A program made the position numbers and the translations under genes. From Glaciimonas sp. (GTDB lineage Bacteria; Pseudomonadota; Gammaproteobacteria; Burkholderiales; Burkholderiaceae_D): a stretch of 64,000 bases of DNA. The stretch is taken from assembly GCA_012927625.1 (NCBI GenBank), contig JABBOV010000008.1:404291-468290 (forward strand). The letters are read 5' to 3'. Below, one piece after another: positions 1 to 64,000 of this stretch (positions are counted from its first letter, which is position 1; each line of letters begins with the position of its first letter). The notes under the pieces are model-generated. The model saw only the letters and a program-made list of their open reading frames with translations. It made no database searches and was not told where the DNA came from.

Positions 1-503
1 GAGCCGAAACCCAGCAGCACAAACCACAAGACGGAAGAGGTCATCGCGCCCAGCGCGAACCACAGCTTGCCGACACCGGCCTGTTGCGCGCCGACCGCGC
101 CCAGCAACACCACGGTATCCAGATATACGTGCGGGTTTAGCAGCGACAGGACGACGATGGCCGTAACTGCCTGCGCGGCGCTCATGACGACAGCCTGCTG
201 ATTCACCTGCAACGCATGATTTGCCCATGCCGCACGCCAGGCGCGCAGCCCGTACCAGCTCAGAAAAGCCACGCCGCCCCACTGCGCCAGTCCCAACAAC
301 ACAGGATTGCCGCCTATCGCCGCACCCATGCCGGCGATCCCGAGGCCGATCAACAGCACCTCGAGCACGATGCACACCAGCACCGTCAGGCCGACATGTT
401 GCTGCCGCAGGCCCATGCGCAACACATGCGCGTTTTGCGAGCCGATTGCGATGATCAGGCCGGCGCCGAGACTGAAGCCTTTCAGATAGAACGGGAACAG
501 CAT
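1..503 (-). CDS. argO: LysE/ArgO-family amino acid exporter, 3' end cut by window
   Basis: I translated this from the minus strand; the ORF track omits it because it runs off the left edge. The protein starts MLFPFYLKGFSLGAGLIIAIG and continues with hydrophobic segments and the LysE-type SQNAHVLRMGLRQ stretch near residue 25, then LNPHVYLDTVVLLG near residue 125. These are typical of the LysE/RhtB superfamily, which exports basic amino acids (arginine, lysine) across the inner membrane. The neighbouring divergent LysR gene of ArgP/LysG type is the usual partner and activator of argO/lysE. Arginine rather than lysine export is inferred from the family and neighbour, not shown by the sequence. 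About 168 codons are visible, so the last 30-40 residues are missing. Confidence 0.85.
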   Translation of the reverse strand, partial: MLFPFYLKGFSLGAGLIIAIGSQNAHVLRMGLRQQHVGLTVLVCIVLEVLLIGLGIAGMGAAIGGNPVLLGLAQWGGVAFLSWYGLRAWRAAWANHALQVNQQAVVMSAAQAVTAIVVLSLLNPHVYLDTVVLLGAVGAQQAGVGKLWFALGAMTSSVLWFVLLGFG

Positions 504-638
504 GATGGAATCCTGTATGCGATGAATGATGGACACCATTCTGCTTTTGGCCGCACAATTAATGAAGCAGAATTAATTTAATTAGTGAATCATTAAAAAT
601 TCTTAATATAGAGCCACTTTCCACCACCAAAACCTCCC
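504..638. promoter_or_regulatory. Divergent argO-argP promoter region
   Basis: A 135-bp spacer lies between the two divergent starts. Its middle is strongly AT-rich, with repeated ATTAAT/AATTAA-type words around 556-606, unlike the GC-rich flanking genes. LysR-type regulators usually bind such divergent spacers and activate the neighbouring gene with a small-molecule effector. No exact operator or -10/-35 pair could be fixed by eye. Confidence 0.45.
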
Positions 639-1525
639 ATGAAATTCGATCCCAAGCAATGCGAAGCCGTACTGGCGGTAATAGAGACCGGCAGTTTCGA
701 GCAAGCCGCCAGCCGCTTGCACCTGACCTCATCGGCAGTTTCGCAGCGGGTGCGGGCGCTGGAAATACAGCTCGGCAGCCCGCTACTGGTGCGCAGCCGG
801 CCGTGCCGCGCCACACAGGCCGGTCAGCGTCTGCTGCAATATCTGCGGCGCGCGCAATTGCTGGAACAGGATTTACAAGCGGAATTTGCCGGCAATCAGT
901 CGGCACCGCTGATGCTTGCCGTGGCGGTCAACGCCGACAGCCTGGCCAGTTGGTTTCTGCCGGCGCTGGCAGAATTTTAATCCGCGAGCAGGTGCTGCTG
1001 GATCTGACGGTGGACGACCAGAACCACACCTACGCATTGCTGGAAGCCGGTCTGGCGCTGGGCTGCATCTCGACCGAGCGGTTGCCGATGCGCGGCTGCG
1101 TCACAGAAACGCTGGGGGTGATGCGATATCGCTGCATGGCCTCACACGACTTCCGTCAACGCTGGTTTCCGCAGGGGATGAACCGCAGCTCGGCACGACT
1201 GGCGCCGGTGCTGACGTTCGACCGCAAGGACCGCTTGCAGGCGGATTTCCTGCTGCAGCACTTCGGCCTGACGACAGATGCTTACCCTTGCCATTACATC
1301 CCGGCCTCGGAAGCGTATATGCAGGCGGTGCGTCTGGGGCTGGGCTGGGGCATGGTGCCGGAGGTGCAGATGGAGCATCTGCAGGAAAGTGGCACGCTGG
1401 TCGATCTGGCGCCGGAGCAACCGACCGATGTCGAACTGTTCTGGCACCGCTGGAAGGTGCAATCGCCGCGTCTGGAGTTGATGTCAGCAACCCTGGTGCA
1501 GACGGCGCGGCAGGTGTTGCTGTAA
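639..1525 (+). pseudogene. argP: LysR-type regulator ArgP/IciA-like, broken by a frameshift near 972-976
   Basis: Residues 1-113 form a normal LysR N-terminus: a helix-turn-helix with FEQAASRLHLTSSAVSQRVR, then the start of the effector domain ending LPALAEF at a stop at 978-980. The rest of an ArgP-like effector domain continues in another frame from about 977 (IREQVLLDLTVDDQNHTY) to 1525, ending TLVQTARQVLL. The two parts join smoothly if one T is added to the TTTT run in GAATTTTAATCC, so a single-base deletion fits. The combined length of about 295 residues is normal for ArgP. It sits divergently beside an argO-type exporter, its classic target. Either the regulator is inactivated in this strain or the homopolymer base is a sequencing error; the sequence alone cannot decide. 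Confidence 0.8.
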
Positions 1526-1550
1526 TGATGCTGGTTCGGCGCTAGTTCAA

Positions 1551-2402
1551 CTAACCCGCCAATTCCTGCCGGTAACGAATACGAGCCTCCTCCTCCAGTC
1601 GGGCATCCTCGATTTCACGCAGCACGCCATCCACATCCACCTTGCGGTTATCTTGCTTGACGCGGCCCGTCAGGGGGGTCTCCGGGGTGAGCAAACCGGC
1701 CTGGTACAGGGTCCAGATTTCCTTGCCGAACTGCGAAGCCAACAGCGCAGGGGCGAACTGGCCGAAGTAATTTTTCAGATTATCCACATCGCGTTCCAGC
1801 ATCGGCCCAGCGTTGGTATTGCCGGCCGCATCGACCGCTTGCGGCAAGTCGATAATCACTGGCCCATCGGCATCGACCAGAATGTTGTACTCGGATAAAT
1901 CGCCGTGGATAATGCCGGCGCACAGCATCAGCACCACTTGATGCAGCAGCAACGCATGGTATTCCAGCGCCGAAGCCTGGGTCATTTCAACATCATTCAG
2001 ACGCGGCGCCGCATTGCCATTGGCGTCCGTGACCAAATCCATCAGCAACACGCCTTCAAAGCAAATATACGGCGTTGGTACCTTCACGCCGGCAGCGGCC
2101 AGACGATACAGCGCATCGACTTCAGCGTTTTGCCAGACTTCTTCCTGCATCTTGCGGCCGTAGCGGCTACCTTTTTCCATCGCGCGCGCCTGCCGGCTGT
2201 TCTTGACCTTGCGGCCTTCCTGATAGACGGCGGCCTGTTTAAAACTGCGCTGACTGGCTTCTTTATAGACTTTTGCACAGCGAATTTCGTCGCCGCAGCG
2301 CACCACATATACGGTGGCTTCCTTGCCGCTCATTAACTGACGAACGACTTCGTCCAGCAAGCCTTCCTGCACTAGCGGTTCGAGTCTTTTGGGAGTTTTC
2401 AT
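1551..2402 (-). CDS. RIO1-type atypical serine/threonine protein kinase
   Basis: The 283-residue protein has the RIO-kinase layout: a nucleotide-binding loop GKEATVYVV near residue 27, the Lys-containing CAKVYK strand near 43, the catalytic loop HGDLSEYNIL near residue 165, and the metal-binding IIDLPQAV that replaces DFG near 180. RIO kinases phosphorylate serine or are ATPases; in bacteria their substrates are mostly unknown. The start ATG at 2402 precedes a Lys-rich first helix. It converges with the broken argP and has no operon partner. An AT-rich dispersed element lies 70-100 nt upstream on the same strand. Family assignment is firm; the cellular role is not known. Confidence 0.9.
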   Translation of the reverse strand: MKTPKRLEPLVQEGLLDEVVRQLMSGKEATVYVVRCGDEIRCAKVYKEASQRSFKQAAVYQEGRKVKNSRQARAMEKGSRYGRKMQEEVWQNAEVDALYRLAAAGVKVPTPYICFEGVLLMDLVTDANGNAAPRLNDVEMTQASALEYHALLLHQVVLMLCAGIIHGDLSEYNILVDADGPVIIDLPQAVDAAGNTNAGPMLERDVDNLKNYFGQFAPALLASQFGKEIWTLYQAGLLTPETPLTGRVKQDNRKVDVDGVLREIEDARLEEEARIRYRQELAG

Positions 2403-2468
2403 GAATTACGGGACCCTCATTAGATTGCATACAGGATTATGTATTTTAAGTTAGCTCAATGAATACAA

Positions 2469-2499
2469 GCGGAAATACGCACGTTTTTAAGCATACTCC
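2469..2499 (-). repeat. AT-rich dispersed element, copy E1
   Basis: Read on the minus strand, this has GGAGTAT starting at 2499 and CCGC starting exactly 27 nt later at 2472, separated by an A-rich spacer. It lies between the penicillin-binding protein stop and the RIO kinase start. Its first box plus GCTTAAAAA is identical to the copy at 62337. This copy is degenerate in the second box (CCGCTT rather than CCGCAT). Confidence 0.6.
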
Positions 2500-2526
2500 G
2501 CATTATTTTAATATTTTTCGAGCGGC

Positions 2527-4923
2527 TCACTGCGGCCTTGGCGCATCGACTACTGACTCGCCCGTACTCAGGCCGGCGTCGGGGTTCGCGTCCGGCCGAG
2601 GTTCCGCCGGCAACGCTTGCCCCTGCGGTAGTGTGCGTAATTGCCCCATCCAATCCTCGGGAGGAGGTTCTGCTACAGGTGCGGCTGATTCTTCCACTAT
2701 TGCCGGAGCCGGAGCCGGAGCCGGCGCTAGTTTGCCGCCCGGGAATAGCGCTGTGGCATCGATTAGCCGCGCATTCAATGCGCTACGGAAGAAGTCGCCC
2801 ACCAGCAGCACCGCATTGTGTCCGCCCTGCCCCCAATAATTGCTGCGCATGGTGACACGCGCATCGTTAAAGCCAACCCAAGCTCCGGCGACCAGATTCG
2901 GATGCATCAGGATAAACCAGCCGTCGGTATTGTTTTGCGTGGTGCCGGTTTTGCCGGCGATATCGGCGCTGATGCCGAAACGCGCTTTGACCGCCTGGCC
3001 AGTACCCTGATTGACCACGCCGCGCATCATATCGATCAGCGTTATTGCCGACTCTGCCGACATCGCGCGCTGGCTTTTGGTATCGAAGGTGGCCAGCACC
3101 CGGCCGTTGCGGTCGGTAATGCTTTTGACGAAAACCGGTTTCCGATATTCGCCCTGGGCCGCAATGGTCGCATACGCCGACACCATTTCCAGCAAGGTCA
3201 CCGGACTGGTGCCCAGCGCCAGCGACGGCACTTGCGCCAGTTTGCTCTGATTGATGCCGACCGCTTTGGCCAGCTTGACGATTGCGGGCAGGCCGACATC
3301 CTGCATCACTTGCGCGGTGATGGTATTTTTCGAGTACACCAAACCCTGGCGCAGCGTCATGGTTTTGCCACTCGCGCCCGACATATCGGTGGGCCGCCAA
3401 ACGCTGCCGTCGGCGGCGCGAATATCGATCACGCTGTCCTGGTACGGCCGATCCGGGCGAAAACCTTTCTCCAGCGCGGCGCCATACACGATCGGTTTGA
3501 AGGTCGAGCCGGGCTGGCGCTCGGCTTGCGCCACATGGTCAAACTGATCGCGCTGAAAATCGCGGCTGCCAACCCAAGCCCGCACCTCGCCGTTGGTTGG
3601 ATCAATCGCCACAAAGCCGGCTTCCAGCCGCGTTTTGGCGGCGCGCAGCCGGGCGATGAAATTACGATCGGCGTGCAGTTTTTTGAAGGTATCGGCGGCA
3701 CTGGCACCGCCTTCCAGCGCGCTTCTATATTCGGGCGATTCGCGGATGAAGCTGTCCTGCAGCTCGCCTTGGGTATCCCAAAAATAGCGGAACGGCACAA
3801 TTTGCCGACGCACGCTGGCATACACGGCAGTCGAAGTCGAGATCAGGCCGCCCTGGCTCTGTCCCCATTCCACATCGGCGATGTTTTGCAACGCACTGGC
3901 TTGCCGTTCGACTGCGCGCAGCGCCGCCTTCTGCAATCCGGCATCGAGCGTGGTATGGATAATCAAGCCGTCGAGCTGCAAGTTATAGTCATTCTGGTCG
4001 GCCCATTCGATCAGCCACTTGCGCACATGCGCAGTGAAATGGGTTTCGGTGCTGTCTGCTGGTTCGTATTGGCGGTGAAAACGCACCCTCAGCGGCTTTT
4101 TCAGCAGCGACTGGTACTGCGCATCGCCCAAATTCCCGTATTTGCGCATTTGCCCCAGCACCACATTGCGCCGCTCCAGCGAACGTTCCGGGTTGAGCAC
4201 CGGATTATAGTAATGGGTGCCTTTGAGCATGCCAACCAGGGTCGCGCTTTCCAGCACATTCAGTTTCGCCGCCGATTTATCGAAATACGTGCGCGCCGCC
4301 ATTTCGATGCCGAACGCGTTGTATAAAAACGGCACCGTGTTCAAATACGTTTCGAGAATCTGATCCTTGCTGTACGCGCTCTCGATCTTGAAGGCGGTAA
4401 CCATTTCCTTGAGCTTGCGGCTGACGCTGCGCGAACGGCCAATCTCTTCCGGGAACAGATTACGCGCCAATTGCTGCGTAATGGTCGAACCGCCCTGAGC
4501 GTCGCCGCCCAAGGTATGCAAAACCGCACCTGCCGTGCGCCGGAAGTCTACCCCGTGGTGCTGGTAAAAGCGGTGATCTTCGGTCGCGATCAAAGCCTGG
4601 ATAACCAGGGGAGAAACCTGCTCCAGCTTGATGCGTTCCTGTTGACCCTGGTTGAAGGCGGCCAGCTGCTGGCCGTCGGCCGATAGGATCGTGCTCGCTT
4701 GCGCGGTGCGCGCCTGTTGCAAATCCTTGATGCTGGGTGTGGTTGGAATCAGTACCAGAACGTACAAAAACAGCAGTCCGAACAGCGTAGCGCCGGTCAG
4801 GCCGAGCAGAAGCGCGCCGCGCCGAAACGGCGGCTGGCGCACCACATAAGCAAACAAGCACGCAAACCAGCGCGTGCCAGTGGCCCGCAGCTGACTAGCG
4901 CGCTGGCGTAGCAGGTCCAGCAT
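2527..4923 (-). CDS. Class A penicillin-binding protein (PBP1A-like glycosyltransferase/transpeptidase)
   Basis: This bifunctional peptidoglycan synthase polymerises glycan strands and cross-links peptides at the inner membrane. After one N-terminal membrane helix come the GT51 motifs EDHRFYQHHGVD (near residue 115), GGSTITQQLARNLF, RKLKEM and KDQILETYLN. The transpeptidase motifs follow: STFK (catalytic serine, near 470), SKN and KTGTT (near 658). The tail is rich in Ala-Pro and acidic residues, including an APAPAPAPA run encoded by a 6-bp repeat near 2704-2725. The ORF track extends to 5142, but those extra 73 codons cross a dispersed palindrome and do not look protein-like. I take ATG 4923; TTG 4950, preceded by AGG at good spacing, is equally plausible. 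The length of about 798 residues suits the family. Confidence 0.92.
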   Translation of the reverse strand: MLDLLRQRASQLRATGTRWFACLFAYVVRQPPFRRGALLLGLTGATLFGLLFLYVLVLIPTTPSIKDLQQARTAQASTILSADGQQLAAFNQGQQERIKLEQVSPLVIQALIATEDHRFYQHHGVDFRRTAGAVLHTLGGDAQGGSTITQQLARNLFPEEIGRSRSVSRKLKEMVTAFKIESAYSKDQILETYLNTVPFLYNAFGIEMAARTYFDKSAAKLNVLESATLVGMLKGTHYYNPVLNPERSLERRNVVLGQMRKYGNLGDAQYQSLLKKPLRVRFHRQYEPADSTETHFTAHVRKWLIEWADQNDYNLQLDGLIIHTTLDAGLQKAALRAVERQASALQNIADVEWGQSQGGLISTSTAVYASVRRQIVPFRYFWDTQGELQDSFIRESPEYRSALEGGASAADTFKKLHADRNFIARLRAAKTRLEAGFVAIDPTNGEVRAWVGSRDFQRDQFDHVAQAERQPGSTFKPIVYGAALEKGFRPDRPYQDSVIDIRAADGSVWRPTDMSGASGKTMTLRQGLVYSKNTITAQVMQDVGLPAIVKLAKAVGINQSKLAQVPSLALGTSPVTLLEMVSAYATIAAQGEYRKPVFVKSITDRNGRVLATFDTKSQRAMSAESAITLIDMMRGVVNQGTGQAVKARFGISADIAGKTGTTQNNTDGWFILMHPNLVAGAWVGFNDARVTMRSNYWGQGGHNAVLLVGDFFRSALNARLIDATALFPGGKLAPAPAPAPAIVEESAAPVAEPPPEDWMGQLRTLPQGQALPAEPRPDANPDAGLSTGESVVDAPRPQ

Positions 4924-5092
4924 GCGCGGCAGGAATTTTTTTTCGTTCAAGTCGAACCTATCGGAGGTTTTCGGAAGAATCGGGAGTGCCGGGATTACAG
5001 ACACAATTGCAGGCACAACATGATACAGGCGGATACCGTTGAGCGCAGGCAACTCGTATCCGGGCAAACGGAGCGAAGCATACACCAGAGCG

Positions 5093-5145
5093 GTAGTGCC
5101 GGCCTGCGTGCCGGCAACCGGTGCAGGCACGCAGGCTGGCATTAC
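5093..5145. repeat. Dispersed palindrome family A, copy A1 (divergent)
   Basis: A near-perfect inverted repeat starts GTAGTGCCGGCCTGCGTGCC and ends with its reverse complement ...GGCATTAC. It is a variant of the family seen at 34762, 42579 and 47653 (GTAGTGCAGGCCTCCGTGCC). It sits between the NlpC/P60 lipoprotein and the penicillin-binding protein, three bases past the lipoprotein stop, where its hairpin could end or protect the transcript. Confidence 0.75.
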
Positions 5146-5147
5146 TT

Positions 5148-5615
5148 TTAATCAAAATAATTACGCGTCATCTCGTAGCGTTGCGCATAGTAACGGTTGT
5201 CGAGCCGGTCGATACGCACCTGGCCGTTGGTCGATGGCGCATGGATGAAGCGCGCATCGCCGATATAAATGCCGACATGTGAAAACGGCCGGTTCATGGT
5301 GTTAAAGAAAATCAAGTCGCCAGGGCGCATGCCGGAACGCGGGATTTCTTTGCCGCGTCGCGCAATATCGGCTGCGCTGCCGCTCACGTTCACGCCTGCT
5401 GCGTTGCGGTAGATATACGACACCATGCCGCTGCAATCGAGCCCGGCTTCTGGATTCTTGCCGCCAAAGCGATAGCCGGTTCCAATCAAGCCCATCGCAT
5501 AGATGGCAACTTCGTTGCCTTGTTCGCTCGTAACCGGACGCGCTGGTTGCAGCGGCGTCGTGCCGCAAGCTGTCAGCAGCAATACCAGACAAACAACAAG
5601 AAATTTTAATGGCAT
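5148..5615 (-). CDS. NlpC/P60-family lipoprotein, putative cell-wall endopeptidase
   Basis: The 155-residue precursor has a lipoprotein signal (LVVCLVLLLTAC, lipobox cysteine near residue 17), so it should be anchored in the envelope. The NlpC/P60 cysteine-peptidase core follows: catalytic Cys in LDCSGMVSYIY (near 60), His in SHVGIYIG (near 113) and a third polar residue in FIHAPS. This family cuts gamma-D-glutamyl-diaminopimelate bonds in peptidoglycan stems; Spr/MepS and NlpC are relatives. The start has a GGA Shine-Dalgarno 8 nt upstream. It lies just upstream of the peptidoglycan synthase on the same strand but is separated by a palindrome, so co-transcription is uncertain. Confidence 0.9.
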   Translation of the reverse strand: MPLKFLVVCLVLLLTACGTTPLQPARPVTSEQGNEVAIYAMGLIGTGYRFGGKNPEAGLDCSGMVSYIYRNAAGVNVSGSAADIARRGKEIPRSGMRPGDLIFFNTMNRPFSHVGIYIGDARFIHAPSTNGQVRIDRLDNRYYAQRYEMTRNYFD

Positions 5616-5941
5616 GATTTTCCTGACTTTGCGGCTTGTTTTGGTAACGCATTCGATAGTGCTTGCTACTTTTCTGCCTATGGGACGCCGAGCGCCTTAA
5701 CCGGCCTTGTGTGCGCTTTCCATTAAACGCTTGCCATCATTAAAACTGAACAGGCAAGAATTCTTCTCAATTCCTAGGGCAGATTAAGGATATTCCGATA
5801 TAGCCGCAGCCGCTATTTCCCTACACTAGAAGTGTGACTACCGATTTGCATCCGACAAAGACGGCATCTTTTATCACGCCATTTGTAAATCTCACTCTGC
5901 ACAGCTTTACATATTAAAACTAAAAATTACCACAATAAACA
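5616..5941. other. Divergent intergenic region with no recognised gene
   Basis: A 326-bp spacer separates the NlpC lipoprotein from the small HTH gene. It is moderately AT-rich towards 5880-5940. I see no ORF, RNA gene or dispersed-family repeat in it. It should hold both divergent promoters, which I could not place exactly. Confidence 0.5.
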
Positions 5942-6358
5942 ATGACACAGTCTCACAGCATGGAAACAGTTAAAACAGCGGCAACCGAGCTTAAATCTTA
6001 CGACCCAAGCCGCTTGCTGGATGCGGTTCTTAGAAAAATGCAATGGAAAAACGATACCGTTCTAGCCCAAAAACTCAACGTCCAGATTGATGTAATTCGT
6101 CGGATTCGAGCCGAAACATTGCCGCTCGGTGCGTCGATGTTGCTGTGGCTGCAAGAAGCCAGCGGCGTTAGCATTGATGAATTGCGTCAATTAATGGGGG
6201 ATCGGCGCGCGAAGCTGCGAATAAGTTGTACCTGGACATTGAAACTGGCCCGTTTTAACCGCTTCATGCCCCCGAGCCATCCCAATGCATTGCTCGTGCT
6301 ACCGATGCAACTTGGAGAACCGAGCGATGTGAATATTTCCGGTCAACCGGGCCAATAG
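5942..6358 (+). CDS. Small HTH-like protein with an atypical C-terminal tail
   Basis: The 138-residue protein has a compact helical N-terminal part (RLLDAVLRKMQWKNDTVLAQ) followed by a segment typical of XRE-like DNA-binding folds: ALNV-like turn, then VIRRIRAETLPLGASMLLWL and a conserved-looking ELRQLMGDRRAKLRIS near residue 90. I recall similar short proteins ending soon after that motif in Oxalobacteraceae, usually with a Lys-rich tail. Here the frame runs on for about 40 unrelated Pro/Leu-rich residues, which may reflect an old frameshift near 6225. The next gene starts 8 bp later and probably shares the transcript. DNA binding is inferred from fold-like pattern only; target unknown. Confidence 0.6.
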   Translation: MTQSHSMETVKTAATELKSYDPSRLLDAVLRKMQWKNDTVLAQKLNVQIDVIRRIRAETLPLGASMLLWLQEASGVSIDELRQLMGDRRAKLRISCTWTLKLARFNRFMPPSHPNALLVLPMQLGEPSDVNISGQPGQ

Positions 6359-6366
6359 GAGCAGAC

Positions 6367-6597
6367 ATGAAGGTGGATATATATCTAAGAATGGAAAGCC
6401 AGAATCGTATTTCGTACCTGGCTGTGCCACAGGGAAAGCCGCTGCCCGAAGAAGTCACCAGCACCGATTGGCAAGCTGCCGAGCACAATATTGAGCTGGA
6501 AGAAGATACCAGCCCGCAATTTAATTTGGCGCTTGACGATGCTCTGGCGCAGATCGACGCGAAAGGTTACGCGATCACGCACCTGGAAGACCAATAA
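6367..6597 (+). CDS. Small conserved hypothetical protein (possibly DUF6139)
   Basis: The 76-residue acidic protein begins MKVDIYLRMESQNRISYLAV and contains PEEVTSTDWQAAEHNIEL; it has no membrane segment or signal. A good Shine-Dalgarno (AGGAG) sits 7 nt upstream of the ATG. Small Burkholderiales proteins with the same 'VDIYxR...SYLxVPxGxxxPxEVTxTDW' pattern exist; I believe they are grouped as DUF6139, though I cannot confirm the accession here. It follows the HTH-like gene by 8 bp. Function unknown. Confidence 0.7.
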   Translation: MKVDIYLRMESQNRISYLAVPQGKPLPEEVTSTDWQAAEHNIELEEDTSPQFNLALDDALAQIDAKGYAITHLEDQ

Positions 6598-6649
6598 TCG
6601 ACAATCGATGATCGCGTAAACTTGCACCTTCCACGCTATCCCGATCTAC

Positions 6650-7879
6650 CTATCTTTTCAGTGCAACCTTGCCCAGATCCCATATTGGCAAGAAAATACC
6701 CAGCGCCAGAACCAGCACCAGAATACCCAGTGCGACGATCAGGATCGGCTCAATCTGCGAAGACAGCGTCTTGAGTTCGTAGTCGACTTCGCGCTCGTAC
6801 ATTTCGGCGATTTCATCCATCAAATCATCGAGCTCGCCAGTTTCTTCGCCGACCGCAATCATCTGCAGCACCACAGGCGTAAACACGTTGGCCACCAAGG
6901 CCGTGCGCAAAATGCTTTCGCCGCGCTCGACACCGTCGCGCATTTGCTCGATACGGCTGGCGATATACGTGTTGTCCACCGTTTGCGCAACCACATTCAG
7001 CCCCTGCACGATCGGCACCCCACTCTTGCTGGACAAAGCAAAGCTGCGGGCAAAACGCGCCAGCGTGCCTTTCAAAATGATTTTTCCGACGATAGGAAAA
7101 CGCAGCTTGATCTTGTCCCACTGGTATAAGCCCTTAGTGGTCGAAATAGTTGCCTTGAATGCAAACACGGCAGCACCTATCGCCGCCAGCATCAGCGGCC
7201 AGTAGTGCACGGTAAATTCCGAGCTTGCCATCAAGATGCGCGTCATCAACGGCAATTGCGCATTGAAGCCGGCATACACCTTGGCGAAAGCCGGGATCAC
7301 GAAGATATTGATCACACCCATCGCCAGCAGCATCGCAGTCATCACAAAGGACGGATAGCGCATTGCAGTACGCACCCGTTCGCCCATCTCGCGCTCGAAT
7401 TCAAGATGCGCAAACAAGCGCAAGAAAACTTCTTCCAGACGACCGGTCATCTCGCCCACACGCACCATATTCAAATAAAAGTTGGAGAATACCTGGGGGT
7501 GGCGCCGCATTGCCGCAGACAATTCGCGCCCGGCATCGAGCGACTCCCGAATATCCTTGAGCACCCGCCCAAATGATTTATTGATGGCGGATTCCTGCAA
7601 GCCAGCCAGGCCGCGCATGATCGGCACGCCTGCTTTCAACAGCGTATACAACTGCCGACTGAATAACTGAACGTCGATGGAGCGTACTTTTTCTTCGGTC
7701 AGGCGCGCCCACCAGCCGACTTCGTTACCGGTTCGCGGCTGGCTGGTTGCCGTGATATCAATCGGCGTAATGCCGGTATTGAACAACTGGCTGGCGACGG
7801 CGCTGCTGTCGACGCCTTCCAGCACGCCCTTGACCAGTTCGCCGCGGGAATTGCGCGCTTTATAGGCAAAAAACCCCAT
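6650..7879 (-). CDS. mshG: MSHA pilus inner-membrane platform protein MshG
   Basis: The 409-residue protein is a GspF/PilC-family platform protein that links the assembly ATPase to pilin polymerisation in the inner membrane. It has two tandem T2SSF domains: the first around FSRQLYTLLKAGVPIMRGL (near residue 75) and the second around FARSFALSSKSGVPIVQGL (near 275). The hydrophobic segments are near 175, 220 and 385, with VALGILVLVLALGIFLPIW at the C-terminus. The start is preceded by GAGG 8 nt upstream. It begins 2 bp after the mshE stop, so the two are one operon. Neighbouring msh genes support MshG rather than PilC or GspF. Confidence 0.9.
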   Translation of the reverse strand: MGFFAYKARNSRGELVKGVLEGVDSSAVASQLFNTGITPIDITATSQPRTGNEVGWWARLTEEKVRSIDVQLFSRQLYTLLKAGVPIMRGLAGLQESAINKSFGRVLKDIRESLDAGRELSAAMRRHPQVFSNFYLNMVRVGEMTGRLEEVFLRLFAHLEFEREMGERVRTAMRYPSFVMTAMLLAMGVINIFVIPAFAKVYAGFNAQLPLMTRILMASSEFTVHYWPLMLAAIGAAVFAFKATISTTKGLYQWDKIKLRFPIVGKIILKGTLARFARSFALSSKSGVPIVQGLNVVAQTVDNTYIASRIEQMRDGVERGESILRTALVANVFTPVVLQMIAVGEETGELDDLMDEIAEMYEREVDYELKTLSSQIEPILIVALGILVLVLALGIFLPIWDLGKVALKR

Positions 7880-7881
7880 TT

Positions 7882-9585
7882 TTAATCCTCAAGCTGGTTA
7901 CTGATGCGCATCGCTTCGCCGACTGTGGTTTTTCCTGCGACCACCATTGCCACCGCGTGTCTACGCAGGGTTTCGCCGGCCATTTGCGCTTGCGCCACCT
8001 TGATGAAGGCGGCCGGATCATTAGCATTGGCTGCATCCGCCACTTCCTGGGTCATTTCAAGCATTTCGTAGACTCCAATGCGACCGCGAAAACCAGTGCC
8101 GTTGCAGTGCGAGCAGCCGCGCCCATGCCGATAGCGGTGGGTATTGACCGCGTCTTTAAGCTCTGCCTTCAGCCATTCATACTCGTGAGTTTGCAATGGA
8201 TGGTCTTCCGTACAGCTTTCGCAAATCACGCGCACCAGGCGCTGCGCCACCACCGCTTGCAGCGAGCTGCCGACCATATAACCAGGCACGCCCATGTCCA
8301 GCAAACGCATCGGCGTGCTGATGGCGTCGTTGGTGTGCAGAGTCGACAACACCAAATGGCCGGTCATCGCAGCGCGCATGCCGATCTGGGCCGTTTCCTG
8401 GTCGCGCATCTCGCCCACCAGCACCACGTCAGGGTCTTGCCGTAACGCGGAGCGCAGCACCCGGGCAAAATTAAGTTCGATTTTGTCGTTGACCTGCACC
8501 TGGTTAATGCCGGCCAGCCTGTATTCGACCGGGTCTTCGACCGTAATCAGCTTTCTTTCCATGGTGTTGAGCTCGGACAGCGCGCCATACAACGTGGTGG
8601 TTTTGCCGCTGCCGGTCGGCCCGGTTACCAGCACCAGGCCGTTCGGGCGCTGCACGATGGCGCGGAAGCGTTTCAGCATTGCTGGCGGCATGCCGATGGC
8701 GTCCAGATTGAGCGTGCCGCCACTTTGGTTGAGCAGACGCATCACCACCGATTCGCCGTACTGGGTCGGCATGGTGGAAATCCGCACGTCGATCTGTTGC
8801 TGCTTGACCTTGATCGCAAAGCGGCCATCCTGCGGTATGCGCTTTTCTGAAATATCGAGCTCCGACATCAGCTTCAGACGCAATGCCAGCGATGCAGCAA
8901 TCTTGATATCGGCCTCGGTTTGCAGGTGCAGCACGCCATCGATGCGAAATCGGATCTGCAAGCGTTTTTCCTGCGGCTCGATATGGATGTCGGAAGCGCG
9001 CACCTGAGTCGCGTCATCGAATACCGATTGCAGCAGCTTGACCACCGGTGCATCCTCCAGACCTGCGCCCATCCCCAACGTGCCGAAATCGGTGTTGCCG
9101 TCGCCCAGATCCCGCTCCAATTCGCGCGCCAGGCCGGATATCTCATCGGTGCGGCGATACAGCCGGTCAATGGTCTGCAGCAGCTCGCTTTCATTGACCA
9201 CCGCCAGCGCGATGTCGCGCTTCACCAGACGCGTAATTTCATCATAGGCAAACAGATCGGTTGGGTCGGCCATGCCGATCAGCAGCATGCCATCGCGCTC
9301 GTCGAGTGCGATGGCACGAAAACGGCGCGCCTGCATTTCAGGCAACAGGCGCACCGTTTGCGGTTTGATGTTGTAGTGTTTCAGATTGATGTAAGGGATG
9401 TTGAGCTGCCGTGCCAGCGCGCCGGAAATGATCTCTTCCGTCACAAAACCGTTTTCGACGAAAACCCGTCCCAGTTTTCGCCCGGTACGTTTTTGCTCGC
9501 TGAGTGCCAATTGCAACTGCTCTTCGGACAGCAGTTTTTGCTGCAGCAGAATCTCACCCAAACGAATTTTTTCCGGCCTGGCCAT
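7882..9585 (-). CDS. mshE: MSHA pilus assembly ATPase MshE with c-di-GMP-binding N-domain
   Basis: The 567-residue GspE/PilB-type hexameric ATPase powers MSHA pilus extension. The N-terminus carries two successive MshEN-type motifs, RLGEILLQQKLLSEEQLQLA (residue 8 on) and LGRVFVENGFVTEEIISGA; in Vibrio MshE and PilB relatives this 24-residue pattern binds c-di-GMP. Then come Walker A GPTGSGKTTTLYG (near 322), an Asp box, Walker B DPDVVLVGEMRD, and a CxxC...CxxC zinc site (CESC near 453, CSHC near 495). The Shine-Dalgarno AAGGAG is 5 nt before ATG. It is transcribed away from the pilin genes, with mshG behind it. Confidence 0.93.
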   Translation of the reverse strand: MARPEKIRLGEILLQQKLLSEEQLQLALSEQKRTGRKLGRVFVENGFVTEEIISGALARQLNIPYINLKHYNIKPQTVRLLPEMQARRFRAIALDERDGMLLIGMADPTDLFAYDEITRLVKRDIALAVVNESELLQTIDRLYRRTDEISGLARELERDLGDGNTDFGTLGMGAGLEDAPVVKLLQSVFDDATQVRASDIHIEPQEKRLQIRFRIDGVLHLQTEADIKIAASLALRLKLMSELDISEKRIPQDGRFAIKVKQQQIDVRISTMPTQYGESVVMRLLNQSGGTLNLDAIGMPPAMLKRFRAIVQRPNGLVLVTGPTGSGKTTTLYGALSELNTMERKLITVEDPVEYRLAGINQVQVNDKIELNFARVLRSALRQDPDVVLVGEMRDQETAQIGMRAAMTGHLVLSTLHTNDAISTPMRLLDMGVPGYMVGSSLQAVVAQRLVRVICESCTEDHPLQTHEYEWLKAELKDAVNTHRYRHGRGCSHCNGTGFRGRIGVYEMLEMTQEVADAANANDPAAFIKVAQAQMAGETLRRHAVAMVVAGKTTVGEAMRISNQLED

Positions 9586-10199
9586 ACATGCTCCTTATAG
9601 TTTTTGCCTGGGAAATCTGGTGCCCTGCATTTTATGCCATACAGACACGGCGAACCGGCAGGTTTTTCCGATCATCAGGCATTCTGGCCGGTGCGCACCA
9701 CAGTGTGCCCGCTCCGCCGGCATCGATCAAGACACCCTATTTTCAATGGAAAAAAGCGGAGTATATGCATAAATATAGGAATCTACGCATTATTTAAATA
9801 CATCTAAAAAAATACGCAGGTAAGTATAGTTAAATTTCCGAACCAACAACAAAGTCTGTCTGTATCGGCGATGCCATATCGAAGTAGTGAACGCAAGCAC
9901 AGAATCTCAAACCGTCCGGCACGCTCGCATTATCTATTTATACGTTTAACAAGGAGCCGATCAGAGCACCATTGTGGCAACGGCACCACAGTGTTATTGG
10001 CGCCAGGAAATTTAAGTTGTTTTTCGTTATTAAATATCAGCATTTATAGTAAAAAAAGTCAATTTTTTTTATAGGTTAGAAAAAGCCGGCTTCTTCCCAT
10101 GTAGTATTGCGAAACAAAAATTGCTCCACGATATTTGTTATTGCGAAGTATCATTTTTGTATAAACTTGGCAAAAGAACTCAGTTCAGGAACATAGAAA
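9586..10199. other. Divergent mshE / pilin intergenic region
   Basis: A 614-bp AT-rich spacer separates mshE from the first pilin gene and should hold both promoters and a 5' leader. It contains the dispersed AT-rich element at 9758-9790 and poly-A/poly-T stretches around 10040-10080. Three overlapping short + ORFs at 9604-9807 and one at 9871 lack coding character. No RNA gene was recognised. Confidence 0.5.
9758..9790 (+). repeat. AT-rich dispersed element, copy E2
   Basis: GGAGTAT at 9758 is followed by ACGCAT exactly 27 nt downstream (9785) and then TATTTAAA. Same layout as copies at 13725, 26918 and 62337. It lies in the mshE/pilin divergent spacer. Confidence 0.65.
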
Positions 10200-10673
10200 A
10201 TGCGAAAAATGCAGTCAGGTTTTACGCTCATGGAGTTGGTGCTGGTCATCACCATCCTGGGCATATTGGCTGCGGTAGCACTGCCAAAATTCGCCGCGCT
10301 GCAAGCCGAAGCGCGAATCGCAAAGATGAACGGCGTGCTCGGGTCGATCAAGGTGGCCGCTGTCTTGGCCCATTCTGTGCAATTGACACAGCAATTAACC
10401 GTTGATACCAATATTACGATGGAAGGTTCAGTCATCGCGATGACGAATGGCTATCCGACCACCGCTCTGGCTTCGATAGGCACTGCGGCAGGTCTAGCGA
10501 ATGGGACAGTGGCCATAGCCGGTTTTGTGCCGGTCGCCACCAGTGCAGCTGTTTTTACGGTTACTCCCGACACAACGCATGCTAACTGCACGGTCACCTA
10601 TACGCCGTCCAGCGTCGTCGGAACTTCGCCGACTTACGACAATGCCGGCTTGACTGCAGCGAATTGCCAATAG
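10200..10673 (+). CDS. MSHA-type type IV pilin / prepilin (first copy, MshA/MshB-like)
   Basis: The 157-residue prepilin has a very short basic leader, MRKMQSG, cut before FTLMELVLVITILGILAAVA. The cleavage Gly and Glu at mature position 5 are present. The hydrophobic helix is the polymerisation core. The C-terminal half is Thr/Ala-rich with a Cys pair (ANCTVTYTP...TAANCQ) suited to the usual pilin disulfide loop. It is the first gene of the + strand pilus operon, followed by a hairpin and a second pilin gene. Whether this is the minor MshB or a second major pilin cannot be settled by eye; its length and D-region suggest a major-type pilin. Confidence 0.85.
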   Translation: MRKMQSGFTLMELVLVITILGILAAVALPKFAALQAEARIAKMNGVLGSIKVAAVLAHSVQLTQQLTVDTNITMEGSVIAMTNGYPTTALASIGTAAGLANGTVAIAGFVPVATSAAVFTVTPDTTHANCTVTYTPSSVVGTSPTYDNAGLTAANCQ

Positions 10674-10684
10674 CGCGGCATTCA

Positions 10685-10712
10685 ATCTTTACGCCATGCA
10701 TGCCGTAAAGAT
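10685..10712 (+). other. Perfect 9-bp stem-loop between the two pilin genes
   Basis: ATCTTTACG at 10685-10693 pairs perfectly with CGTAAAGAT at 10704-10712 around a 10-nt loop. No U-tract follows, so it is not a classic Rho-independent terminator. Hairpins between pilin genes can stabilise or partly end the upstream message; that role here is inference. Confidence 0.5.
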
Positions 10713-10784
10713 AGTACAAGTCGTATAACTGATGCAAAGCGCCGGTACTACGGCACCTTGAATTATTTAATAACGGAATTGAAT

Positions 10785-11231
10785 ATGAACATGCACATGA
10801 AGATGAACAAGCAACAATCTGGTTTTACCCTGATCGAATTGGTGATGGTGATCGTGATTCTGGGCATTCTGGCTGCGACCGCGTTGCCGAAATTTGTTGA
10901 TTTGAAAACCGACGCTGATAATGCCGCAATCCTAGGTGTGATTGGTGGGTTGAATTCTGCTGCCGCTATTAACTACGCTGGATGTGCCGTAGTAAATAAC
11001 GTAGTGACCGCTAACAAATGTGTCAACGTTACAAAGTGTTCTGGCGTTGGCCTTTTATTGACACCTGCGCTGACTTTGGGCACAACGGCAAGCACCACAA
11101 ATTATTATTTAACCGCAGATACAGGCGTGACGACCAACGGCACATCTCAGGCGTGTACCCTGAACAAAGACAAATCTACCGGTGTTGTTGGCCCAACAGG
11201 CTCGTTTACCGCAATCGGTGCTGGCAATTAA
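10785..11231 (+). CDS. mshA: MSHA major pilin MshA-like prepilin
   Basis: The ATG at 10785 follows a GGAA Shine-Dalgarno by 6 nt and is preferred over the TTG at 10758 in the ORF track. The leader MNMHMKMNKQQSG is Met/Lys-rich, and mature FTLIELVMVIVILGILAATA has Glu5. The mature part carries several cysteines (YAGCAVV, NKCVNVTKCSG, QACTLNKD), more than a simple single-loop pilin. The C-terminus ends in Gly/Ala. It shows the same helix as the gene 112 bp upstream but a quite different globular domain. By position and size it is the best MshA candidate, forming the pilus shaft after processing by a PilD-type peptidase encoded elsewhere. Confidence 0.85.
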   Translation: MNMHMKMNKQQSGFTLIELVMVIVILGILAATALPKFVDLKTDADNAAILGVIGGLNSAAAINYAGCAVVNNVVTANKCVNVTKCSGVGLLLTPALTLGTTASTTNYYLTADTGVTTNGTSQACTLNKDKSTGVVGPTGSFTAIGAGN

Positions 11232-11235
11232 CCTA

Positions 11236-11294
11236 GTAGGGTAGGCAGGACGTTGTGCCCCGCGGGTATTCAAACCCGTGGGCAAGCGCCCTAC
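11236..11294. repeat. Dispersed palindrome family C, copy C1
   Basis: Starts GTAGGGTAGGCAGG and ends GCGCCCTAC, with an inner hairpin whose arms are GCCCCGCGGGT and ACCCGTGGGC. It starts 5 bp after the mshA stop. It resembles the copies at 47841 and 53811 in its GTAGGG...CCCTAC ends and CGGGT core. The hairpin could separate the highly expressed pilin from the minor pilin genes. Confidence 0.65.
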
Positions 11295-11352
11295 AAGGCT
11301 AAACGTCATGCCGTCTTCTTGTCGCAAACAACATTTTTCGGTGAGTTAACAC

Positions 11353-11823
11353 ATGACGACGCCAACCAAAATCGCGGGATTCACCCTGATTGAACTCATC
11401 ATGGTGATGGTTATCATCGGGGTTCTCGCGGTTGCAGCTATGCCGCGTTTTATGGATCGCAAGACCTTCGAGACGCGCGGTTTTCATGATCAAACAAAAT
11501 CAATGTTGCGTTACGCGCAAAAAACCGCGATTGCGCAGCGCCGTTTTGTTTGCGTTGCCTTTACGTCCAGCAGCATTACCCTGACCATCGATGCCATCAA
11601 TAATGCGGCGACGGCAACATGCCCAGGAACCGCTCTGGCTTCGGCGGACGGCAAGCTGACGTCAGTCGTTACCGCCCCTTCCGGCATCACGTTTTCCCAG
11701 ACACCGGCTGATTTTAGCTTTGGCGCACTGGGCCGACCTGGCTTTAATACACAACAAAGCATCAGCGTAGTTGATGTCGCTAGCGCTATTCTCATAGAAT
11801 CCGAGACCGGCTATGTCCACTGA
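11353..11823 (+). CDS. mshC: MSHA minor pseudopilin MshC-like (GspH/FimT-type)
   Basis: The 156-residue prepilin-like protein has leader MTTPTKIAG, then FTLIELIMVMVIIGVLAVAA and the MPRFMDRKTFETRGFHDQ segment typical of GspH/FimT-like minor pilins. The rest is beta-rich with a CVAFTSSS...ATCPGTAL Cys pair. Minor pseudopilins prime pilus assembly at the inner membrane and may sit at the tip. The stop overlaps the next gene's start by 11 bp, so translation is probably coupled. Confidence 0.85.
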   Translation: MTTPTKIAGFTLIELIMVMVIIGVLAVAAMPRFMDRKTFETRGFHDQTKSMLRYAQKTAIAQRRFVCVAFTSSSITLTIDAINNAATATCPGTALASADGKLTSVVTAPSGITFSQTPADFSFGALGRPGFNTQQSISVVDVASAILIESETGYVH

Positions 11824-12376
11824 ATACCGGCAAAGAGGCATCTCGCTGATCGAACTGATCATGTTCATCGTGATCGTCAGCGTCGGCATTGCCGGCATCT
11901 TGTCGGTGATGAATGTCACCACCAAGGCCAGCGCCGACCCGCTGCTGCGCAAACAGGCGCTGGCGATTGCCGAATCGCTGCTGGAAGAAATCGAGTTGCA
12001 GCCCTTTACCTACTGTGCGCCGGATGATACCAATGCGTTGACTGCCGCCAATGCTGCCGGTTGTGCAGTACCGGCTAACTCTGAAGACAGTTTGCCAACC
12101 GCAGCAAGGGTTAGCAATGTGGCACAGCGCGATGCTGCCAATGTCGCCGATTACACCAATTTTGCAATGGCGCCGATACGGGATATTTCGGGTACGCAGA
12201 TTAATGGGCTGGCGGCCTATTCTGCGTCAGTTGCAATAACTCAAGTCGGCGATACTTTGACCCCGGCAGTTGCAAAAAATGACGCATTGCAAATTGACGT
12301 CCGGGTCGTCTCAGGCAACACCGATATCACCCTCACCGGCTACCGCTTCCGCTATGCGCCCAATGCCTTACCCTGA
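11813..12376 (+). CDS. mshD: MSHA minor pseudopilin MshD-like
   Basis: The 187-residue protein has a leader MSTEYRQRG and a GspI/PilV-like helix ISLIELIMFIVIVSVGIAGI with Glu at position 5. Then comes KQALAIAESLLEEIELQPF, a hallmark of MshD/PilV-type minor pilins. It starts inside the end of mshC and is followed closely by mshO. It has two cysteines in the CAPDDTN...AAGCAVPA loop. The MshD name rests on order and family resemblance. Confidence 0.83.
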   Translation: MSTEYRQRGISLIELIMFIVIVSVGIAGILSVMNVTTKASADPLLRKQALAIAESLLEEIELQPFTYCAPDDTNALTAANAAGCAVPANSEDSLPTAARVSNVAQRDAANVADYTNFAMAPIRDISGTQINGLAAYSASVAITQVGDTLTPAVAKNDALQIDVRVVSGNTDITLTGYRFRYAPNALP

Positions 12377-12380
12377 CGCG

Positions 12381-13187
12381 ATGCGGGCTGCCATGACCCA
12401 ACGCCAGCGCGGTTTTACCCTGATCGAAGCGATCATGGTCATTACCATCACCGGCATCCTGGCCGGAGTGGTGGCGATTTTCATCCGCACCCCGGTTCAG
12501 AGCTATTTCGATGTCGAACGGCGCGCAGAAATGACCGACACCGTCGATACCGCATTACGCCGTATTGGGCGCGATGTGCGGCTGGCATTGCCGAATAGTG
12601 TGCGGGTGACTAAGGTTGGAACGGTATCTTATCTGGAGTTTTTGCAGACCAGCGATGGTGGGCGCTACCGTGCAGACGGCCCAGGCGACATATTGGACTT
12701 TACGGCTACCGACACTACTTTCGATGTGCTAGGGCCTCCTGTTGCAATGGTTGCCGGTGCGCAGAATTTATTGGTAGTTTATAACTTGGGTATTCCAGGT
12801 GCAGATGCCTATCAAGGAGACAATACCAGTCCCATTACCGCAATTGATGCCGCAACACATATCGTAACGATCAACGCCAAACAATTTCCTTTATCCTCGC
12901 CCGGCAATCGATTCCAGATTATTTCTTCACCTGTTACTTACGCATGCGACCCCGGCACCGGTAACCTGACGCGTTTCTGGAATTATCCAATCCAGGGTGC
13001 GCAGCCGACCGCTTTTGCGGGTACGCCGCAAGCGTTACTGGCAACGAATGTGGCAGGGTGTACTTTTACCTACGATCAATTGGTAATTAATCAGCGCACC
13101 AGTGTGGTGTCAATCTGGCTCCAACTGAGCCAGGGCAGTGAGAATGTAAATCTCTACCATGAGGTACATGTCAGCAATGTGCCCTAG
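12381..13187 (+). CDS. mshO: MSHA minor pseudopilin MshO-like
   Basis: The ORF track starts at 12270 inside mshD; I move the start to ATG 12381 (MRAAMTQRQRG) just after the mshD stop, with ATG 12393 also possible. The leader is followed by FTLIEAIMVITITGILAGVV with Glu5. After it comes VERRAEMTDTVDTALRRIGRDVRLALPNS, the pattern of GspJ/PilW-like MshO proteins. The remaining beta-rich domain contains TYACDPGTG and VAGCTFTYD cysteines. The length of about 268 residues is normal for MshO. The stop overlaps the mshP start region. Confidence 0.83.
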   Translation: MRAAMTQRQRGFTLIEAIMVITITGILAGVVAIFIRTPVQSYFDVERRAEMTDTVDTALRRIGRDVRLALPNSVRVTKVGTVSYLEFLQTSDGGRYRADGPGDILDFTATDTTFDVLGPPVAMVAGAQNLLVVYNLGIPGADAYQGDNTSPITAIDAATHIVTINAKQFPLSSPGNRFQIISSPVTYACDPGTGNLTRFWNYPIQGAQPTAFAGTPQALLATNVAGCTFTYDQLVINQRTSVVSIWLQLSQGSENVNLYHEVHVSNVP

Positions 13188-13683
13188 ACGAAACTCCGCA
13201 AGACGAATATACGATTCCAGCCGTAGCCCCCAGCGCGGCTTTGCCCTCGTGTCGGCTATTTTTCTATTGGTGGTATTGGCTGCTTTGGGCGCTTTCATGG
13301 TGACACTCTCGACCGTCCAGAATGTCACTTCGACCCAGGATTTGCAGGGTAGCCGCGCCTATCAGGCGGCACGGGCCGGAATCGAGTGGGGCGCGTATCA
13401 GGTGCGCACTCCAGAACACACCAACCTGCCAACGGGGCAGGCTCCGTATATTTGCCCGACTGCTGCGACAACGCTCAATCATCTGGCTGGTTCCCTGGCA
13501 GGCTTTAGCGTGCAGGTGCTTTGTGTGGAGACAACCTATGGCGAAGGCGGTAATACGATTGCTGTCTATCAGTTAACCTCGACCGCAACTCTGGGAACGG
13601 TCGGTAGCACCAACTATGTCGAGCGGCAATTATCCGCAGCGATCAGCACTTGCCGGGCAGCTGGCGTGCCTTGCCCAGAATGA
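13177..13683 (+). CDS. mshP: MSHA biogenesis protein MshP-like
   Basis: A PilX/MshP-type protein with a basic leader (RRNSARRIYDSSRSPQRG) and helix FALVSAIFLLVVLAALGAFM. It lacks the usual Glu5, as is common in MshP. Then comes GSRAYQAARAGIEWGAYQV, diagnostic of MshP/PilX. The start is uncertain among ATGs at 13159, 13168 and 13177; all overlap the mshO stop at 13187. Four C-terminal-half cysteines may form disulfides. It is the last pilin-like gene before mshQ. Confidence 0.8.
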   Translation: MCPRRNSARRIYDSSRSPQRGFALVSAIFLLVVLAALGAFMVTLSTVQNVTSTQDLQGSRAYQAARAGIEWGAYQVRTPEHTNLPTGQAPYICPTAATTLNHLAGSLAGFSVQVLCVETTYGEGGNTIAVYQLTSTATLGTVGSTNYVERQLSAAISTCRAAGVPCPE

Positions 13684-13724
13684 GCAGAGCATAAAAAAAC
13701 AGTGATGAGCTAATTATTTAATAT

Positions 13725-13757
13725 GGAGTATAAGCAAAAATAGTGCTTTATCCGCAT
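13725..13757 (+). repeat. AT-rich dispersed element, copy E3
   Basis: GGAGTAT at 13725 and CCGCAT at 13752 are exactly 27 nt apart with an A-rich spacer. It lies in the 282-bp mshP-mshQ gap, the only sizeable break within the pilin part of the operon. Confidence 0.65.
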
Positions 13758-13965
13758 ACAAATAGGCACATTAGAAAAATACAGGTCAAACATACCATAA
13801 AGATGTTCAATGATTACATTCTGCTGCGCGCAATTACACCGTGTTCTGGCCTTCGTTTTCCGTGACTGCGCCAGCCTCTCCAGCGCCCGATTGCCCGGCG
13901 CACGTAGATCGTCTACGCTGCTGCGCCGCGGACTGTTGCGCCGCACGGCGTCATTGAGCGCCGCC

Positions 13966-16587
13966 ATGCGCCGCCGGATATTCCTGCTCCTCGCGCTACC
14001 CTTGCTGTTGCTAACCGCCTTACCGGCACAGGCGATTAATTACACTTTTCCAGGCGCCCTGCCTGCAGGTTGCGTCGACAATGGCGGCGGAAGTTACACT
14101 TGCGGCGCGATAAGCCTTGGCGCCAGCGACACGATCGCCATCACATCAGCGACCACCATCACGGTCAATGGTGCATTCGATGTCGCTGCCGGCGGCCAAA
14201 TCAATTCAGGAGCACCTTTCTCCCTGAATATTACGACGGTTGGTGCGGCGTTCGGCGCAGGCGCCAACGTCATTCTCAATGCAAATGTGATCAGCGGCGC
14301 TGCCCTCACAATAGGTGCAGACGCGCAAGTGGGCGGCAACCTCAAAACCGACGTCGGCGATATCAAAATAGGGGCGAATACAACAATCGTCGGCGATCTC
14401 AGCGTCGGCACCGGCGCCATCCTGCTCGGTGCTAATGACACAGTTAACGGCTCGATCAGCGTCACCGGCACCGGTGCCATCACGATAGGTGCGAGTTCAC
14501 AGGTAAACGGTAATATCAGCGCCGTCACCGGCGCAATCACATTGGGTGCGCACACAAGCGCCACAGGCAATATCAGCACCGTCGACGGCGCCGTCACATT
14601 GGGTGCGAACATCGATGTCTACGGCAATATCAGCACCGTCAACGGCGCCATCACAGTCGGTGCTGCGGGCGCGGTTGGCGGCTCGATTAGCATCACCGGC
14701 ACAGGTGCTGTCTCAGTCGGTGCACACTCAAATATCGGTGGCACTATCAGCGCCGCCAACGGCGCCATCACCACAGGTGCCGGGACCGTTAGCGGTACCG
14801 CCATCGGCAACTTTGAATGCCTGGAGACGGGCAGCAATATCCCGTGGAGCCCGACGACGCGACGGCCTCTCTATACCAAGCTAGCCGGCACCGGCTTCAG
14901 TATCGACATCGCTGCGCTCAAGACTGACGGCACACCGCAAACCAGCTACGCTTCCAAATACGTCAAAGTGGAGTTATTCGAAGACACTACGCCGTTAACT
15001 AATTGCCCAGACTTTGCGGGCAAAACCCCGGTGGTCACGCAGACGGTCGTCTTCGCTTCGAACGCGGCAGGCCGCACAACCACGGGTATTTTCAATCTCA
15101 ACAGTGCCTACAAGATACTCCGTTGCCGCGTCACAGAGTGTACCGACAGCACCTGTGGGCACGTTACTGCGGCGCCGCCGGCTTGTTCTTCCGACCAGTT
15201 CTCGGTGCGGCCGGCATCCTTTGCTGCCACTGTCACCAAGGCAGATGGATCTGCCTTGGGCAGTACGATCAAAGCAGGGGTAGACGATATCAAAGCTACC
15301 GTCAGCGTAACGACTGCAGGTTATTCCGGCAGCGCTTTTATCTATCCTTCAGCGAGTGTTGACCACAATCATATTTCAGTTTTAAACAGAAACACTTTAA
15401 CTATGGCAGATGCCGGCAACACACCTATGACTGACGGCACGGTCAGCTTCAACGTAGCCTCCGGCGCACCCGCTAACGGTAATTTCCGCTACCACGATGC
15501 AGGAACGCTGACATTGGCAATACGCGACAAGACATACACCGGTGTTGACCAGTCCAATAATGATTGCATGGTTGGCAGCGCATCCAACGTGCTGACAAAC
15601 GGCAAATATGGATGCGAAATCGGCGTCGACCAATTAATCTCGCGCTTCATCCCGGATCATTTCACGGTGTCCGGCAGTTTTACGCCATCCTGCAGCGGCG
15701 GCGGTTTCACCTATATGGATGACCCGCGCCTAGGTATCAATTTCAAGGTATCGGCGGAAAGCAGCCGTGAGATTACTGCCACCCAATATGCGAATCCTTG
15801 CCCAACATCAGGGTCTTGCAAACTGACTTTGACTGCGCAAAATAGCAGCACCCAGATCGACATCAGTCGACTGACGCCGCTTGCTTCTTTTCCTGGCGCA
15901 ACCACAGTCGGTTCAGGAGCGGCATCAACCTATGAGTCGACAACATGGTCGAATGGTGTCTATACGGTCTCCGGTACAGCGCTTAAATATGCCAGAGATA
16001 CTACGCCGGATGGCGCGTATGACAATTTCAAACTGAAGGCGGCCATCGCCGACCCTGACGGCGTTGCCATTGCCGCCCAGGGTACCTCTGATGAAACCAA
16101 AATCCGCTATGGGCGCATAGCACTTTCCAATGCGCATGGGTCGGAACGGCTGGCCTTGCCGATTCCAATGAAAGTGCAGTATTACAAAGCGGGGGCTGGC
16201 TGGTTAACCGCCAGCCAGCCCCCGAATACCGCCGATAGCTGCACGCCGATCGCATTGCCTGCCAGCATTGGCTTTACCTTTGCAACTTTAACCACAAAAA
16301 ATCATTTGGCAGCGAGCAACGTAAAAGCATATCTAAAGAATGCTGGCACTTACATAACATCAGGCATTGTTACACGCGATCAGCTATCGCTGGCAAGTCC
16401 GGGCAATTCAGCCGTGGGCCCAGGGATCGGATATGTCGATGTGTATTTTGATCTTGCGGTCATGCCTTGGCTCAATTTCAACTGGAAAGGAAAGCCGACG
16501 CCAACAGCAGCAGACTTAAACCCCACAGCCCGCGCCACTTTTGGTGTGTATAAGAGTGAATTTATTTACTTGCGGGAAATGTATTAG
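13966..16587 (+). CDS. mshQ: MshQ-like surface protein with beta-solenoid-like repeats and DUF6701 region
   Basis: The track ORF starts at 13810, but ATG 13966 gives a clean signal peptide, MRRRIFLLLALPLLLLTALP, cut after AQA, with GAGCG just upstream. Residues 1-110 hold a first Thr/Ala-rich part. Residues 111-282 hold about nine 19-20-residue repeats of the form GAITxGAxxxVxGNIS, a spacing that suits a right-handed beta-helix. The remaining 590 residues resemble the MshQ/DUF6701 region, with many Cys pairs such as RCRVTECTDSTC. The total is about 873 residues. MshQ proteins close msh loci and are thought to act outside the cell, perhaps as adhesin; that is inference. Confidence 0.85.
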   Translation: MRRRIFLLLALPLLLLTALPAQAINYTFPGALPAGCVDNGGGSYTCGAISLGASDTIAITSATTITVNGAFDVAAGGQINSGAPFSLNITTVGAAFGAGANVILNANVISGAALTIGADAQVGGNLKTDVGDIKIGANTTIVGDLSVGTGAILLGANDTVNGSISVTGTGAITIGASSQVNGNISAVTGAITLGAHTSATGNISTVDGAVTLGANIDVYGNISTVNGAITVGAAGAVGGSISITGTGAVSVGAHSNIGGTISAANGAITTGAGTVSGTAIGNFECLETGSNIPWSPTTRRPLYTKLAGTGFSIDIAALKTDGTPQTSYASKYVKVELFEDTTPLTNCPDFAGKTPVVTQTVVFASNAAGRTTTGIFNLNSAYKILRCRVTECTDSTCGHVTAAPPACSSDQFSVRPASFAATVTKADGSALGSTIKAGVDDIKATVSVTTAGYSGSAFIYPSASVDHNHISVLNRNTLTMADAGNTPMTDGTVSFNVASGAPANGNFRYHDAGTLTLAIRDKTYTGVDQSNNDCMVGSASNVLTNGKYGCEIGVDQLISRFIPDHFTVSGSFTPSCSGGGFTYMDDPRLGINFKVSAESSREITATQYANPCPTSGSCKLTLTAQNSSTQIDISRLTPLASFPGATTVGSGAASTYESTTWSNGVYTVSGTALKYARDTTPDGAYDNFKLKAAIADPDGVAIAAQGTSDETKIRYGRIALSNAHGSERLALPIPMKVQYYKAGAGWLTASQPPNTADSCTPIALPASIGFTFATLTTKNHLAASNVKAYLKNAGTYITSGIVTRDQLSLASPGNSAVGPGIGYVDVYFDLAVMPWLNFNWKGKPTPTAADLNPTARATFGVYKSEFIYLREMY
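14296..14811 (+). repeat. Tandem 57-60-bp coding repeats within mshQ
   Basis: About nine consecutive units each encode a G-A-[I/V]-T-[hydrophobic]-G-A-x5-G-[N/S]-[I/L]-S pattern. Units differ at many third positions and in length (19 or 20 codons), so the array is old rather than freshly amplified. The DNA also keeps shared words such as GGCGCCATCAC and AACGGC. Confidence 0.8.
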
Positions 16588-16664
16588 CATCGACGATTGA
16601 CAAGCTTGGCGTAGTAACTTAACTTCAGAAACTATTTTTATTCAGTGCAAGCAGGGGTTTATTT

Positions 16665-17615
16665 GTGGGCTTATTCGGTAAAACCAAGAATAATTTCGGA
16701 TGGCTAGCTATCAGCTGCCAATCCGATGGCATTTTCGTTGCCCATGTAAAAAAACCGCCTTCAAGCAAGCCGGTGGTAGAGCTATTTTCTTTTTATCCTG
16801 CTGATAAGCCAGGGTACCCGGCCGCGCTGAATAAACTCGCAAAAGAACTGCATCCAGACCGTTATCAATGCACACACTTGCTGAAGTCCGGTGAATACCA
16901 GTTGCTGTCTGTGGACGCACCGAATGTGCCGCCCGATGAGCTCAAGAATGCAATCCGCTGGAGTATCAAGGATATGCTGGACTATCACGTTGACGACGCC
17001 ACCATCGATGTGCTGGCGGTGCCGCTCGACAAGGACGGGCCGGCACGCAGCAATACCCTGTTTGCCGTGGCGGCCCGCAATCAAGTGATCGGGCAACGCC
17101 AGGCCCTGTTTGAAGGAGCGAAAATTGCATTGTGCGCGATCGATATTCCAGAGATGGCGCAACGTAATATTTCCGCCTTGCTGGAGCCGGAAGGACGCGC
17201 CATCGCGCTGTTGTCGTTTAATGCGGAAGGTGGATTGATTACCATCACTTTCGGCGGTGAACTGTATTTTTCGCGGCGTATCGACATGACCGTGACGCAA
17301 CTGCAGCAGGCTGACGTATCGCACAAGACCGCACTGCATGAACGCATCACGCTGGAGCTGCAGCGCTCGCTGGATCACTTCGATCGGCAATATCATGCGA
17401 TGCCGTTATCCAAATTATTACTCTCCCCGATGGGTTTGGAGGGCGCGGGTCTGCAAGAGTACCTTGCGGCTAATTTGTATACTCCAGTGGAGACTTTGCA
17501 TCTGGAATCGATTCTGGATTTTTCCAAGGCGCCTGATCTGAATAACGTTGAATCACAGCAACGCTATTTCATGGTGCTTGGGGCTGCCTTGCGCCATGAA
17601 GAGAAGTCGTTATGA
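16665..17615 (+). CDS. mshI: MSHA biogenesis protein MshI (PilM-like)
   Basis: The 316-residue cytoplasmic protein has a PilM/actin-like pattern: GWLAISCQSDGIFVAHV near the N-terminus, LSVDAPNVPPDELKNAIRWSIKDMLDY near 85, FAVAARNQVIGQRQALFEGA near 135, and ITFGGELYFSRRIDM near 200. In type IV pilus machines the PilM protein links the ATPase to the PilN/PilO inner-membrane pair. The start is GTG 16665 with AGGGG 6 nt upstream. The stop overlaps the next start by 4 bp (ATGA), the first of a string of tight couplings from mshI to mshN. Confidence 0.88.
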   Translation: MGLFGKTKNNFGWLAISCQSDGIFVAHVKKPPSSKPVVELFSFYPADKPGYPAALNKLAKELHPDRYQCTHLLKSGEYQLLSVDAPNVPPDELKNAIRWSIKDMLDYHVDDATIDVLAVPLDKDGPARSNTLFAVAARNQVIGQRQALFEGAKIALCAIDIPEMAQRNISALLEPEGRAIALLSFNAEGGLITITFGGELYFSRRIDMTVTQLQQADVSHKTALHERITLELQRSLDHFDRQYHAMPLSKLLLSPMGLEGAGLQEYLAANLYTPVETLHLESILDFSKAPDLNNVESQQRYFMVLGAALRHEEKSL

Positions 17616-18298
17616 GTCAGCAGATCAATCTATTTAATCCGATTTTTCTGAAGCAGAAAAAATATTTTTCTGCTATTGCCATGGCGCAAGCTTTGGGCTT
17701 GATATTGATCGGTGCGTTGCTTCTGTCCGTATATTCACGCTATCAATTTTCCGGCATGCTCGATACGGCGACCAATATGACTGCACAAATGGGCTTGGTG
17801 CAGACGCGGTTAAACAAGGTCAAAGCAGAATACGCGCCACCCAAAAAAAGCCAGGGGCTAGAAGACGGCGTCAAAAAGACAGACGCGGAAGTGAAGTCCT
17901 TGCAACAGGTATTCGATGCCTTGCAAAAAGGGGATATTGGCAATAGAGAAGGATACTCAGCGTATTTGCGCGCATTTGCGCGGCAGATCGTGGATGGATT
18001 GTGGCTCACCGGCTTCACCATTGTCGGTGCCGGTACCGAGTTGGGTTTGCAAGGGCGCGCACTGCGGCCGGAGCTGGTGCCGGCTTACATCAATAATCTG
18101 AAGCAGGAGCACGTCATCCAGGGCAAAAATTTTTCCACTTTAGAGATACAGTTGCCGCAACGGGAACAAAGCAATCGGGAGCATCCAGCAGGTACTAATA
18201 CCGCCGCAGCGCCGTATGTTGAATTTGATCTGCATTCTTCAGGCATATCCAAGGCAGCAGTGGCCTCTGATTTGCCGCCTGGAGTAAAAAATCAATGA
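17612..18298 (+). CDS. PilN-like MSHA inner-membrane protein (MshI2-type)
   Basis: The 228-residue bitopic protein begins MSQQINLFNPIFLKQKKYFS, the PilN-like INLF signature. It has one membrane helix (AMAQALGLILIGALLLSVYS, residues 22-41), a periplasmic coiled-coil stretch (KTDAEVKSLQQVFDALQKG) and a small alpha/beta domain (LWLTGFTIVGAG...LQGRAL). It starts by ATGA overlap with mshI and overlaps the following PilO-like gene. Its role would be the alignment subcomplex with MshI, MshJ and MshK. The naming varies between species, so no symbol is given. Confidence 0.8.
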   Translation: MSQQINLFNPIFLKQKKYFSAIAMAQALGLILIGALLLSVYSRYQFSGMLDTATNMTAQMGLVQTRLNKVKAEYAPPKKSQGLEDGVKKTDAEVKSLQQVFDALQKGDIGNREGYSAYLRAFARQIVDGLWLTGFTIVGAGTELGLQGRALRPELVPAYINNLKQEHVIQGKNFSTLEIQLPQREQSNREHPAGTNTAAAPYVEFDLHSSGISKAAVASDLPPGVKNQ

Positions 18299-19017
18299 AG
18301 CAAACCGTACAGCTATTTATCCTGAAAATTGATGCGATGAGCCTGCGCGAACGCATCATGATCTTTGCAGGAACGGCTCTGACATTGGTGTTGTTGCTCA
18401 ATACACTCTTGTTTGACCCGCAATTCGCGCAGCAAAAACTTTTATCGCAAAAAATACAATCGGATCAGTCAAAAATTGCCGAAATGCAGGCGGAGATTCA
18501 ACAAAAAGTGACATCGCAGGCGTCAGACCCGGACACTGCCAATAAGAAACTTCTGCAAAAATTGCAACAACAGTCTGAGCAAATGCATGCCGACTTGCTG
18601 GGCTTGAACGATGTGTTGGTCAAGCCTGAGAATATGACTTCGTTATTGGAATCTATTTTAAAACGCAACGGTACATTGCGCCTGATTTCACTCAATACTC
18701 TGCCTGTGAGTACTTTGACTCCCGTTGCGACTAACGCAGCGACAATTCCGGCAGAAAAAAGTGGCGTGCCGACGTCTGCGGCATCACCAGCAGCGACACC
18801 CAGCGCCCTGGGAACTGGCGAGATTTACAAGCACGGCGTAGAAATCGTGGTGCAAGGTAAATATCTGGACATGATGGCTTATATGTCGGCACTGGAAGCG
18901 ATGCCGTGGCAGTTGTTTTGGGGCAAGGCCAAAATGCAGGTAGAGACTTATCCTGAAGCGACCTTGAGCCTGACTCTATTCACTTTAAGCCTGGATAAAA
19001 AATGGCTAAATCTGTGA
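18295..19017 (+). CDS. mshJ: MSHA biogenesis protein MshJ (PilO-like)
   Basis: The 240-residue bitopic protein has one N-terminal membrane helix (ERIMIFAGTALTLVLLLNTLLF, residues 19-40). It is followed by a long Gln/Lys-rich coiled coil (residues 45-105) and a PilO-like ferredoxin-fold part ending KMQVETYPEATLSLTLFTLS. A Thr/Ala/Pro-rich linker lies near 140-170. It starts at an ATGA overlap with the PilN-like gene and its end overlaps mshK by 16 bp. It should form the periplasmic alignment complex with the PilN-like protein. Confidence 0.83.
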   Translation: MKQTVQLFILKIDAMSLRERIMIFAGTALTLVLLLNTLLFDPQFAQQKLLSQKIQSDQSKIAEMQAEIQQKVTSQASDPDTANKKLLQKLQQQSEQMHADLLGLNDVLVKPENMTSLLESILKRNGTLRLISLNTLPVSTLTPVATNAATIPAEKSGVPTSAASPAATPSALGTGEIYKHGVEIVVQGKYLDMMAYMSALEAMPWQLFWGKAKMQVETYPEATLSLTLFTLSLDKKWLNL

Positions 19018-19394
19018 GCATGTCCGCCGTCATGGTGCAAGCGTGCTTGCCCTTGTGGCTGTTGGCATCATCGGCCATCGCACAGACAGTGCCGGACCCG
19101 ACACGGCCACCGGACTTAATCAGCGCGGTGAGCAGGGATCCGGCCGCCTCGTCTGCCGCTGATCCGGTGCTGCAGTCGATACTGATTTCTCCCGGCAGAA
19201 GAATGGCCATCATCAGTGGCCAGACGGTGCAATTACATGAAAAATTCGGCGACTCTCGCCTCACGCATATTGGCGAAACAGAAGTCATTTTGCGCAATAG
19301 CACAACAGAACAAACATTGAAACTTTTTCCCGAGATCAAGGTGCGGCCAGTACTGCAACCTGTTCGCAAAAGTACAAATCAACGGGTAAGATAA
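19002..19394 (+). CDS. mshK: MSHA biogenesis protein MshK (PilP-like)
   Basis: The 130-residue protein has an N-terminal signal region (SMSAVMVQACLPLWLLASSAIAQ). It is followed by the DPTRPPDL motif typical of MshK/PilP-like pilotins and a small beta-domain (SILISPGRRMAIISGQTVQL...GETEVILRNSTTEQTLKLFP). Such proteins bridge the inner-membrane alignment complex to the secretin. The start ATG 19002 lies inside the end of mshJ; ATG 19020 is an alternative. The gap to mshL is 3 bp. Confidence 0.83.
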   Translation: MAKSVSMSAVMVQACLPLWLLASSAIAQTVPDPTRPPDLISAVSRDPAASSAADPVLQSILISPGRRMAIISGQTVQLHEKFGDSRLTHIGETEVILRNSTTEQTLKLFPEIKVRPVLQPVRKSTNQRVR

Positions 19395-19397
19395 AAA

Positions 19398-21128
19398 ATG
19401 CAAAAGACTCTATTAAGCTTCCTGGTTATAGGATTGGCAGGATGTGCTTCACATGCCACAAAACGTGACACGTATGACCTGATCAATGCGGAAATGAAAC
19501 AGGCGGTGGAAACCAACGCAAAGCCTGCGCAGCAGGATGCGGTTTTTGCGGCGCTGTTGCCGCCGCTGACAATTGAAATGCCAAGAGCCCGGCAGCCGCT
19601 GGAAGAACGATTTAATGTGTCGTTCAACAATGTCCCGGCGACCCAGTTTTTCATGGGAATAGTGTCGGGTACGCGTTACAACATGCTGGTGCATCCTGAG
19701 GTCACCGGCACCATTTCGGCCAAGCTCAATAATGTCACCTTGTTTGAGACGCTGGATGCGATTCACGAAATTTACGGCTATGAGTACAAGGTGGAAGGGA
19801 CGCGTATTTATGTGAAACCACCGGGTTTGCAAACCAGTATCTTCCAGGTCAATTATCTCAATAGCAATCGCACCGGTTCGTCTGATCTGCGCGTGACTTC
19901 AGGTGCGGTAAGCAATGTGGCATCCAATCCCGGGGGTAACCCATCGCCCCCCACGTCCGGGACGAATACGCAAGCTATTGCCAGCAGCAATATCAGCACC
20001 ACTTCCGAAAATCATTTTTGGGGAGAGCTTAAAACATCGCTGGACGCCATCATCGGGAACGCAGGCGGGCGCAGTGTTGTCATAAACCAGCAGTCGGGAG
20101 TAGTGGTAATTCGAGCCATGTCCGATGAACTACGCAATGTGTCGACTTTTCTGAAAGCGACACAACTGTCAGTGGACCGCCAGGTGATTCTGGAAGCCAA
20201 GATAATGGAAGTGGAGTTAAATGACAGCTTTCAATCCGGTATTAACTGGGCTTCGTTTGCATCGTTGAATGCGATTAAAAATAGCCGTTCATCGCTGGGT
20301 TTTGTCTCGCCCGGTTCCACCTTGGCGCCATTGCCGTTGAATGGAAGTAACCCGGCAGCCTTAACTAGCGGGGGCAACAATGCCCTCAACGCGGTCAGCG
20401 GTATCGCATTGGGTGCGGCCAGCGCAGCGGCGGGTTCTCTGTTTGGCTTGGCTTTTCAGACCAGTAATTTCGCTGCGCTGATTTCATTCCTGGAGTCGCA
20501 AGGCACAGTGCATGTCTTATCCAGCCCGCGTATTGCGACCATGAATAATCAAAAAGCGGTATTGAAAGTCGGCACCGACGCATTTTTTGTAACGAAGTTA
20601 ACCACCACACAGGGCACTAGTTCAAACGGCATTGCGCAACCATTACCGATAACGACGGTGGACACACAGTCTTTCTTTTCAGGTGTCGCACTCGATGTAA
20701 CGCCGCAAATCGACGCCAGCGGCAATATCACTTTGCATGTTCATCCGTCTGTCAGCAAGGTCACTACGTCTGACTTATCCATTGATCTGGGCGCCAATAA
20801 TGGTGGCATCATGAAATTGCCATTGGCATCGAGCGCCATTTCCGAAACGGATAGCGTAGTGCGCGGCCAGGACGGGCGCATTATTGCGATCGGCGGCCTG
20901 ATGCGGCAAGAATCCACATCGGATAATTCGCAAGTGCCAGGTGCCGGCGACGTCCCCGTGTTGGGCAACTTATTTCGCAATACCGGCAGGATTTCGAAAA
21001 AACGTGAACTGGTCATCCTGATCAAGCCGACCGTGATTCAAGGCGACGATAGCTGGGCCCAAGACATGCTCGATAGCCAGCGCCGGATTCAAGGTTTGGC
21101 GCCGCGTGATGCACCGGGCACATACTAG
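19398..21128 (+). CDS. mshL: MSHA outer-membrane secretin MshL
   Basis: The 576-residue secretin forms the outer-membrane channel for the pilus. The N-terminus is a lipoprotein signal with lipobox GLAGC (Cys near residue 16). The N-domains contain VSFNNVPATQFFMGIVSGTR and ETLDAIHEIYGYEYKVEG, and a Ser/Gly/Asn-rich linker lies near 165-205. The secretin core follows: VDRQVILEAKIMEVELND, VHVLSSPRIATMNNQKAVLKVG, VALDVTPQIDASGNITLHVHP, and VPGAGDVPVLGNLFRN near 520. The order mshJ-K-L-M-N matches known loci. It ends 1 bp before the mshM ATG. Confidence 0.92.
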   Translation: MQKTLLSFLVIGLAGCASHATKRDTYDLINAEMKQAVETNAKPAQQDAVFAALLPPLTIEMPRARQPLEERFNVSFNNVPATQFFMGIVSGTRYNMLVHPEVTGTISAKLNNVTLFETLDAIHEIYGYEYKVEGTRIYVKPPGLQTSIFQVNYLNSNRTGSSDLRVTSGAVSNVASNPGGNPSPPTSGTNTQAIASSNISTTSENHFWGELKTSLDAIIGNAGGRSVVINQQSGVVVIRAMSDELRNVSTFLKATQLSVDRQVILEAKIMEVELNDSFQSGINWASFASLNAIKNSRSSLGFVSPGSTLAPLPLNGSNPAALTSGGNNALNAVSGIALGAASAAAGSLFGLAFQTSNFAALISFLESQGTVHVLSSPRIATMNNQKAVLKVGTDAFFVTKLTTTQGTSSNGIAQPLPITTVDTQSFFSGVALDVTPQIDASGNITLHVHPSVSKVTTSDLSIDLGANNGGIMKLPLASSAISETDSVVRGQDGRIIAIGGLMRQESTSDNSQVPGAGDVPVLGNLFRNTGRISKKRELVILIKPTVIQGDDSWAQDMLDSQRRIQGLAPRDAPGTY

Positions 21129-21129
21129 G

Positions 21130-22023
21130 ATGTATAAGGCACATTTCCGTTTGCACGAACTGCCCTTTGGGATTACTCCCGACACCAGCTTTTTTTTTGG
21201 ATGCGCCAACTACCAGGCGGCGTTGAACACGCTGCTGATTGCAACAAATAGCGGCGAAGGCTTTATCAAAATTACCGGTGAAGTCGGTACCGGGAAAACG
21301 CTGTTATGCCGCAAGTTCATGGCCTCGCTGGATGCAAGTTTTGTTACCGCCTATATACCGAATCCCTATCTTGAACCGCGCACCTTCATGCTGGCGTTGG
21401 CCGACAAGCTGGAAATTCGCCTGGAAAAAGATATCGATCAATATCAGTTGATGAAATCGATCAATCATCGCCTGCTGGAGTTGACGCGTCTCGGAAAAAA
21501 AGTGGTGCTGTGCCTGGATGAAGCACAGGCTATGCCATTGGAAAGTCTTGAAGCGCTGCGCTTGCTGACTAATCTGGAAACCGAAAAAAGAAAATTATTG
21601 CAAATCGTGTTGTTCGGTCAGCCGGAATTAAACCTCAAATTGCAAAAAAACGCGATTCGGCAGTTGACCCAGCGCATCACGTTTCACTATGATATTGCGC
21701 CCTTGACCAGTGACGATATGGCGTTTTATATTTCTCATCGCCTGCAGATTGCCGGCTTTACCGGCAGCCCTTTGTTTGGCCGTGACGCTCTGCGCAAACT
21801 GTATTCGGCCAGTGGCGGTATCCCGCGACTGGTGAACATCCTGGCACATAAATCCCTGATGGCAGCCTATGGCGAGGGGCAACAACAAGTGCTGGCAGGC
21901 CACGTCAAAAGGGCAGTTCAAGATACGATTTTAATAAAAAAAACCTCCAGGATATGGCGCCTGCTGGCTGCTTCCCTATTGCTTATTGCCGTTATCGGCA
22001 TGGCTTGGGATCATTTCAAATGA
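21130..22023 (+). CDS. mshM: MSHA-associated AAA ATPase MshM (ExeA-like)
   Basis: The 297-residue protein begins MYKAHFRLHELPFGITPDTSF, the ExeA/MshM N-terminal signature. The track's 21106 start lies inside mshL, so ATG 21130 is used. Walker A is GEVGTGKTLLC (near 50), Walker B is VVLCLDEAQAMP (near 128), and sensor-like QIVLFGQPELNLKL follows. A C-terminal membrane helix, LLAASLLLIAVIGMAWDHF, anchors it. ExeA relatives bind peptidoglycan and help place the secretin, but the visible protein ends soon after the membrane helix, without a long periplasmic domain. The stop overlaps mshN (ATGA). Confidence 0.9.
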   Translation: MYKAHFRLHELPFGITPDTSFFFGCANYQAALNTLLIATNSGEGFIKITGEVGTGKTLLCRKFMASLDASFVTAYIPNPYLEPRTFMLALADKLEIRLEKDIDQYQLMKSINHRLLELTRLGKKVVLCLDEAQAMPLESLEALRLLTNLETEKRKLLQIVLFGQPELNLKLQKNAIRQLTQRITFHYDIAPLTSDDMAFYISHRLQIAGFTGSPLFGRDALRKLYSASGGIPRLVNILAHKSLMAAYGEGQQQVLAGHVKRAVQDTILIKKTSRIWRLLAASLLLIAVIGMAWDHFK

Positions 22024-23213
22024 GTCTTATCAACCAAATGCTGCAGGATCTTGACAAGCGTCAATCTGCTGCAGCGGTTAACAACGTGGCGCAAGCCGAT
22101 ATCCGGGTAGCGCCCGGGCAACGCACTAGATTACGACTGGTCTGGTGGGCAGCACTACTGTTGACCGTGGCACTTTTGAGCGCTGGCATTGCATGGCTGT
22201 TTTGGCGCCGCGCTGCACCTGCACCTGCACCTGCACCTGCACCTATTGTTGCGGTAGCCAAACCTGCGGTGTCGGTGTCGCCAACGCGACAGAATGCGCT
22301 GCCGCGCGCCAGCAGCACTCCCGATCAGCCGGCACCCCGCGAAAAGGATGCGGTTGTCTCGATAGCAGCCGCACCAGACGTACCCGTCTTTGCCGCAATC
22401 GATTCTTCAGCACAAAAGACGCCCGAAACAACGCTTGCGTTAGTCAAACCTCCAGCCAGAACGACCGCGAGCAAGCCGCTAGCTGCCGCAGTGCAAAAAA
22501 CGGCGCCGGTTTTACATGCAAAAACAGCAGCGCCTACAGTGCCTGCTATGCCAACGCATGTCGCCAAGAATGCCAAAGAGTTTAGAGACGTGCCAGTAGA
22601 CCAGGACAGTGCCGTATTCAAGCAAGCTAAAGAGGTCACACCGCAGCAATCTGCAGAAAACTCTTATCGCAAAGCGCTATCGTTAATCGATGCAGGGCAG
22701 TTGCCAGAAGCAATCGGCATATTAGAGCAAGTCTTACTGAGTAATCCGAAACATGCGGCAGCACGTCAGACTCTGGCGGGCTTGCTGCTGGAGAGTAAAC
22801 GTCAGGATGAGGCGGTGCGCACGTTACAGGAAGGCTTGACTATCGATCCTGCCCAACCGGGATTGGCCATGATATTAGCGCGTCTTCAGATTGAGCGCGG
22901 CCACCTGCGGCCGGCATTGGAAACCTTGCAGCGCACACTCCCGTATGCCGCAGAACAAGCAGATTACCAGGCTTTTCTGGCCGCCTTGCTGCAGCGTGAA
23001 AAACGCCATAAGGAAGCTGCTGAACATTATGCGGTGGCGCTAAGAAAAGTGCCGCAAAACAGCCTCTGGTGGATGGGTTACGGCATCTCGCTGCAAGCAG
23101 ATAATCGTCTGGCAGAAGCGCAGGATGCCTTTACACGCGCCAAAGCATCCAATACGTTATCTCCCGAGCTACAGGCATTTGTCGATCAGAAATTGAGGCA
23201 GATACAACCCTGA
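22020..23213 (+). CDS. mshN: MSHA biogenesis protein MshN (TPR protein)
   Basis: The 397-residue protein begins MSLINQMLQDLDKRQ, the typical MshN start; ATG 22020 overlaps the mshM stop and replaces the track's 21954. One membrane helix (LVWWAALLLTVALLSAGIAWLFW) lies near residue 40. Then come an Ala/Pro-rich linker, with APAPAPAPAP from a CTGCAC hexamer run near 22213-22244, and TPR repeats from about 210 to 390 (ALSLIDAGQLPEAIGILEQV, AEHYAVALRKVPQNSLWWMGYG). The periplasmic TPR part probably scaffolds assembly. It is the last gene of the mshI-N block. Confidence 0.87.
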   Translation: MSLINQMLQDLDKRQSAAAVNNVAQADIRVAPGQRTRLRLVWWAALLLTVALLSAGIAWLFWRRAAPAPAPAPAPIVAVAKPAVSVSPTRQNALPRASSTPDQPAPREKDAVVSIAAAPDVPVFAAIDSSAQKTPETTLALVKPPARTTASKPLAAAVQKTAPVLHAKTAAPTVPAMPTHVAKNAKEFRDVPVDQDSAVFKQAKEVTPQQSAENSYRKALSLIDAGQLPEAIGILEQVLLSNPKHAAARQTLAGLLLESKRQDEAVRTLQEGLTIDPAQPGLAMILARLQIERGHLRPALETLQRTLPYAAEQADYQAFLAALLQREKRHKEAAEHYAVALRKVPQNSLWWMGYGISLQADNRLAEAQDAFTRAKASNTLSPELQAFVDQKLRQIQP

Positions 23214-23310
23214 TACTGTTACGCACAGCCATGAAAAAAGTGGCCTCTGGTGTGTAGGAACAGCTATCCAGGCCGAAGCCACAGAGCCGAGCATATTTTA
23301 CATATTTATT

Positions 23311-23345
23311 GGAGTATATTTTATAGTGCCAATAAAAATATGCGG
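23311..23345 (+). repeat. AT-rich dispersed element, copy E4 (inverted second box)
   Basis: GGAGTAT at 23311 is followed by ATGCGG at 23340, the reverse complement of the usual CCGCAT, at 29 nt. The stretch AATAAA(A/T)ATATGCG is shared with the copy at 44565, so these two form a sub-type. Confidence 0.55.
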
Positions 23346-23409
23346 AAAATTCCATTAAAATAGTGATACACCCTATTTTTATGAATTGCATCGACTTTTG
23401 AAACCTGTT

Positions 23410-23438
23410 CGTACTTTTCATGTCTTTCGTGGACAATG
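23410..23438 (+). repeat. Family D repeat fragment
   Basis: The stretch ending TGTCTTTCGTGGACAATG matches the arms of the large inverted repeat at 42481-42702 (TTTTCGTGTCTTTCGTGGAC). Here only one arm is present. Confidence 0.6.
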
Positions 23439-23473
23439 CATAGCATGCAGTTAAACAAGCGAAAGAAGTTCCG

Positions 23474-24460
23474 ATGAAAGCATTGCGTACTCTGTTCATG
23501 CTCGGTTTTGTCGGTCTTGCCGCTGCGCTGGCGGCTTGTACCGAGCCGCCGTCCGGCAGCTTTCCCGGCTATGCGGAAGCCGATTATGTGCGCGTTTCCA
23601 CACCTATCGCCGGTACTCTGCTGACCCTGCATTTCAAAAAAGGCGACCAAGCCAAGCGCGGCGCACCCGCCTTTGTGCTGGAGCAGATAAGCGAAACCGC
23701 AGCGCGTGCAGAAGCCGCATTTCGCGTCCAGAGCGCAGCAGCATCGCTGGCGAATCTAAAAAAGGGCAAGCGCCCGGATGAAATCGCCACCGCGCAAGCG
23801 CAACTGGCGCAAGCGCAAGCAGCGCAGCGCTTGAGTGCGGCCGATCTGGTACGGCAAACCCAGCTGATCGATGCCCATTTCATTTCGGCGGCACGGCTGG
23901 ATGAAGCACGCGCTGCCGTCATGCGCGATCAGGCCCGCGTGCGAGAGCTGCAGGCACAACTACGGGTGCAGCAACTCGGCGCCAGAAGCGATGAGATTAC
24001 GGTGGCCGAGCAAGCGCTCAATGCAGCGCAAGCGCAATTGGCGCAAGTCGCCTGGCGGGTCGCGCAAAAAAGCCCGGTCATTCCAGTCGATAGTGCGGTG
24101 GCGGAGGTGCTGTACCAAGAGGGCGAGTGGGTGCCGGCCGGCGGCTCGGTGCTGAGTTTGCTACCGCCGCAAAACATCAAAGCGCGCTTTTTCGTGCCGG
24201 AAACGCTGCTGGGAAAACTGCATCTGGGCCAAACCGTAGAGTTGCGCTGCGACGGTTGCAGCGCAGCGATTGCAGCCACCGTCAGCTTCATTGCGCACGA
24301 CGCCGAATATACCGCGCCGCTGATTTACAGCAAGGAAAACCGGGCGTCGCTAGTGTTCATGGTGGAAGCACGTCCCGACCTCAAGAACGCCTATCTGCTG
24401 CATCCGGGCCAGCCGCTGGAAGTCAGGCTTGTCGGCGCTGCCAGCCAAAGCCAGCAATGA
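23474..24460 (+). CDS. HlyD-family periplasmic adaptor lipoprotein of an ABC exporter
   Basis: The 328-residue membrane-fusion protein has a lipoprotein-type signal (MLGFVGLAAALAACTEPPSG, Cys near residue 22). It is followed by the biotinyl-lipoyl half VRVSTPIAGTLLTLHFKKGD (near 38), a long Ala/Gln coiled-coil hairpin (residues 70-200, AQAQLAQAQAAQ) and the second half VIPVDSAVAEVLYQEGEWVPAG. These adaptors join an inner-membrane pump to an outer-membrane TolC-like channel. The gene overlaps the following ATPase by ATGA, so the three genes form one exporter operon of the YbhG/YhiI type. Substrate unknown. Confidence 0.88.
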   Translation: MKALRTLFMLGFVGLAAALAACTEPPSGSFPGYAEADYVRVSTPIAGTLLTLHFKKGDQAKRGAPAFVLEQISETAARAEAAFRVQSAAASLANLKKGKRPDEIATAQAQLAQAQAAQRLSAADLVRQTQLIDAHFISAARLDEARAAVMRDQARVRELQAQLRVQQLGARSDEITVAEQALNAAQAQLAQVAWRVAQKSPVIPVDSAVAEVLYQEGEWVPAGGSVLSLLPPQNIKARFFVPETLLGKLHLGQTVELRCDGCSAAIAATVSFIAHDAEYTAPLIYSKENRASLVFMVEARPDLKNAYLLHPGQPLEVRLVGAASQSQQ

Positions 24461-25455
24461 CGCAAGCAATACCACCAGCGATAACACCGGACACGCCGAT
24501 CATTGATGTGCGCGGTCTGACCAAACGTTTTGGCGAGCGCATCGTGGTCGATCACTTCGACATGCGGGTGCCGAAAGGCCGCATTTACGGCTTCCTCGGG
24601 CCGAACGGCAGCGGTAAAACCACCACCCTGCGCATGCTGTGCGGCTTGCTCAATGCCGATGAAGGCGAAGGGCAATGCCTGGGCTACGACATCCGACGGG
24701 AATCGAATCTGATCAAGCGTCAGGTCGGCTACATGACGCAAAAATTCGGTTTATACGAAGATTTGAGCATCGTCGAAAATCTCGATTTCATCGCCCGTAT
24801 CTTCGAAGTCGCCGACCGCAAGAAGACCGTCGAAGCGACGCTGCTGCGACTGGGTTTGACCAGCCGACGCAGCCAGCTGGCGGGAACTTTGTCCGGCGGC
24901 TGGAAGCAGCGCCTGGCATTGGCCGCCTGCCTGCTGCATGCGCCGCAACTGTTGTTGCTCGATGAACCGACCGCCGGCGTCGACCCCAAGGCCCGGCGCG
25001 ACTTTTGGGATCAAATCCACGATCTGGCAGCGGCCGGTCTGACCGTGCTGGTCACCACCCATTACATGGATGAGGCCGAGCGCTGCCACGAATTGGCTTA
25101 CATTTCCGAAGGCCGCTTGCTGGCACGCGGCACGGTGGCCGAACTGATTGCCGGCGCCGGGCTGGTGACGTGCGCGATTGCCGCCGATGATCCGGTCCGA
25201 TTGGGTGCATTGGCGCGCACGCTGCGCACATTGCCGGCGCTGCGCAGCGTCGCGTCTTTTGGTGCCACGCTGCATGTCAGTGCATCGTCGCAGGCGGTGC
25301 TGGACGCGGCGCTGGCGCCTGTTGCGGGCCAGGGCTTCCAGGTCACCGCGATTGAATCCAGCCTGGAGGACGTTTTCATCGTATTGATGCAAGACAGCCA
25401 AGATGGTCAAAGTGGTAAAAATGAGCAAGATGCTGAGGTCGGGAGCGGCACATGA
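24457..25455 (+). CDS. ABC exporter ATP-binding protein (YbhF/CcmA-like, single domain)
   Basis: The start at ATG 24457 overlaps the upstream stop; the track's 24127 start is inside hlyD. The ABC domain has Walker A GPNGSGKTTTLRM (near 48), the Q-loop MTQKFGLYEDLSI, the signature LSGGWKQRLALA (near 148), Walker B LLLLDEPTAGVDPKARRDFW, and the H-loop VTTHYMDEAERC. A C-terminal accessory part (residues 225-330) ends with ESSLEDVFIVLMQDSQ, as in DrrA/YbhF-type ATPases. YbhF is often a double-ABC protein, whereas this has one. It drives export by the permease encoded next. Confidence 0.9.
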   Translation: MTQAIPPAITPDTPIIDVRGLTKRFGERIVVDHFDMRVPKGRIYGFLGPNGSGKTTTLRMLCGLLNADEGEGQCLGYDIRRESNLIKRQVGYMTQKFGLYEDLSIVENLDFIARIFEVADRKKTVEATLLRLGLTSRRSQLAGTLSGGWKQRLALAACLLHAPQLLLLDEPTAGVDPKARRDFWDQIHDLAAAGLTVLVTTHYMDEAERCHELAYISEGRLLARGTVAELIAGAGLVTCAIAADDPVRLGALARTLRTLPALRSVASFGATLHVSASSQAVLDAALAPVAGQGFQVTAIESSLEDVFIVLMQDSQDGQSGKNEQDAEVGSGT

Positions 25456-26576
25456 GCTGGTCGCGCTTTCTGGCCATCCTGCTGAAAGAATTCCGGCAAA
25501 TTCGGCGCGATCGGCTAACCTTTGCCATGATGGTCGGCGTGCCGATCCTGCAACTGATACTGTTCGGATTTGCGATCAATACCGATCCCAAGCACTTGCC
25601 GCTGGCGCTGGTTTGCGCCGACGAAAGCACGTTTTCACGCAGCTTTATTGCGGCCCTGGAAAATTCCGCCTATTTCCGCATCACGCAGCGCCCAAGCAGC
25701 GAGGCGCAGGCCAACCAGCTGCTGGCTGAAGGCCGGGTGCAGTTCGTGCTGGTGATCCCCGCGAACTTTTCGCGCCGTTTGATCCGTGGTGAAAAACCGG
25801 CGGTGCTGCTGGCTGCGGACGCCACCGATCCGGCAGCGTCCGGCAATGCGCTGGCTGCCGTCAATGCCATCAGCCGGCAAGCATTGCAGCGCGATTTGAC
25901 CGGCCCGCTGGCTAGCCTGCAGCCAACCGACGCGCCATTTGAGGTGCGGGTGCAGCGTCGCTACAACCCGGAAGGACTGTCGCGTTACAACATCGTGCCC
26001 GGCCTGATCGGCGTGATCCTGACTATGACGATGGTGATGATGACTGCGTTGGCGATGACCCGCGAACGCGAACGCGGCACCATGGAAAACCTGCTCGCCA
26101 CGCCGGTGCGGCCGTTCGAAGTAATGGCCGGAAAAATCGTGCCCTACATCCTGATCGGCTACGTCCAGGTCACGGTAATTTTGGTTGCCGCGCATTTGCT
26201 ATTCGATGTGCCGATGGTCGGCAGCTTGGGTTTGCTGCTGTTTGCGCTGGTGTTGTTCATGGCCGCGAACCTGGCGGTTGGTTTCACTTTTTCTACCATC
26301 GCCAAAAACCAGTTGCAGGCGATGCAACTGACCTTCTTTTTTTTCTTGCCGTCAATATTGTTGTCGGGTTTCATGTTCCCGTTTCGCGGCATGCCGATAT
26401 GGGCGCAATGGATTGGCCAAGTACTGCCGCTGACGCATTTCCTGCGCATCGTGCGCGGGATTCTGCTCAAGGGCAATACGCTGGCAGAAATCACTCCCAG
26501 CCTGTGGCCGATTGCCGCATTCATGCTGGTGGCCGGCGCAATTGCGCTGCAGCGATATCAAAAGACACTCGACTGA
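25452..26576 (+). CDS. ABC-2 type exporter permease (YbhR/YhhJ-like)
   Basis: The 374-residue protein begins ILLKEFRQIRRDRLTFAMMV with one N-terminal helix (GVPILQLILFGFAI). It has a large extracytoplasmic loop (residues 50-170). A cluster of five helices follows (GLIGVILTMTMVMMTALAMT, YILIGYVQVTVILVAAHLLF, LLLFALVLFMAANLAVGFTF, FFFFLPSILLSGFMFPF, IAAFMLVAGAIAL). The motif TRERERGTMENLLATPVRP is typical of ABC-2 exporters. It overlaps the ATPase by 4 bp. The substrate cannot be read from sequence; relatives export drugs or cell-surface compounds. Confidence 0.9.
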   Translation: MSWSRFLAILLKEFRQIRRDRLTFAMMVGVPILQLILFGFAINTDPKHLPLALVCADESTFSRSFIAALENSAYFRITQRPSSEAQANQLLAEGRVQFVLVIPANFSRRLIRGEKPAVLLAADATDPAASGNALAAVNAISRQALQRDLTGPLASLQPTDAPFEVRVQRRYNPEGLSRYNIVPGLIGVILTMTMVMMTALAMTRERERGTMENLLATPVRPFEVMAGKIVPYILIGYVQVTVILVAAHLLFDVPMVGSLGLLLFALVLFMAANLAVGFTFSTIAKNQLQAMQLTFFFFLPSILLSGFMFPFRGMPIWAQWIGQVLPLTHFLRIVRGILLKGNTLAEITPSLWPIAAFMLVAGAIALQRYQKTLD

Positions 26577-27046
26577 GCGCTAAAGCCAAACAGTAAAATA
26601 AAATCGTATGACGGTAGTCGAAAGCATCTGACACGATCAAATCTTTGCATGGGGCAATCATGGCAAATGCGCATTTATTGAAATAGGAGTGAGTCGGATC
26701 AATGGCTGGGCCCGCGTGTAAGGGCTGGAAAGATGCTTGCACGAGGTTGCACGTTTGGACGCAAATAGTGGGCAAGCTCCGAATCGCGCCAGCGCCGTGG
26801 GTAAATCACTCTTGGCACCTCACTCTTTCGACCGCGCCGCTCCTATACCTACCCGCACGTTGCAGATCGATTTCGATTTTATCAAACATCAACTGTACGT
26901 AAAATCATTAAAACATGGGAGTATCATAAAAAATATGGCTTTCTACGCATATTTAAATTGCTGAAATATAAAATACCTAAATCCAGTATATTATCAGTGC
27001 CGGAATCCGGCCGGCACCCGCCTATGGACTGTGCGAAGATACCGGC
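26577..27046. other. Intergenic region upstream of oxyR
   Basis: This 470-bp spacer contains only short overlapping ORFs without coding character (for example 26702-26902). The AT-rich element E5 sits at 26918-26950, about 100 nt before oxyR. The oxyR promoter should lie in the AT-rich tract 26930-27000; I could not fix its boxes. A palindromic CCGGAATCCGGCCGG lies just before the gene (27001-27015). Confidence 0.45.
26918..26950 (+). repeat. AT-rich dispersed element, copy E5
   Basis: GGAGTAT at 26918 and ACGCAT at 26945 are exactly 27 nt apart, followed by ATTTAAAT. The spacer shares TAAAAAA-ATG-CTTT with the copies at 62337 and 56407. Upstream of oxyR. Confidence 0.65.
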
Positions 27047-28000
27047 ATGACACTGACAGAACTCAAATACATCGTTGCCGTTGCGCGCGAAAAACATTTC
27101 GGCCATGCCGCAGAAGCCTGCTTCGTAGCGCAGCCGACCCTTTCGGTGGCCATCAAAAAGCTCGAAGATGAGTTGGGGGTGGTGATTTTCGAGCGCGGCG
27201 GGGCTGAAATTTCTATCACGCCGCTGGGTGCAAAAATCGTTGCGCAGGCCGAACTGGTACTGGAACAGACCGCCGCCCTCAAGGAAATAGCCAAGCAAAA
27301 CAAGGATCCGCTGGCAGGTTCCTTGCGCCTGGGCGTGATTTACACCATCGCACCGTACCTACTGCCACCGCTGGTCGGCGCCATGATCGAGCAGGTGCCG
27401 CAAATGCCGCTGGTGCTACAGGAAAACTTCACGGTGCGGCTACTCGAATCGCTGCGCCAAGGCGAACTGGACGCCGCCATAATAGCGCTGCCGATTCCAG
27501 ATCACGGCTTAATGGTGCAGCCGCTGTACGACGAACCATTTGTGGTGGCGCTGCCGAAACACCATCGATGGGCCAATCGCAATAGCATCAGGGCCGAAGA
27601 ACTGAAGTCGGAAACCATGCTGCTGCTGGGCAACGGCCATTGCTTCCGCGATCAGGTGCTGGAAGTCTGCCCGGAGATGTCGCGCTACTCCGGCCCCAGC
27701 TCAGGTGATGGCATTTCCCACACCTTCGAAGGTTCGTCGCTGGAAACCATTCGCCACATGGTGGCTTCAGGGATCGGCATTACCGTGCTGCCAAAGGCCT
27801 CGGTGCCGGACATGGATTCCAGGAGCGGCATGCTGCGCTACCTTCCGTTCGAACAACCGGCGCCATCGCGTCGCGTGGCCATTGCCTGGCGCAAAAGCTT
27901 CACACGCAGCCCCGCTATCGAAACGGTACGGCAAGCGGTTTTGCGCTGTACTCTACCTGGGGTAACGATGCTGCCGGAAGCGGTACCGAAAGAGGTTTAA
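27047..28000 (+). CDS. oxyR: Hydrogen peroxide-sensing LysR regulator OxyR
   Basis: The 317-residue LysR protein has an N-terminal winged HTH (MTLTELKYIVAVAREKHFGH, then ACFVAQPTLSVAIKKLED) and a C-terminal sensor domain. Both redox cysteines are present in GNGHCFRDQVLEVC, matching E. coli Cys199 and Cys208, so disulfide sensing of peroxide is expected. The oxidised form activates catalase and peroxidase genes. In many betaproteobacteria oxyR lies near ubiA; here the ugp operon separates them. It converges with ugpC, 38 bp apart. A large catalase gene at 53.9 kb is a plausible regulatory target, by inference. Confidence 0.93.
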   Translation: MTLTELKYIVAVAREKHFGHAAEACFVAQPTLSVAIKKLEDELGVVIFERGGAEISITPLGAKIVAQAELVLEQTAALKEIAKQNKDPLAGSLRLGVIYTIAPYLLPPLVGAMIEQVPQMPLVLQENFTVRLLESLRQGELDAAIIALPIPDHGLMVQPLYDEPFVVALPKHHRWANRNSIRAEELKSETMLLLGNGHCFRDQVLEVCPEMSRYSGPSSGDGISHTFEGSSLETIRHMVASGIGITVLPKASVPDMDSRSGMLRYLPFEQPAPSRRVAIAWRKSFTRSPAIETVRQAVLRCTLPGVTMLPEAVPKEV

Positions 28001-28038
28001 GCAGCGTTTGCCGACGATTGCATAGGCATTTGTGCAGA

Positions 28039-29112
28039 TCACGCCAGCCGCAAGGTGGTCTGCGGATCAAACCAGTGCAGCGCGCTGACATCGAAGCCAG
28101 CCGTAACCCGTTCGCCGGCAGTTACCGCAGTACCGGCCGGTGCGCGCACCACCAGTGGCTGGCTGCCGAAGCGTCCATACACCAACAGATCGGCGCCCAG
28201 CACTTCAACCATTTCCACTTCGACCGATAATCCCGCCCGACCGAGTTGCAGATGTTCCGGCCGGATGCCGAGCACACACTCGCGGCCGGCCGGTTGCGGC
28301 GCAGCGCCGTTCAACTGCAGTAGCGCGCCCGCCTCTGCATCGAAACTACCGCCATCCATGCTGACCTGGCCGCGCAACAAGTTCATCGGCGGCGAGCCGA
28401 TGAAACCGGCCACAAACATCGACGCCGGCCGACCATACACTTCGGCCGGGGTGCCGATCTGTTCGGCGCGGCCCGCATTCATCACGATCAAGCGTTGGCC
28501 AAGCGTCATTGCTTCGACCTGGTCGTGCGTGACATACAGGCTGGTGGTGCCGAGAGTGCGGTGCAGCCGTTGCAACTCAAGCCGCATTTGTACGCGCAGC
28601 TTGGCATCCAAATTAGAGAGTGGTTCGTCGAACAGAAACACCGCCGGCTCACGCACGATGGCGCGGCCCATTGCCACCCGCTGGCGCTGTCCACCGGAAA
28701 GTTGGCGCGGGGTGCGCTGCAACAGAGTGCTGAGTTCCAGAGTGGCAGCGGCTTTTTGCACCCGGGCGTCGATCTCATCTTTCGATAAATGCCGGATCCG
28801 CAAGCCGTACGCCATGTTGTCGTACACGCTCATATGCGGATACAGCGCATAGTTCTGAAACACCATCGCGATGTCGCGTTCTTTCGGCTCCAGTTGGTTG
28901 ACGACGCGCGCGCCAATCACAATCTCGCCGCTGGTGACCTCTTCCAGCCCTGCCACCATCCGCAACAGCGTCGATTTGCCACATCCTGACGGCCCCACCA
29001 TTACGACGAATTCGCCGTCGGCAATATCAACCGAGATGTCATGGATCACCTCGACCGCTGCAGGGCCGTAGCCGTAGGTTTTTTGAAGCCTGTTTAAATG
29101 AACTTTTGCCAT
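28039..29112 (-). CDS. ugpC: sn-glycerol-3-phosphate ABC importer ATP-binding protein UgpC
   Basis: About 357 residues starting [20 protein letters not shown], the usual UgpC start; the track adds five codons from a GTG. Walker A is [13 protein letters not shown] (near 37), Q-loop [16 protein letters not shown], signature [14 protein letters not shown] (near 135), Walker [17 protein letters not shown], and H-loop [14 protein letters not shown]-terminal TOBE-type regulatory domain ([15 protein letters not shown] near 280) follows, as in the MalK/UgpC group. It is the last gene of ugpBAEC and energises glycerol-3-phosphate uptake. Confidence 0.93.
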
Positions 29113-29216
29113 TTGATTATTTTTCACATGGGGAGTTAGTCATGGGCGATCGACTTGATACTTCCCAGATCTATCCATAAGAGGAATACAAGGTGCGCCT
29201 GCATGGGCCAGTCGAA

Positions 29217-30068
29217 TTACTTCTCGACATCGACCAATCCCTTGACAAACCATTTCTGCATCAGCACCACGATCAACCCCGGCGGCAGCATGGCCAGCAC
29301 CAGGGTCGCCATCACCAGGTTCCATTCAACTGCAGCATCACCGCCGGCGATCATCGACTTGATGCCAATCCCGATCGGGTACATGCTTTGATCGGTCGCG
29401 GCCAGCAGCGGCCATAGATACTGGTTCCAGCCGTAGATGAACATGATGACGAACAGCGCCAGGATGTTGGTGCGCGACAGTGGCCATAAAATATCCATGA
29501 AGAAGCGCAGCGGCCCGGCACCGTCGATGCGCGCCGCTTCCGCCAGATCATCCGGTACGGTCAGAAAAAACTGTCTGAACAGAAACGTGGCGGTGGCCGA
29601 TGCGATCAATGGGATCGTCAGGCCGGCATAGGTATTAATCATGTGCAGGTCAGACACTACCTGATAGGTCGGCGTGATGCGCACTTCGACCGGCAACATC
29701 AGCGTCACGAAAATCATCCAGAAAAACAGCGACCGTCCGCGAAACCTGAAATACACGAAAGCAAACGCCGACAGCATCGAAATCGAGATCTTGCCAACGG
29801 CAATCACCAGTGCCGACACCAGGCTGACCCACAGCATGCGGCTGACCGGCGGCATCGAAATGTTGCCGGACGCGCCTTTGCCCAGCACCGCCGAATAATT
29901 TTCCAGAAAATGGCTGCCGGGGATCAGCGACATCGGCGCCGCCGCAGCCTGCTCTGCCGTTTGTGTACTGGCCACCAGCGCGATGTACAGCGGAAAAGCC
30001 ACCAGCAGCACGCCGACGATCAGTACCAGGTGACTAAACAGATCGAGGAGCGGACGCCGTTCAATCAT
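29217..30068 (-). CDS. ugpE: Glycerol-3-phosphate ABC importer permease UgpE
   Basis: The 283-residue inner-membrane permease has six predicted helices (first: [21 protein letters not shown]) and the ATPase-contact EAA loop [20 protein letters not shown] (near 190). It is of the MalG type and pairs with UgpA. It begins [17 protein letters not shown], as UgpE does. It lies 68 bp after ugpA and about 100 bp before ugpC on the same strand. Confidence 0.92.
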
Positions 30069-30136
30069 GATTTTGCGCAGTCATTCATTACCTTCAAGGG
30101 AACGACCGGGGTCGGCCGAACTGAAAAAACGCAAGC

Positions 30137-31021
30137 TCATGAGTATTGCACCCTCTTTTCGACATACTTGAACTGCACCACGGTGAGGACGATGACGATA
30201 GTCATCAGGATCACCGACTGCGCCGCGGCGCCGCCCAGATCGCCGCCCTTGAAGCCGTCCTGGAACACCTTGTAGACCAGTATCTCGGTATCGTTGCCGG
30301 GGCCACCCTGGGTAGTCGCCTCGATAATCGCGAAAGTATCGAAAAATGCATACACTATGTTGACCACCAGCAGGAAAAATGTGGTCGGCGACAACAATGG
30401 AAAAACGATGGTAAAAAAGCGCCTGACCGGTCCTGCGCCGTCGATTGCCGCCGCTTCGATCAACGATTTCGGAATCGATTGCAGGCCGGCCAGAAAAAAC
30501 AGGAAGTTGTAACTGATCTGTTTCCATACGGCTGCGATCACGATCAGCAGCATCGCATGGTTTGGATTGAGTATATGATCCCATTCGATGCCGACATAGC
30601 GCAGCGCATGCGCAACAATACCGAGCGTCGGACTTAGCATAAACATCCACAACACACCCGCCACCACCGGCGCCACCGCATACGGCCAGATCAGGAAAGT
30701 CTTGTAGAACGCCGCACCCTTGACCACCCGATCGGCAAACGCTGCCAGAATCAGCGATAAGCTGAGGCCGAAGAATGCAACCAGCACCGAAAAAAACGCT
30801 GTAGTCCTAAACGATTGCAGATAGGTTTCATCGTTGAACAAGATACGAAAATTCTCGAGGCCGACGAATTGCGACGAGATGCCGAATGTATCCTGCAGCA
30901 ATACCGATTGGTAAAGCGCCTGCGCCGCCGGCCAGAAAAAGAACAATACCGTCACCACAATCTGCGGCGCCAGCAGCGCATACGGCAGCCAGACGGATTT
31001 AAAGCGAGCGCGTTTTTCCAT
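30137..31021 (-). CDS. ugpA: Glycerol-3-phosphate ABC importer permease UgpA
   Basis: The 294-residue MalF-type permease has six helices (first: [21 protein letters not shown]) and the EAA loop [20 protein letters not shown] (near 210). The N-terminal [20 protein letters not shown] and [20 protein letters not shown] near 250 are characteristic of UgpA. It pairs with UgpE to form the transmembrane pore. It lies 127 bp after ugpB; that gap is the widest in the operon. Confidence 0.92.
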
Positions 31022-31148
31022 CAGATATTCAGCCGATTCGATGCACGTTTCAATTACTCACAACGCCATAGCGACCAGATTCAATCAACAAGCGCACTGA
31101 AAATCCGTAAATGGCAGGGTGCGTGCGGCGCATCCCGCCTCCAACTAT

Positions 31149-32459
31149 TCATTTATTTGCTTTCTCAAAGCGCACCAGCAATTCGTCGCCACGTTTCACC
31201 GCATTATCGAGCGCCTCCTTCGCGCTCTTCTTGCCGGTCCAGACATTTTCCAACTCCTCGTCAATCACATTGCGTATCTGCGGAAAATTGCCGAGACGGA
31301 TGCCACGCGATTTAGCGGTGGTCTTGACGATCATCTGCTGCACCGAAACATCTGTGCCGGGTTGGGTTTTATAAAATCCCGATTTCCTGGTCAATTCGTA
31401 AGCAGCCTTGGTAATCGGCAAATAGCCGGTTTCCTGGTGCCACTTGGCCTGTACTTCAGGTTGCGACAGAAACTTAAAGAATTTGGCGACCCCCTTGTAC
31501 TCTTCCGCCGTCTTGCCATTCATCGCCCACAGCGAAGCGCCGCCGATGATCGTGTTTTGCGGTGCGCCCACAACATCGCTGTAATAAGGCAGGGTCGATA
31601 CCGCGAATTTGAACTTGGCGTTTTTGGCGATACTGGCATAGGCCGCCGAGGAACTGGTCAACATCCCGCATTCGCCGGAATAAAACTTTGCTTCCGGCTC
31701 ATTCTTGCGCCCGGCATAGGTGAAATAGCCCTGTTTAGCCCAGTTCGCCAGGTTTTCGATGTGCCGGACATGCAATGGGCTGTTGAATTTCAACCGTGTA
31801 TTGGTACCGCCGAAGCCATTGTTATTCGATGCGAATTCGACGTTATGCCAGGCCGAAAAACTCTCTAGTTGCACCCACGATTGCCAGCCAGTGGTGTATG
31901 CACATTTTTCGCCATTCGCTTTCAGCTTGGCGGCAGCAGCTACCACTTCCGGCCAGGTTTTCGGTGCGGCTTCAGGATCGAGGCCAGCTTTGGCGAACAT
32001 GTCCTTGTTATAGTAAAACACTGTGGTCGAACTGTTGAACGGCAACGACATCATCTCGCCTTTCGGTGACGTGTAATAACCGGCCACCGCAGGCACATAG
32101 TCCGACGGGTCGAATTTTTCGCCGGCGCTCTTCATCACTTCCGAAACCGGCTTGATCGCGCCTTTCGAATACATCATGGTGGCGGTGCCAACTTCAAATA
32201 CCTGCAGGATGTTGGGCGCATTGCCGGCGCGATAGGCGGCGATCGCAGCCGCCAGCGCTTCATCGTAACTGCCCTTGAAGACGGCATTCACCTTGTACTC
32301 GGACTGACTCTTGTTGAACTGGCCTGCCAGACCGGCGACGCGATCGTTGAGCGCGCCGGTCATTGAATGCCACCAGGTGATTTCGGTCACGGCGTGGGCA
32401 GATGCCGCAACGCCTGCCAACAGGCCGGCAGCGGCCAATGATTTCCAATTGATTTGCAT
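31149..32459 (-). CDS. ugpB: Periplasmic glycerol-3-phosphate-binding protein UgpB
   Basis: The 436-residue substrate-binding protein has a Sec signal peptide (MQINWKSLAAAGLLAGVAAS, cut near AHA). The mature start VTEITWWHSMTGALNDRVAG is the UgpB-type WWHSM motif. Later UgpB-like blocks include LPFNSSTTVFYYNKDMFAKA and GGASLWAMNGKTAEEYKGVA. It captures sn-glycerol-3-phosphate or its diesters in the periplasm. AGGAGG sits just upstream of the start, a strong ribosome site. It is the first gene of ugpBAEC; no ugpQ phosphodiesterase follows. Phosphate control is usual for ugp, but I did not find a clear pho box by eye. Confidence 0.93.
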   Translation of the reverse strand: MQINWKSLAAAGLLAGVAASAHAVTEITWWHSMTGALNDRVAGLAGQFNKSQSEYKVNAVFKGSYDEALAAAIAAYRAGNAPNILQVFEVGTATMMYSKGAIKPVSEVMKSAGEKFDPSDYVPAVAGYYTSPKGEMMSLPFNSSTTVFYYNKDMFAKAGLDPEAAPKTWPEVVAAAAKLKANGEKCAYTTGWQSWVQLESFSAWHNVEFASNNNGFGGTNTRLKFNSPLHVRHIENLANWAKQGYFTYAGRKNEPEAKFYSGECGMLTSSSAAYASIAKNAKFKFAVSTLPYYSDVVGAPQNTIIGGASLWAMNGKTAEEYKGVAKFFKFLSQPEVQAKWHQETGYLPITKAAYELTRKSGFYKTQPGTDVSVQQMIVKTTAKSRGIRLGNFPQIRNVIDEELENVWTGKKSAKEALDNAVKRGDELLVRFEKANK

Positions 32460-32664
32460 AATTCCTCCTGAGAGGTTGAACTGTATCGGGCGAATATTTC
32501 AACGGCATTACAATAACCCGAGCGAGTTGGTGGCGCTTATAATTCGATTTTGCAATGCAATATTTAATGGCATCCGGCAATTAACTAGCCCGATACTTCC
32601 AGCCGGTGGGTTCTACCTTCTTACCGCCCTGATGGACGGGATTTCAACCAGAGTCAGAGTTTAG

Positions 32665-33519
32665 ATGAAGCGACTTCAGCTGTATTTCCGTCTGGTCCGA
32701 CTCGACAAGCCGATCGGCATCCTGTTATTGCTATGGCCAACGTTGATTGCGCTCTGGCTTGCCAGCGCCGGCGTTCCAGACTTGCAGCTTCTGCTGATTT
32801 TTACGCTAGGCACCGCGTTGATGCGCTCGGCCGGCTGCGCGGTCAACGATTACGCCGACCGCGACATTGACCGGCATGTTAAACGCACAGTCGACCGACC
32901 GCTGACTTCCGGCAAGATCAAGGCATGGGAAGCACTGACGGTGGCGCTGTTGCTGGCCCTGATGGCATTCTTGCTGATCCTGCCGCTGAATGCGCTGACC
33001 AAGCAATTGTCGGTGGCAGCACTGCTGATCGCCGCCAGCTATCCGTATTTCAAGCGTTTTTTCGCCATCCCGCAAGCGTATCTGGGCGTCGCCTTCGGCT
33101 TCGGTATCCCGATGGGTTTTGCCGCTGTGCAAGCGACAGTGCCGCCAGCCGCATGGTGGCTGCTGGCGGCAAATATTTTCTGGGCAATTGCCTACGATAC
33201 CGAATACGCGATGGTGGACCGCGACGACGACCTCAAGCTCGGCCTCAAGACTTCCGCCATCACATTCGGCCGCTTTGACGTGGCGGCGGTGATGCTGTGC
33301 TACGCAGCAACCCTGTCCATCATGCTGGTCGTCGGCTGGCAATTCGGCCTGCGCGGCTGGTTCATCGCCGGCCTGTCCGGCGCTGCCGGCTGCGCGGTTT
33401 ATCACTACACGTTGATCCGCAAGCGCGACCGCGTGGGTTGTTTCGCCGCCTTCCGCCACAACAACTGGCTGGGTGCGATGCTCTTTGCCGGAGTGGCTTT
33501 GGATTACGCCGCTCGCTGA
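32665..33519 (+). CDS. ubiA: 4-hydroxybenzoate polyprenyltransferase UbiA
   Basis: The 284-residue integral membrane prenyltransferase attaches a polyprenyl chain to 4-hydroxybenzoate in ubiquinone synthesis. It has eight or nine helices and both Asp-rich metal/diphosphate motifs: [15 protein letters not shown] (near 72) and [16 protein letters not shown] (near 178). The N-terminus [19 protein letters not shown] is typical. It is divergent from ugpB with about 200 bp between. Family and role are secure. Confidence 0.95.
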
Positions 33520-33670
33520 AATACGCTTATACTGGATGCAGTGTAAATGCGGGTGCGAATGCAGATGCACCGAAGATCGTTTTTGCTTGCCAATTTGATG
33601 TAAGACAAGGCTGCCTGACCGACCTTCAGTAAAATTATTTTAGATCAACCAAACTTTAACAAGGTGCCTT

Positions 33671-33988
33671 ATGGATTCCAATGAACTTAATACTGAAGGT
33701 CGCGACAGAATAATGGGTGAACTGAAAAGTGTCATTACCGACGCTGAAGAGCTAATGAAAAACACCGAGCAGCAAGTCGGCGAAGGGTTCAAAGTTGCCA
33801 GAGCAAAGTTTGAATCGACGTTGCGCAGCGCAAAATCTGAACTGCTTCATATGGAAGAAACCATCGTCGAAAGAACGAAAGACGTAATGCATAACACCGA
33901 TGAATATGTCAAGGATCATCCGTGGAAATCGGTCGGTCTGGGCGCCTGCGTCGGACTGATTATCGGTTTGCTCATCGGCCGTAAATAA
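33671..33988 (+). CDS. ElaB/YqjD/DUF883-family membrane-anchored protein
   Basis: The 105-residue protein has a long charged helical part (KSVITDAEELMKNTEQQVGE...) and a C-terminal HPWKSVGLGACVGLIIGLLIGRK anchor, the pattern of ElaB/YqjD. In E. coli these stationary-phase proteins tie ribosomes to the inner membrane. It is the first of a three-gene set identical in plan to yqjD-yqjE-yqjK; the next gene starts at the base after its stop codon. Confidence 0.87.
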   Translation: MDSNELNTEGRDRIMGELKSVITDAEELMKNTEQQVGEGFKVARAKFESTLRSAKSELLHMEETIVERTKDVMHNTDEYVKDHPWKSVGLGACVGLIIGLLIGRK

Positions 33989-34375
33989 ATGGCAATTGCT
34001 GCATCGATTTCTCGGCTGGCCGGAACTCTGATCGACCTGCTGCAAACGCGGTTGGAGCTGGCCACGGTCGAACTGGAAGAAGAAACCCTGCGTTCTTTCT
34101 CCTATTTGCTGTTTGCGCTGGTCGCGATGTTCTGTCTCGCCATGACGATATTGCTGGGCACTGTGCTGATCGTCGCGATTTTTTGGGATACGCACCGGAT
34201 TCCGGTTCTGCTCTCATTGATTGCCGCGTTTGGTTTGAGCGGCATCATGATTGGGCTGAGACTTCGCAGCAATTACCGCGGGAAACCGAAAATGTTGTCG
34301 CACACGCTATCGGAACTGCGCAAGGATTTGGCGCGCATCAGTCCCGACCGGAATGACGCTGGGAAGATGCCATGA
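33989..34375 (+). CDS. YqjE-like membrane protein (phage-holin-like family)
   Basis: The 128-residue protein has an amphipathic start (SRLAGTLIDLLQTRLELATVELEEE) and two hydrophobic helices (YLLFALVAMFCLAMTILLGTVLIVAIFW and VLLSLIAAFGLSGIMIGLRL), the YqjE/Phage_holin_3_6 pattern. Its start directly abuts the DUF883 gene's stop, and it overlaps the next gene by 4 bp. Its function is not well established; the cluster is linked to stress or stationary phase in other bacteria. Confidence 0.82.
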   Translation: MAIAASISRLAGTLIDLLQTRLELATVELEEETLRSFSYLLFALVAMFCLAMTILLGTVLIVAIFWDTHRIPVLLSLIAAFGLSGIMIGLRLRSNYRGKPKMLSHTLSELRKDLARISPDRNDAGKMP

Positions 34376-34695
34376 ATTCCTCTACCTTGGGGCGGCTCGC
34401 CAGACGTCGGGCTGAATTGATCGCGCGCTGCACAGCACAGCGCGATGCGCTGTCAATGCAGAGCCAGTCCCTGGCACAGATGATGTCGACTCTGGATCAT
34501 GGGTTGGCGCTATTGCAGCGCATCAAAAATAACCCCGTCGCAATAGCCAGCCTAGTGGTTGGGGTGGCGGTCATCAGGCCGCGTCGGTTATTGCTATTGT
34601 TACGCACCGGCCTGCTGGGATGGCAGGCATTGCGCGCCGTCGCGCCATTGCTGCACGACATGCTGGAGCGCAGCAAGAAAAAAACCGGCGCTTAA
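34372..34695 (+). CDS. YqjK-like small basic protein
   Basis: The 107-residue protein begins with a basic helical region (LGRLARRRAELIARCTAQRD) and has a mid helix (NPVAIASLVVGVAVIRPRR) plus a C-terminal LLRTGLLGWQALRAVAPLLH. It overlaps the YqjE-like gene by ATGA. Position as third gene of the yqjD-E-K-like cluster supports the call; sequence alone is weakly diagnostic. Confidence 0.7.
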   Translation: MNSSTLGRLARRRAELIARCTAQRDALSMQSQSLAQMMSTLDHGLALLQRIKNNPVAIASLVVGVAVIRPRRLLLLLRTGLLGWQALRAVAPLLHDMLERSKKKTGA

Positions 34696-34761
34696 TTTTC
34701 GTCTGGTTTTTTCGTTTATTTTGGCATGTGTTTCGTCTTCGTAGAACTTACGCAATATCCA

Positions 34762-34815
34762 GTAGTGCAGGCCTCCGTGCCTGCGGTCTGGCGCAGGCAC
34801 GGAGGCCTGCACTAC
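34762..34815. repeat. Dispersed palindrome family A, copy A2
   Basis: GTAGTGCAGGCCTCCGTGCC at the left and its exact reverse complement at the right enclose a short loop, giving a stem of about 23 bp. It lies between the convergent yqjK-like and proC genes, where it could act as a bidirectional terminator. Confidence 0.85.
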
Positions 34816-34850
34816 TTAAACAACCGTATTTTACGTGCGTCTTATTGCGT

Positions 34851-35663
34851 TTAATCGCGCCCCATCTCTTCACCTAATTCCCGGCTCCTGAGCGCTGCTG
34901 CCTTCACCGCACCGATGATGCGGTCTTTGACGCCGCTAGCGTCCATGCTGGTAAGTGCGGCATACGTGGTACCGCCTTTTGAGGTGACACGTTCACGCAA
35001 TACGGCGACCGGGTCAATGGATTGCGCGGCCAGTTGCGCGGCGCCGACAAAAGTGGCAATGGCTAGCTGGCTGCCTTGTTCTGCGCTCAAGCCCAGCTCT
35101 TGCGCGGCCTGTTGCATTGCCTCGATAAAATAGAACACATAGGCCGGGCCGCTGCCGGACACCGCCGTGACCGCGTCGATTTGCGTCTCCTCGTCCAGCC
35201 AAACCGTGCTGCCCACCGCCTGCATGATGCTGTTGGCGGCATCGTGCTGGGCCGCCGATACGCCCGGCAGCGCGACCATTCCTGTGATGCCTTGATCGAT
35301 CAAGGCAGGCGTATTCGGCATGCAGCGCACGATTGCAGCATGGCCCCCCAGCCAGCGCGACAAGTCCTGCGCCCGAATGCCGGCGGCAATCGACAGCACT
35401 AGTTGCGTCGTCACCTGCGGTTGCAGATGTGCCGCCACGTCCCGCATCTGTTGCGGCTTGACTGCCAGCACGATGACGTCCGAGCGCGCCACCCTGGCAT
35501 CAATCCGGGCAGCGCTGGTGACACCGAATTGCTGCACCAATTTCGCCAGGGTGGCGGGATTCGGATCGACCACATGGATATTAGTACCGGCCGTGAATGT
35601 GCCTGCCAGACCGCTGATTAATGCTGTAGCCATGTTGCCGCCACCGATAAAGCTGATTTTCAT
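34851..35663 (-). CDS. proC: Pyrroline-5-carboxylate reductase ProC
   Basis: The 270-residue enzyme makes proline from pyrroline-5-carboxylate using NAD(P)H. The start at ATG 35663 gives MKISFIGGGNMATALISGLA, the Rossmann GGGNM motif; the track's 35783 start overlaps yggS. Other family blocks are VKPQQMRDV, RCMPNTPALIDQGITGM (near 122) and the signature VTSKGGTTYAALTSMD (near 230). It follows yggS by one base, so they are co-transcribed, as in many bacteria. Confidence 0.95.
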   Translation of the reverse strand: MKISFIGGGNMATALISGLAGTFTAGTNIHVVDPNPATLAKLVQQFGVTSAARIDARVARSDVIVLAVKPQQMRDVAAHLQPQVTTQLVLSIAAGIRAQDLSRWLGGHAAIVRCMPNTPALIDQGITGMVALPGVSAAQHDAANSIMQAVGSTVWLDEETQIDAVTAVSGSGPAYVFYFIEAMQQAAQELGLSAEQGSQLAIATFVGAAQLAAQSIDPVAVLRERVTSKGGTTYAALTSMDASGVKDRIIGAVKAAALRSRELGEEMGRD

Positions 35664-35664
35664 A

Positions 35665-36384
35665 TTACGCCTCGTAATTTCTCTGACCAAATATTGCCGA
35701 CCCGACGCGAACAATGGTCGCGCCTTCGGCGATGGCCGCCGCCATATCGGCCGACATGCCCATCGATAACGTATCGAGCGCACAACCTTGTGCGTTCAAA
35801 TCTTCAAACAATTGCCGCAAGCGACGCAATGAATGACGCTGCGAATCGAAATCCGAAGCCGGTTCAGGAATTGCCATCAGGCCGCGCAGGCGCAGGCGCG
35901 GCAGGCCGGCCACCGCTTGCACCAGAACTCCGACATCCTCAGGCGCAGCACCGCTTTTACTGTTTTCACCACTGATGTTGACTTGCAGGCAAATATTCAG
36001 CGGGGCAAGATGGTGCGGGCGCTGCTCTGACAAGCGATGGGCAATTTTTTCACGCTCGACCGTATGCACCCAGTCAAAATGTTCCGCGATTAGGCGGGTC
36101 TTGTTGCTTTGGATCGGGCCGATGAAATGCCATTCCGGCAGCGGCAACTGATTTTGCCCCTGCTGCAGGGCCGCGCTTACCACAGCCATCTTGTCCAGCG
36201 CTTCCTGCAGATAGTTTTCACCGAACGCCATCTGTCCTGCCCGCACTGCTTCCAGCACCGCTGCCGGGCCGAAAGTCTTCGATACCGCCAGTAACCGGAT
36301 GCTATCGGGGTGGCGCGACGCGGCCAGCGCTGCTTGCGCAATGGCGATCTGAACGGCTTGCAAGTTTTGGGAAATTCTGGTCAT
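35665..36384 (-). CDS. yggS: PLP-binding protein YggS/PROSC (PLP homeostasis)
   Basis: The 239-residue protein starts at ATG 36384 (MTRISQNLQAVQIAIAQAAL). The PLP lysine lies in LLAVSKTFG (near 37). GENYLQEALDK, WHFIGPIQSNKTRLIAEHFD, VNISGENSKSG and MGMSADMAAAIAEGATIVRVG follow. The usual motif includes MGMS(A/D)D, matched here. It carries pyridoxal phosphate and helps keep vitamin B6 and amino-acid pools in balance; no enzyme activity is established. It is first in a two-gene unit with proC and divergent from pilT. Confidence 0.93.
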   Translation of the reverse strand: MTRISQNLQAVQIAIAQAALAASRHPDSIRLLAVSKTFGPAAVLEAVRAGQMAFGENYLQEALDKMAVVSAALQQGQNQLPLPEWHFIGPIQSNKTRLIAEHFDWVHTVEREKIAHRLSEQRPHHLAPLNICLQVNISGENSKSGAAPEDVGVLVQAVAGLPRLRLRGLMAIPEPASDFDSQRHSLRRLRQLFEDLNAQGCALDTLSMGMSADMAAAIAEGATIVRVGSAIFGQRNYEA

Positions 36385-36505
36385 AATCAATTTTCTGTAA
36401 GCGATGCTTGATAGAAACTCTGCCGGAGTTATATGAAAATTTTGCAGAAAATAGTGAAAAAGGCATTGCAACACTCACGCATTATTGCCGGCCAAAGGAT
36501 TATAA

Positions 36506-37549
36506 ATGGACATCTCCGAACTACTCGCATTCTCGGTTAAGAATAACGCATCCGACTTACATCTTTCAGCCGGCATGCCGCCGATGATTCGCGTGCATGG
36601 CGATGTGCGCCGGATCAACCTGCCGGCAATGGATCACGCCGAAGTGCATGGCATGCTGTACGACATCATGAACGATAGCCAACGCAAAAATTACGAAGAT
36701 CACCTTGAATGCGATTTTTCGTTCGAAATTCCGGGCCTGGCCCGATTTCGCGTCAATGTCTTTAATCAGGGACGCGGCGCGGCGGCGGTGCTGCGTACCA
36801 TTCCCGCCAAAGTGCTATCGCTGGAACAACTCAATGCACCGAAAATCTTTATCGATCTGGCCATGAAACCGCGCGGGTTGGTGCTGGTGACAGGGCCAAC
36901 CGGCTCCGGTAAATCAACCACGCTGGCGGCCATGATCAACCATGTCAACGAAAATGAATATGCCCACATCCTGACGGTGGAAGATCCGATCGAATTCGTG
37001 CATGAGTCGAAAAAGTGTCTGATCAACCAGCGCGAAGTCAACACCCATACGCACTCCTTCAGCAATGCACTGCGCTCGGCCCTGCGCGAAGATCCAGATG
37101 TGATCCTGGTGGGCGAGTTGCGCGACCTGGAAACCATCCGGCTAGCCCTGACCGCAGCCGAAACCGGCCACATGGTGTTTGGCACACTGCATACTTCGTC
37201 GGCGGCCAAGACCATCGACCGTATCGTCGACGTGTTCCCGGCCGAGGAAAAGGAAATGGTGCGTTCGATGCTGTCGGAATCGCTGCAGGCAGTCATTTCG
37301 CAAACGCTGCTCAAGACCAAGGACGGCACTGGCCGCGTCGCTGCACACGAGATCATGCTGGGCACGCCGGCGATCCGCAACCTGATTCGCGAAGGCAAGG
37401 TTGCGCAAATGTACTCGGCGATCCAGACCGGCAGCAACATCGGCATGCAGACGCTGGATCATAATTTGACCGAACTGGTGCGGCGCAATGCAATCTCCAT
37501 CGGCACCGCGCGCGCGGCAGCAAAAACGCCGGAAAATTTTCCCGGATAA
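36506..37549 (+). CDS. pilT: Type IV pilus retraction ATPase PilT
   Basis: The 347-residue protein begins MDISELLAFSVKNNASDLHLSAGMPP, the PilT signature. Walker A is GPTGSGKSTTLAAM (near 133), the Asp box ILTVEDPIEFVH, Walker B DPDVILVGELRDLETI (near 200), His box TGHMVFGTLHTSSAAKTIDR, and the C-terminal AIRNLIREGKVAQMYSAIQT loop. The hexamer retracts pili for twitching motility. It may serve ordinary type IV pili and possibly MSHA. It is divergent from yggS and upstream of pilU, the classical arrangement. Confidence 0.95.
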   Translation: MDISELLAFSVKNNASDLHLSAGMPPMIRVHGDVRRINLPAMDHAEVHGMLYDIMNDSQRKNYEDHLECDFSFEIPGLARFRVNVFNQGRGAAAVLRTIPAKVLSLEQLNAPKIFIDLAMKPRGLVLVTGPTGSGKSTTLAAMINHVNENEYAHILTVEDPIEFVHESKKCLINQREVNTHTHSFSNALRSALREDPDVILVGELRDLETIRLALTAAETGHMVFGTLHTSSAAKTIDRIVDVFPAEEKEMVRSMLSESLQAVISQTLLKTKDGTGRVAAHEIMLGTPAIRNLIREGKVAQMYSAIQTGSNIGMQTLDHNLTELVRRNAISIGTARAAAKTPENFPG

Positions 37550-37610
37550 TTTTAAAATAATGGCATCTGTTCAGCCTGCTGGTTACCGACTGCCTGAGCG
37601 ACTGCCTGAG

Positions 37611-37651
37611 TTCCCTCTCCCCAACCCCTCTGCCGCATGCGCGAGAGGGAA
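37611..37651. repeat. Small palindrome family F, copy F1
   Basis: TTCCCTCTC at the left pairs with GAGAGGGAA at the right across about 23 nt, in the pilT-pilU gap. A related CCCTCTCTC/GAGAGAGG palindrome lies at 56508. It could influence pilT-pilU read-through. Confidence 0.5.
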
Positions 37652-37694
37652 GTGAAACGAGTCGCCATGCGACTTTCATGTTAAAGGCAACACC

Positions 37695-38831
37695 ATGGAA
37701 CGCGAACAAGCCACCAAATTCATGCATGAATTGCTGCGACTGATGGTCAGTAAAAATGGCTCCGACCTGTTCATCACAGCGGATTTCCCGCCGGCATTCA
37801 AGATCGATGGAAAAATTTTGCCCGCCTCCAATCAGGCCCTGAGCGCTGCCCACACGGTTGAACTGGCACACGCCATCATGAGCGACAAGCAGGCCGCTTC
37901 GTTCGAAGCCACCAAGGAATGTAATTTCGCCATTAGCCCGGGTAGCCTGGGCCGCTTTCGGGTCTCTGCTTTTGTGCAGCAGAGTCGTGTCGGCATGGTG
38001 CTGCGCGCTATAACGGCCAAGATTCCCACCTTTGAAGAGCTAGGCTTGCCGGAAAGCCTGAAAGACGTAGCGATGGCGCAGCGCGGGCTGGTGATTTTGG
38101 TCGGTGCAACTGGGTCGGGAAAGTCCAGCAGCTTGGCGGCAATGGTCGGCCACCGCAATCAAAATAGTTACGGGCATATCATCACCATCGAAGACCCGGT
38201 CGAATATGTGCATCCGCACAAAAATTGCATCGTCACCCAGCGCGATGTGGGCGTGGATACTGAAAGTTGGGGCGTGGCACTGAAAAATGCGCTGCGGCAG
38301 GCGCCAAACGTGATCCAGATCGGTGAAATCCGCGACCGCGAAACGATGGATTTTGCCATCGCGTTTGCCGAGACCGGTCATTTATGTTTGGCGACCCTGC
38401 ATTCCAATAATGCCAACCAGGCCCTCGACCGGATCATCAACTTCTTCCCGGAAGAACGCCGCCACCAGTTATTGATGGACCTTTCGTTAAACCTGAAAGC
38501 CATCATCTCGCAACGCCTGATTCCGCTGCGCGATACCAAAGGGCGTTGCATAGCGGTTGAAATTCTGCTCAACTCGCCGCTGGTCGCCGATCATATTTTC
38601 AAAGGCAATGTGCAGGAAATCAAGGAAGTGATGAAGCGCTCGAATGAAATCGGCATGAAGACTTTCGACCAGGCGCTATTTGATCTGTATGAGTCCGACC
38701 TGATTTCCTATGAAAATGCGTTGCGCTTTGCCGATTCAGTCAACGATCTGCGACTGGCGATCAAACTCGACAGCAAGCACGCCAAGAACCGCGACATCAA
38801 TGCCGGCACCGAGCACTTGGGAATTGTCTAG
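37695..38831 (+). CDS. pilU: PilT-dependent retraction ATPase PilU
   Basis: The 378-residue PilT paralogue begins MEREQATKFMHELLRLMVSK and NGSDLFITADFPPAFKIDG. Walker A is GATGSGKSSSLAAM (near 135), Walker B APNVIQIGEIRDRETM (near 200), His box TGHLCLATLHSNNANQALDR, and a C-terminal extension LAIKLDSKHAKNRD. PilU aids PilT in retraction and twitching. It is 145 bp downstream of pilT with a small palindrome between. Confidence 0.95.
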   Translation: MEREQATKFMHELLRLMVSKNGSDLFITADFPPAFKIDGKILPASNQALSAAHTVELAHAIMSDKQAASFEATKECNFAISPGSLGRFRVSAFVQQSRVGMVLRAITAKIPTFEELGLPESLKDVAMAQRGLVILVGATGSGKSSSLAAMVGHRNQNSYGHIITIEDPVEYVHPHKNCIVTQRDVGVDTESWGVALKNALRQAPNVIQIGEIRDRETMDFAIAFAETGHLCLATLHSNNANQALDRIINFFPEERRHQLLMDLSLNLKAIISQRLIPLRDTKGRCIAVEILLNSPLVADHIFKGNVQEIKEVMKRSNEIGMKTFDQALFDLYESDLISYENALRFADSVNDLRLAIKLDSKHAKNRDINAGTEHLGIV

Positions 38832-38835
38832 CATC

Positions 38836-38930
38836 GTAGGTCGGGTTAGCGGCTTCATCGCTGAACCTACAAAACTGCCCCGACATTTGCGGGTGGGAAT
38901 GTCGGGTTACGCTACGCTAACCCGACCTAC
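38836..38930. repeat. Dispersed palindrome family B, copy B1
   Basis: GTAGGTCGGGTTAGC at the left and GCTAACCCGACCTAC at the right form a perfect 15-bp stem; the interior includes GACATTTGCGGGTGGGAATG and GTCGGGTTACGC. It lies between the convergent pilU and lrgB stops, 5 bp after pilU. Confidence 0.85.
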
Positions 38931-38938
38931 AAAATCCA

Positions 38939-39664
38939 CTATATTATCCCCAGCAATTTCAACGCCAGCGGCAAAAACAGGGCTGTCAATAGTCCCGACA
39001 GCCCCATCGCCAGTCCGGCAAAAGCGCCCATTTGCTCGCTCACCTGAAACGCTCTTGCGGTGCCAATGCCGTGCGCGGTAACGCCGAGCGCAAAGCCGCA
39101 GGTGCTGGCATCGGTAATCTTCATCAGGTTCAGGATCCCGCGCGCCATGACCGCGCCGAGCACGCCGGTTACCATCACCAGTACCGCAGTGAGCGACGGC
39201 AGGCCGCCGATTTTTTCCGCCACCCCCATTGCAATCGACATCGTCACCGATTTCGGCGCAATCGACAGAATGGTCGCTGTCGATGCGCCCAGCCACTTGG
39301 CGACCGCCATTGCGGTGGCAATCGCCGCCGCCGAGCCAACGATGGCGCCCACCAGCAAGGCGAACCAATCGCGCTTGAGCTTGGCAATCTGCTGATAGAG
39401 CGGAATCGCCAGCGCCACCGTAACCGGCCCCAGCAGAAAATGGACGAACTGCGCGCCATCAAAATAGGTTTTGTAGGAAGTCCCGGTCGAAGTCAGAACC
39501 AACACGATCAAGGCCACTGCGATTGCCACCGGATTGGCGAGCGGATTGAACCTGGCCCGGGTATAAATTGCAAATGCGATCTGGTAAGCCAGCAGGGTAG
39601 CAGTCAGCCACAGCAGCGGCGAGGTCGCCAGATAAACCCAGACGGTATCCAGCTTCGGCGTCAT
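38939..39664 (-). CDS. lrgB: LrgB/CidB-family membrane protein
   Basis: The 241-residue protein is very hydrophobic, with seven or eight helices. It contains LLGPVTVALAIPLYQQIAKL, the IAPKSVTMSIAMGVAEKIGG motif (near 135) and GVTAHGIGTARAFQVSE (near 195), which identify LrgB/YohK/CidB proteins. These act with LrgA in the inner membrane in holin-like control of murein hydrolase activity or in pyruvate/glycolate-type transport (PlgB). The proximity of the glycolate oxidase genes makes a substrate-transport role worth considering. The start overlaps lrgA by 4 bp. Confidence 0.9.
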   Translation of the reverse strand: MTPKLDTVWVYLATSPLLWLTATLLAYQIAFAIYTRARFNPLANPVAIAVALIVLVLTSTGTSYKTYFDGAQFVHFLLGPVTVALAIPLYQQIAKLKRDWFALLVGAIVGSAAAIATAMAVAKWLGASTATILSIAPKSVTMSIAMGVAEKIGGLPSLTAVLVMVTGVLGAVMARGILNLMKITDASTCGFALGVTAHGIGTARAFQVSEQMGAFAGLAMGLSGLLTALFLPLALKLLGII

Positions 39665-39993
39665 TTCTGCAAACCCTTGACGACCGCAGCGGTGACCACG
39701 ATGGAAACCACGGTACTAGCCAGCAGCGCCGCAACAATCGGCAGCCACTCCGCCGCAACCCGCTGGAAATGCACCATGATCCCGACCCCGGCCGGCACGA
39801 ACAGCAAGGACAGATGGCGCAACAGAGCCATCGAAGTCGGCGCTAATGCGTGGATGGCATCATCTTTGACCAGCAAATACACAAACAGCAGCACCATGCC
39901 GATGACAGGCCCGGGTATTGGCAGCGACAACGCATAAGCCAGCCCCTCGCCGAGAGTTTGAAAAACCAGCAAGGTGGCAAAAGTATTGATCAT
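39661..39993 (-). CDS. lrgA: LrgA/CidA-family holin-like membrane protein
   Basis: The 110-residue protein has four helices. The pattern LGEGLAYALSLPIPGPVIGM then VLLFVYLLV (near 15-45) and LLRHLSLLFVPAGVGIMVHF (near 63) are LrgA/CidA hallmarks. It precedes lrgB with ATGA-type overlap, forming the usual two-gene unit. It is separated from glcF by a family B palindrome and reads away from it on the same strand. Confidence 0.9.
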   Translation of the reverse strand: MINTFATLLVFQTLGEGLAYALSLPIPGPVIGMVLLFVYLLVKDDAIHALAPTSMALLRHLSLLFVPAGVGIMVHFQRVAAEWLPIVAALLASTVVSIVVTAAVVKGLQK

Positions 39994-40043
39994 GGCGGAT
40001 GTCCTCCGATGCTTGCACTACTACTTAATGTTGCGTAATTATC

Positions 40044-40126
40044 GTAGGTTGGGCTAGCGATAGCGTAACCCGACATTCTCAGCCGCAAATGTCGGGTTAC
40101 GGGATAAAGCCGCTAACCCGACCTAC
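40044..40126. repeat. Dispersed palindrome family B, copy B2
   Basis: GTAGGTTGGGCTAGC at the left and GCTAACCCGACCTAC at the right, with inner TAACCCGACATTCTCAGCCGCAAATGTCGGGTTAC-type inverted arms. It fills the gap between glcF and lrgA. Confidence 0.8.
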
Positions 40127-40136
40127 TGATGTCGTA

Positions 40137-41372
40137 TCAGTTACCCAATGCGCTATCGATCAACTCAATCCAATGCCGCACCGGAGTCGCGGTACCCGAC
40201 TGCAGATGCGTGATGCAACCGATATTGCCCGATACGATTAATTCCGGCGCGCTGGCCTGCAAATTGGCGAGCTTATTGTCGCGCAATTGGTGCGACAGCA
40301 CCGGTTGCAACACCGAATAAGTGCCGGCGGAACCGCAACACAGATGGCTGTCGGCGCACAGTGTGACATCGACGCCGGCCGCACGCAACACGGCTTCGAC
40401 TTTGCCGCGGATTTGCTGGCCGTGTTGCAGCGTACAGGGCGGATGATAGGCGACCCGTTGGTTGATCTTGCCGTCCAGCTTTTGTAGCAATGCTGCTTCG
40501 AAATCGGGCAGAATTTCGCTGACGTCCCGGGTCAATGCCGAAATCCGTTTGGCCTTTTCCGCATAGGCCGGATCGGCTACCAGCAAATGGCCGTAATCCT
40601 TGACCGTCACGCCGCAGCCGGAGGCGGTCATCACGATTGCTTCCGCTCCCGCCTCCACCAGCGGCCACCAGGCATCGATATTGCGCCGCATGTCGTCCAG
40701 GCCGCCGGCCTGGTCGTTCAGATGGAAGCGAATCGCGCCGCAGCAGCCGGCTTTGGGCGCCACCACCAATTGCACCCCAAGCGCGTCGAACACGCGGGCG
40801 GTGGCAGCGTTGATATTGGGCGACATCGCCGGTTGCACGCAGCCGTCGAGCAGCAGCATTTTGCGTGCATGCAGAGCAGTCGGCCAGAGACCGGCAGGCT
40901 GCTGTTGTGACTGCCGTGGCACCTTGTCTTGCAGCGCCTTCGGCAACAACGGCCGCAGTAATTGACCGGCCTTCATCGCCGGCGTGAACAGCCAGCGACG
41001 CGGCAACACTTCTTTCAGCGCGGTGCGCAGCAAACGTTGCGACAACGGACGCGGCACCTGGGCATCGACAATCTTGCGCCCGATATCGACCAAGCGGCCG
41101 TATTGCACCCCGGACGGGCAAGTGGTTTCGCAACTGCGACAGGTCAGACAACGGTCCAGGTGCAACTGCGTCTTGGCGCTGGCCTGTTTGCCTTCCAGTA
41201 CCTGTTTCATCAGATAGATGCGACCGCGCGGCCCATCCAACTCGTCGCCCAGCAACTGGAAAGTCGGGCAAGTCGCGGTACAGAAACCGCAGTGGACGCA
41301 AGCGCGCAAAATCGCATCGGCCTCGCGGCCTTCGCGCGTGTTTTTGATGAAGTCAGCTAGATTGGTTTGCAT
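40137..41372 (-). CDS. glcF: Glycolate oxidase iron-sulfur subunit GlcF
   Basis: The 411-residue protein starts MQTNLADFIKNTREGREADA. It has two [4Fe-4S] ferredoxin motifs: CVHCGFCTATCP (near 27) and CLTCRSCETTCP (near 77). It also has two CCG-type Cys-rich domains: DGCVQPAMSPNI...GCCGAIRFH and CTLQHGQQI...LCCGSAGTYS. GlcF passes electrons from the GlcD flavin subunit to the quinone pool. It follows glcE by 8 bp and ends the glcDEF unit. Confidence 0.95.
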   Translation of the reverse strand: MQTNLADFIKNTREGREADAILRACVHCGFCTATCPTFQLLGDELDGPRGRIYLMKQVLEGKQASAKTQLHLDRCLTCRSCETTCPSGVQYGRLVDIGRKIVDAQVPRPLSQRLLRTALKEVLPRRWLFTPAMKAGQLLRPLLPKALQDKVPRQSQQQPAGLWPTALHARKMLLLDGCVQPAMSPNINAATARVFDALGVQLVVAPKAGCCGAIRFHLNDQAGGLDDMRRNIDAWWPLVEAGAEAIVMTASGCGVTVKDYGHLLVADPAYAEKAKRISALTRDVSEILPDFEAALLQKLDGKINQRVAYHPPCTLQHGQQIRGKVEAVLRAAGVDVTLCADSHLCCGSAGTYSVLQPVLSHQLRDNKLANLQASAPELIVSGNIGCITHLQSGTATPVRHWIELIDSALGN

Positions 41373-41380
41373 GATTCGTC

Positions 41381-42469
41381 CTACAGATGCGCGAACATCC
41401 GGCCTGGATTAAAGATCGCATCCGGGTCGAATGCGTTTTTCAGGTTGCGATGTACGCGGTCGATGGCCGGAGCCAACGGCTGAAACACGCCAACCGACTT
41501 GTCGCCGCCTCGAAACAAGGTCGCGTGGCCGCCGGCCTGAAACGCTGCAGCCCGCACAATGGCTGTCGTGGCTGGGCTGGAATCGGTTTTCAGCCAGCGT
41601 TGCGCGCCACCCCATTCGATTAATTGCGCGTATTTTTTCAGTAGCGGCGCACTTGTTCCCGGTACCGACAAGCGCCACAAAGCGGCTTGCTCTGGGCCGT
41701 CACACACAAAGAAACCATTACTCTGTTCACGCAACGGGGTCCAGAATTGTTCGGCGTCCTGATCCGGCACTGCCTCACCGCCCAGCTTGCTTTGCGCCGC
41801 CGACACCGCCGCTGGCGCGCCCGACAGGCGCAGTATCAGCACGCCGTCATGCCAGGCGCTGGCCGAAATCGGCAACGGCTGGCCGGCCCATGCATTGAGT
41901 TGCGCGATTGCCTGCGCCTGATCCAGCGTAAAACGCAAGGTGATTTCGGCGAACGGTTTCGGCAATACCTTGAGTGATACTTGCAGAATCAGTCCCAGCG
42001 TTCCCATCGATCCGGCCAGCAGCCGCGAGACATCGTAGCCAGCCACATTTTTCATCACTTGGCCGCCAAAACGCAAGACTTCGCCATGCCCATCCAGCAG
42101 CACTGCACCCAGCGCAAAATCGCGCAGCGCGCCAGCCGTCGGACGGCGCGGGCCGGACAAGCCGCTGGCGAACACGCCGCCGATGGTGGCGCCGACGCCG
42201 AAATACGGCGGCTCAAATGCCAGCATCTGGTTTTCGGCCGTCAGCGCCGCTTCAATTTCCGCCAGCGGCGTGCCGCAGCGGGCAGTGATCACCAATTCGG
42301 TCGGATCGTAATCGATGATGCCGCGATAAGCGCGGGTATCGAGCGGCACGCCGGCCAATGTTTGTCCATACCAATCCTTGCTGCTGCCGCCGTGAATACG
42401 CAGCGCAGTTTTGTCGGCAGTTGCGCGGTGTACTTGCTGTTTGAAATGCTTTAACACTTGCTCCATCAT
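41381..42469 (-). CDS. glcE: Glycolate oxidase FAD-binding subunit GlcE
   Basis: About 362 residues; the start is ATG 42469 or 42466 after GGGA, rather than the track's TTG 42481. FAD-domain features are ALRIHGGSSKDWYG (near 25), MLAFEPPYFGVGATIGGVFASGLSGP (near 95) and VMKNVAGYDVSRLLAGSMGTLGLI (near 140), characteristic of GlcE. It ends LKNAFDPDAIFNPGRMFAHL. GlcE is the third subunit of glycolate oxidase with GlcD and GlcF. Between glcD and glcE lies a large inverted repeat that might lower glcE-glcF expression. Confidence 0.94.
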   Translation of the reverse strand: MMEQVLKHFKQQVHRATADKTALRIHGGSSKDWYGQTLAGVPLDTRAYRGIIDYDPTELVITARCGTPLAEIEAALTAENQMLAFEPPYFGVGATIGGVFASGLSGPRRPTAGALRDFALGAVLLDGHGEVLRFGGQVMKNVAGYDVSRLLAGSMGTLGLILQVSLKVLPKPFAEITLRFTLDQAQAIAQLNAWAGQPLPISASAWHDGVLILRLSGAPAAVSAAQSKLGGEAVPDQDAEQFWTPLREQSNGFFVCDGPEQAALWRLSVPGTSAPLLKKYAQLIEWGGAQRWLKTDSSPATTAIVRAAAFQAGGHATLFRGGDKSVGVFQPLAPAIDRVHRNLKNAFDPDAIFNPGRMFAHL

Positions 42470-42480
42470 TTTCCCGATCA

Positions 42481-42702
42481 ATTATGTAACTGATGCTACG
42501 CACAAAAAATTCAGTCCACGAAAAGCACGAAAGTCACGAAAAAACTACACGACACAATTTTTTGACGCTTGTTTGTCAGTAGTGCAGGCCTCCGTGCCTG
42601 CACTACTTAAATATTGCGTTCTGTTTTCGTGCTTTTCGTGTCTTTCGTGGACAATGTTTTTCATACCTTGCATGGGCCGTACGCAACATCAGTTATGTAA
42701 GC
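42481..42702. repeat. ~222-bp nested inverted repeat (family D arms around a family A hairpin)
   Basis: The outer ends TAACTGATGCTACGCAC (from about 42487) and its imperfect reverse complement GTACGCAACATCAGTTATG (about 42681) face each other. Inside are GTCCACGAAAAGCACGAAA (42514) and TTTTCGTGTCTTTCGTGGAC (to 42651), then a complete family A hairpin at 42579-42606 in the centre. The element fills almost the whole glcD-glcE gap and has no ORF. Confidence 0.8.
42579..42606. repeat. Dispersed palindrome family A, copy A3 (short form)
   Basis: GTAGTGCAGG-CCTCCGTG-CCTGCACTAC: arms identical to copies at 34762 and 47653 but with the middle collapsed so that only the short stem remains. It sits at the centre of the larger inverted repeat 42481-42702. 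Confidence 0.8.
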
Positions 42703-42711
42703 ATTTATGCG

Positions 42712-44199
42712 TTAAAACCGTGGCAAATCCGCAAACTTCAACTGTCCGCCAGAGACTCGCATTTTTCCATACTCGGCGCAACGCTGCAGGGTCGGGATCG
42801 CCTTGTCTGGGTTGAGTAAAAAGGCCGGATCGAAAGCGCGCTTGACGGCGATGAAGGCGGCGATTTCAAGCGCAGTGAACTGCACGCACATTGAGCCGAT
42901 TTTCTCGATGCCGACCCCATGCTCGCCGGTAATGGTGCCGCCGACTTCGACGCACAGCGCCAGGATTTCTGCACCGAACCGTTCGGCACGGTGAAATTCA
43001 CCTGGCAAGTTGGCATCGAACAAGATCAGCGGATGCAGGTTGCCGTCGCCGGCATGAAACACGTTGGCGCAGCGCAGGCCGTACTTGATTTCCATCTGCG
43101 AAATGCCGAGCAATACCTGAGCCAGATTCTTGCGCGGGATGGTGCCGTCCATGCAATAGTAATCGGGCGAAATACGGCCGGCGGCTGGAAAGGCGTTCTT
43201 GCGACCGGACCAGAACCGCATCCGTTCAGCCTCGTTTTGCGACACCGTAATGGCAGTTGCGCCGCATTCTCTGAGCACTGCGCTCATGCGCGCAATGTCT
43301 TCTTCCACCTCTTCGAAGGTGCCGTCCGACTCACACAGCAAAATCGCTTCGGAATCAATGTCGTAACCGGCCTTGACGAACGGCTCCACCATGCGGGTCG
43401 ACGTCTTGTCCATCATCTCCAGCCCAGCCGGAATCACGCCGGCGGCAATCACGCTGGCGACCGCGTCGCCGCAGCGCACCACATCGTCGAATGACGCCAT
43501 GATGAGGCGGGCGGTTTGCGGCTTCGGGATCAGTTTTACCGTGACCTCGGTGACGATTCCCAGCATCCCTTCGGAGCCGATGAAGACCGCCAGCAAATCC
43601 AGTCCCGATGCATCCAGCGCGCCGTTGCCAAGTTCGATGATCTCGCCGTCGATGGTGACAGCCCGCACTCGCATCACGTTGTGTACGGTCAGGCCGTATT
43701 TAAGGCAATGCACGCCGCCGGAGTTTTCAGCCACGTTGCCGCCGATGGTGCAAGCGATTTGCGATGACGGATCAGGCGCGTAATACAAGCCGTGCTGCGC
43801 GGCAGCGTCGGAAATCGCCAGATTGCGCACGCCCGGCTGCACCACTGCGGTACGCGACACCGGATCGAGCGCGACGATGCGATTGAGTTTGACCAGCGAC
43901 AGCACCACGCCGTCGGCAATCGGCATCGCACCGCCGGACAAGCCGGTGCCGGCGCCGCGCGGCACGATTGGCACCGCCAGAGCGCGGCAGGTCTGCATGA
44001 TCGCCACTACTTGCGCCTCGTTTTGGGGTAGCAGCACCACCATCGGCAGGCGGCGAAATGCAGCCAGCCCGTCGCATTCGTAGGGCCGGGTATCTTCCTC
44101 GTTAAACAGTATGCAATCGGCCGGCAGCAGCGCACGCAAGGCAGCTACCACTTCGCGTTGCCGCTCCAGCGTAAAAGTCGGTTCGGTTGGCGCATTCAT
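42712..44199 (-). CDS. glcD: Glycolate oxidase FAD-linked subunit GlcD
   Basis: The 495-residue flavoprotein oxidises glycolate (or D-lactate) to glyoxylate. PCMH-type FAD motifs: VPIVPRGAGTGLSGGAMPIA (near 76), IGGNVAENSGGVHCLKYGLT (near 152) and LLAVFIGSEGMLGIVTEVTV (near 205). The C-terminal cap has NVFHAGDGNLHPLILFDANL (near 380) and GEHGVGIEKIGSM (near 425). The start ATG 44199 gives MNAPTEPTFTLERQREVVAA. It heads glcDEF; the spacer upstream contains two repeats and probably the promoter. No glcC-type regulator is adjacent. Confidence 0.95.
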   Translation of the reverse strand: MNAPTEPTFTLERQREVVAALRALLPADCILFNEEDTRPYECDGLAAFRRLPMVVLLPQNEAQVVAIMQTCRALAVPIVPRGAGTGLSGGAMPIADGVVLSLVKLNRIVALDPVSRTAVVQPGVRNLAISDAAAQHGLYYAPDPSSQIACTIGGNVAENSGGVHCLKYGLTVHNVMRVRAVTIDGEIIELGNGALDASGLDLLAVFIGSEGMLGIVTEVTVKLIPKPQTARLIMASFDDVVRCGDAVASVIAAGVIPAGLEMMDKTSTRMVEPFVKAGYDIDSEAILLCESDGTFEEVEEDIARMSAVLRECGATAITVSQNEAERMRFWSGRKNAFPAAGRISPDYYCMDGTIPRKNLAQVLLGISQMEIKYGLRCANVFHAGDGNLHPLILFDANLPGEFHRAERFGAEILALCVEVGGTITGEHGVGIEKIGSMCVQFTALEIAAFIAVKRAFDPAFLLNPDKAIPTLQRCAEYGKMRVSGGQLKFADLPRF

Positions 44200-44438
44200 G
44201 GGCGAGTCCTAAGACGGGTAAAACAGGCAAATGGGTAGACACCTTATCATTGCTTTTTCAGTCGCTAATAGCAGTAATGCACAAACCATTTTTTACTTTT
44301 GATGATGCTATGCGTAAAAGCACTGCAGCACAGATTGTGCCTAAAAACTGTTTTCATGGGGCGTGAAATATTTTCACTTCAAATCGTAGATGCCCTGTTC
44401 AAAATTAAGCCTTTTATTCACGCTCAAACAGCAGCGTC

Positions 44439-44509
44439 GTAAGTGCGAATGTATTCGCGCGAATACACCTGGAATAAATAGTTAAGCATGCGAATAAATT
44501 CGCACCTAC
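44439..44509. repeat. Palindromic element GTAAGTGCGAAT...ATTCGCACCTAC
   Basis: The ends GTAAGTGCGAAT and ATTCGCACCTAC are near-perfect inverted copies, and the interior has the perfect palindrome GTATTCGCGCGAATAC (44451-44466). It shares the GTA...TAC end design of families A-C but its sequence is distinct; only this copy was seen in the window. Confidence 0.7.
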
Positions 44510-44564
44510 AAGGAATGGCATCTCAATGCGGCGCAATTACCAGAATGGGTTAAATAAAAAATAT

Positions 44565-44598
44565 GGAGTATTTATAATATAAGCAATAAATATATGCG
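44565..44598 (+). repeat. AT-rich dispersed element, copy E6 (inverted second box)
   Basis: GGAGTAT at 44565 and ATGCG at 44594, 29 nt apart, matching the layout of the copy at 23311. It lies in the spacer between glcD and the LysR gene's 3' end. Confidence 0.55.
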
Positions 44599-44637
44599 TG
44601 AAACACATGATTTATTGGCATACCAATCCCAGTACAA

Positions 44638-45540
44638 TCACTTTATATTCTTGAAATTCGCAGTCAGCCAGGCAATGAAAGTCGCCACTTCGGGGCGTTC
44701 CAGGACTTGTTGCTCATAGACCAGATAATAAGCATACGACGGGGTATTCAGGCAGACATCGAAAATCTGCACTACATCGCCGGCGGCGATCGCCTCTTGG
44801 GCGAAATGCTTGCGCGTGAGCGCCACGCCATTACCGTGCCGGACAGCTTCCAGCAATAAACCCAGATCATCGACCCGAAAGCCGGTAGTCGGCTCGGGCC
44901 AATCCAGTCCGGCCGCTTCGAACCAGGGTTGCCACGGTTCCAGCGGCGAACGCAGCAGGGTTGCGCGCTGGAGATCGGCAGGGTCGGCGAGGCCGCCGAT
45001 TTGCTCCAGATAGCGCGGACTGGCAATCGCGAAAACCGGCTCCTCAAACAGCTTTTCAGCCACCTCACCTTGATACTCGCCGGTGCCGAAGCGCACCTCC
45101 AGATCGGTTTCCGACAAGCTCAGGTCATACAGCGGCACGGACAGAAACGCTTCCAGTATGATTTCGGGATGTTCACGCACGAAGTCGGCCAGACGCGGAA
45201 TCAAAAAACAGCGGGTAAACGTCGGCGGTACCGTGATCTTGACTCTGGGCTGGGAGATATTCTTTTTGTGCGGCAGCGGAAAATCGGTCAGCGTGCGCAG
45301 CGCCACCCGCACCACATCCAGATACCGGCGGCCGAATCCAGACAAACTGATGGCCCTGCCATCGCGATTGAACAAGCGCTCGCCGGTGTAATCTTCCAGC
45401 AGCCGGATACGGTGCGAGAGCGCCGATGGCGTGATGCACAATTCTGTGGCGGCAACAGCAAAAGAAGCATGGCGCGCCGCAGATTCAAATGCCGACAACG
45501 CATGCACCGGAGGAAGTCGAATTAGTGCGCGGGTTGCCAT
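44638..45540 (-). CDS. LysR-family transcriptional regulator, GcvA-like
   Basis: The 300-residue protein begins MATRALIRLPPVHALSAFES, then AARHASFAVAATELCITPSALSHRIRLLED, the GcvA-type HTH with 'F..AA.ELC.TPSA.S'. The effector domain includes VKITVPPTFTRCFLIPRLAD (near 100) and ATLLRSPLEPWQPWFEAAGL (near 195), typical of the GcvA/AmpR subfamily. Its start overlaps the end of the upstream FAD dehydrogenase gene by 19 bp, so both are probably in one message. It may control that gene or glcDEF; the target is inference. Confidence 0.88.
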   Translation of the reverse strand: MATRALIRLPPVHALSAFESAARHASFAVAATELCITPSALSHRIRLLEDYTGERLFNRDGRAISLSGFGRRYLDVVRVALRTLTDFPLPHKKNISQPRVKITVPPTFTRCFLIPRLADFVREHPEIILEAFLSVPLYDLSLSETDLEVRFGTGEYQGEVAEKLFEEPVFAIASPRYLEQIGGLADPADLQRATLLRSPLEPWQPWFEAAGLDWPEPTTGFRVDDLGLLLEAVRHGNGVALTRKHFAQEAIAAGDVVQIFDVCLNTPSYAYYLVYEQQVLERPEVATFIAWLTANFKNIK

Positions 45541-46955
45541 GTAATGATTTTTCCAGGGTTCATGATGTTGTGCGGGTCTAGCGCATGCTTGATGATGCGC
45601 ATGGTATCGACGGCTGCCGCGCCATGCTCTTGCAGCAGAAAGTTCATCTTGTGCAGGCCGACCCCATGCTCGCCGGTGCAGGTGCCGTCCATCTCGATGG
45701 CACGCGTGACCATGCGCCCATTGACGCTTTCGGCCCGCGTCATGGCGGCGGCATCGGCCGGATCAACCAATAACAACACATGGAAGTTACCGTCGCCGAC
45801 GTGGCCGATGATGGAATACGGTATGCCGCTGGTTTCACAGTCGTCCTGGGTGGCGAGAATACACTCGGCCAGGCGCGAAATCGGCACGCAGCAATCGGTA
45901 GTGATGGCGCGCCAGCCGGGACGCATTTGCAGCAAGGCGAAATACGCATTGTGACGCGCAGTCCAGAGCCGGGTACGGTCTTCCGGCCGAGTCGCCCATT
46001 CAAATCCGCTGGCGCCATGTTCAGCGGCGATGTCTTGCACCCGCTGCGCCTGCTCTTGCACGCCGTGCTCGCTGCCGTGGAACTCAAACAGCAGCAACGG
46101 CTTGACCGGCAACTCCAATTTGTCATGGGCGTTGATGGCTTTGACACTGTTTTCATCCAGGAATTCGACCCGCGCCACCGGCACGCCCATCTGGATGGTT
46201 TCGATCACGGTGTTGACCGCATCCGCCACGCTGGGGAAGGAACAGACCGCCGCCGAAATCGATTCGGGCAGCGGATACAGGCGCACCGTCACTTCGGTGA
46301 TGATGCCCAGCGTACCTTCGCTGCCGACAAACAGACGCGTCAAGTCATAACCGGCCGCAGATTTTTTGGCGCGGGTGCCGGTTTTGATGATGCGCGCGTC
46401 TGCGGTGACGACCGTCAATTTCAGCGTGTTCTCGCGCATGGTGCCGTAACGCACCGCATTGGTACCGGAGGCGCGAGTCGCCGCCATTCCGCCCAACGAA
46501 GCATCGGCACCCGGATCAATCGGGAAAAATAATCCGAAATCCTTGAGCGCCAGATTCAATTGCTTGCGGGTCACGCCGGCCTGCACGGTGGCAGTCAAAT
46601 CCTCCGAATGCACCGCAATTACCGCGTCCATCTGCGACAGGTCAATTGTCAGCCCGCCCTGCACTGCCAGAATGTGTCCTTCCAACGAGGTGCCGGTGCC
46701 GTAGGCAATCACCGGCACCTGATGCTGGCCGCACAAATGCACGGCGGCGGCAACTTCTTCGGTGCTGCGGGCAAAAACCACCGCGTCCGGCAGCATCGGA
46801 TCATACGAAGATTCGTCCCGGCCATGATGCGCGCGTACCGCCTGCGCCACTGAAAAGCGTGCGCCGAAGCGTTCCGCCAGCGCTGATGAAAAGGCTAACG
46901 GCAAGGCTGCCTGCAACGCTTTTTCAGTTGCCGGCAACGGGTCCCTATGATTCAT
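45522..46955 (-). CDS. FAD-linked 2-hydroxyacid dehydrogenase (D-lactate dehydrogenase/GlcD-like)
   Basis: About 477 residues from ATG 46955 (MNHRDPLPATEKALQAALPL); the track's 47321 start adds a non-protein-like stretch overlapping the divergent cobalamin gene. FAD motifs: VPVIAYGTGTSLEGHILAVQ (near 90), GGMAATRASGTNAVRYGTMR (near 148), LFVGSEGTLGIITEVTVRLY (near 205). The C-terminus has GHVGDGNFHVLLLVD and TCTGEHGVGLHKMNFL. The ITTDCCVPISRLAE block is common in cytochrome-linked D-lactate dehydrogenases. Substrate is probably D-lactate or glycolate; exact choice not readable. It is followed by the overlapping LysR gene. Confidence 0.88.
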   Translation of the reverse strand: MNHRDPLPATEKALQAALPLAFSSALAERFGARFSVAQAVRAHHGRDESSYDPMLPDAVVFARSTEEVAAAVHLCGQHQVPVIAYGTGTSLEGHILAVQGGLTIDLSQMDAVIAVHSEDLTATVQAGVTRKQLNLALKDFGLFFPIDPGADASLGGMAATRASGTNAVRYGTMRENTLKLTVVTADARIIKTGTRAKKSAAGYDLTRLFVGSEGTLGIITEVTVRLYPLPESISAAVCSFPSVADAVNTVIETIQMGVPVARVEFLDENSVKAINAHDKLELPVKPLLLFEFHGSEHGVQEQAQRVQDIAAEHGASGFEWATRPEDRTRLWTARHNAYFALLQMRPGWRAITTDCCVPISRLAECILATQDDCETSGIPYSIIGHVGDGNFHVLLLVDPADAAAMTRAESVNGRMVTRAIEMDGTCTGEHGVGLHKMNFLLQEHGAAAVDTMRIIKHALDPHNIMNPGKIITWQPAH

Positions 46956-47088
46956 TTTGCTCTCCAAATAAGTGTCTGATTTTACTCCGCAGCACCACAC
47001 CGCGCATATTTGCAACGCCGGGCCTGACACCCGTGGAGGTGAATTGACGTATTCTTGAACTCTTTTTTCACTAATCAGAATCGACATC

Positions 47089-47646
47089 ATGGGCAACCGG
47101 CTTTCCAAGATAGCAACCCGCACCGGCGACGGCGGCACCACAGGGCTCGGCGACGGCAGCCGCACTGACAAAGACAACCTGCGGATTGCCGCAATGGGCG
47201 ATGTAGATGAACTCAACTCGCAACTCGGCGTGTTGTTGTGCGAGCCGCTGCCCGACGCATTGCGCGAGGAATTGCTATCGATCCAGCACGACCTGTTCGA
47301 CCTGGGCGGCGAACTCTGCATCCCCGGCTATACCATGATCACGCCGGAGCAAGTCACCCGGCTCGATCATCTGCTGGAGAAATACAACGCCGATCTGGCG
47401 CCGCTGCGCGACTTCATCCTGCCCGGCGGCTCACGCGCCGCAGCGCTGGCACACGTCTGCCGCACCATCTGCCGTCGCGCCGAACGCACCATCGTCAGCC
47501 TGGGCAAAACCGAGAAAATCAACGACGCGCCGCGCCAGTACACCAACCGCTTGTCCGATCTGCTGTTCGTGCTGTCGCGCGTGCTGAATCGCTTTGCCGG
47601 CGGCAGCGATGTGATCTGGGAAAAAGAGCGGGATCGTACTATTTGA
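47089..47646 (+). CDS. ATP:cob(I)alamin adenosyltransferase, PduO type
   Basis: The 185-residue enzyme makes adenosylcobalamin from cob(I)alamin and ATP. The N-terminal ATP loop IATRTGDGGTTGLGDGSRTDKD (near 7), DVDELNSQLGVLL (near 38), FILPGGSRAAALAHVCRTICRRAER (near 112) and NRLSDLLFVLSRVLN (near 150) are the conserved PduO/CobO-type features. It is divergent from the FAD dehydrogenase and has no vitamin B12 operon next to it. No cobalamin riboswitch was recognised upstream. Confidence 0.93.
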   Translation: MGNRLSKIATRTGDGGTTGLGDGSRTDKDNLRIAAMGDVDELNSQLGVLLCEPLPDALREELLSIQHDLFDLGGELCIPGYTMITPEQVTRLDHLLEKYNADLAPLRDFILPGGSRAAALAHVCRTICRRAERTIVSLGKTEKINDAPRQYTNRLSDLLFVLSRVLNRFAGGSDVIWEKERDRTI

Positions 47647-47652
47647 GTGTAA

Positions 47653-47700
47653 GTAATGCAGGCCTCCGTGCCTGCATACAGGCACGGAGGCCTGCACTAC
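47653..47700. repeat. Dispersed palindrome family A, copy A4
   Basis: GTAATGCAGGCCTCCGTGCC at the left and GGCACGGAGGCCTGCACTAC at the right. It lies 6 bp after the cobalamin adenosyltransferase stop, so it may work as a terminator. Confidence 0.85.
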
Positions 47701-47743
47701 TGCCATATACATGGCAATGTATATTTCATGTAACATTGTTTAT

Positions 47744-47776
47744 ATGCGGCAACCTATTTGTTTTTAGGCATACTCC
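47744..47776 (-). repeat. AT-rich dispersed element, copy E7
   Basis: On the minus strand GGAGTAT starts at 47776 and CCGCAT at 47749, exactly 27 nt downstream, with GCCTAAAAAC in the spacer. It lies between convergent genes, so it is unlikely to be a promoter. Confidence 0.65.
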
Positions 47777-47840
47777 ACTTACCGCGCACAATGCAACAAA
47801 AAAAACTGCCATCAGCTTGCCATGTAAAAACATACCAGTC

Positions 47841-47907
47841 AGGGTGGGTGAAACCCGCCTAACGCTATGAAGGCCCGTACAGCGCGGGTTTCACCCGCCC
47901 AGCCTGC
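47841..47907. repeat. Dispersed palindrome family C, copy C2
   Basis: GGGTGGGTGAAACCCGCC at the left and GCGGGTTTCACCCGCCC at the right form a strong inverted repeat just beyond the end of the diguanylate cyclase gene. Same core as the copy at 53811. Confidence 0.8.
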
Positions 47908-47937
47908 CTGCATCGGTTTGCAGGCAACTTCCGGGTT

Positions 47938-49581
47938 TTACGTGCTGAAAGTTTCCAATCCTTCGTTGAAAATACAAAATCCATGCTTCCCCGACCGCTT
48001 AACTTGGTACATGGCGATGTCGGCCTGCGACAACAATTGCGAGGCAGAAACAGGTGCGCCGGAATATAACGCAATGCCAATCGAGACGTCGAGCACCAAT
48101 CTCTTGCCGTCGATATTAAAAGGCAGGCCAATCGCCGCCAGCAATTGCTGCGCAACGTTAATCGCCGTGTCGTGCGCCTCGTCGAGATCAGTTAACAAGA
48201 CGACAAACTCGTCGCCGCCAAGGCGCGCCACAGTATCGATTTTTCGGCGCCCCGCCGATAAGCGCGCAGCAACCTGGCACAGAACAGCGTCGCCGGTCGC
48301 ATGTCCAAATTGATCGTTGATCGGCTTGAAATTATCGAGATCGCAAAACAACAGCGCAAAATACGAACCGCCGCGCTCGGCACACGCCAGCGCTTGTTGC
48401 AGGTGGTCGTCCAGCATGGCGCGGTTATATAAACCGGTGAGCGCATCGTGATGCGCCATAAATTCCAGCCGCACCTCGCTTGTCTTGAGCGAGGTTTCCT
48501 TTTCGCGCAGCCGCACTACCAGGCAATTAAATCCAGCCATCAGAGCGCCTACCTCGTCCTGACGCTTGACTGGCAACGGTTCCAGTGCGCGTTTGCCATC
48601 TGCCATTTCGTGCATTGAGCGTGCCGCATCCCGGAGCGGGCGCAATATGTAGGGCAACAGCAACATCAACACCACAAACATCGCGACCAGAAGCACCAAA
48701 GAGCCTTTCCAGAAGAAACCACGCATCGCCGCAATCGGCTGGAACACCTCCGCGGTAGGCATGCGTGCGACGACATACCATCCGGTGCTGGGTACCGTTA
48801 CCATGGACGCCAGTTCCTTCACACCTTCAACATTAGTGGCAATGCCGGTGCCACGGTAGCCTGCCATGGCCCGATCGTGCAACAGATTCACGCCGGGAGC
48901 CGGCGTCGGCTTTAACACCAGGGCCGGGTCGCTGGCGCCGACAACCAGTTTATCGGCCGGCGAAATCAAGAGGAATCCGCCGCTGACGCCGAGCTGCGTT
49001 GTTTGCAGGCGATCGAGAAAGCCGGCTGTATCGAGCATGACCACACCCGCTAGCACAGCCACCACGCGTCTGGAGGCGTCGCGTACCGGTGCCGCCATGA
49101 TCAAGATCGGGTCGCCATTGGCGCGCCCGCGCTGCGGCTTGCCCATCACCGGAGCATCGGCGCGCAGCGCAGCCTTAAACCAATCGGAATCGGTATACAA
49201 CAGCGTATCGCGCCCGGCCACCACCGGGTATTGCGCCAGCAAGCCTTTACCATCCGGCGGCAACACCATCAACCCGCTATCAAACAAGGGATTTATGCGC
49301 TGCCGTTCCTGAACCCAAATCGCCAACTTCTCAGGCTGCTGCAGTAACGTGGGCGGCAACGCGGCGCTCAATTCGCTGATCAAAGCGCGGCGCGTCTGGA
49401 TACTGTGATCGATGTCGCGCGCAACGTAGGACGCAATCGACAATTGCTGAGTCGCCACCAATTCACGTAGGCGTTCCTGCGCAAAAGGCAGCGCAACCAG
49501 CAAGCGCGCCAAGACACCCCCCACAATAAGCAATGCGCCAATCGCGATGATGCGGTACTTCATGCTATGGAATATTGACAT
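47938..49581 (-). CDS. Membrane diguanylate cyclase with periplasmic Cache-like sensor, HAMP and GGDEF
   Basis: About 547 residues from ATG 49581 (MSIFHSMKYRIIAIGALLIV); the longer track start at 49641 lacks a clear Shine-Dalgarno. Two membrane helices (near 8-28 and 290-310) flank a periplasmic double-Cache-like sensor (residues 35-285, with TDSDWFKAALRADAPVMGKP). A HAMP-like linker (LRPLRDAARSMHEMADGKRA) leads to a GGDEF domain, LEFMAHHDALTGLYNRAMLDD through RLGGDEFVVLL (near 458). An inhibitory site RKID sits five residues before GGDEF. It should make c-di-GMP in response to an external signal. c-di-GMP would be relevant to MshE at 7.9 kb. Confidence 0.92.
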   Translation of the reverse strand: MSIFHSMKYRIIAIGALLIVGGVLARLLVALPFAQERLRELVATQQLSIASYVARDIDHSIQTRRALISELSAALPPTLLQQPEKLAIWVQERQRINPLFDSGLMVLPPDGKGLLAQYPVVAGRDTLLYTDSDWFKAALRADAPVMGKPQRGRANGDPILIMAAPVRDASRRVVAVLAGVVMLDTAGFLDRLQTTQLGVSGGFLLISPADKLVVGASDPALVLKPTPAPGVNLLHDRAMAGYRGTGIATNVEGVKELASMVTVPSTGWYVVARMPTAEVFQPIAAMRGFFWKGSLVLLVAMFVVLMLLLPYILRPLRDAARSMHEMADGKRALEPLPVKRQDEVGALMAGFNCLVVRLREKETSLKTSEVRLEFMAHHDALTGLYNRAMLDDHLQQALACAERGGSYFALLFCDLDNFKPINDQFGHATGDAVLCQVAARLSAGRRKIDTVARLGGDEFVVLLTDLDEAHDTAINVAQQLLAAIGLPFNIDGKRLVLDVSIGIALYSGAPVSASQLLSQADIAMYQVKRSGKHGFCIFNEGLETFST

Positions 49582-49641
49582 GCGGCAATGATACCGAAAA
49601 TCGGTGCACGAGTATTTTAGAAAAATAGGGCCGGAGTCCAA

Positions 49642-50084
49642 TTAGGGCAACCATTTCAAGGCAACCGAATCAAAAATTGTTTGCGCTCAAGCACTTCATG
49701 ACCCATGCATAACAGAAGTTTTTGGCTTATGCCCGGTGGTCATTTGATGCGCTTGCCTGTGCGGCAACCGCTAATCAGGTACCACTCCAACTAAGTATCC
49801 AGTTCAGTTAAATCAGTGTGGTAACTGCGGCTGACTGAAAGACTTTTCACTCCGGCACAGGCCACCGGCGACCGCGACGTGATTTGGGAAAAGCGTGATC
49901 GCGGGGTGATGGTGCGGTTGCTGCAAGCCAACGTGCCAGTGTTTCGGAAGCTGCACCAGATTCGCTTGGAGATGAAAAGGCTTTGGCGATAGCAGGATAT
50001 GGAAAGATACCGTGACTGGCGAGTGGTATCTGTTGCAAGACCAATCGACCTTATTTGTACCCTGATTAGAGCACTCTTCATGCT
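49642..50084. other. Intergenic region downstream of the lipase foldase gene, holding an orphan coding remnant
   Basis: A 443-bp gap between the diguanylate cyclase start and the lif stop. Apart from the open fragment at 49825-49992 on the + strand, I see no gene, RNA or family repeat. The minus ORF 49791-50081 in the track is not protein-like. Confidence 0.45.
49825..49992 (+). pseudogene. Orphan 55-codon coding remnant
   Basis: After a stop at 49822, an open frame without a good start codon runs to TAG 49990-49992. It reads ...TGDRDVIWEKRDRG then VMVRLLQANVPVFRKLHQIR, ending EMKRLWR. The amphipathic, Arg/Leu-rich C-terminus looks like a true protein tail. The words DVIWEK also occur at the end of the cobalamin adenosyltransferase (GGSDVIWEKERDR), but the match is too short to prove relation. 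It is probably the 3' end of a gene whose front was lost. The parent family is not recognised. Confidence 0.4.
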
Positions 50085-51029
50085 TTACTCGTACGCTGCC
50101 AACCGCTTCTGTTCATCGCCAAAAAACCGGCTCTGACGTAGTTGTTGCAGCGCGGTTTGTCGCGCCGATTCAGAAAGTGCCGGATTGGCGGCGATGAATC
50201 TATGCTGCTCTGCGAGATAAGCGTCAATGCGGCTTTTCCAGGCAGATTCGTCCCGGTCCACTTCAGACAGCCGCGCTGCGGCTTCCGGCGAAATGGCCGC
50301 AGCGCGCATGCGGTAAATATCGTCTTCACTGGCACCCTCCGAACGCATTTTTACGACCGACTCTTCAAGTCTAACAACCACCATCGGCGCTTCGCGCGCC
50401 TCGCGCACTGCAACTGGCATTGCCGCGTCAAGCGCGACCATTCTGGTGCGCTTTTGCTCGACGCTCAAGTTCGTATCCTGGTCGATTTCAAGCCGCGCTA
50501 CCGCGTCCAGATCATACGCGTCGTCGAAACCGAACAAGCCCTTGTTTTCTGCCGCGCTGAAGAACTGGCTGCGAACCTGTAGCATTGCCTCAAGACGCGC
50601 GCGCACCGCGCCGCTTGCATTCCCGGCTAGCTGGGCATTTTTTTCCACTTCCAGCAACGCACGTTTGTAATCGAGATAGCGGCCCCAAAGACGCTTAGCT
50701 TCTGCTGCCGCGGCAGGCTTCAGTTTTCGGTCCAGCTCGCGTGCGGTTTCAGCGTAAATTTCCTCTATGGATTTTTCACCGACTGCAGTGAGGTAATACT
50801 CAAAAAAATTGCGCAGCGCACTGTCGACGACCAGGGTCTGATCTGCGGCGATCGTCACAGCGTCATCCGACCTGGTGCCCTCGAGAGATTTTACGAACGG
50901 GAACAGGTTAGGCTCGGCCACACTCTTTACCGGCGCGGCTACTTCACCCGACGTACGCATGAAGATAAAAAAAACGGCAGCGACCAGCGCCGCCGTAATC
51001 CAAACCAAGGCATATGTTCTTGTTGTCAT
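50085..51029 (-). CDS. Lipase-specific foldase (Lif/LipB chaperone)
   Basis: The 314-residue protein has an N-terminal membrane anchor (YALVWITAALVAAVFFIFM) and a Lif-type body. The conserved motif Rx1-2FDY(F/C)LSAxGE appears as LRNFFEYYLTAVGEKSIEEI (near 72), slightly degenerate. Long helices (LDYKRALLEVEKNAQLAG, QQLRQSRFFGDEQKRLAAYE) make up the rest. It folds the neighbouring lipase in the periplasm before type II secretion. It follows the lipase gene by 10 bp, the standard lip-lif arrangement. Confidence 0.9.
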   Translation of the reverse strand: MTTRTYALVWITAALVAAVFFIFMRTSGEVAAPVKSVAEPNLFPFVKSLEGTRSDDAVTIAADQTLVVDSALRNFFEYYLTAVGEKSIEEIYAETARELDRKLKPAAAAEAKRLWGRYLDYKRALLEVEKNAQLAGNASGAVRARLEAMLQVRSQFFSAAENKGLFGFDDAYDLDAVARLEIDQDTNLSVEQKRTRMVALDAAMPVAVREAREAPMVVVRLEESVVKMRSEGASEDDIYRMRAAAISPEAAARLSEVDRDESAWKSRIDAYLAEQHRFIAANPALSESARQTALQQLRQSRFFGDEQKRLAAYE

Positions 51030-51039
51030 ATGGCTTTTT

Positions 51040-52777
<1,738 letters not shown>

Positions 52778-53680
52778 ATGTCAATGCAATCCACTGTTTC
52801 TGACGTTTATCCAATTGAAGATGCCAGCCCAAGCGCTGCCTTTGATGGCAATAATTCAGGAGTGTCATGGGGCGCTGTGCTGGCCGGAGCGGCCGCCGCT
52901 GCCGCCCTGTCACTGCTCTTGCTCATCCTTGGAATTGGGCTTGGCTTGTCGGCGGTTTCGCCTTGGTCGTATAACACTGCGACGATGGGAAAATCAACCA
53001 TTCTCTGGCTTGCGTTCAGCCAGTTTGCCGCCGCTGGCATCGGCGGTTATCTAGCCGGTCGCTTGCGCGTCAAATGGGTCAGCGCTCACACCGATGAAGT
53101 GTATTTCCGCGATACCGCGCATGGCTTGCTGGCATGGGCGGTCGCAACTTTAGTGACGGCAATTTTCCTGGCAGGCGCGGTACGCGCCGTAGCCAGTGGT
53201 GCCATAGATACCCTTTCCACAGCCGCAGCTGCGGGGGCCAGCGCCAGCAGCAATGCGTCGGATGTTGGCACCGGTCCGGTCGGCTACTTTTCCGACATGC
53301 TGCTGCGTTCCGACAAGCCTGCGCCGGCTGGCGATGCCGCCACCCGTGCCGAGATTGTGAAGATTCTCACTAATGACCTACATGCCGGCACCCTGGCTGC
53401 TGACGACCAGCAATATCTCTCGCGCCAGGTCGCCCGCAACACTGGTTTGTCACAGTCGGACGCCGACATGCGGGTGAACGACGTCTATGCGCGCATGATT
53501 AAAGCAAAAGCCGACGCCGAGGCTACTGCAAAAGCTGCCGCTGAAAAAGCGCGCAAGGTCGCCGCCCAATCGGCACTGTGGATGTTTGTCGCATTGTTGC
53601 TAGGTGCTTTTATCTCCAGCCTGATGGCGACCTTTGGCGGCAGGCAACGCGACGACATGCGAGGCATCAAAGGGCGCTGA
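52778..53680 (+). CDS. Conserved hypothetical inner-membrane protein
   Basis: The start at ATG 52778 has AGGAG 5 nt upstream; the 46 codons before it in the track look non-coding. The 300-residue protein has hydrophobic segments near 30-55 (SWGAVLAGAAAAAALSLLLL), 75-100 (AFSQFAAAGIGGYLAGRL), 115-140 and a C-terminal helix (LWMFVALLLGAFISSLMATF). Between them is an Ala/Asp-rich soluble part with NDVYARMIKAKADAEATAKA forming a helix. Homologues in Burkholderiales are sometimes labelled 'PhnA-like', which nothing here supports. Function unknown; the following micro-gene may be co-expressed. Confidence 0.8.
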   Translation: MSMQSTVSDVYPIEDASPSAAFDGNNSGVSWGAVLAGAAAAAALSLLLLILGIGLGLSAVSPWSYNTATMGKSTILWLAFSQFAAAGIGGYLAGRLRVKWVSAHTDEVYFRDTAHGLLAWAVATLVTAIFLAGAVRAVASGAIDTLSTAAAAGASASSNASDVGTGPVGYFSDMLLRSDKPAPAGDAATRAEIVKILTNDLHAGTLAADDQQYLSRQVARNTGLSQSDADMRVNDVYARMIKAKADAEATAKAAAEKARKVAAQSALWMFVALLLGAFISSLMATFGGRQRDDMRGIKGR

Positions 53681-53722
53681 AGCATACATACAAACTCATC
53701 ATCACCTACACAGGAGAACACT

Positions 53723-53794
53723 ATGCGATCAATTCTATTATTTTTTCTTGGCATCCCAATCCCCATCATTATTTTGATTGCGTTATTGCATTAA
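53723..53794 (+). CDS. 23-residue hydrophobic micro-protein
   Basis: Too short for the ORF track. ATG 53723 with a strong AGGAG 6 nt upstream reads MRSILLFFLGIPIPIIILIA and ends LLH. It is a single membrane helix with two central prolines. I recall near-identical tiny proteins (MRSxLLxxLGxPIPIIILIALx) in many proteobacteria, often next to membrane or stress genes, usually unannotated. It starts 42 bp after the membrane protein gene, so co-transcription is likely. Function unknown. Confidence 0.75.
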   Translation: MRSILLFFLGIPIPIIILIALLH

Positions 53795-53810
53795 TCGATC
53801 CTGCCAGCGC

Positions 53811-53871
53811 GTAGGGCGGGTGCAACCCGCGGCGAGCCGCATTGATTGCGCGCGGGTTCCACCCGCCCTGC
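53811..53871. repeat. Dispersed palindrome family C, copy C3
   Basis: GTAGGGCGGGTGCAACCCGC at the left and GCGGGTTCCACCCGCCCTGC at the right enclose a 20-nt middle. It lies between the micro-gene and the catalase gene, ending 50 bp before the catalase start. Confidence 0.8.
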
Positions 53872-53921
53872 TTGCCTAATATTCCGTAAGCCTTACATCA
53901 CATTTTCGCGAGGTATATCTC

Positions 53922-56336
53922 ATGGTTAAACGTAAAAAGTCGGCGTCATCGATTGCCGGTGCTGGTTCCATTTTGAGCACAGTCTCAGGCCCCTCCGGCA
54001 CCAAACCGCCTGGCAGCCTGGGCAGCACAGAAGCAGCGCCCAGCCACCTGTTGGAAAAAGTTTCGGCTGGACAAGAACTGTCGGCGCAGATGCCCTACAA
54101 CCCGACCAAGTCCGGCGAATACGGCGAAGCGGCGCGCACGCCACAGCCAGGACCAAACGCCACGCCGACCAAGGATTCGGCCACCGCCTCCACCGCTACT
54201 GAAATTAACCCGTCGCCGAAAGTGGGCGCAGGGCAACCGTTGACCGGCAGCAATCCCGCGGTCGCGCCGCTAGACCGGGTGCGGGTCGATGCCAGCGGCC
54301 AAATGCTGACGACCAACCAAGGCGTGGCAGTGGCCGATAATCAGAATTCGCTGAAAATCGGCTTGCGCGGGCCGACCGCGCTGGAAGACTTCATTCTGCG
54401 CGAGAAGATCACCCACTTCGACCACGAACGGATTCCCGAACGCGTGGTGCATGCGCGTGGCTCGGCCGCGCATGGCTATTTCGAATCCTATAAAGACCTC
54501 AGCGACCTGACCCGCGCCGCGCCGTTCTCGCAGGCCGGCAAACGCACCCCGGTGTTTGTGCGTTTTTCCACCGTGGCCGGCGAGCGCGGCTCGGCCGATA
54601 CCGTGCGCGACGTGCGCGGTTTCGCGGTCAAGTTCTATACCGACGAAGGCAACTGGGATCTGGTGGGCAATAACATGCCGATCTTTTTCATTCAGGATGC
54701 GATGAAATTTCCCGACCTGGTGCACGCAGTCAAACCCGAACCCCATAACGCGATACCGCAGGCGTCCAGCGCCCACGATACGTTTTGGGATTTCATGTCG
54801 CTGATGCCGGAGACGGCCCACATGATGCTGTGGATCATGTCGGACCGTGCGATCCCGCGCAGCTTACGCATGATGCAAGGCTTCGGCGTGCATACATTCC
54901 GACTGGTGAACGCGCAGGGTGCATCGGTGTTTTGCAAATTCCATTGGAATCCTATCGCCGGCACCCATTCGCTGGCCTGGGATGAAGCGGTGAAAATCGC
55001 CGGTGCCGATGGCGACTTCCACCGGCGCGATTTGTGGGAGGCAATCGAAGCCGGCGCTTACCCTGAATGGGAACTGGGACTGCAGATTTTCTCCGAGGCA
55101 GAAGCCGAACAGTTCGACTTCGACGTGCTGGACCCGACCAAGATCGTGCCGGAAGAATTGGTGGCGGTGATGCCAGTCGGAAAGATGACGCTCAACCGCA
55201 ACCCCGATAATTTCTTCGCCGAGACCGAGCAAGTCGCGTTCTGTACCGCGCATGTGGTGCCCGGCATCGACTTCACCAACGACCCGCTGTTGCAGGGCCG
55301 CATCCATTCGTATATCGACACCCAGATCAGTCGTCTTGGCGGCCCGAATTTCCATGAAATTCCGATCAACGCACCGCTCGCGCCGGTGTTCAACAATCAG
55401 CGCGACGGCATGCATCGGCAAGCCATCCATCGCGGACGCGCCAACTACGAGCCGAACTCACTCGGTGGCGGCTGCCCATTTCAGGCCGGCATGCAGGGTT
55501 ACACCAGCTTCCCGGAACAAATTACCGCGGACAAAGTACGCGGCAAAGCGGAACTGTTCGCCGACCATTATTCGCAAGCGCGGCTGTTCTGGAATAGCCA
55601 GAGCCCAGTCGAGCAGGCGCACATTATTTCGGCTTTCCGTTTTGAGTTAACGCGGGTACAAACGCCAGCGGTGCGCCAGCGTGTGGTATCGCTGCTAGTG
55701 AACGTGAATCAGGTGCTTGCCGCCAGCGTGGCCCAAGGGTTGGGGATCGAGGTGCCCGCCGCAATGCCGCTGGCGTCCGAGTTGCCGATTCCTGAATATG
55801 CCCCCTCGCCGACACTGTCGCTGCTGTTCCGGCCGGGTCAACTAGGGATTCGCACGCGGCGCGTTGCGGTGCTGGTTGCGGCAGGCGTGGATGGCGCAAT
55901 GGTGCAATCCATCTATGCCGCTCTGCTTGCCGACGGCGCGGTACCGCGTTTAGTGGGCAACCAGCTTGGCAAGCTCGCAACCAGTGACGGGAACAGCCTC
56001 GACGTCGAAATCTCGCTCGAAACCGGGCCGTCCGTGCTGTACGACGCGGTGGTTGTACCAGACGGCGCTGCAGCAGCCAAAGCATGGACGCTGGACGCCC
56101 ACGCGCTGGATTTCGTGCGGGATCAATATCGGCATGGCAAACCGATGCTGGCGATCGGCACCGGCTCGGCGCTATTGGAAAAAGCAGGAATTCCGGTCGC
56201 CTTACCGGACGGCAGCGCCGACCCTGCACTAATCGACACCAACAGCACAGGGTTGGCACAAGCGCTGGTTGCTTTCAAATCTGCATTGGCCAAGCATCGC
56301 GCTTTCGAGCGCGAGACTAATCCGCCGCGGGTCTGA
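53922..56336 (+). CDS. katE: Large-subunit catalase (HPII-type, clade 2) with C-terminal flavodoxin/GATase-like domain
   Basis: The 804-residue haem enzyme breaks down hydrogen peroxide. A Ser/Pro/Gly-rich N-terminal arm of about 135 residues precedes the core. The catalytic His is in [18 protein letters not shown] (near 178), the distal Asn in [20 protein letters not shown] (near 248), and the haem-ligand Tyr in [17 protein letters not shown] (near 465). The C-terminal part (residues 640-795, [20 protein letters not shown]) is the GATase1-like domain found only in large catalases. It is alone, flanked by repeats. Control by RpoS or the OxyR encoded at 27 kb is possible but unproven. Confidence 0.95.
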
Positions 56337-56406
56337 TGGAGCGGCAATGTTGGGCGGCGCTATGCCCAGTACCAACCTGCCAATCTCACATCTAAAATAC
56401 TTGGCA

Positions 56407-56439
56407 TGAGTATGACAAATAACATGCCTTTCTCCGCAT
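56407..56439 (+). repeat. AT-rich dispersed element, copy E8
   Basis: TGAGTAT at 56407 and CCGCAT at 56434 are exactly 27 nt apart. The spacer shares AACATGCCTTT with the copy at 62337. Just after it, TCCGCATATAAAATATGCGGA (56433-56453) forms its own palindrome. It lies between convergent katE and folE2. Confidence 0.6.
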
Positions 56440-56507
56440 ATAAAATATGCGGAGCTATAAAATACTCGGTAGATTGGTGTTGGGCGCTGCCCACAACCTT
56501 GTTTGAA

Positions 56508-56534
56508 CCCTCTCTCACGCTCGCGGGAGAGAGG
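56508..56534. repeat. Small palindrome family F, copy F2
   Basis: CCCTCTCTCACGCTCGCGGGAGAGAGG forms a stem between katE and folE2; possible terminator for either convergent gene. Related to the palindrome in the pilT-pilU gap. Confidence 0.5.
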
Positions 56535-56621
56535 CGGCTTGAACGATCTGAATAGTACCGAAAATCCATTACGCAATCACGCGCGATGCAACCCGTTTAA
56601 AACCGGGTTTTAAACCAGGTT

Positions 56622-57437
56622 TTAAACCCTCTTATCGCACTCGATCAGCGCATACGCCTGATGGTTGTGGATCGATTCGAAGTTCTCGGCTTCCAGCGTG
56701 TAGGCCAGCACCGATGGCTCCCGATTAAGCATGCCGGCCACATCGCGCACCAAGTCTTCGACAAACTTCGGATTGTCGTAAGCACGTTCGGTGACGTATT
56801 TTTCATCCGGGCGCTTGAGCAAGCCGTACAGTTCGCAAGAAGCCTGCGCCTCGACCTTGGCAATCAGGTCGTCAATCGGCAACTCGCCTTCCACCAATGC
56901 GGAAATGGTGATGTGCGAGCGCTGGTTGTGGGCGCCATAGGCCGAAATTTTCTTCGAGCATGGGCACAGGCTGGTGACCGGCACCATTACTTTCAGGGAT
57001 ACTTCGGCGACGCCGTTCTTGATCTCGCCGCTGAAACCGACTTCGTAATCCATCAAGCTTTGCACCCCGGAAACCGGCGCGGTCTTGTTGACGAAATAGG
57101 GAAAAGTCAGTTCGACGTGGCCGGAATCGGCTTCCAGCAAGGTCATCATGCGTTGCATCAGATCACGGAACATCGCCACATCAAGGCCACCGCGCTGCGC
57201 CGCATCCAGCCCTTCGAGCAAGGCGATGAAACGCGACATGTGCGTGCCTTTTTGGTGCTCCGACAAATGCACATACATGTTCCAGCTGCCGACCGTAGCC
57301 TGAACTCCAGCCGAAGTTTTGACAGCCACTGGATAACGCACGCCTTTGACGCCGACGCGCTGGATTGCAATCTGCCGGGTATCGGGTGTGCTCTGGACAT
57401 CGGGAATGCTAGTCATAGGATCGTCACGGGTATTCAT
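56622..57437 (-). CDS. folE2: GTP cyclohydrolase FolE2 (type IB)
   Basis: About 271 residues from ATG 57437 (the track's TTG 57440 adds one codon). FolE2/MptA blocks include [20 protein letters not shown] (near 55), [20 protein letters not shown] (near 155) with the active-site Cys, and [20 protein letters not shown] (near 205). It converts GTP to dihydroneopterin triphosphate for folate. FolE2 tolerates metals other than zinc and is often a zinc-limitation backup; no Zur box was located. It is the last gene of an xseB-ispA-dxs-folE2 run, 55 bp after dxs. Confidence 0.94.
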
Positions 57438-57492
57438 CAAAAACCTTTATGTTGGCGTGCAAGCATGCAGCTTGCACGCTTCCACTTAGATA

Positions 57493-59391
57493 TTATTTAA
57501 TTGCAATCGGCTGCGCTATCGACTGTGGTATCCGTTGCTGCGCCGGCTTCAAGGTATTTTCAAATCGCTGCTGTATCGACGCTTCGATGCCATCGGCGTC
57601 GAGACCGCAGGCCGCGAGCAGTTGCGCGCTATCGCCGTGGTCGATGAAACGATCCGGCAAACCCAGCATCAACAGCGGCTTGATAACGCCGGCAGCCGCT
57701 AGCGCTTCAGCCACCGCAGAACCTGCGCCGCCCATGATGGCGCCCTCCTCAACCGTCACCAGTGCATCGTGGCTGGCAGCCAATTGCAACACCAATTCGT
57801 CATCGAGCGGCTTGACGAAACGCATGTTGACGACGGTTGCATCCAACGCCTGCGCTGCTATCAGGCTGGGTGCCACCATGCTGCCGAACGCGAGTATGGC
57901 GATGCTTTTTCCAGAGCGCTTGATCTCACCTTTGCCGATTGGTATGGTGCCCAATTCCGGCAACACTGCCACACCGATACCGGCACCGCGCGGATAGCGC
58001 ACTGCTGCCGGGCCATTATATTGGAAAGCGGTGGTGAGCATCTGACGGCACTCATTTTCGTCTGACGCAGCCATGACGACCATGTTCGGGATGCAGCGCA
58101 GATAGACCAAATCGTAATTGCCGGCGTGGGTAGCACCGTCGGCACCGACTAAACCAGCCCGGTCGAGCGCAAAAGTCACGTCCAGGTTTTGTAGCGCAAC
58201 ATCGTGAATCAGCTGGTCGTAACCGCGCTGCAGGAAAGTCGAATAAATCGCCAGCACCGGCTTCATGCCTTCGCACGCCATGCCGGCGGCGAAGGTTACT
58301 GCATGTTGTTCGGCGATGCCGACATCGTAATAGCGCTTCGGAAACAATTGTTCGAAACGCACCATTCCGGAGCCTTCGCGCATGGCCGGCGTGATGCCAA
58401 CCAGGCGCGGCTCGAGTGCGGCCATGTCGCACAGCCAGTCGCCGAAGACATGGGTATAAGTCAGCTTGCCGGCAACTGCCGGTTTAATCCCTTCCGCCGG
58501 ATTGAACTTGCCGGGGCCGTGATACAGCACCGGATCGGCTTCGGCCAGCTTGTAGCCCTGGCCTTTTTTGGTAACCACATGCAGAAACTGCGGCCCTTTC
58601 AGTTTTTTCAAGTTTTGCAGGGTCGGGATCAGCGCATCCAGATCGTGGCCGTCAATCGGGCCGATGTAATTGAAGCCGAATTCCTCGAACATGGTGGCCG
58701 GCATGATCATGCCTTTAGCGTGTTCCTCGAAACGCTTGGCCAGTTGCAGCATCGGCCCCGGCAGCACGGTCTTGCCGACTTGCCGGGCCGCTGCATAAAA
58801 CCTGCCCGACATCAAGCGCGCCAGATAGCGGTTCAAAGCGCCAACCGGCGGCGAGATCGACATGTCGTTGTCGTTCAGGACTACTAGCAGGTTGATGTCG
58901 TCGTAGATGCCGGCGTTGTTCATCGCCTCGAACACCATGCCGGCAGTCATTGCGCCGTCGCCGATGACCGCAATCGCATGCCGGTCTTCGCATTTGGTGC
59001 GGGCCGCCAACGCCATTCCGAGCGCAGCCGAAATCGAGGTCGACGAGTGGGCGGTGCCGAAAGTGTCGTAAATGCTTTCATCGCGGCGCGGGAAGCCGGA
59101 AATGCCGTTTATTTGACGCAGCGAATGCATCCGCTCGCGCCGTCCGGTCAGGATTTTGTGTGCGTAGGTTTGGTGGCCGACATCCCAGACGATGCGGTCT
59201 TCCGGTGTATTGAACGCATAATGCAGCGCAATCGTCAGCTCGACCGTGCCGAGATTGGATGATAAATGGCCACCGGTTTTGGATACCGAGTCGATGATGA
59301 AATGGCGCAATTCATCAGCCAGCGGCCTGAGTTGCGCGCGCGTTAATTGCCGCAAATCTGCGGGGCTGTCTATCTGTTTGAGTAGGTTCAT
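57493..59391 (-). CDS. dxs: 1-deoxy-D-xylulose-5-phosphate synthase
   Basis: The 632-residue thiamin-diphosphate enzyme condenses pyruvate and glyceraldehyde-3-phosphate, the first step of the MEP isoprenoid pathway. It has [20 protein letters not shown] (near 30), the catalytic His region [17 protein letters not shown] (near 115), the ThDP motif [20 protein letters not shown] (near 145), and the transketolase pyrimidine domain [20 protein letters not shown] (near 360). It lies 1 bp after ispA, so both isoprenoid genes are translated together. Confidence 0.96.
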
Positions 59392-59392
59392 A

Positions 59393-60325
59393 CTAGGTTT
59401 TCCGTTGCACGATCAGGTTCGCCAGTTCACGTAAGCGCAGTGCCTTATCTCCGAAAGGCAGAATTGCTGCATGCGCATCCTGCCGTAATTGTTCCGCCAG
59501 CACCAAAGATGCATCCAGCCCCAGGATCGAGACATAAGTTGGCTTGTTGTCGGCTGCATCCTTGCCGGCAGTTTTGCCCAAAGTGGCCGAATCGGCGGTG
59601 GCGTCGAGAATGTCGTCAACCACCTGGAATGCCAAACCGATGGCGGCGGCAAAGCGATCCAGCGCCTGCTCTTCTGCGGCTGTCAGCAACTTGCCCGACA
59701 GCGCGCCCAGCAACACCGCTGCGCGCAGCAAAGCGCCGGTCTTCAAGCGATGCATCTGTTCCAATTGTAGGCGCGACAAGTTTAGACCGACGCTGGCCAG
59801 ATCGATGGCTTGACCGCCACACATGCCCATTGCGCCGGATGCCTGCGCCAGCAGCCGCACCATCGCCAGCTTGCAACTGGCGTCGCCAGCGCCTTCAGCC
59901 AGCACCAGAAATGCGTGCGCCTGCAACGCGTCGCCTGCCAGCAAGGCGGTGGCCTGGCCGAATTTGACATGCACGGTGGCCTTGCCGCGCCGTAGCGCAT
60001 CGTCGTCCATGCACGGCATGTCGTCATGCACCAGCGAATAGGCGTGGATCATTTCGACCGCAGCCGCAGCGCGCTGCATTTGCTGTTGTCCGGCTGCGAA
60101 CAATTCGCCGGCCGCAAATGCCAGTAGCGGCCGAACTCGCTTGCCGCCATCCAGCACAGCGTAGCGCATGGCCTGGCGCAACACTGCGGACGCACTGGCG
60201 TCAGCCGGCAAAAAGGATGACAGCGCCTGCTCCATCGATGCCTGCACTGAATTCATCCAAACACTGAAAGATTGCACGGGAGCTTGCACAACGGGTTTCA
60301 TATCTACTTTGCTAGCGCCTGCCAT
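59393..60325 (-). CDS. ispA: Farnesyl diphosphate synthase (geranyltranstransferase) IspA
   Basis: The 310-residue enzyme makes farnesyl diphosphate. The first Asp-rich motif is in [20 protein letters not shown] (near 100) and the second in [20 protein letters not shown] (near 240). [11 protein letters not shown] (near 55) and KTGALLRAA (near 195) are also conserved. Its ATG 60325 directly follows the xseB stop. An N-terminal extension of about 20 residues ([20 protein letters not shown]) is longer than usual, so a later Met at residue 24 could be the real start. Confidence 0.95.
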
Positions 60326-60586
60326 CTAGGCATCCCTCACAGTATCGATATTGGTATCGGCAGCAAATGGTTTCAGCATGTCGCCTTGCAGCACCTTGAC
60401 TTGGTTATCCACCTTGTCGAGTTGCGCCGCGCAATACTTGATCAGCTCCGAACCGCGCTGATAGGCCGCCACGGAAGCTTCCAGCGGCAAGCTGCCGGCC
60501 TCCATTTGCGTCACCAGTTGCGCGAGCTCGGCCATCGCGTCTTCAAATGAAGCGGACAAATTGGCGGAAGGCTGTTTTTTGGACAT
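60326..60586 (-). CDS. xseB: Exodeoxyribonuclease VII small subunit XseB
   Basis: An 86-residue protein from ATG 60586 (MSKKQPSANLSASFEDAMAE). The block LAQLVTQMEAGSLPLEASVA then AYQRGSELIKYCAAQLDKVD is the XseB signature. It joins XseA to degrade single-stranded DNA. As in many proteobacteria it is the first gene of xseB-ispA-dxs, with stop and next start adjacent. Confidence 0.94.
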   Translation of the reverse strand: MSKKQPSANLSASFEDAMAELAQLVTQMEAGSLPLEASVAAYQRGSELIKYCAAQLDKVDNQVKVLQGDMLKPFAADTNIDTVRDA

Positions 60587-60687
60587 AAGTGATCGAATCA
60601 AGCTGTGAATGAATACATAACCCGCTATTTTAGAGCAAACTGCCCGCGTTCAACGCGTACCGATGCGCCATCAAGCCGGCAAACCCG

Positions 60688-61158
60688 CTATTTTTTAAGT
60701 GGGATGATAGTCGTGCGCGGCACTGCCACTGCGGTCACCGCATTCTTCGGGCTGCCCGTAATCAGTTTGTCGGAATAGGTCAGGTACACCAGCGTATTAC
60801 GTGCGGCATCGACCATGCGCACCACGTGCAAGGTTTTGAAAACCAGCGAGCGGCGCTCGGAAAATGCATCTTCCTGGCGCGGCAGCGCTTCCTTGAAGCG
60901 AATCGGGCCGACCTGACGACAGGCAATCGACACATCCGACACTTCTTCCGCCACCCCCAGCATTCCGGCCACGCCGCCGCGTTCCGGCTTGGAAACGTAG
61001 CAAGCCACGCCTTCCACCTTAGGATCGTCGAAGGCTTCCACCACCAATTTGTGCGAACCCATCAGTTTGAATTCGGTGTTGACGCTGCCGATTTGCTGCG
61101 CCAGTGCAGCGCCGGACAACAAAACCGAGGATATGAACAATAATAAAGTTTTATGCAT
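60688..61158 (-). CDS. creA: CreA-family periplasmic protein
   Basis: The 156-residue protein starts at ATG 61158 with a signal peptide (MHKTLLLFISSVLLSGAALA, cut near AQQ). The CreA body follows: IGSVNTEFKLMGSHKLVVEA, FDDPKVEGVACYVSKPERGG, VSIACRQVGP, and LVFKTLHVVRMVDAARNTLV. The track's longer frame (to 61338) runs into intergenic repeats. The function of CreA is unknown. It lies 101 bp upstream of xseB on the same strand. Confidence 0.9.
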   Translation of the reverse strand: MHKTLLLFISSVLLSGAALAQQIGSVNTEFKLMGSHKLVVEAFDDPKVEGVACYVSKPERGGVAGMLGVAEEVSDVSIACRQVGPIRFKEALPRQEDAFSERRSLVFKTLHVVRMVDAARNTLVYLTYSDKLITGSPKNAVTAVAVPRTTIIPLKK

Positions 61159-61205
61159 GATGGTCGCGCTTTCAGTGTGAGATGAAGATAGTAGGATCAG
61201 CTTTG

Positions 61206-61371
61206 GTTGGGCTAACGCCTTTTCAGCCCAACACCGCAGCCCAACATTATCAATACTATGCGCAGAATATTGGGCCGCAAACTCGGTTTTGTAGGTCGGG
61301 TTAGCGGCTTTATCGTAACCCGCCATTCTCAACCGCAAATGTCAGGTTACGCTAACGCCGACCCGGACTAC
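61206..61371. repeat. Dispersed palindrome family B, copy B3 with a partial copy beside it
   Basis: The main copy runs 61291-61371: GTAGGTCGGGTTAGCGGCTT at the left, ending GCTAACGCCGACCCGGACTAC, an imperfect inverted partner. Immediately before it, 61206-61243 has GGTTGGGCTAACGCC and AGCCCAACACCGCAGCCCAAC, a partial related palindrome. Upstream of creA and downstream of mtnP. Confidence 0.7.
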
Positions 61372-61422
61372 TGGTTGTGACGCGTCCGGCCCTGAAAGTG
61401 CGTAAAAGATACGCCATACCCG

Positions 61423-62295
61423 TTACAAGTACTTGCGCAACAGTGGCTCCAGCCTTTCGCGGGTCGCCACCGGCATCGCAGCCGCTGGCGTCACCAGTGC
61501 TTGCGCCAGCGCCTGATGCGCTGCCGACGGCGGCGGATTGGCGCCGAGCCGCCGGATGCAGGCGCGCAGCACCGCTTGCGCGTTCTGCGCATTGTGCATC
61601 AGGTTGCCGATCGCCATTTCAGCCGTGACGGCCGCATGACCCGGATGCCAGCAATCGAAATCAGTCACCAGCGCCAGCGTCGCGTAAGCGATTTCGGCTT
61701 CCCGCGCCAGCCGCGCTTCCGGCATATTGGTCATGCCAATCACCGCCGCACCCCAGGAACGATACAACTGCGACTCCGCATACGTCGAAAACGCCGGCCC
61801 CTCGATGCAGAGATAGGCGCCGCCGCGATGCAGCGTGGCGTCCGGTAATTTGCAATCGAAAAAAGCTTGCGCCACCAGATCGGACAATGCCGCGCACACC
61901 GGCTGCGCGAAGCTAACGTGGGCCACTGCGCCCTGGCCGAAAAACGTGCCGGCACGCTGTCTGGTCATGTCGATGAACTGATCCGGCAACACCATGTCGC
62001 GTGGCGTCAAATGCTCCTGCAGCGAGCCGACCGCCGACACCGACAGCAGATAATCGACGCCGAGTTGCTTCATGGCCCACAGATTGGCGCGAAACGGAAT
62101 TTCGGACGGCAGCAGCGCATGGTTGCGCCCATGCCGCGCCAGAAATGCCACCGGCACGCCATCCAGCAGGCCAGTCATGATGGCGTCGGAAGGCGCGCCG
62201 AACGGGGTTTCAAGGCTGACTTCCTGCGCCTGTTGCAAGCCTTCCATGCGGTACAAGCCGCTACCGCCGATGATGCCGAAACGAATTTTTTTCAT
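61423..62295 (-). CDS. mtnP: S-methyl-5'-thioadenosine (or thioinosine) phosphorylase
   Basis: The 290-residue PNP-family enzyme salvages methylthioadenosine, a by-product of polyamine synthesis. [12 protein letters not shown] (near 6), [20 protein letters not shown] then [20 protein letters not shown] (near 50-85), [20 protein letters not shown] (near 160) and [20 protein letters not shown] (near 187) are family blocks. The nucleobase-site segment [10 protein letters not shown] would decide adenine versus hypoxanthine preference; I cannot settle it by eye. It is divergent from yciH, with the AT-rich element E9 between. Confidence 0.9.
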
Positions 62296-62336
62296 AGAGC
62301 GCCCAGAGTGTTTTGCTGTTATTTAAAGAAATTTAT

Positions 62337-62369
62337 GGAGTATGCTTAAAAAACATGACTTTACCGCAT
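62337..62369 (+). repeat. AT-rich dispersed element, copy E9 (best consensus match)
   Basis: GGAGTAT at 62337 and CCGCAT at 62364, exactly 27 nt apart, followed by TAATTTAA. The spacer holds GCTTAAAAAACATGACTTT, shared in parts with copies E1, E5 and E8. Between divergent mtnP and yciH. Confidence 0.7.
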
Positions 62370-62577
62370 TAATTTAATGACTTTCAAAAAATACACAATA
62401 GCGTATATGGATAGCGCAAAGACTTGCCACGGGCCGTAGCCGGGGTTCCGCAAGACAGGGCTCAAGCTGATCCGAGCGCTCAACGACAACCAGTTCCGCA
62501 CAGCCGCGGCGCGCTGTCAGGAACGTCTGCTAATCTGGCGCTGGTACACACCTCACAAATTCCAGAGCAAAGGCATC

Positions 62578-62940
62578 ATGAATCGTAGCGCAAAAGGCGG
62601 CCTTGTATATTCCACCGATGTCGGACGTACATGTCCCGATTGTCGACTTGCGCTCGCTGAGTGTGACTGCAAGGCCAGAGCCAAAGCCGCAGCGGTAGGC
62701 GATAGCGAGGTGCGCGTTTCGCGCCAGACCAAGGGCCGGGGCGGCAAGAGCGTAACTCTCGTCAGAGGGCTCGCACTCGATTCTATTGCGCTGGCCGCGC
62801 TGGGCAAACAATTACGCACAGCCTGCGGTTCGGGCGGGACGGTCAAGGATGGCGTGATCGAAGTGCAGGGCGAACATTGCGAACGGGTCATGGAAGTGCT
62901 CAAAAAACAAGGCCATAGCGCGAAGCGGGTGGGCGGCTAG
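62578..62940 (+). CDS. yciH: YciH/SUI1-family translation factor-like protein
   Basis: The 120-residue protein has an N-terminal zinc-like CPDCRLALAECDC motif (near 20) after LVYSTDVGRT. The SUI1/eIF1 fold follows: VSRQTKGRGGKSVTLVRGLA, GKQLRTACGSGGTVKDGVIE (near 85), and GEHCERVMEVLKKQGHSAKR. YciH is the bacterial eIF1 homologue; in E. coli it affects translation start fidelity under stress. ATG 62578 follows AAAGG by 5 nt. The frame is open for 46 more codons upstream without a start. Confidence 0.93.
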   Translation: MNRSAKGGLVYSTDVGRTCPDCRLALAECDCKARAKAAAVGDSEVRVSRQTKGRGGKSVTLVRGLALDSIALAALGKQLRTACGSGGTVKDGVIEVQGEHCERVMEVLKKQGHSAKRVGG

Positions 62941-63086
62941 GCATTTAAAATACAGACGCCGGCGAGCGGCCAAAACCGGACTGCCGGGCTTGTCGGCTGG
63001 CAACACATAGCGCCAGACGGATTGCAGCACGTATCCTTGAATGCGCACAGCACCGTCGGCCATTTTGGCAAGTGAAAGACAGAAAA

Positions 63087-63809
63087 ATGACGATCACAGA
63101 ACCACCTTTTCAGCTACCCTTTCGGGCAACAACGGAGCAGGCGTGCAACTGGCTTGCACAGCAAACCGCCACCCCTTGGGCATTGGCGCGCATGATAGAG
63201 AGCGGCTTGACTCCCTACGTCTGGCTGGACTACGACCCCGACTATCCTGCGCTGTTCGGCGACGCCAACGGCGGTTACCCGGCGCCGATTTTTTTCGAAG
63301 GCGACACCCAACGCCTTGCAGCCGGAAGCGAGGATGTGCTCATCACGATCACGAAAGACGCCTATAAGATAGTGACGCAACTCAAACCTCCGGGCTTTCG
63401 AAGGGATTTGCATACGCTGCGTTTTCTGAAGAAAGATCTGGAGCGCCTGGCAAACAAACTCAAGCGCGAGGCCGAGCCCGAACCAGTCAACATTGCGGCG
63501 ACAATGGAATCGCAAACCGGCATCAACAAGGGGCAGGTGCTGATGGCATTTGCCAATCTGGTAAAAATCGATCTGGAACAGGCCCTTGAGAGTGGCGGCG
63601 GCATATTCGGCGATGATGGCGCAAGGATCAAAGGCAGCGCCAGAAGGACGAAAAACAAAGCGGAGTGGAATCCGGTCACGCTGGCGCTGGGATTAAATGA
63701 TCTGTACCGGGTACCGCTATCCCATCTAAAAAGAGCGTTCAATGCGCATGATTTCTTGTACGCATGGGCGGCGGAATGGAACCATACTCTGGCGCTACTG
63801 GGTAAATAA
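63087..63809 (+). CDS. Hypothetical protein of about 240 residues
   Basis: The ORF track gives GTG 63072; ATG 63087 (MTITEPPFQLPFRATTEQAC) is preferred but neither has a strong Shine-Dalgarno. No signal or membrane helix. An N-terminal part with ATTEQACNWLAQQTATPWAL (a possible helical motif), a central region YKIVTQLKPPGFRRDLHTLR and a Lys/Arg-rich helix (FLKKDLERLANKLKREAEPE) are seen. NKAEWNPVTLALGLNDLYRV then PLSHLKRAFNAHDF end it. I recognise no domain. Coding looks real from length and composition. It is next to a possible mobile element at the right edge, so it could be accessory. Confidence 0.6.
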   Translation: MTITEPPFQLPFRATTEQACNWLAQQTATPWALARMIESGLTPYVWLDYDPDYPALFGDANGGYPAPIFFEGDTQRLAAGSEDVLITITKDAYKIVTQLKPPGFRRDLHTLRFLKKDLERLANKLKREAEPEPVNIAATMESQTGINKGQVLMAFANLVKIDLEQALESGGGIFGDDGARIKGSARRTKNKAEWNPVTLALGLNDLYRVPLSHLKRAFNAHDFLYAWAAEWNHTLALLGK

Positions 63810-63956
63810 GGCGTCAGCCGGAGCAAGCGATTTTCTGCAAAGAGGGATTAGGTGTTTAGATTCGTGTGATCATATACTTATCCGTAGCTGGCCCCTTTTC
63901 AAAGCCAGGCACGTTTTGCGTACGCTGTTGACCAACGATAACCCATTGCCGATTCC

Positions 63957-64000
63957 ATGACACAAGCCCTGCACAGCCAAGCGCGCACAACCCACCTGAT
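63957..64000 (+). CDS. Possible start of a transposase gene, cut by window
   Basis: ATG 63957 reads MTQALHSQARTTHL to the edge. This resembles the N-terminus of some IS481-like transposases (LHxxARTTxxxR, before a HTH). Upstream at about 63853 TGTTTAGATTCGTGTG could be a terminal repeat of the TGT type. With only 14 codons the call is tentative. Confidence 0.3.
   Translation, partial: MTQALHSQARTTHL

Follow-up and report, generated by a model that had tools for sequence, protein, structure and literature searches.

A dispersed multi-box intergenic element in Glaciimonas and related genera is a candidate recognition site for a chromosome-organising protein

The window analysed here, a 64,000-nt stretch of contig JABBOV010000008.1 from Glaciimonas sp. 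(assembly GCA_012927625.1), carries ten copies of an AT-rich element in the spacers between its genes. Nine of them (E1 to E9) had been listed in an initial annotation of this DNA. The copies, with their position-weight-matrix (PWM) scores, are as follows.

E1, 2430..2499, minus strand, from site 1 to site 3; PWM score 72
E2, 9758..9827, plus strand, in a divergent spacer; PWM score 70
E3, 13725..13794, plus strand; PWM score 53
E4, 23303..23372, minus strand, first assigned to the wrong strand; PWM score 80
E5, 26918..26987, plus strand; PWM score 74
E6, 44557..44626, minus strand, first assigned to the wrong strand; PWM score 69; same spacer occupied in genomes G001, G002, and G003
E7, 47707..47776, minus strand; PWM score 41
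Tenth element, 52312..52381, minus strand, missed at first; PWM score 58; boxes GGGGTAT ... CCTATT ... ATATATAC ... GTATA
E8, 56407..56476, plus strand, in a convergent spacer; PWM score 48; middle box a perfect palindrome, CTCCGCATAtaaaaTATGCGGAG
E9, 62337..62406, plus strand; PWM score 73; spacer also filled in G002 and G003

The window contains 11 copies of GGAGTAT where 2.5 would be expected, and none of the shuffles produced as many as 11; three of the 11 (15115, 16960, and 17479) lie inside long ORFs and lack the second box. The longer pattern GAGTAT-N20-MCGCAT was found six times against 0.03 expected. Across the 3.8-Mb genome the strict two-box pattern gave 199 matches and its reversed control none, and a different second pattern gave 267 matches against two in the control. 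A PWM scan of stretches totalling 864 kb (23% of the genome) identified 92 elements, which extrapolates to ~400 per genome, and a third-order Markov shuffle yielded no element matches. A looser pattern, searched across genome contigs, returned chiefly chance singles, with several matches each in Glaciimonas sp. KJS.1 and an Oxalobacteraceae MAG. Coincidence among AT-rich spacers has AT-richness as its sole point in favour and is refuted by these counts, in the window and genome-wide, by the empty Markov shuffle, and by the conservation at orthologous sites described below. The dispersed AT-rich element of the initial annotation is thus borne out, with far more copies than it noted and a frequency well above that of the reversed control; so are its intergenic location in all gene contexts and the 27-nt offset between its two boxes, which is exact in E1–E3, E5, and E7–E9 and holds genome-wide.

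The element is one asymmetric unit of ~70 bp in an AT-rich zone of ~93 bp, the edges of which are sharp in the information profile (about −17 and +78). Its consensus is GGAGTAT-N4-A5 ... CCGCAT ... TGC ... AAAAAWAC-N8-GTATA, with the A-tract at +11 to +15, AAAAAWAC at +51 to +58, and GTATA at +67 to +70; a W-rich lead covers −10 to −4. Two GTAT boxes stand in direct orientation at a distance of ~64 bp, and 8 bp ahead of the second GTAT sits its inverted partner, ATAC. The element also has flanking A/T tracts, and a palindromic middle box lies about halfway between the outer boxes. The phasing of these tracts peaks at 10–10.5 bp, which is suggestive only (block-permutation P = 0.09, not significant). 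A site covering two or three helical turns, as originally proposed, is too small: the element spans about seven turns and has at least five boxes. Nor did a separate class with an inverted second box at 29 nt, to which E4 and E6 had been assigned, withstand analysis. What was taken there for GGAGTAT is the right-hand box (ATACTCC) seen in reverse, which makes both look inverted, and both are the same element on the minus strand; we rejected the model of two classes (direct or inverted second box) in favour of one element occurring on either strand.

Congeners (genus g1) at 82–86% DNA identity had the same spacer occupied in 10 of 10 testable cases, and the loci examined in this genus included no empty site. 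At this distance, divergence was 0.07 in GTAT, 0.09 in the A-tract, 0.07 in ATAC, 0.19 in CGCAT, and 0.21 in the third GTAT, compared with about 0.38–0.57 at most positions between boxes. Between G000 and G003 the boxes diverged by 0.016–0.06 and the spacers by 0.12–0.16. These alignments show, at the level of sequence, that the boxes are under purifying selection at orthologous places, and such conservation makes a predicted protein-binding site, one of the possibilities first suggested, the best reading of the element.

An RNA role, as a structured element or an attenuator in UTRs, has in its favour that the middle box is palindromic and undergoes compensatory changes between clades. However, RNAalifold predicted no pairs in 50 copies, and the copies had no strand preference relative to transcription, 33 lying in the same orientation as their flanking genes and 22 in the opposite one (P = 0.22). 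The window had no Rfam match at the gathering threshold. A role as RNA is largely refuted and, in our judgement, very improbable; the absence of both a consensus fold and an orientation preference indicates that the element acts as DNA.

Coding sequence is nearly free of elements (2 of the 92 run into a predicted ORF, each in a doubtful part of it), and an intergenic spacer holds one element at most, never two. Elements are commonest in convergent spacers, of which about 41% are occupied in the 150–600 bp length class; short divergent spacers seldom hold one (1 of 32). In tandem spacers the median distance is 42 bp to the upstream stop and 99 bp to the next start, and further copies lie inside operons such as his. 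A role in transcription control, be it as a promoter, as a bidirectional terminator, or as the operator for some global regulator, would suit the intergenic location and the TATACT-like hexamers, which are found on one strand or the other; elements account for 5 of the 16 promoter-like matches in 44001–63900, and E7 is touched by one terminator-like match. Promoter-like matches are, however, drawn to AT-rich DNA by composition, and the wealth of copies in convergent spacers, their scarcity in short divergent ones, the proximity to upstream stops, the copies within operons, and the lack of orientation preference all argue against transcription control, which we consider distinctly improbable. 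The features of an intrinsic terminator were absent, with no fold and one overlap among 34 predicted sites, and the copies inside operons further disfavour a terminator; such a role, or that of a simple promoter, is unlikely.

Elements occur about every 9 kb and are more evenly spaced than chance. The coefficient of variation of their spacing was 0.67 against 0.94 (sd 0.10) in simulations, and 8% of pairs lay less than 3 kb apart against 23% simulated; none of 5000 simulations reached the observed values. Gene arrangement and spacer length defined the strata of these simulations, with genes taken from quick in-house calls on the same 864 kb.

The element family is present in only 3 of 44 related genera. 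Sister genera keep the outer GTAT/ATAC/GTAT boxes, and positions differ. The middle palindrome is clade-specific and changes in matched pairs (CCGCA/TGCGG, GTCCA/TGGAC, GCGCA/TGCGC, and GCCA/TGGC), as expected for a dimeric protein with drifted specificity. None of about seven comparable loci had a position common to different genera, so that over long times any single site is dispensable. In g32, genomes G088, G127, and G178 carry the element, G364 lacks it, and species such as G258 and G211 have almost no copies. An apparent common position between G000 and g32 (L253) was rejected, since the spacers concerned are neighbours within one his operon.

Our preferred explanation, to which we give about an even chance, is that the element is a multi-box DNA recognition site for a putative chromosome-organising protein, and that it entered by insertion and was kept thereafter. 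It draws on the boxes and their fixed geometry, the selection on them, the absence of RNA structure, the even spacing with one copy per spacer, the occurrence in three genera, and the clade-specific middle box. From these features we infer that such a protein exists and that it is a sequence-specific DNA-binding protein, alone or with a partner, which would bind GTAT/ATAC on the outer arms and also the species-specific middle palindrome. Binding would probably bend or bridge the DNA, and the ~400 sites, one per chosen spacer, may act as anchors for nucleoid or supercoil domains. Bacterial nucleoids contain domains of roughly 10 kb, and we know of no sequence-defined, evenly spaced anchors for them demonstrated so far. 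More tentatively, and at somewhat less than an even chance, the ~400 self-avoiding multi-box elements ~9 kb apart may represent a new chromosome-wide class of architectural site in three Oxalobacteraceae-type genera, at which a putative clade-specific protein with a fast-changing middle-box dialect would set the size of loops or supercoil domains. The even spacing could also stem from transposition immunity or an uptake-type drive. The density, selection, self-avoidance, and dialects of the element would make the question of domain anchors directly testable, whether it serves chromosome architecture, is a transposon end that became domesticated, or is a new signal of the uptake type, and the multi-species alignment is a ready resource for finding the protein.

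A non-autonomous mobile element (a solo transposon end or MITE-like unit with several transposase-binding sites and Tn7/Mu-type target immunity) would explain the even spacing by target immunity and the dialects by changes in transposase specificity. The transposed unit raised in the initial annotation finds partial support in the use of different spacers by different genera, where filled spacers are long and empty ones ~10 bp. The hisD–DNMT spacer measures 154 bp with an element and 8 bp empty, and the DNMT–hisC spacer ~190 bp and 12 bp, so that element-bearing his-operon spacers are ~140–180 bp longer; filled and empty spacers are seen between genera, at a divergence too great to show target-site duplication. 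Self-avoidance over ~3 kb also fits, as does a partial terminal symmetry (GGAGTAT...ATACTCC), which is confined to a minority of copies, the usual right end being ATACA-N-AGTATA. Against mobility, all 10 testable g1 sites are shared at 82–86% DNA identity, and selection has preserved the letters of their boxes site by site, unlike in decaying transposon copies. Spacers show little trace of recent duplicates, the most alike pair reaching 0.82 against a null maximum of 0.79, and an unsystematic look met no autonomous parent. Correia, MITE, and ERIC elements resemble the present one as intergenic insertions of roughly 100–150 bp with some terminal symmetry, but their terminal inverted repeats are long and their copies nearly identical, whereas our copies lack such repeats and whole-length similarity (mean inter-box identity 0.42) and have only short boxes in common. 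We regard a mobile element as possible but unlikely.

An uptake-type signal, marking a species' own DNA for natural transformation and maintained by transformation drive, would match in copy number, intergenic bias, spacing, in-place conservation, gain by insertion, and dialects the DUS of Neisseria, and the window has type-IV-pilus-like genes (a PilB/MshE-type ATPase). A DUS is 10–12 bp long. DUS and the USS of Pasteurellaceae are likewise genome-wide and mostly intergenic with clade dialects, as in our middle box, but their cores measure 9–12 bp, to which USS add AT tracts on the flanks, and they occur also in genes, whereas here five separated boxes spread across ~70 bp are conserved together, copies number only ~400, and nearly none lies in coding sequence. 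Neisseria DUS are reported to number hundreds of copies, mostly intergenic and non-randomly spaced, and to be conserved in place, gained as insertions, and divided into species dialects (PMC2397512, PMC3630211). We consider an uptake signal improbable.

Going by the literature searched, the element appears previously undescribed: searches on dispersed intergenic repeats of Glaciimonas, Oxalobacteraceae, Undibacterium, and Burkholderiales found nothing relevant, and the pattern goes unmentioned in the main text of a survey that covered spaced motifs across prokaryotic genomes (PMC5217627). The REP/BIME sequences of enterobacteria and pseudomonads, which are gyrase- and IHF-binding extragenic palindromes, resemble it in several ways: they number in the hundreds between genes, favour 3′ and convergent spacers, occur in operons, and may have a role in chromosome topology. 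REPs are, however, GC-rich hairpins mobilised by RAYTs, whereas our element is AT-rich with neither an overall palindrome nor an RNA fold, and its copies repel one another where REPs cluster. Y1_Tnp (RAYT) was present in 18 of 18 genomes, whether or not they carried the element, and does not discriminate. The sites parS, matS, and KOPS are single, 8–16 bp long, and regionally or strand biased, whereas the element is multi-box and evenly spread with no strand bias seen; like them, it is a repeated chromosomal site, protein-bound there and predicted to be so here, with a sequence kept by selection at fixed places.

The initial annotation had set copies E4 and E6 apart as a class with an inverted second box. 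This distinction fell away when the nine reported copies (E1-E9) were aligned, as both proved to be minus-strand copies of one and the same asymmetric element. A weight-matrix scan revealed a further copy in the window:

52312-52381, minus strand, tenth copy of the element

A profile built from 47 copies gave the anatomy of the element.

Features of the element by position (profile of 47 copies)
-10 to -4, W-rich lead
0-6, GGAGTAT box, the GTAT part strongest
11-15, A-tract
16-17, YA
24-26, TYT
27-32, (C/A)CGCAT box
33-40, W stretch
41-43, TGC
51-58, AAAAAWAC box
67-70, GTAT(A) box

The profile regained background composition at about -17 and +78, and the sequence between the boxes was unrelated from copy to copy (mean identity 0.42). 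Adjacent bases at spacer positions 19-20 and 7-8 covaried strongly from copy to copy (mutual information of 0.72 and 0.56, versus a null maximum of 0.25), which may reflect variants of the left spacer at the dinucleotide level or in register. Phasing of A/T-tracts near 10.5 bp was not significant (P=0.09) and was left out of the evidence.

The window spans positions 404291-468290 on contig C14 of a draft genome of 3.81 Mb. It contains 11 GGAGTAT sites versus 2.5 expected, and 6 sites of the strict pair GAGTAT-N20-MCGCAT versus 0.03 expected. Genome-wide, the strict pair had 199 matches (106 forward, 93 reverse) versus 0 for the reversed control; a second, differently relaxed pattern had 267 versus 2. 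The weight-matrix scan over 864 kb of the genome, taken as stretches, returned 92 non-overlapping elements at the cut-off score of >=20, a density of one per 9.4 kb that extrapolates to ~405 per genome. A third-order Markov shuffle of equal length yielded no element at this score, and the reversed sequence yielded a few matches at low thresholds, two of them at score 20.

We compared 31 element loci with Glaciimonas sp. KJS.1 (G003), which is ~95% identical to this genome (G000). Divergence was 0.016 in CCGCAT, 0.033 in AAAAAWAC, 0.026 in GTAT, and 0.032 in the A-tract, versus 0.12-0.16 between the boxes. The sole locus not cleanly kept was C14:348564 (1 of 31), where no alignment ran across the element and the orthologous G003 stretch carries a GC-rich palindromic repeat of the GGTCGGGTTAGCGTAGCG type in its place; another of the 31, locus 243163, scored low and is unlikely to be an element. 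In the congeners G001 and G002 (82-86% DNA identity), the same spacer was occupied for 10/10 elements with both flanks testable, one pair (274446) resting on a weak G000 copy; in the reverse direction, one G002 match was without a G000 counterpart, at weak alignment. Here divergence was 0.07 in GTAT, 0.09 in the A-tract, 0.07 in ATAC, 0.14 in AAAA, 0.19 in CGCAT, and 0.21 in the third GTAT, versus 0.38-0.57 at most positions between the boxes; choosing elements for their G000 boxes biases the box values somewhat downwards but cannot shield the lineage of the other species. Judged from these alignments, the separated boxes are under purifying selection, or an equivalent drive, at fixed places.

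Between genera, none of ~7 comparable loci had an element position in common. The his operon of G000 reads hisG-[element]-hisD-[element]-DNA methyltransferase-hisC, with the methyltransferase gene lying between hisD and hisC. Its hisD-methyltransferase spacer measures 154 bp with an element in G000 and 8 bp in the relative G109, and the methyltransferase-hisC spacer ~190 bp with an element in G109 and 12 bp in G000. Because these spacers are long with an element and short without one, and positions differ between genera, the elements most likely entered each genus by separate insertions and persisted there afterwards.

Placement and spacing were analyzed in the 864 kb (23% of the genome) with home-made quick gene calls. 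Convergent spacers were most often occupied (13/31 of 150-300 bp, 6/15 of 300-600 bp), tandem spacers were intermediate (19/90 and 16/46), and short divergent spacers were seldom occupied (1/32); none in the 864 kb held two elements. In tandem spacers the median distance from the element to the upstream stop was 42 bp, shorter than the 99 bp that separated it from the downstream start (P=0.014), and only 2/92 elements overlapped predicted ORFs (one 52-codon ORF, one ORF 5' end). Spacing was more regular than chance: the CV was 0.67 versus 0.94 (sd 0.10) simulated, 8% of neighbours lay within 3 kb versus 23%, and 0/5000 simulations preserving gene arrangement and spacer-length class matched the observed spacing. 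A non-autonomous transposon with target immunity would account for how the elements were inserted and how they are spaced, but fails on the in-place conservation of the boxes.

The closest pair seen lies 1.5 kb apart, either side of hisD (C14:171318-172920; positions 7027-8630 of stretch L173). Two copies 5 kb apart (C1:37717 and C1:42805; L001 and L002) have ~50 bp of downstream flank in common, apparently a tandem duplication whose inter-box sequence nonetheless diverged. In the window, a type-IV-pilus/MSHA-like cluster (7882-16587; PilB/MshE-type ATPase, pilin-like protein, DUF6701 protein) surrounds E2 and E3.

The element is DNA, not RNA. Consensus pairing among 50 aligned copies gave zero pairs, an Rfam search of the window matched no family, and 33 elements pointed the same way as their flanking co-directional genes versus 22 that pointed the other way (P=0.22).

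Spread was assessed with two models, the first sequence-only and the second built across genera. The first found the element in 4/4 genomes of genus g1, to which G000 belongs, in most sampled genomes of g32, and in g65; G130 and G193, from two further genera, had a few weak matches by the first model and none by the second. The second model matched 24/394 genomes and 3/44 genera in a family sample, had matches in no other family among 399 genomes sampled across the order, and matched G000 alone in a class sample (369 genomes). The three GTAT-type boxes as a plain pattern gave 71 matches in G088, 68 in G127, 36 in G178, 30 in G034, 23 in G093, and 20 in G114, with controls at 0. The outer boxes were constant across clades, and the outer letters of the middle palindrome varied by clade in matched pairs.

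Middle box by clade
CCGCA..TGCGG, g1 and G109
GTCCA..TGGAC, G178
GCGCA..TGCGC, G317
GCCA..TGGC, g65
form of lower symmetry, G088/G127

An uptake-type signal would explain such dialects, the drive, and the spacing (compare PMC2397512, PMC3630211), but neither the ~70-bp multi-box size nor the near-absence from genes fits it. The best explanation for a multi-box element that is under selection where it lies, avoids its own copies, is distributed evenly, and is matched to a palindrome specific to the clade is a binding site for a putative DNA-binding protein with a chromosome-wide role; this protein might bend or bridge DNA and anchor domains at the elements.

In g32, the ATAC-to-GTAT stretch is often six G/C letters in free arrangement. 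The three-box pattern gave 0-2 matches in G258, G211, and G277, which share their genus with the high-count G088, G127, and G178; G258, G211, G277, and G364 have nearly lost the element, whereas congeners hold dozens, providing a natural comparison set for seeking the cognate protein.

Two other repeats lie in the window. A GC-rich palindromic repeat adjoining E7 (window 47650-47702), with many near-identical copies (82-96%) in G002, is a REP-like family separate from the three-box element. A second dispersed repeat (window 61280-61371) recurs many times, at 75-90% identity, in both G001 and G002.
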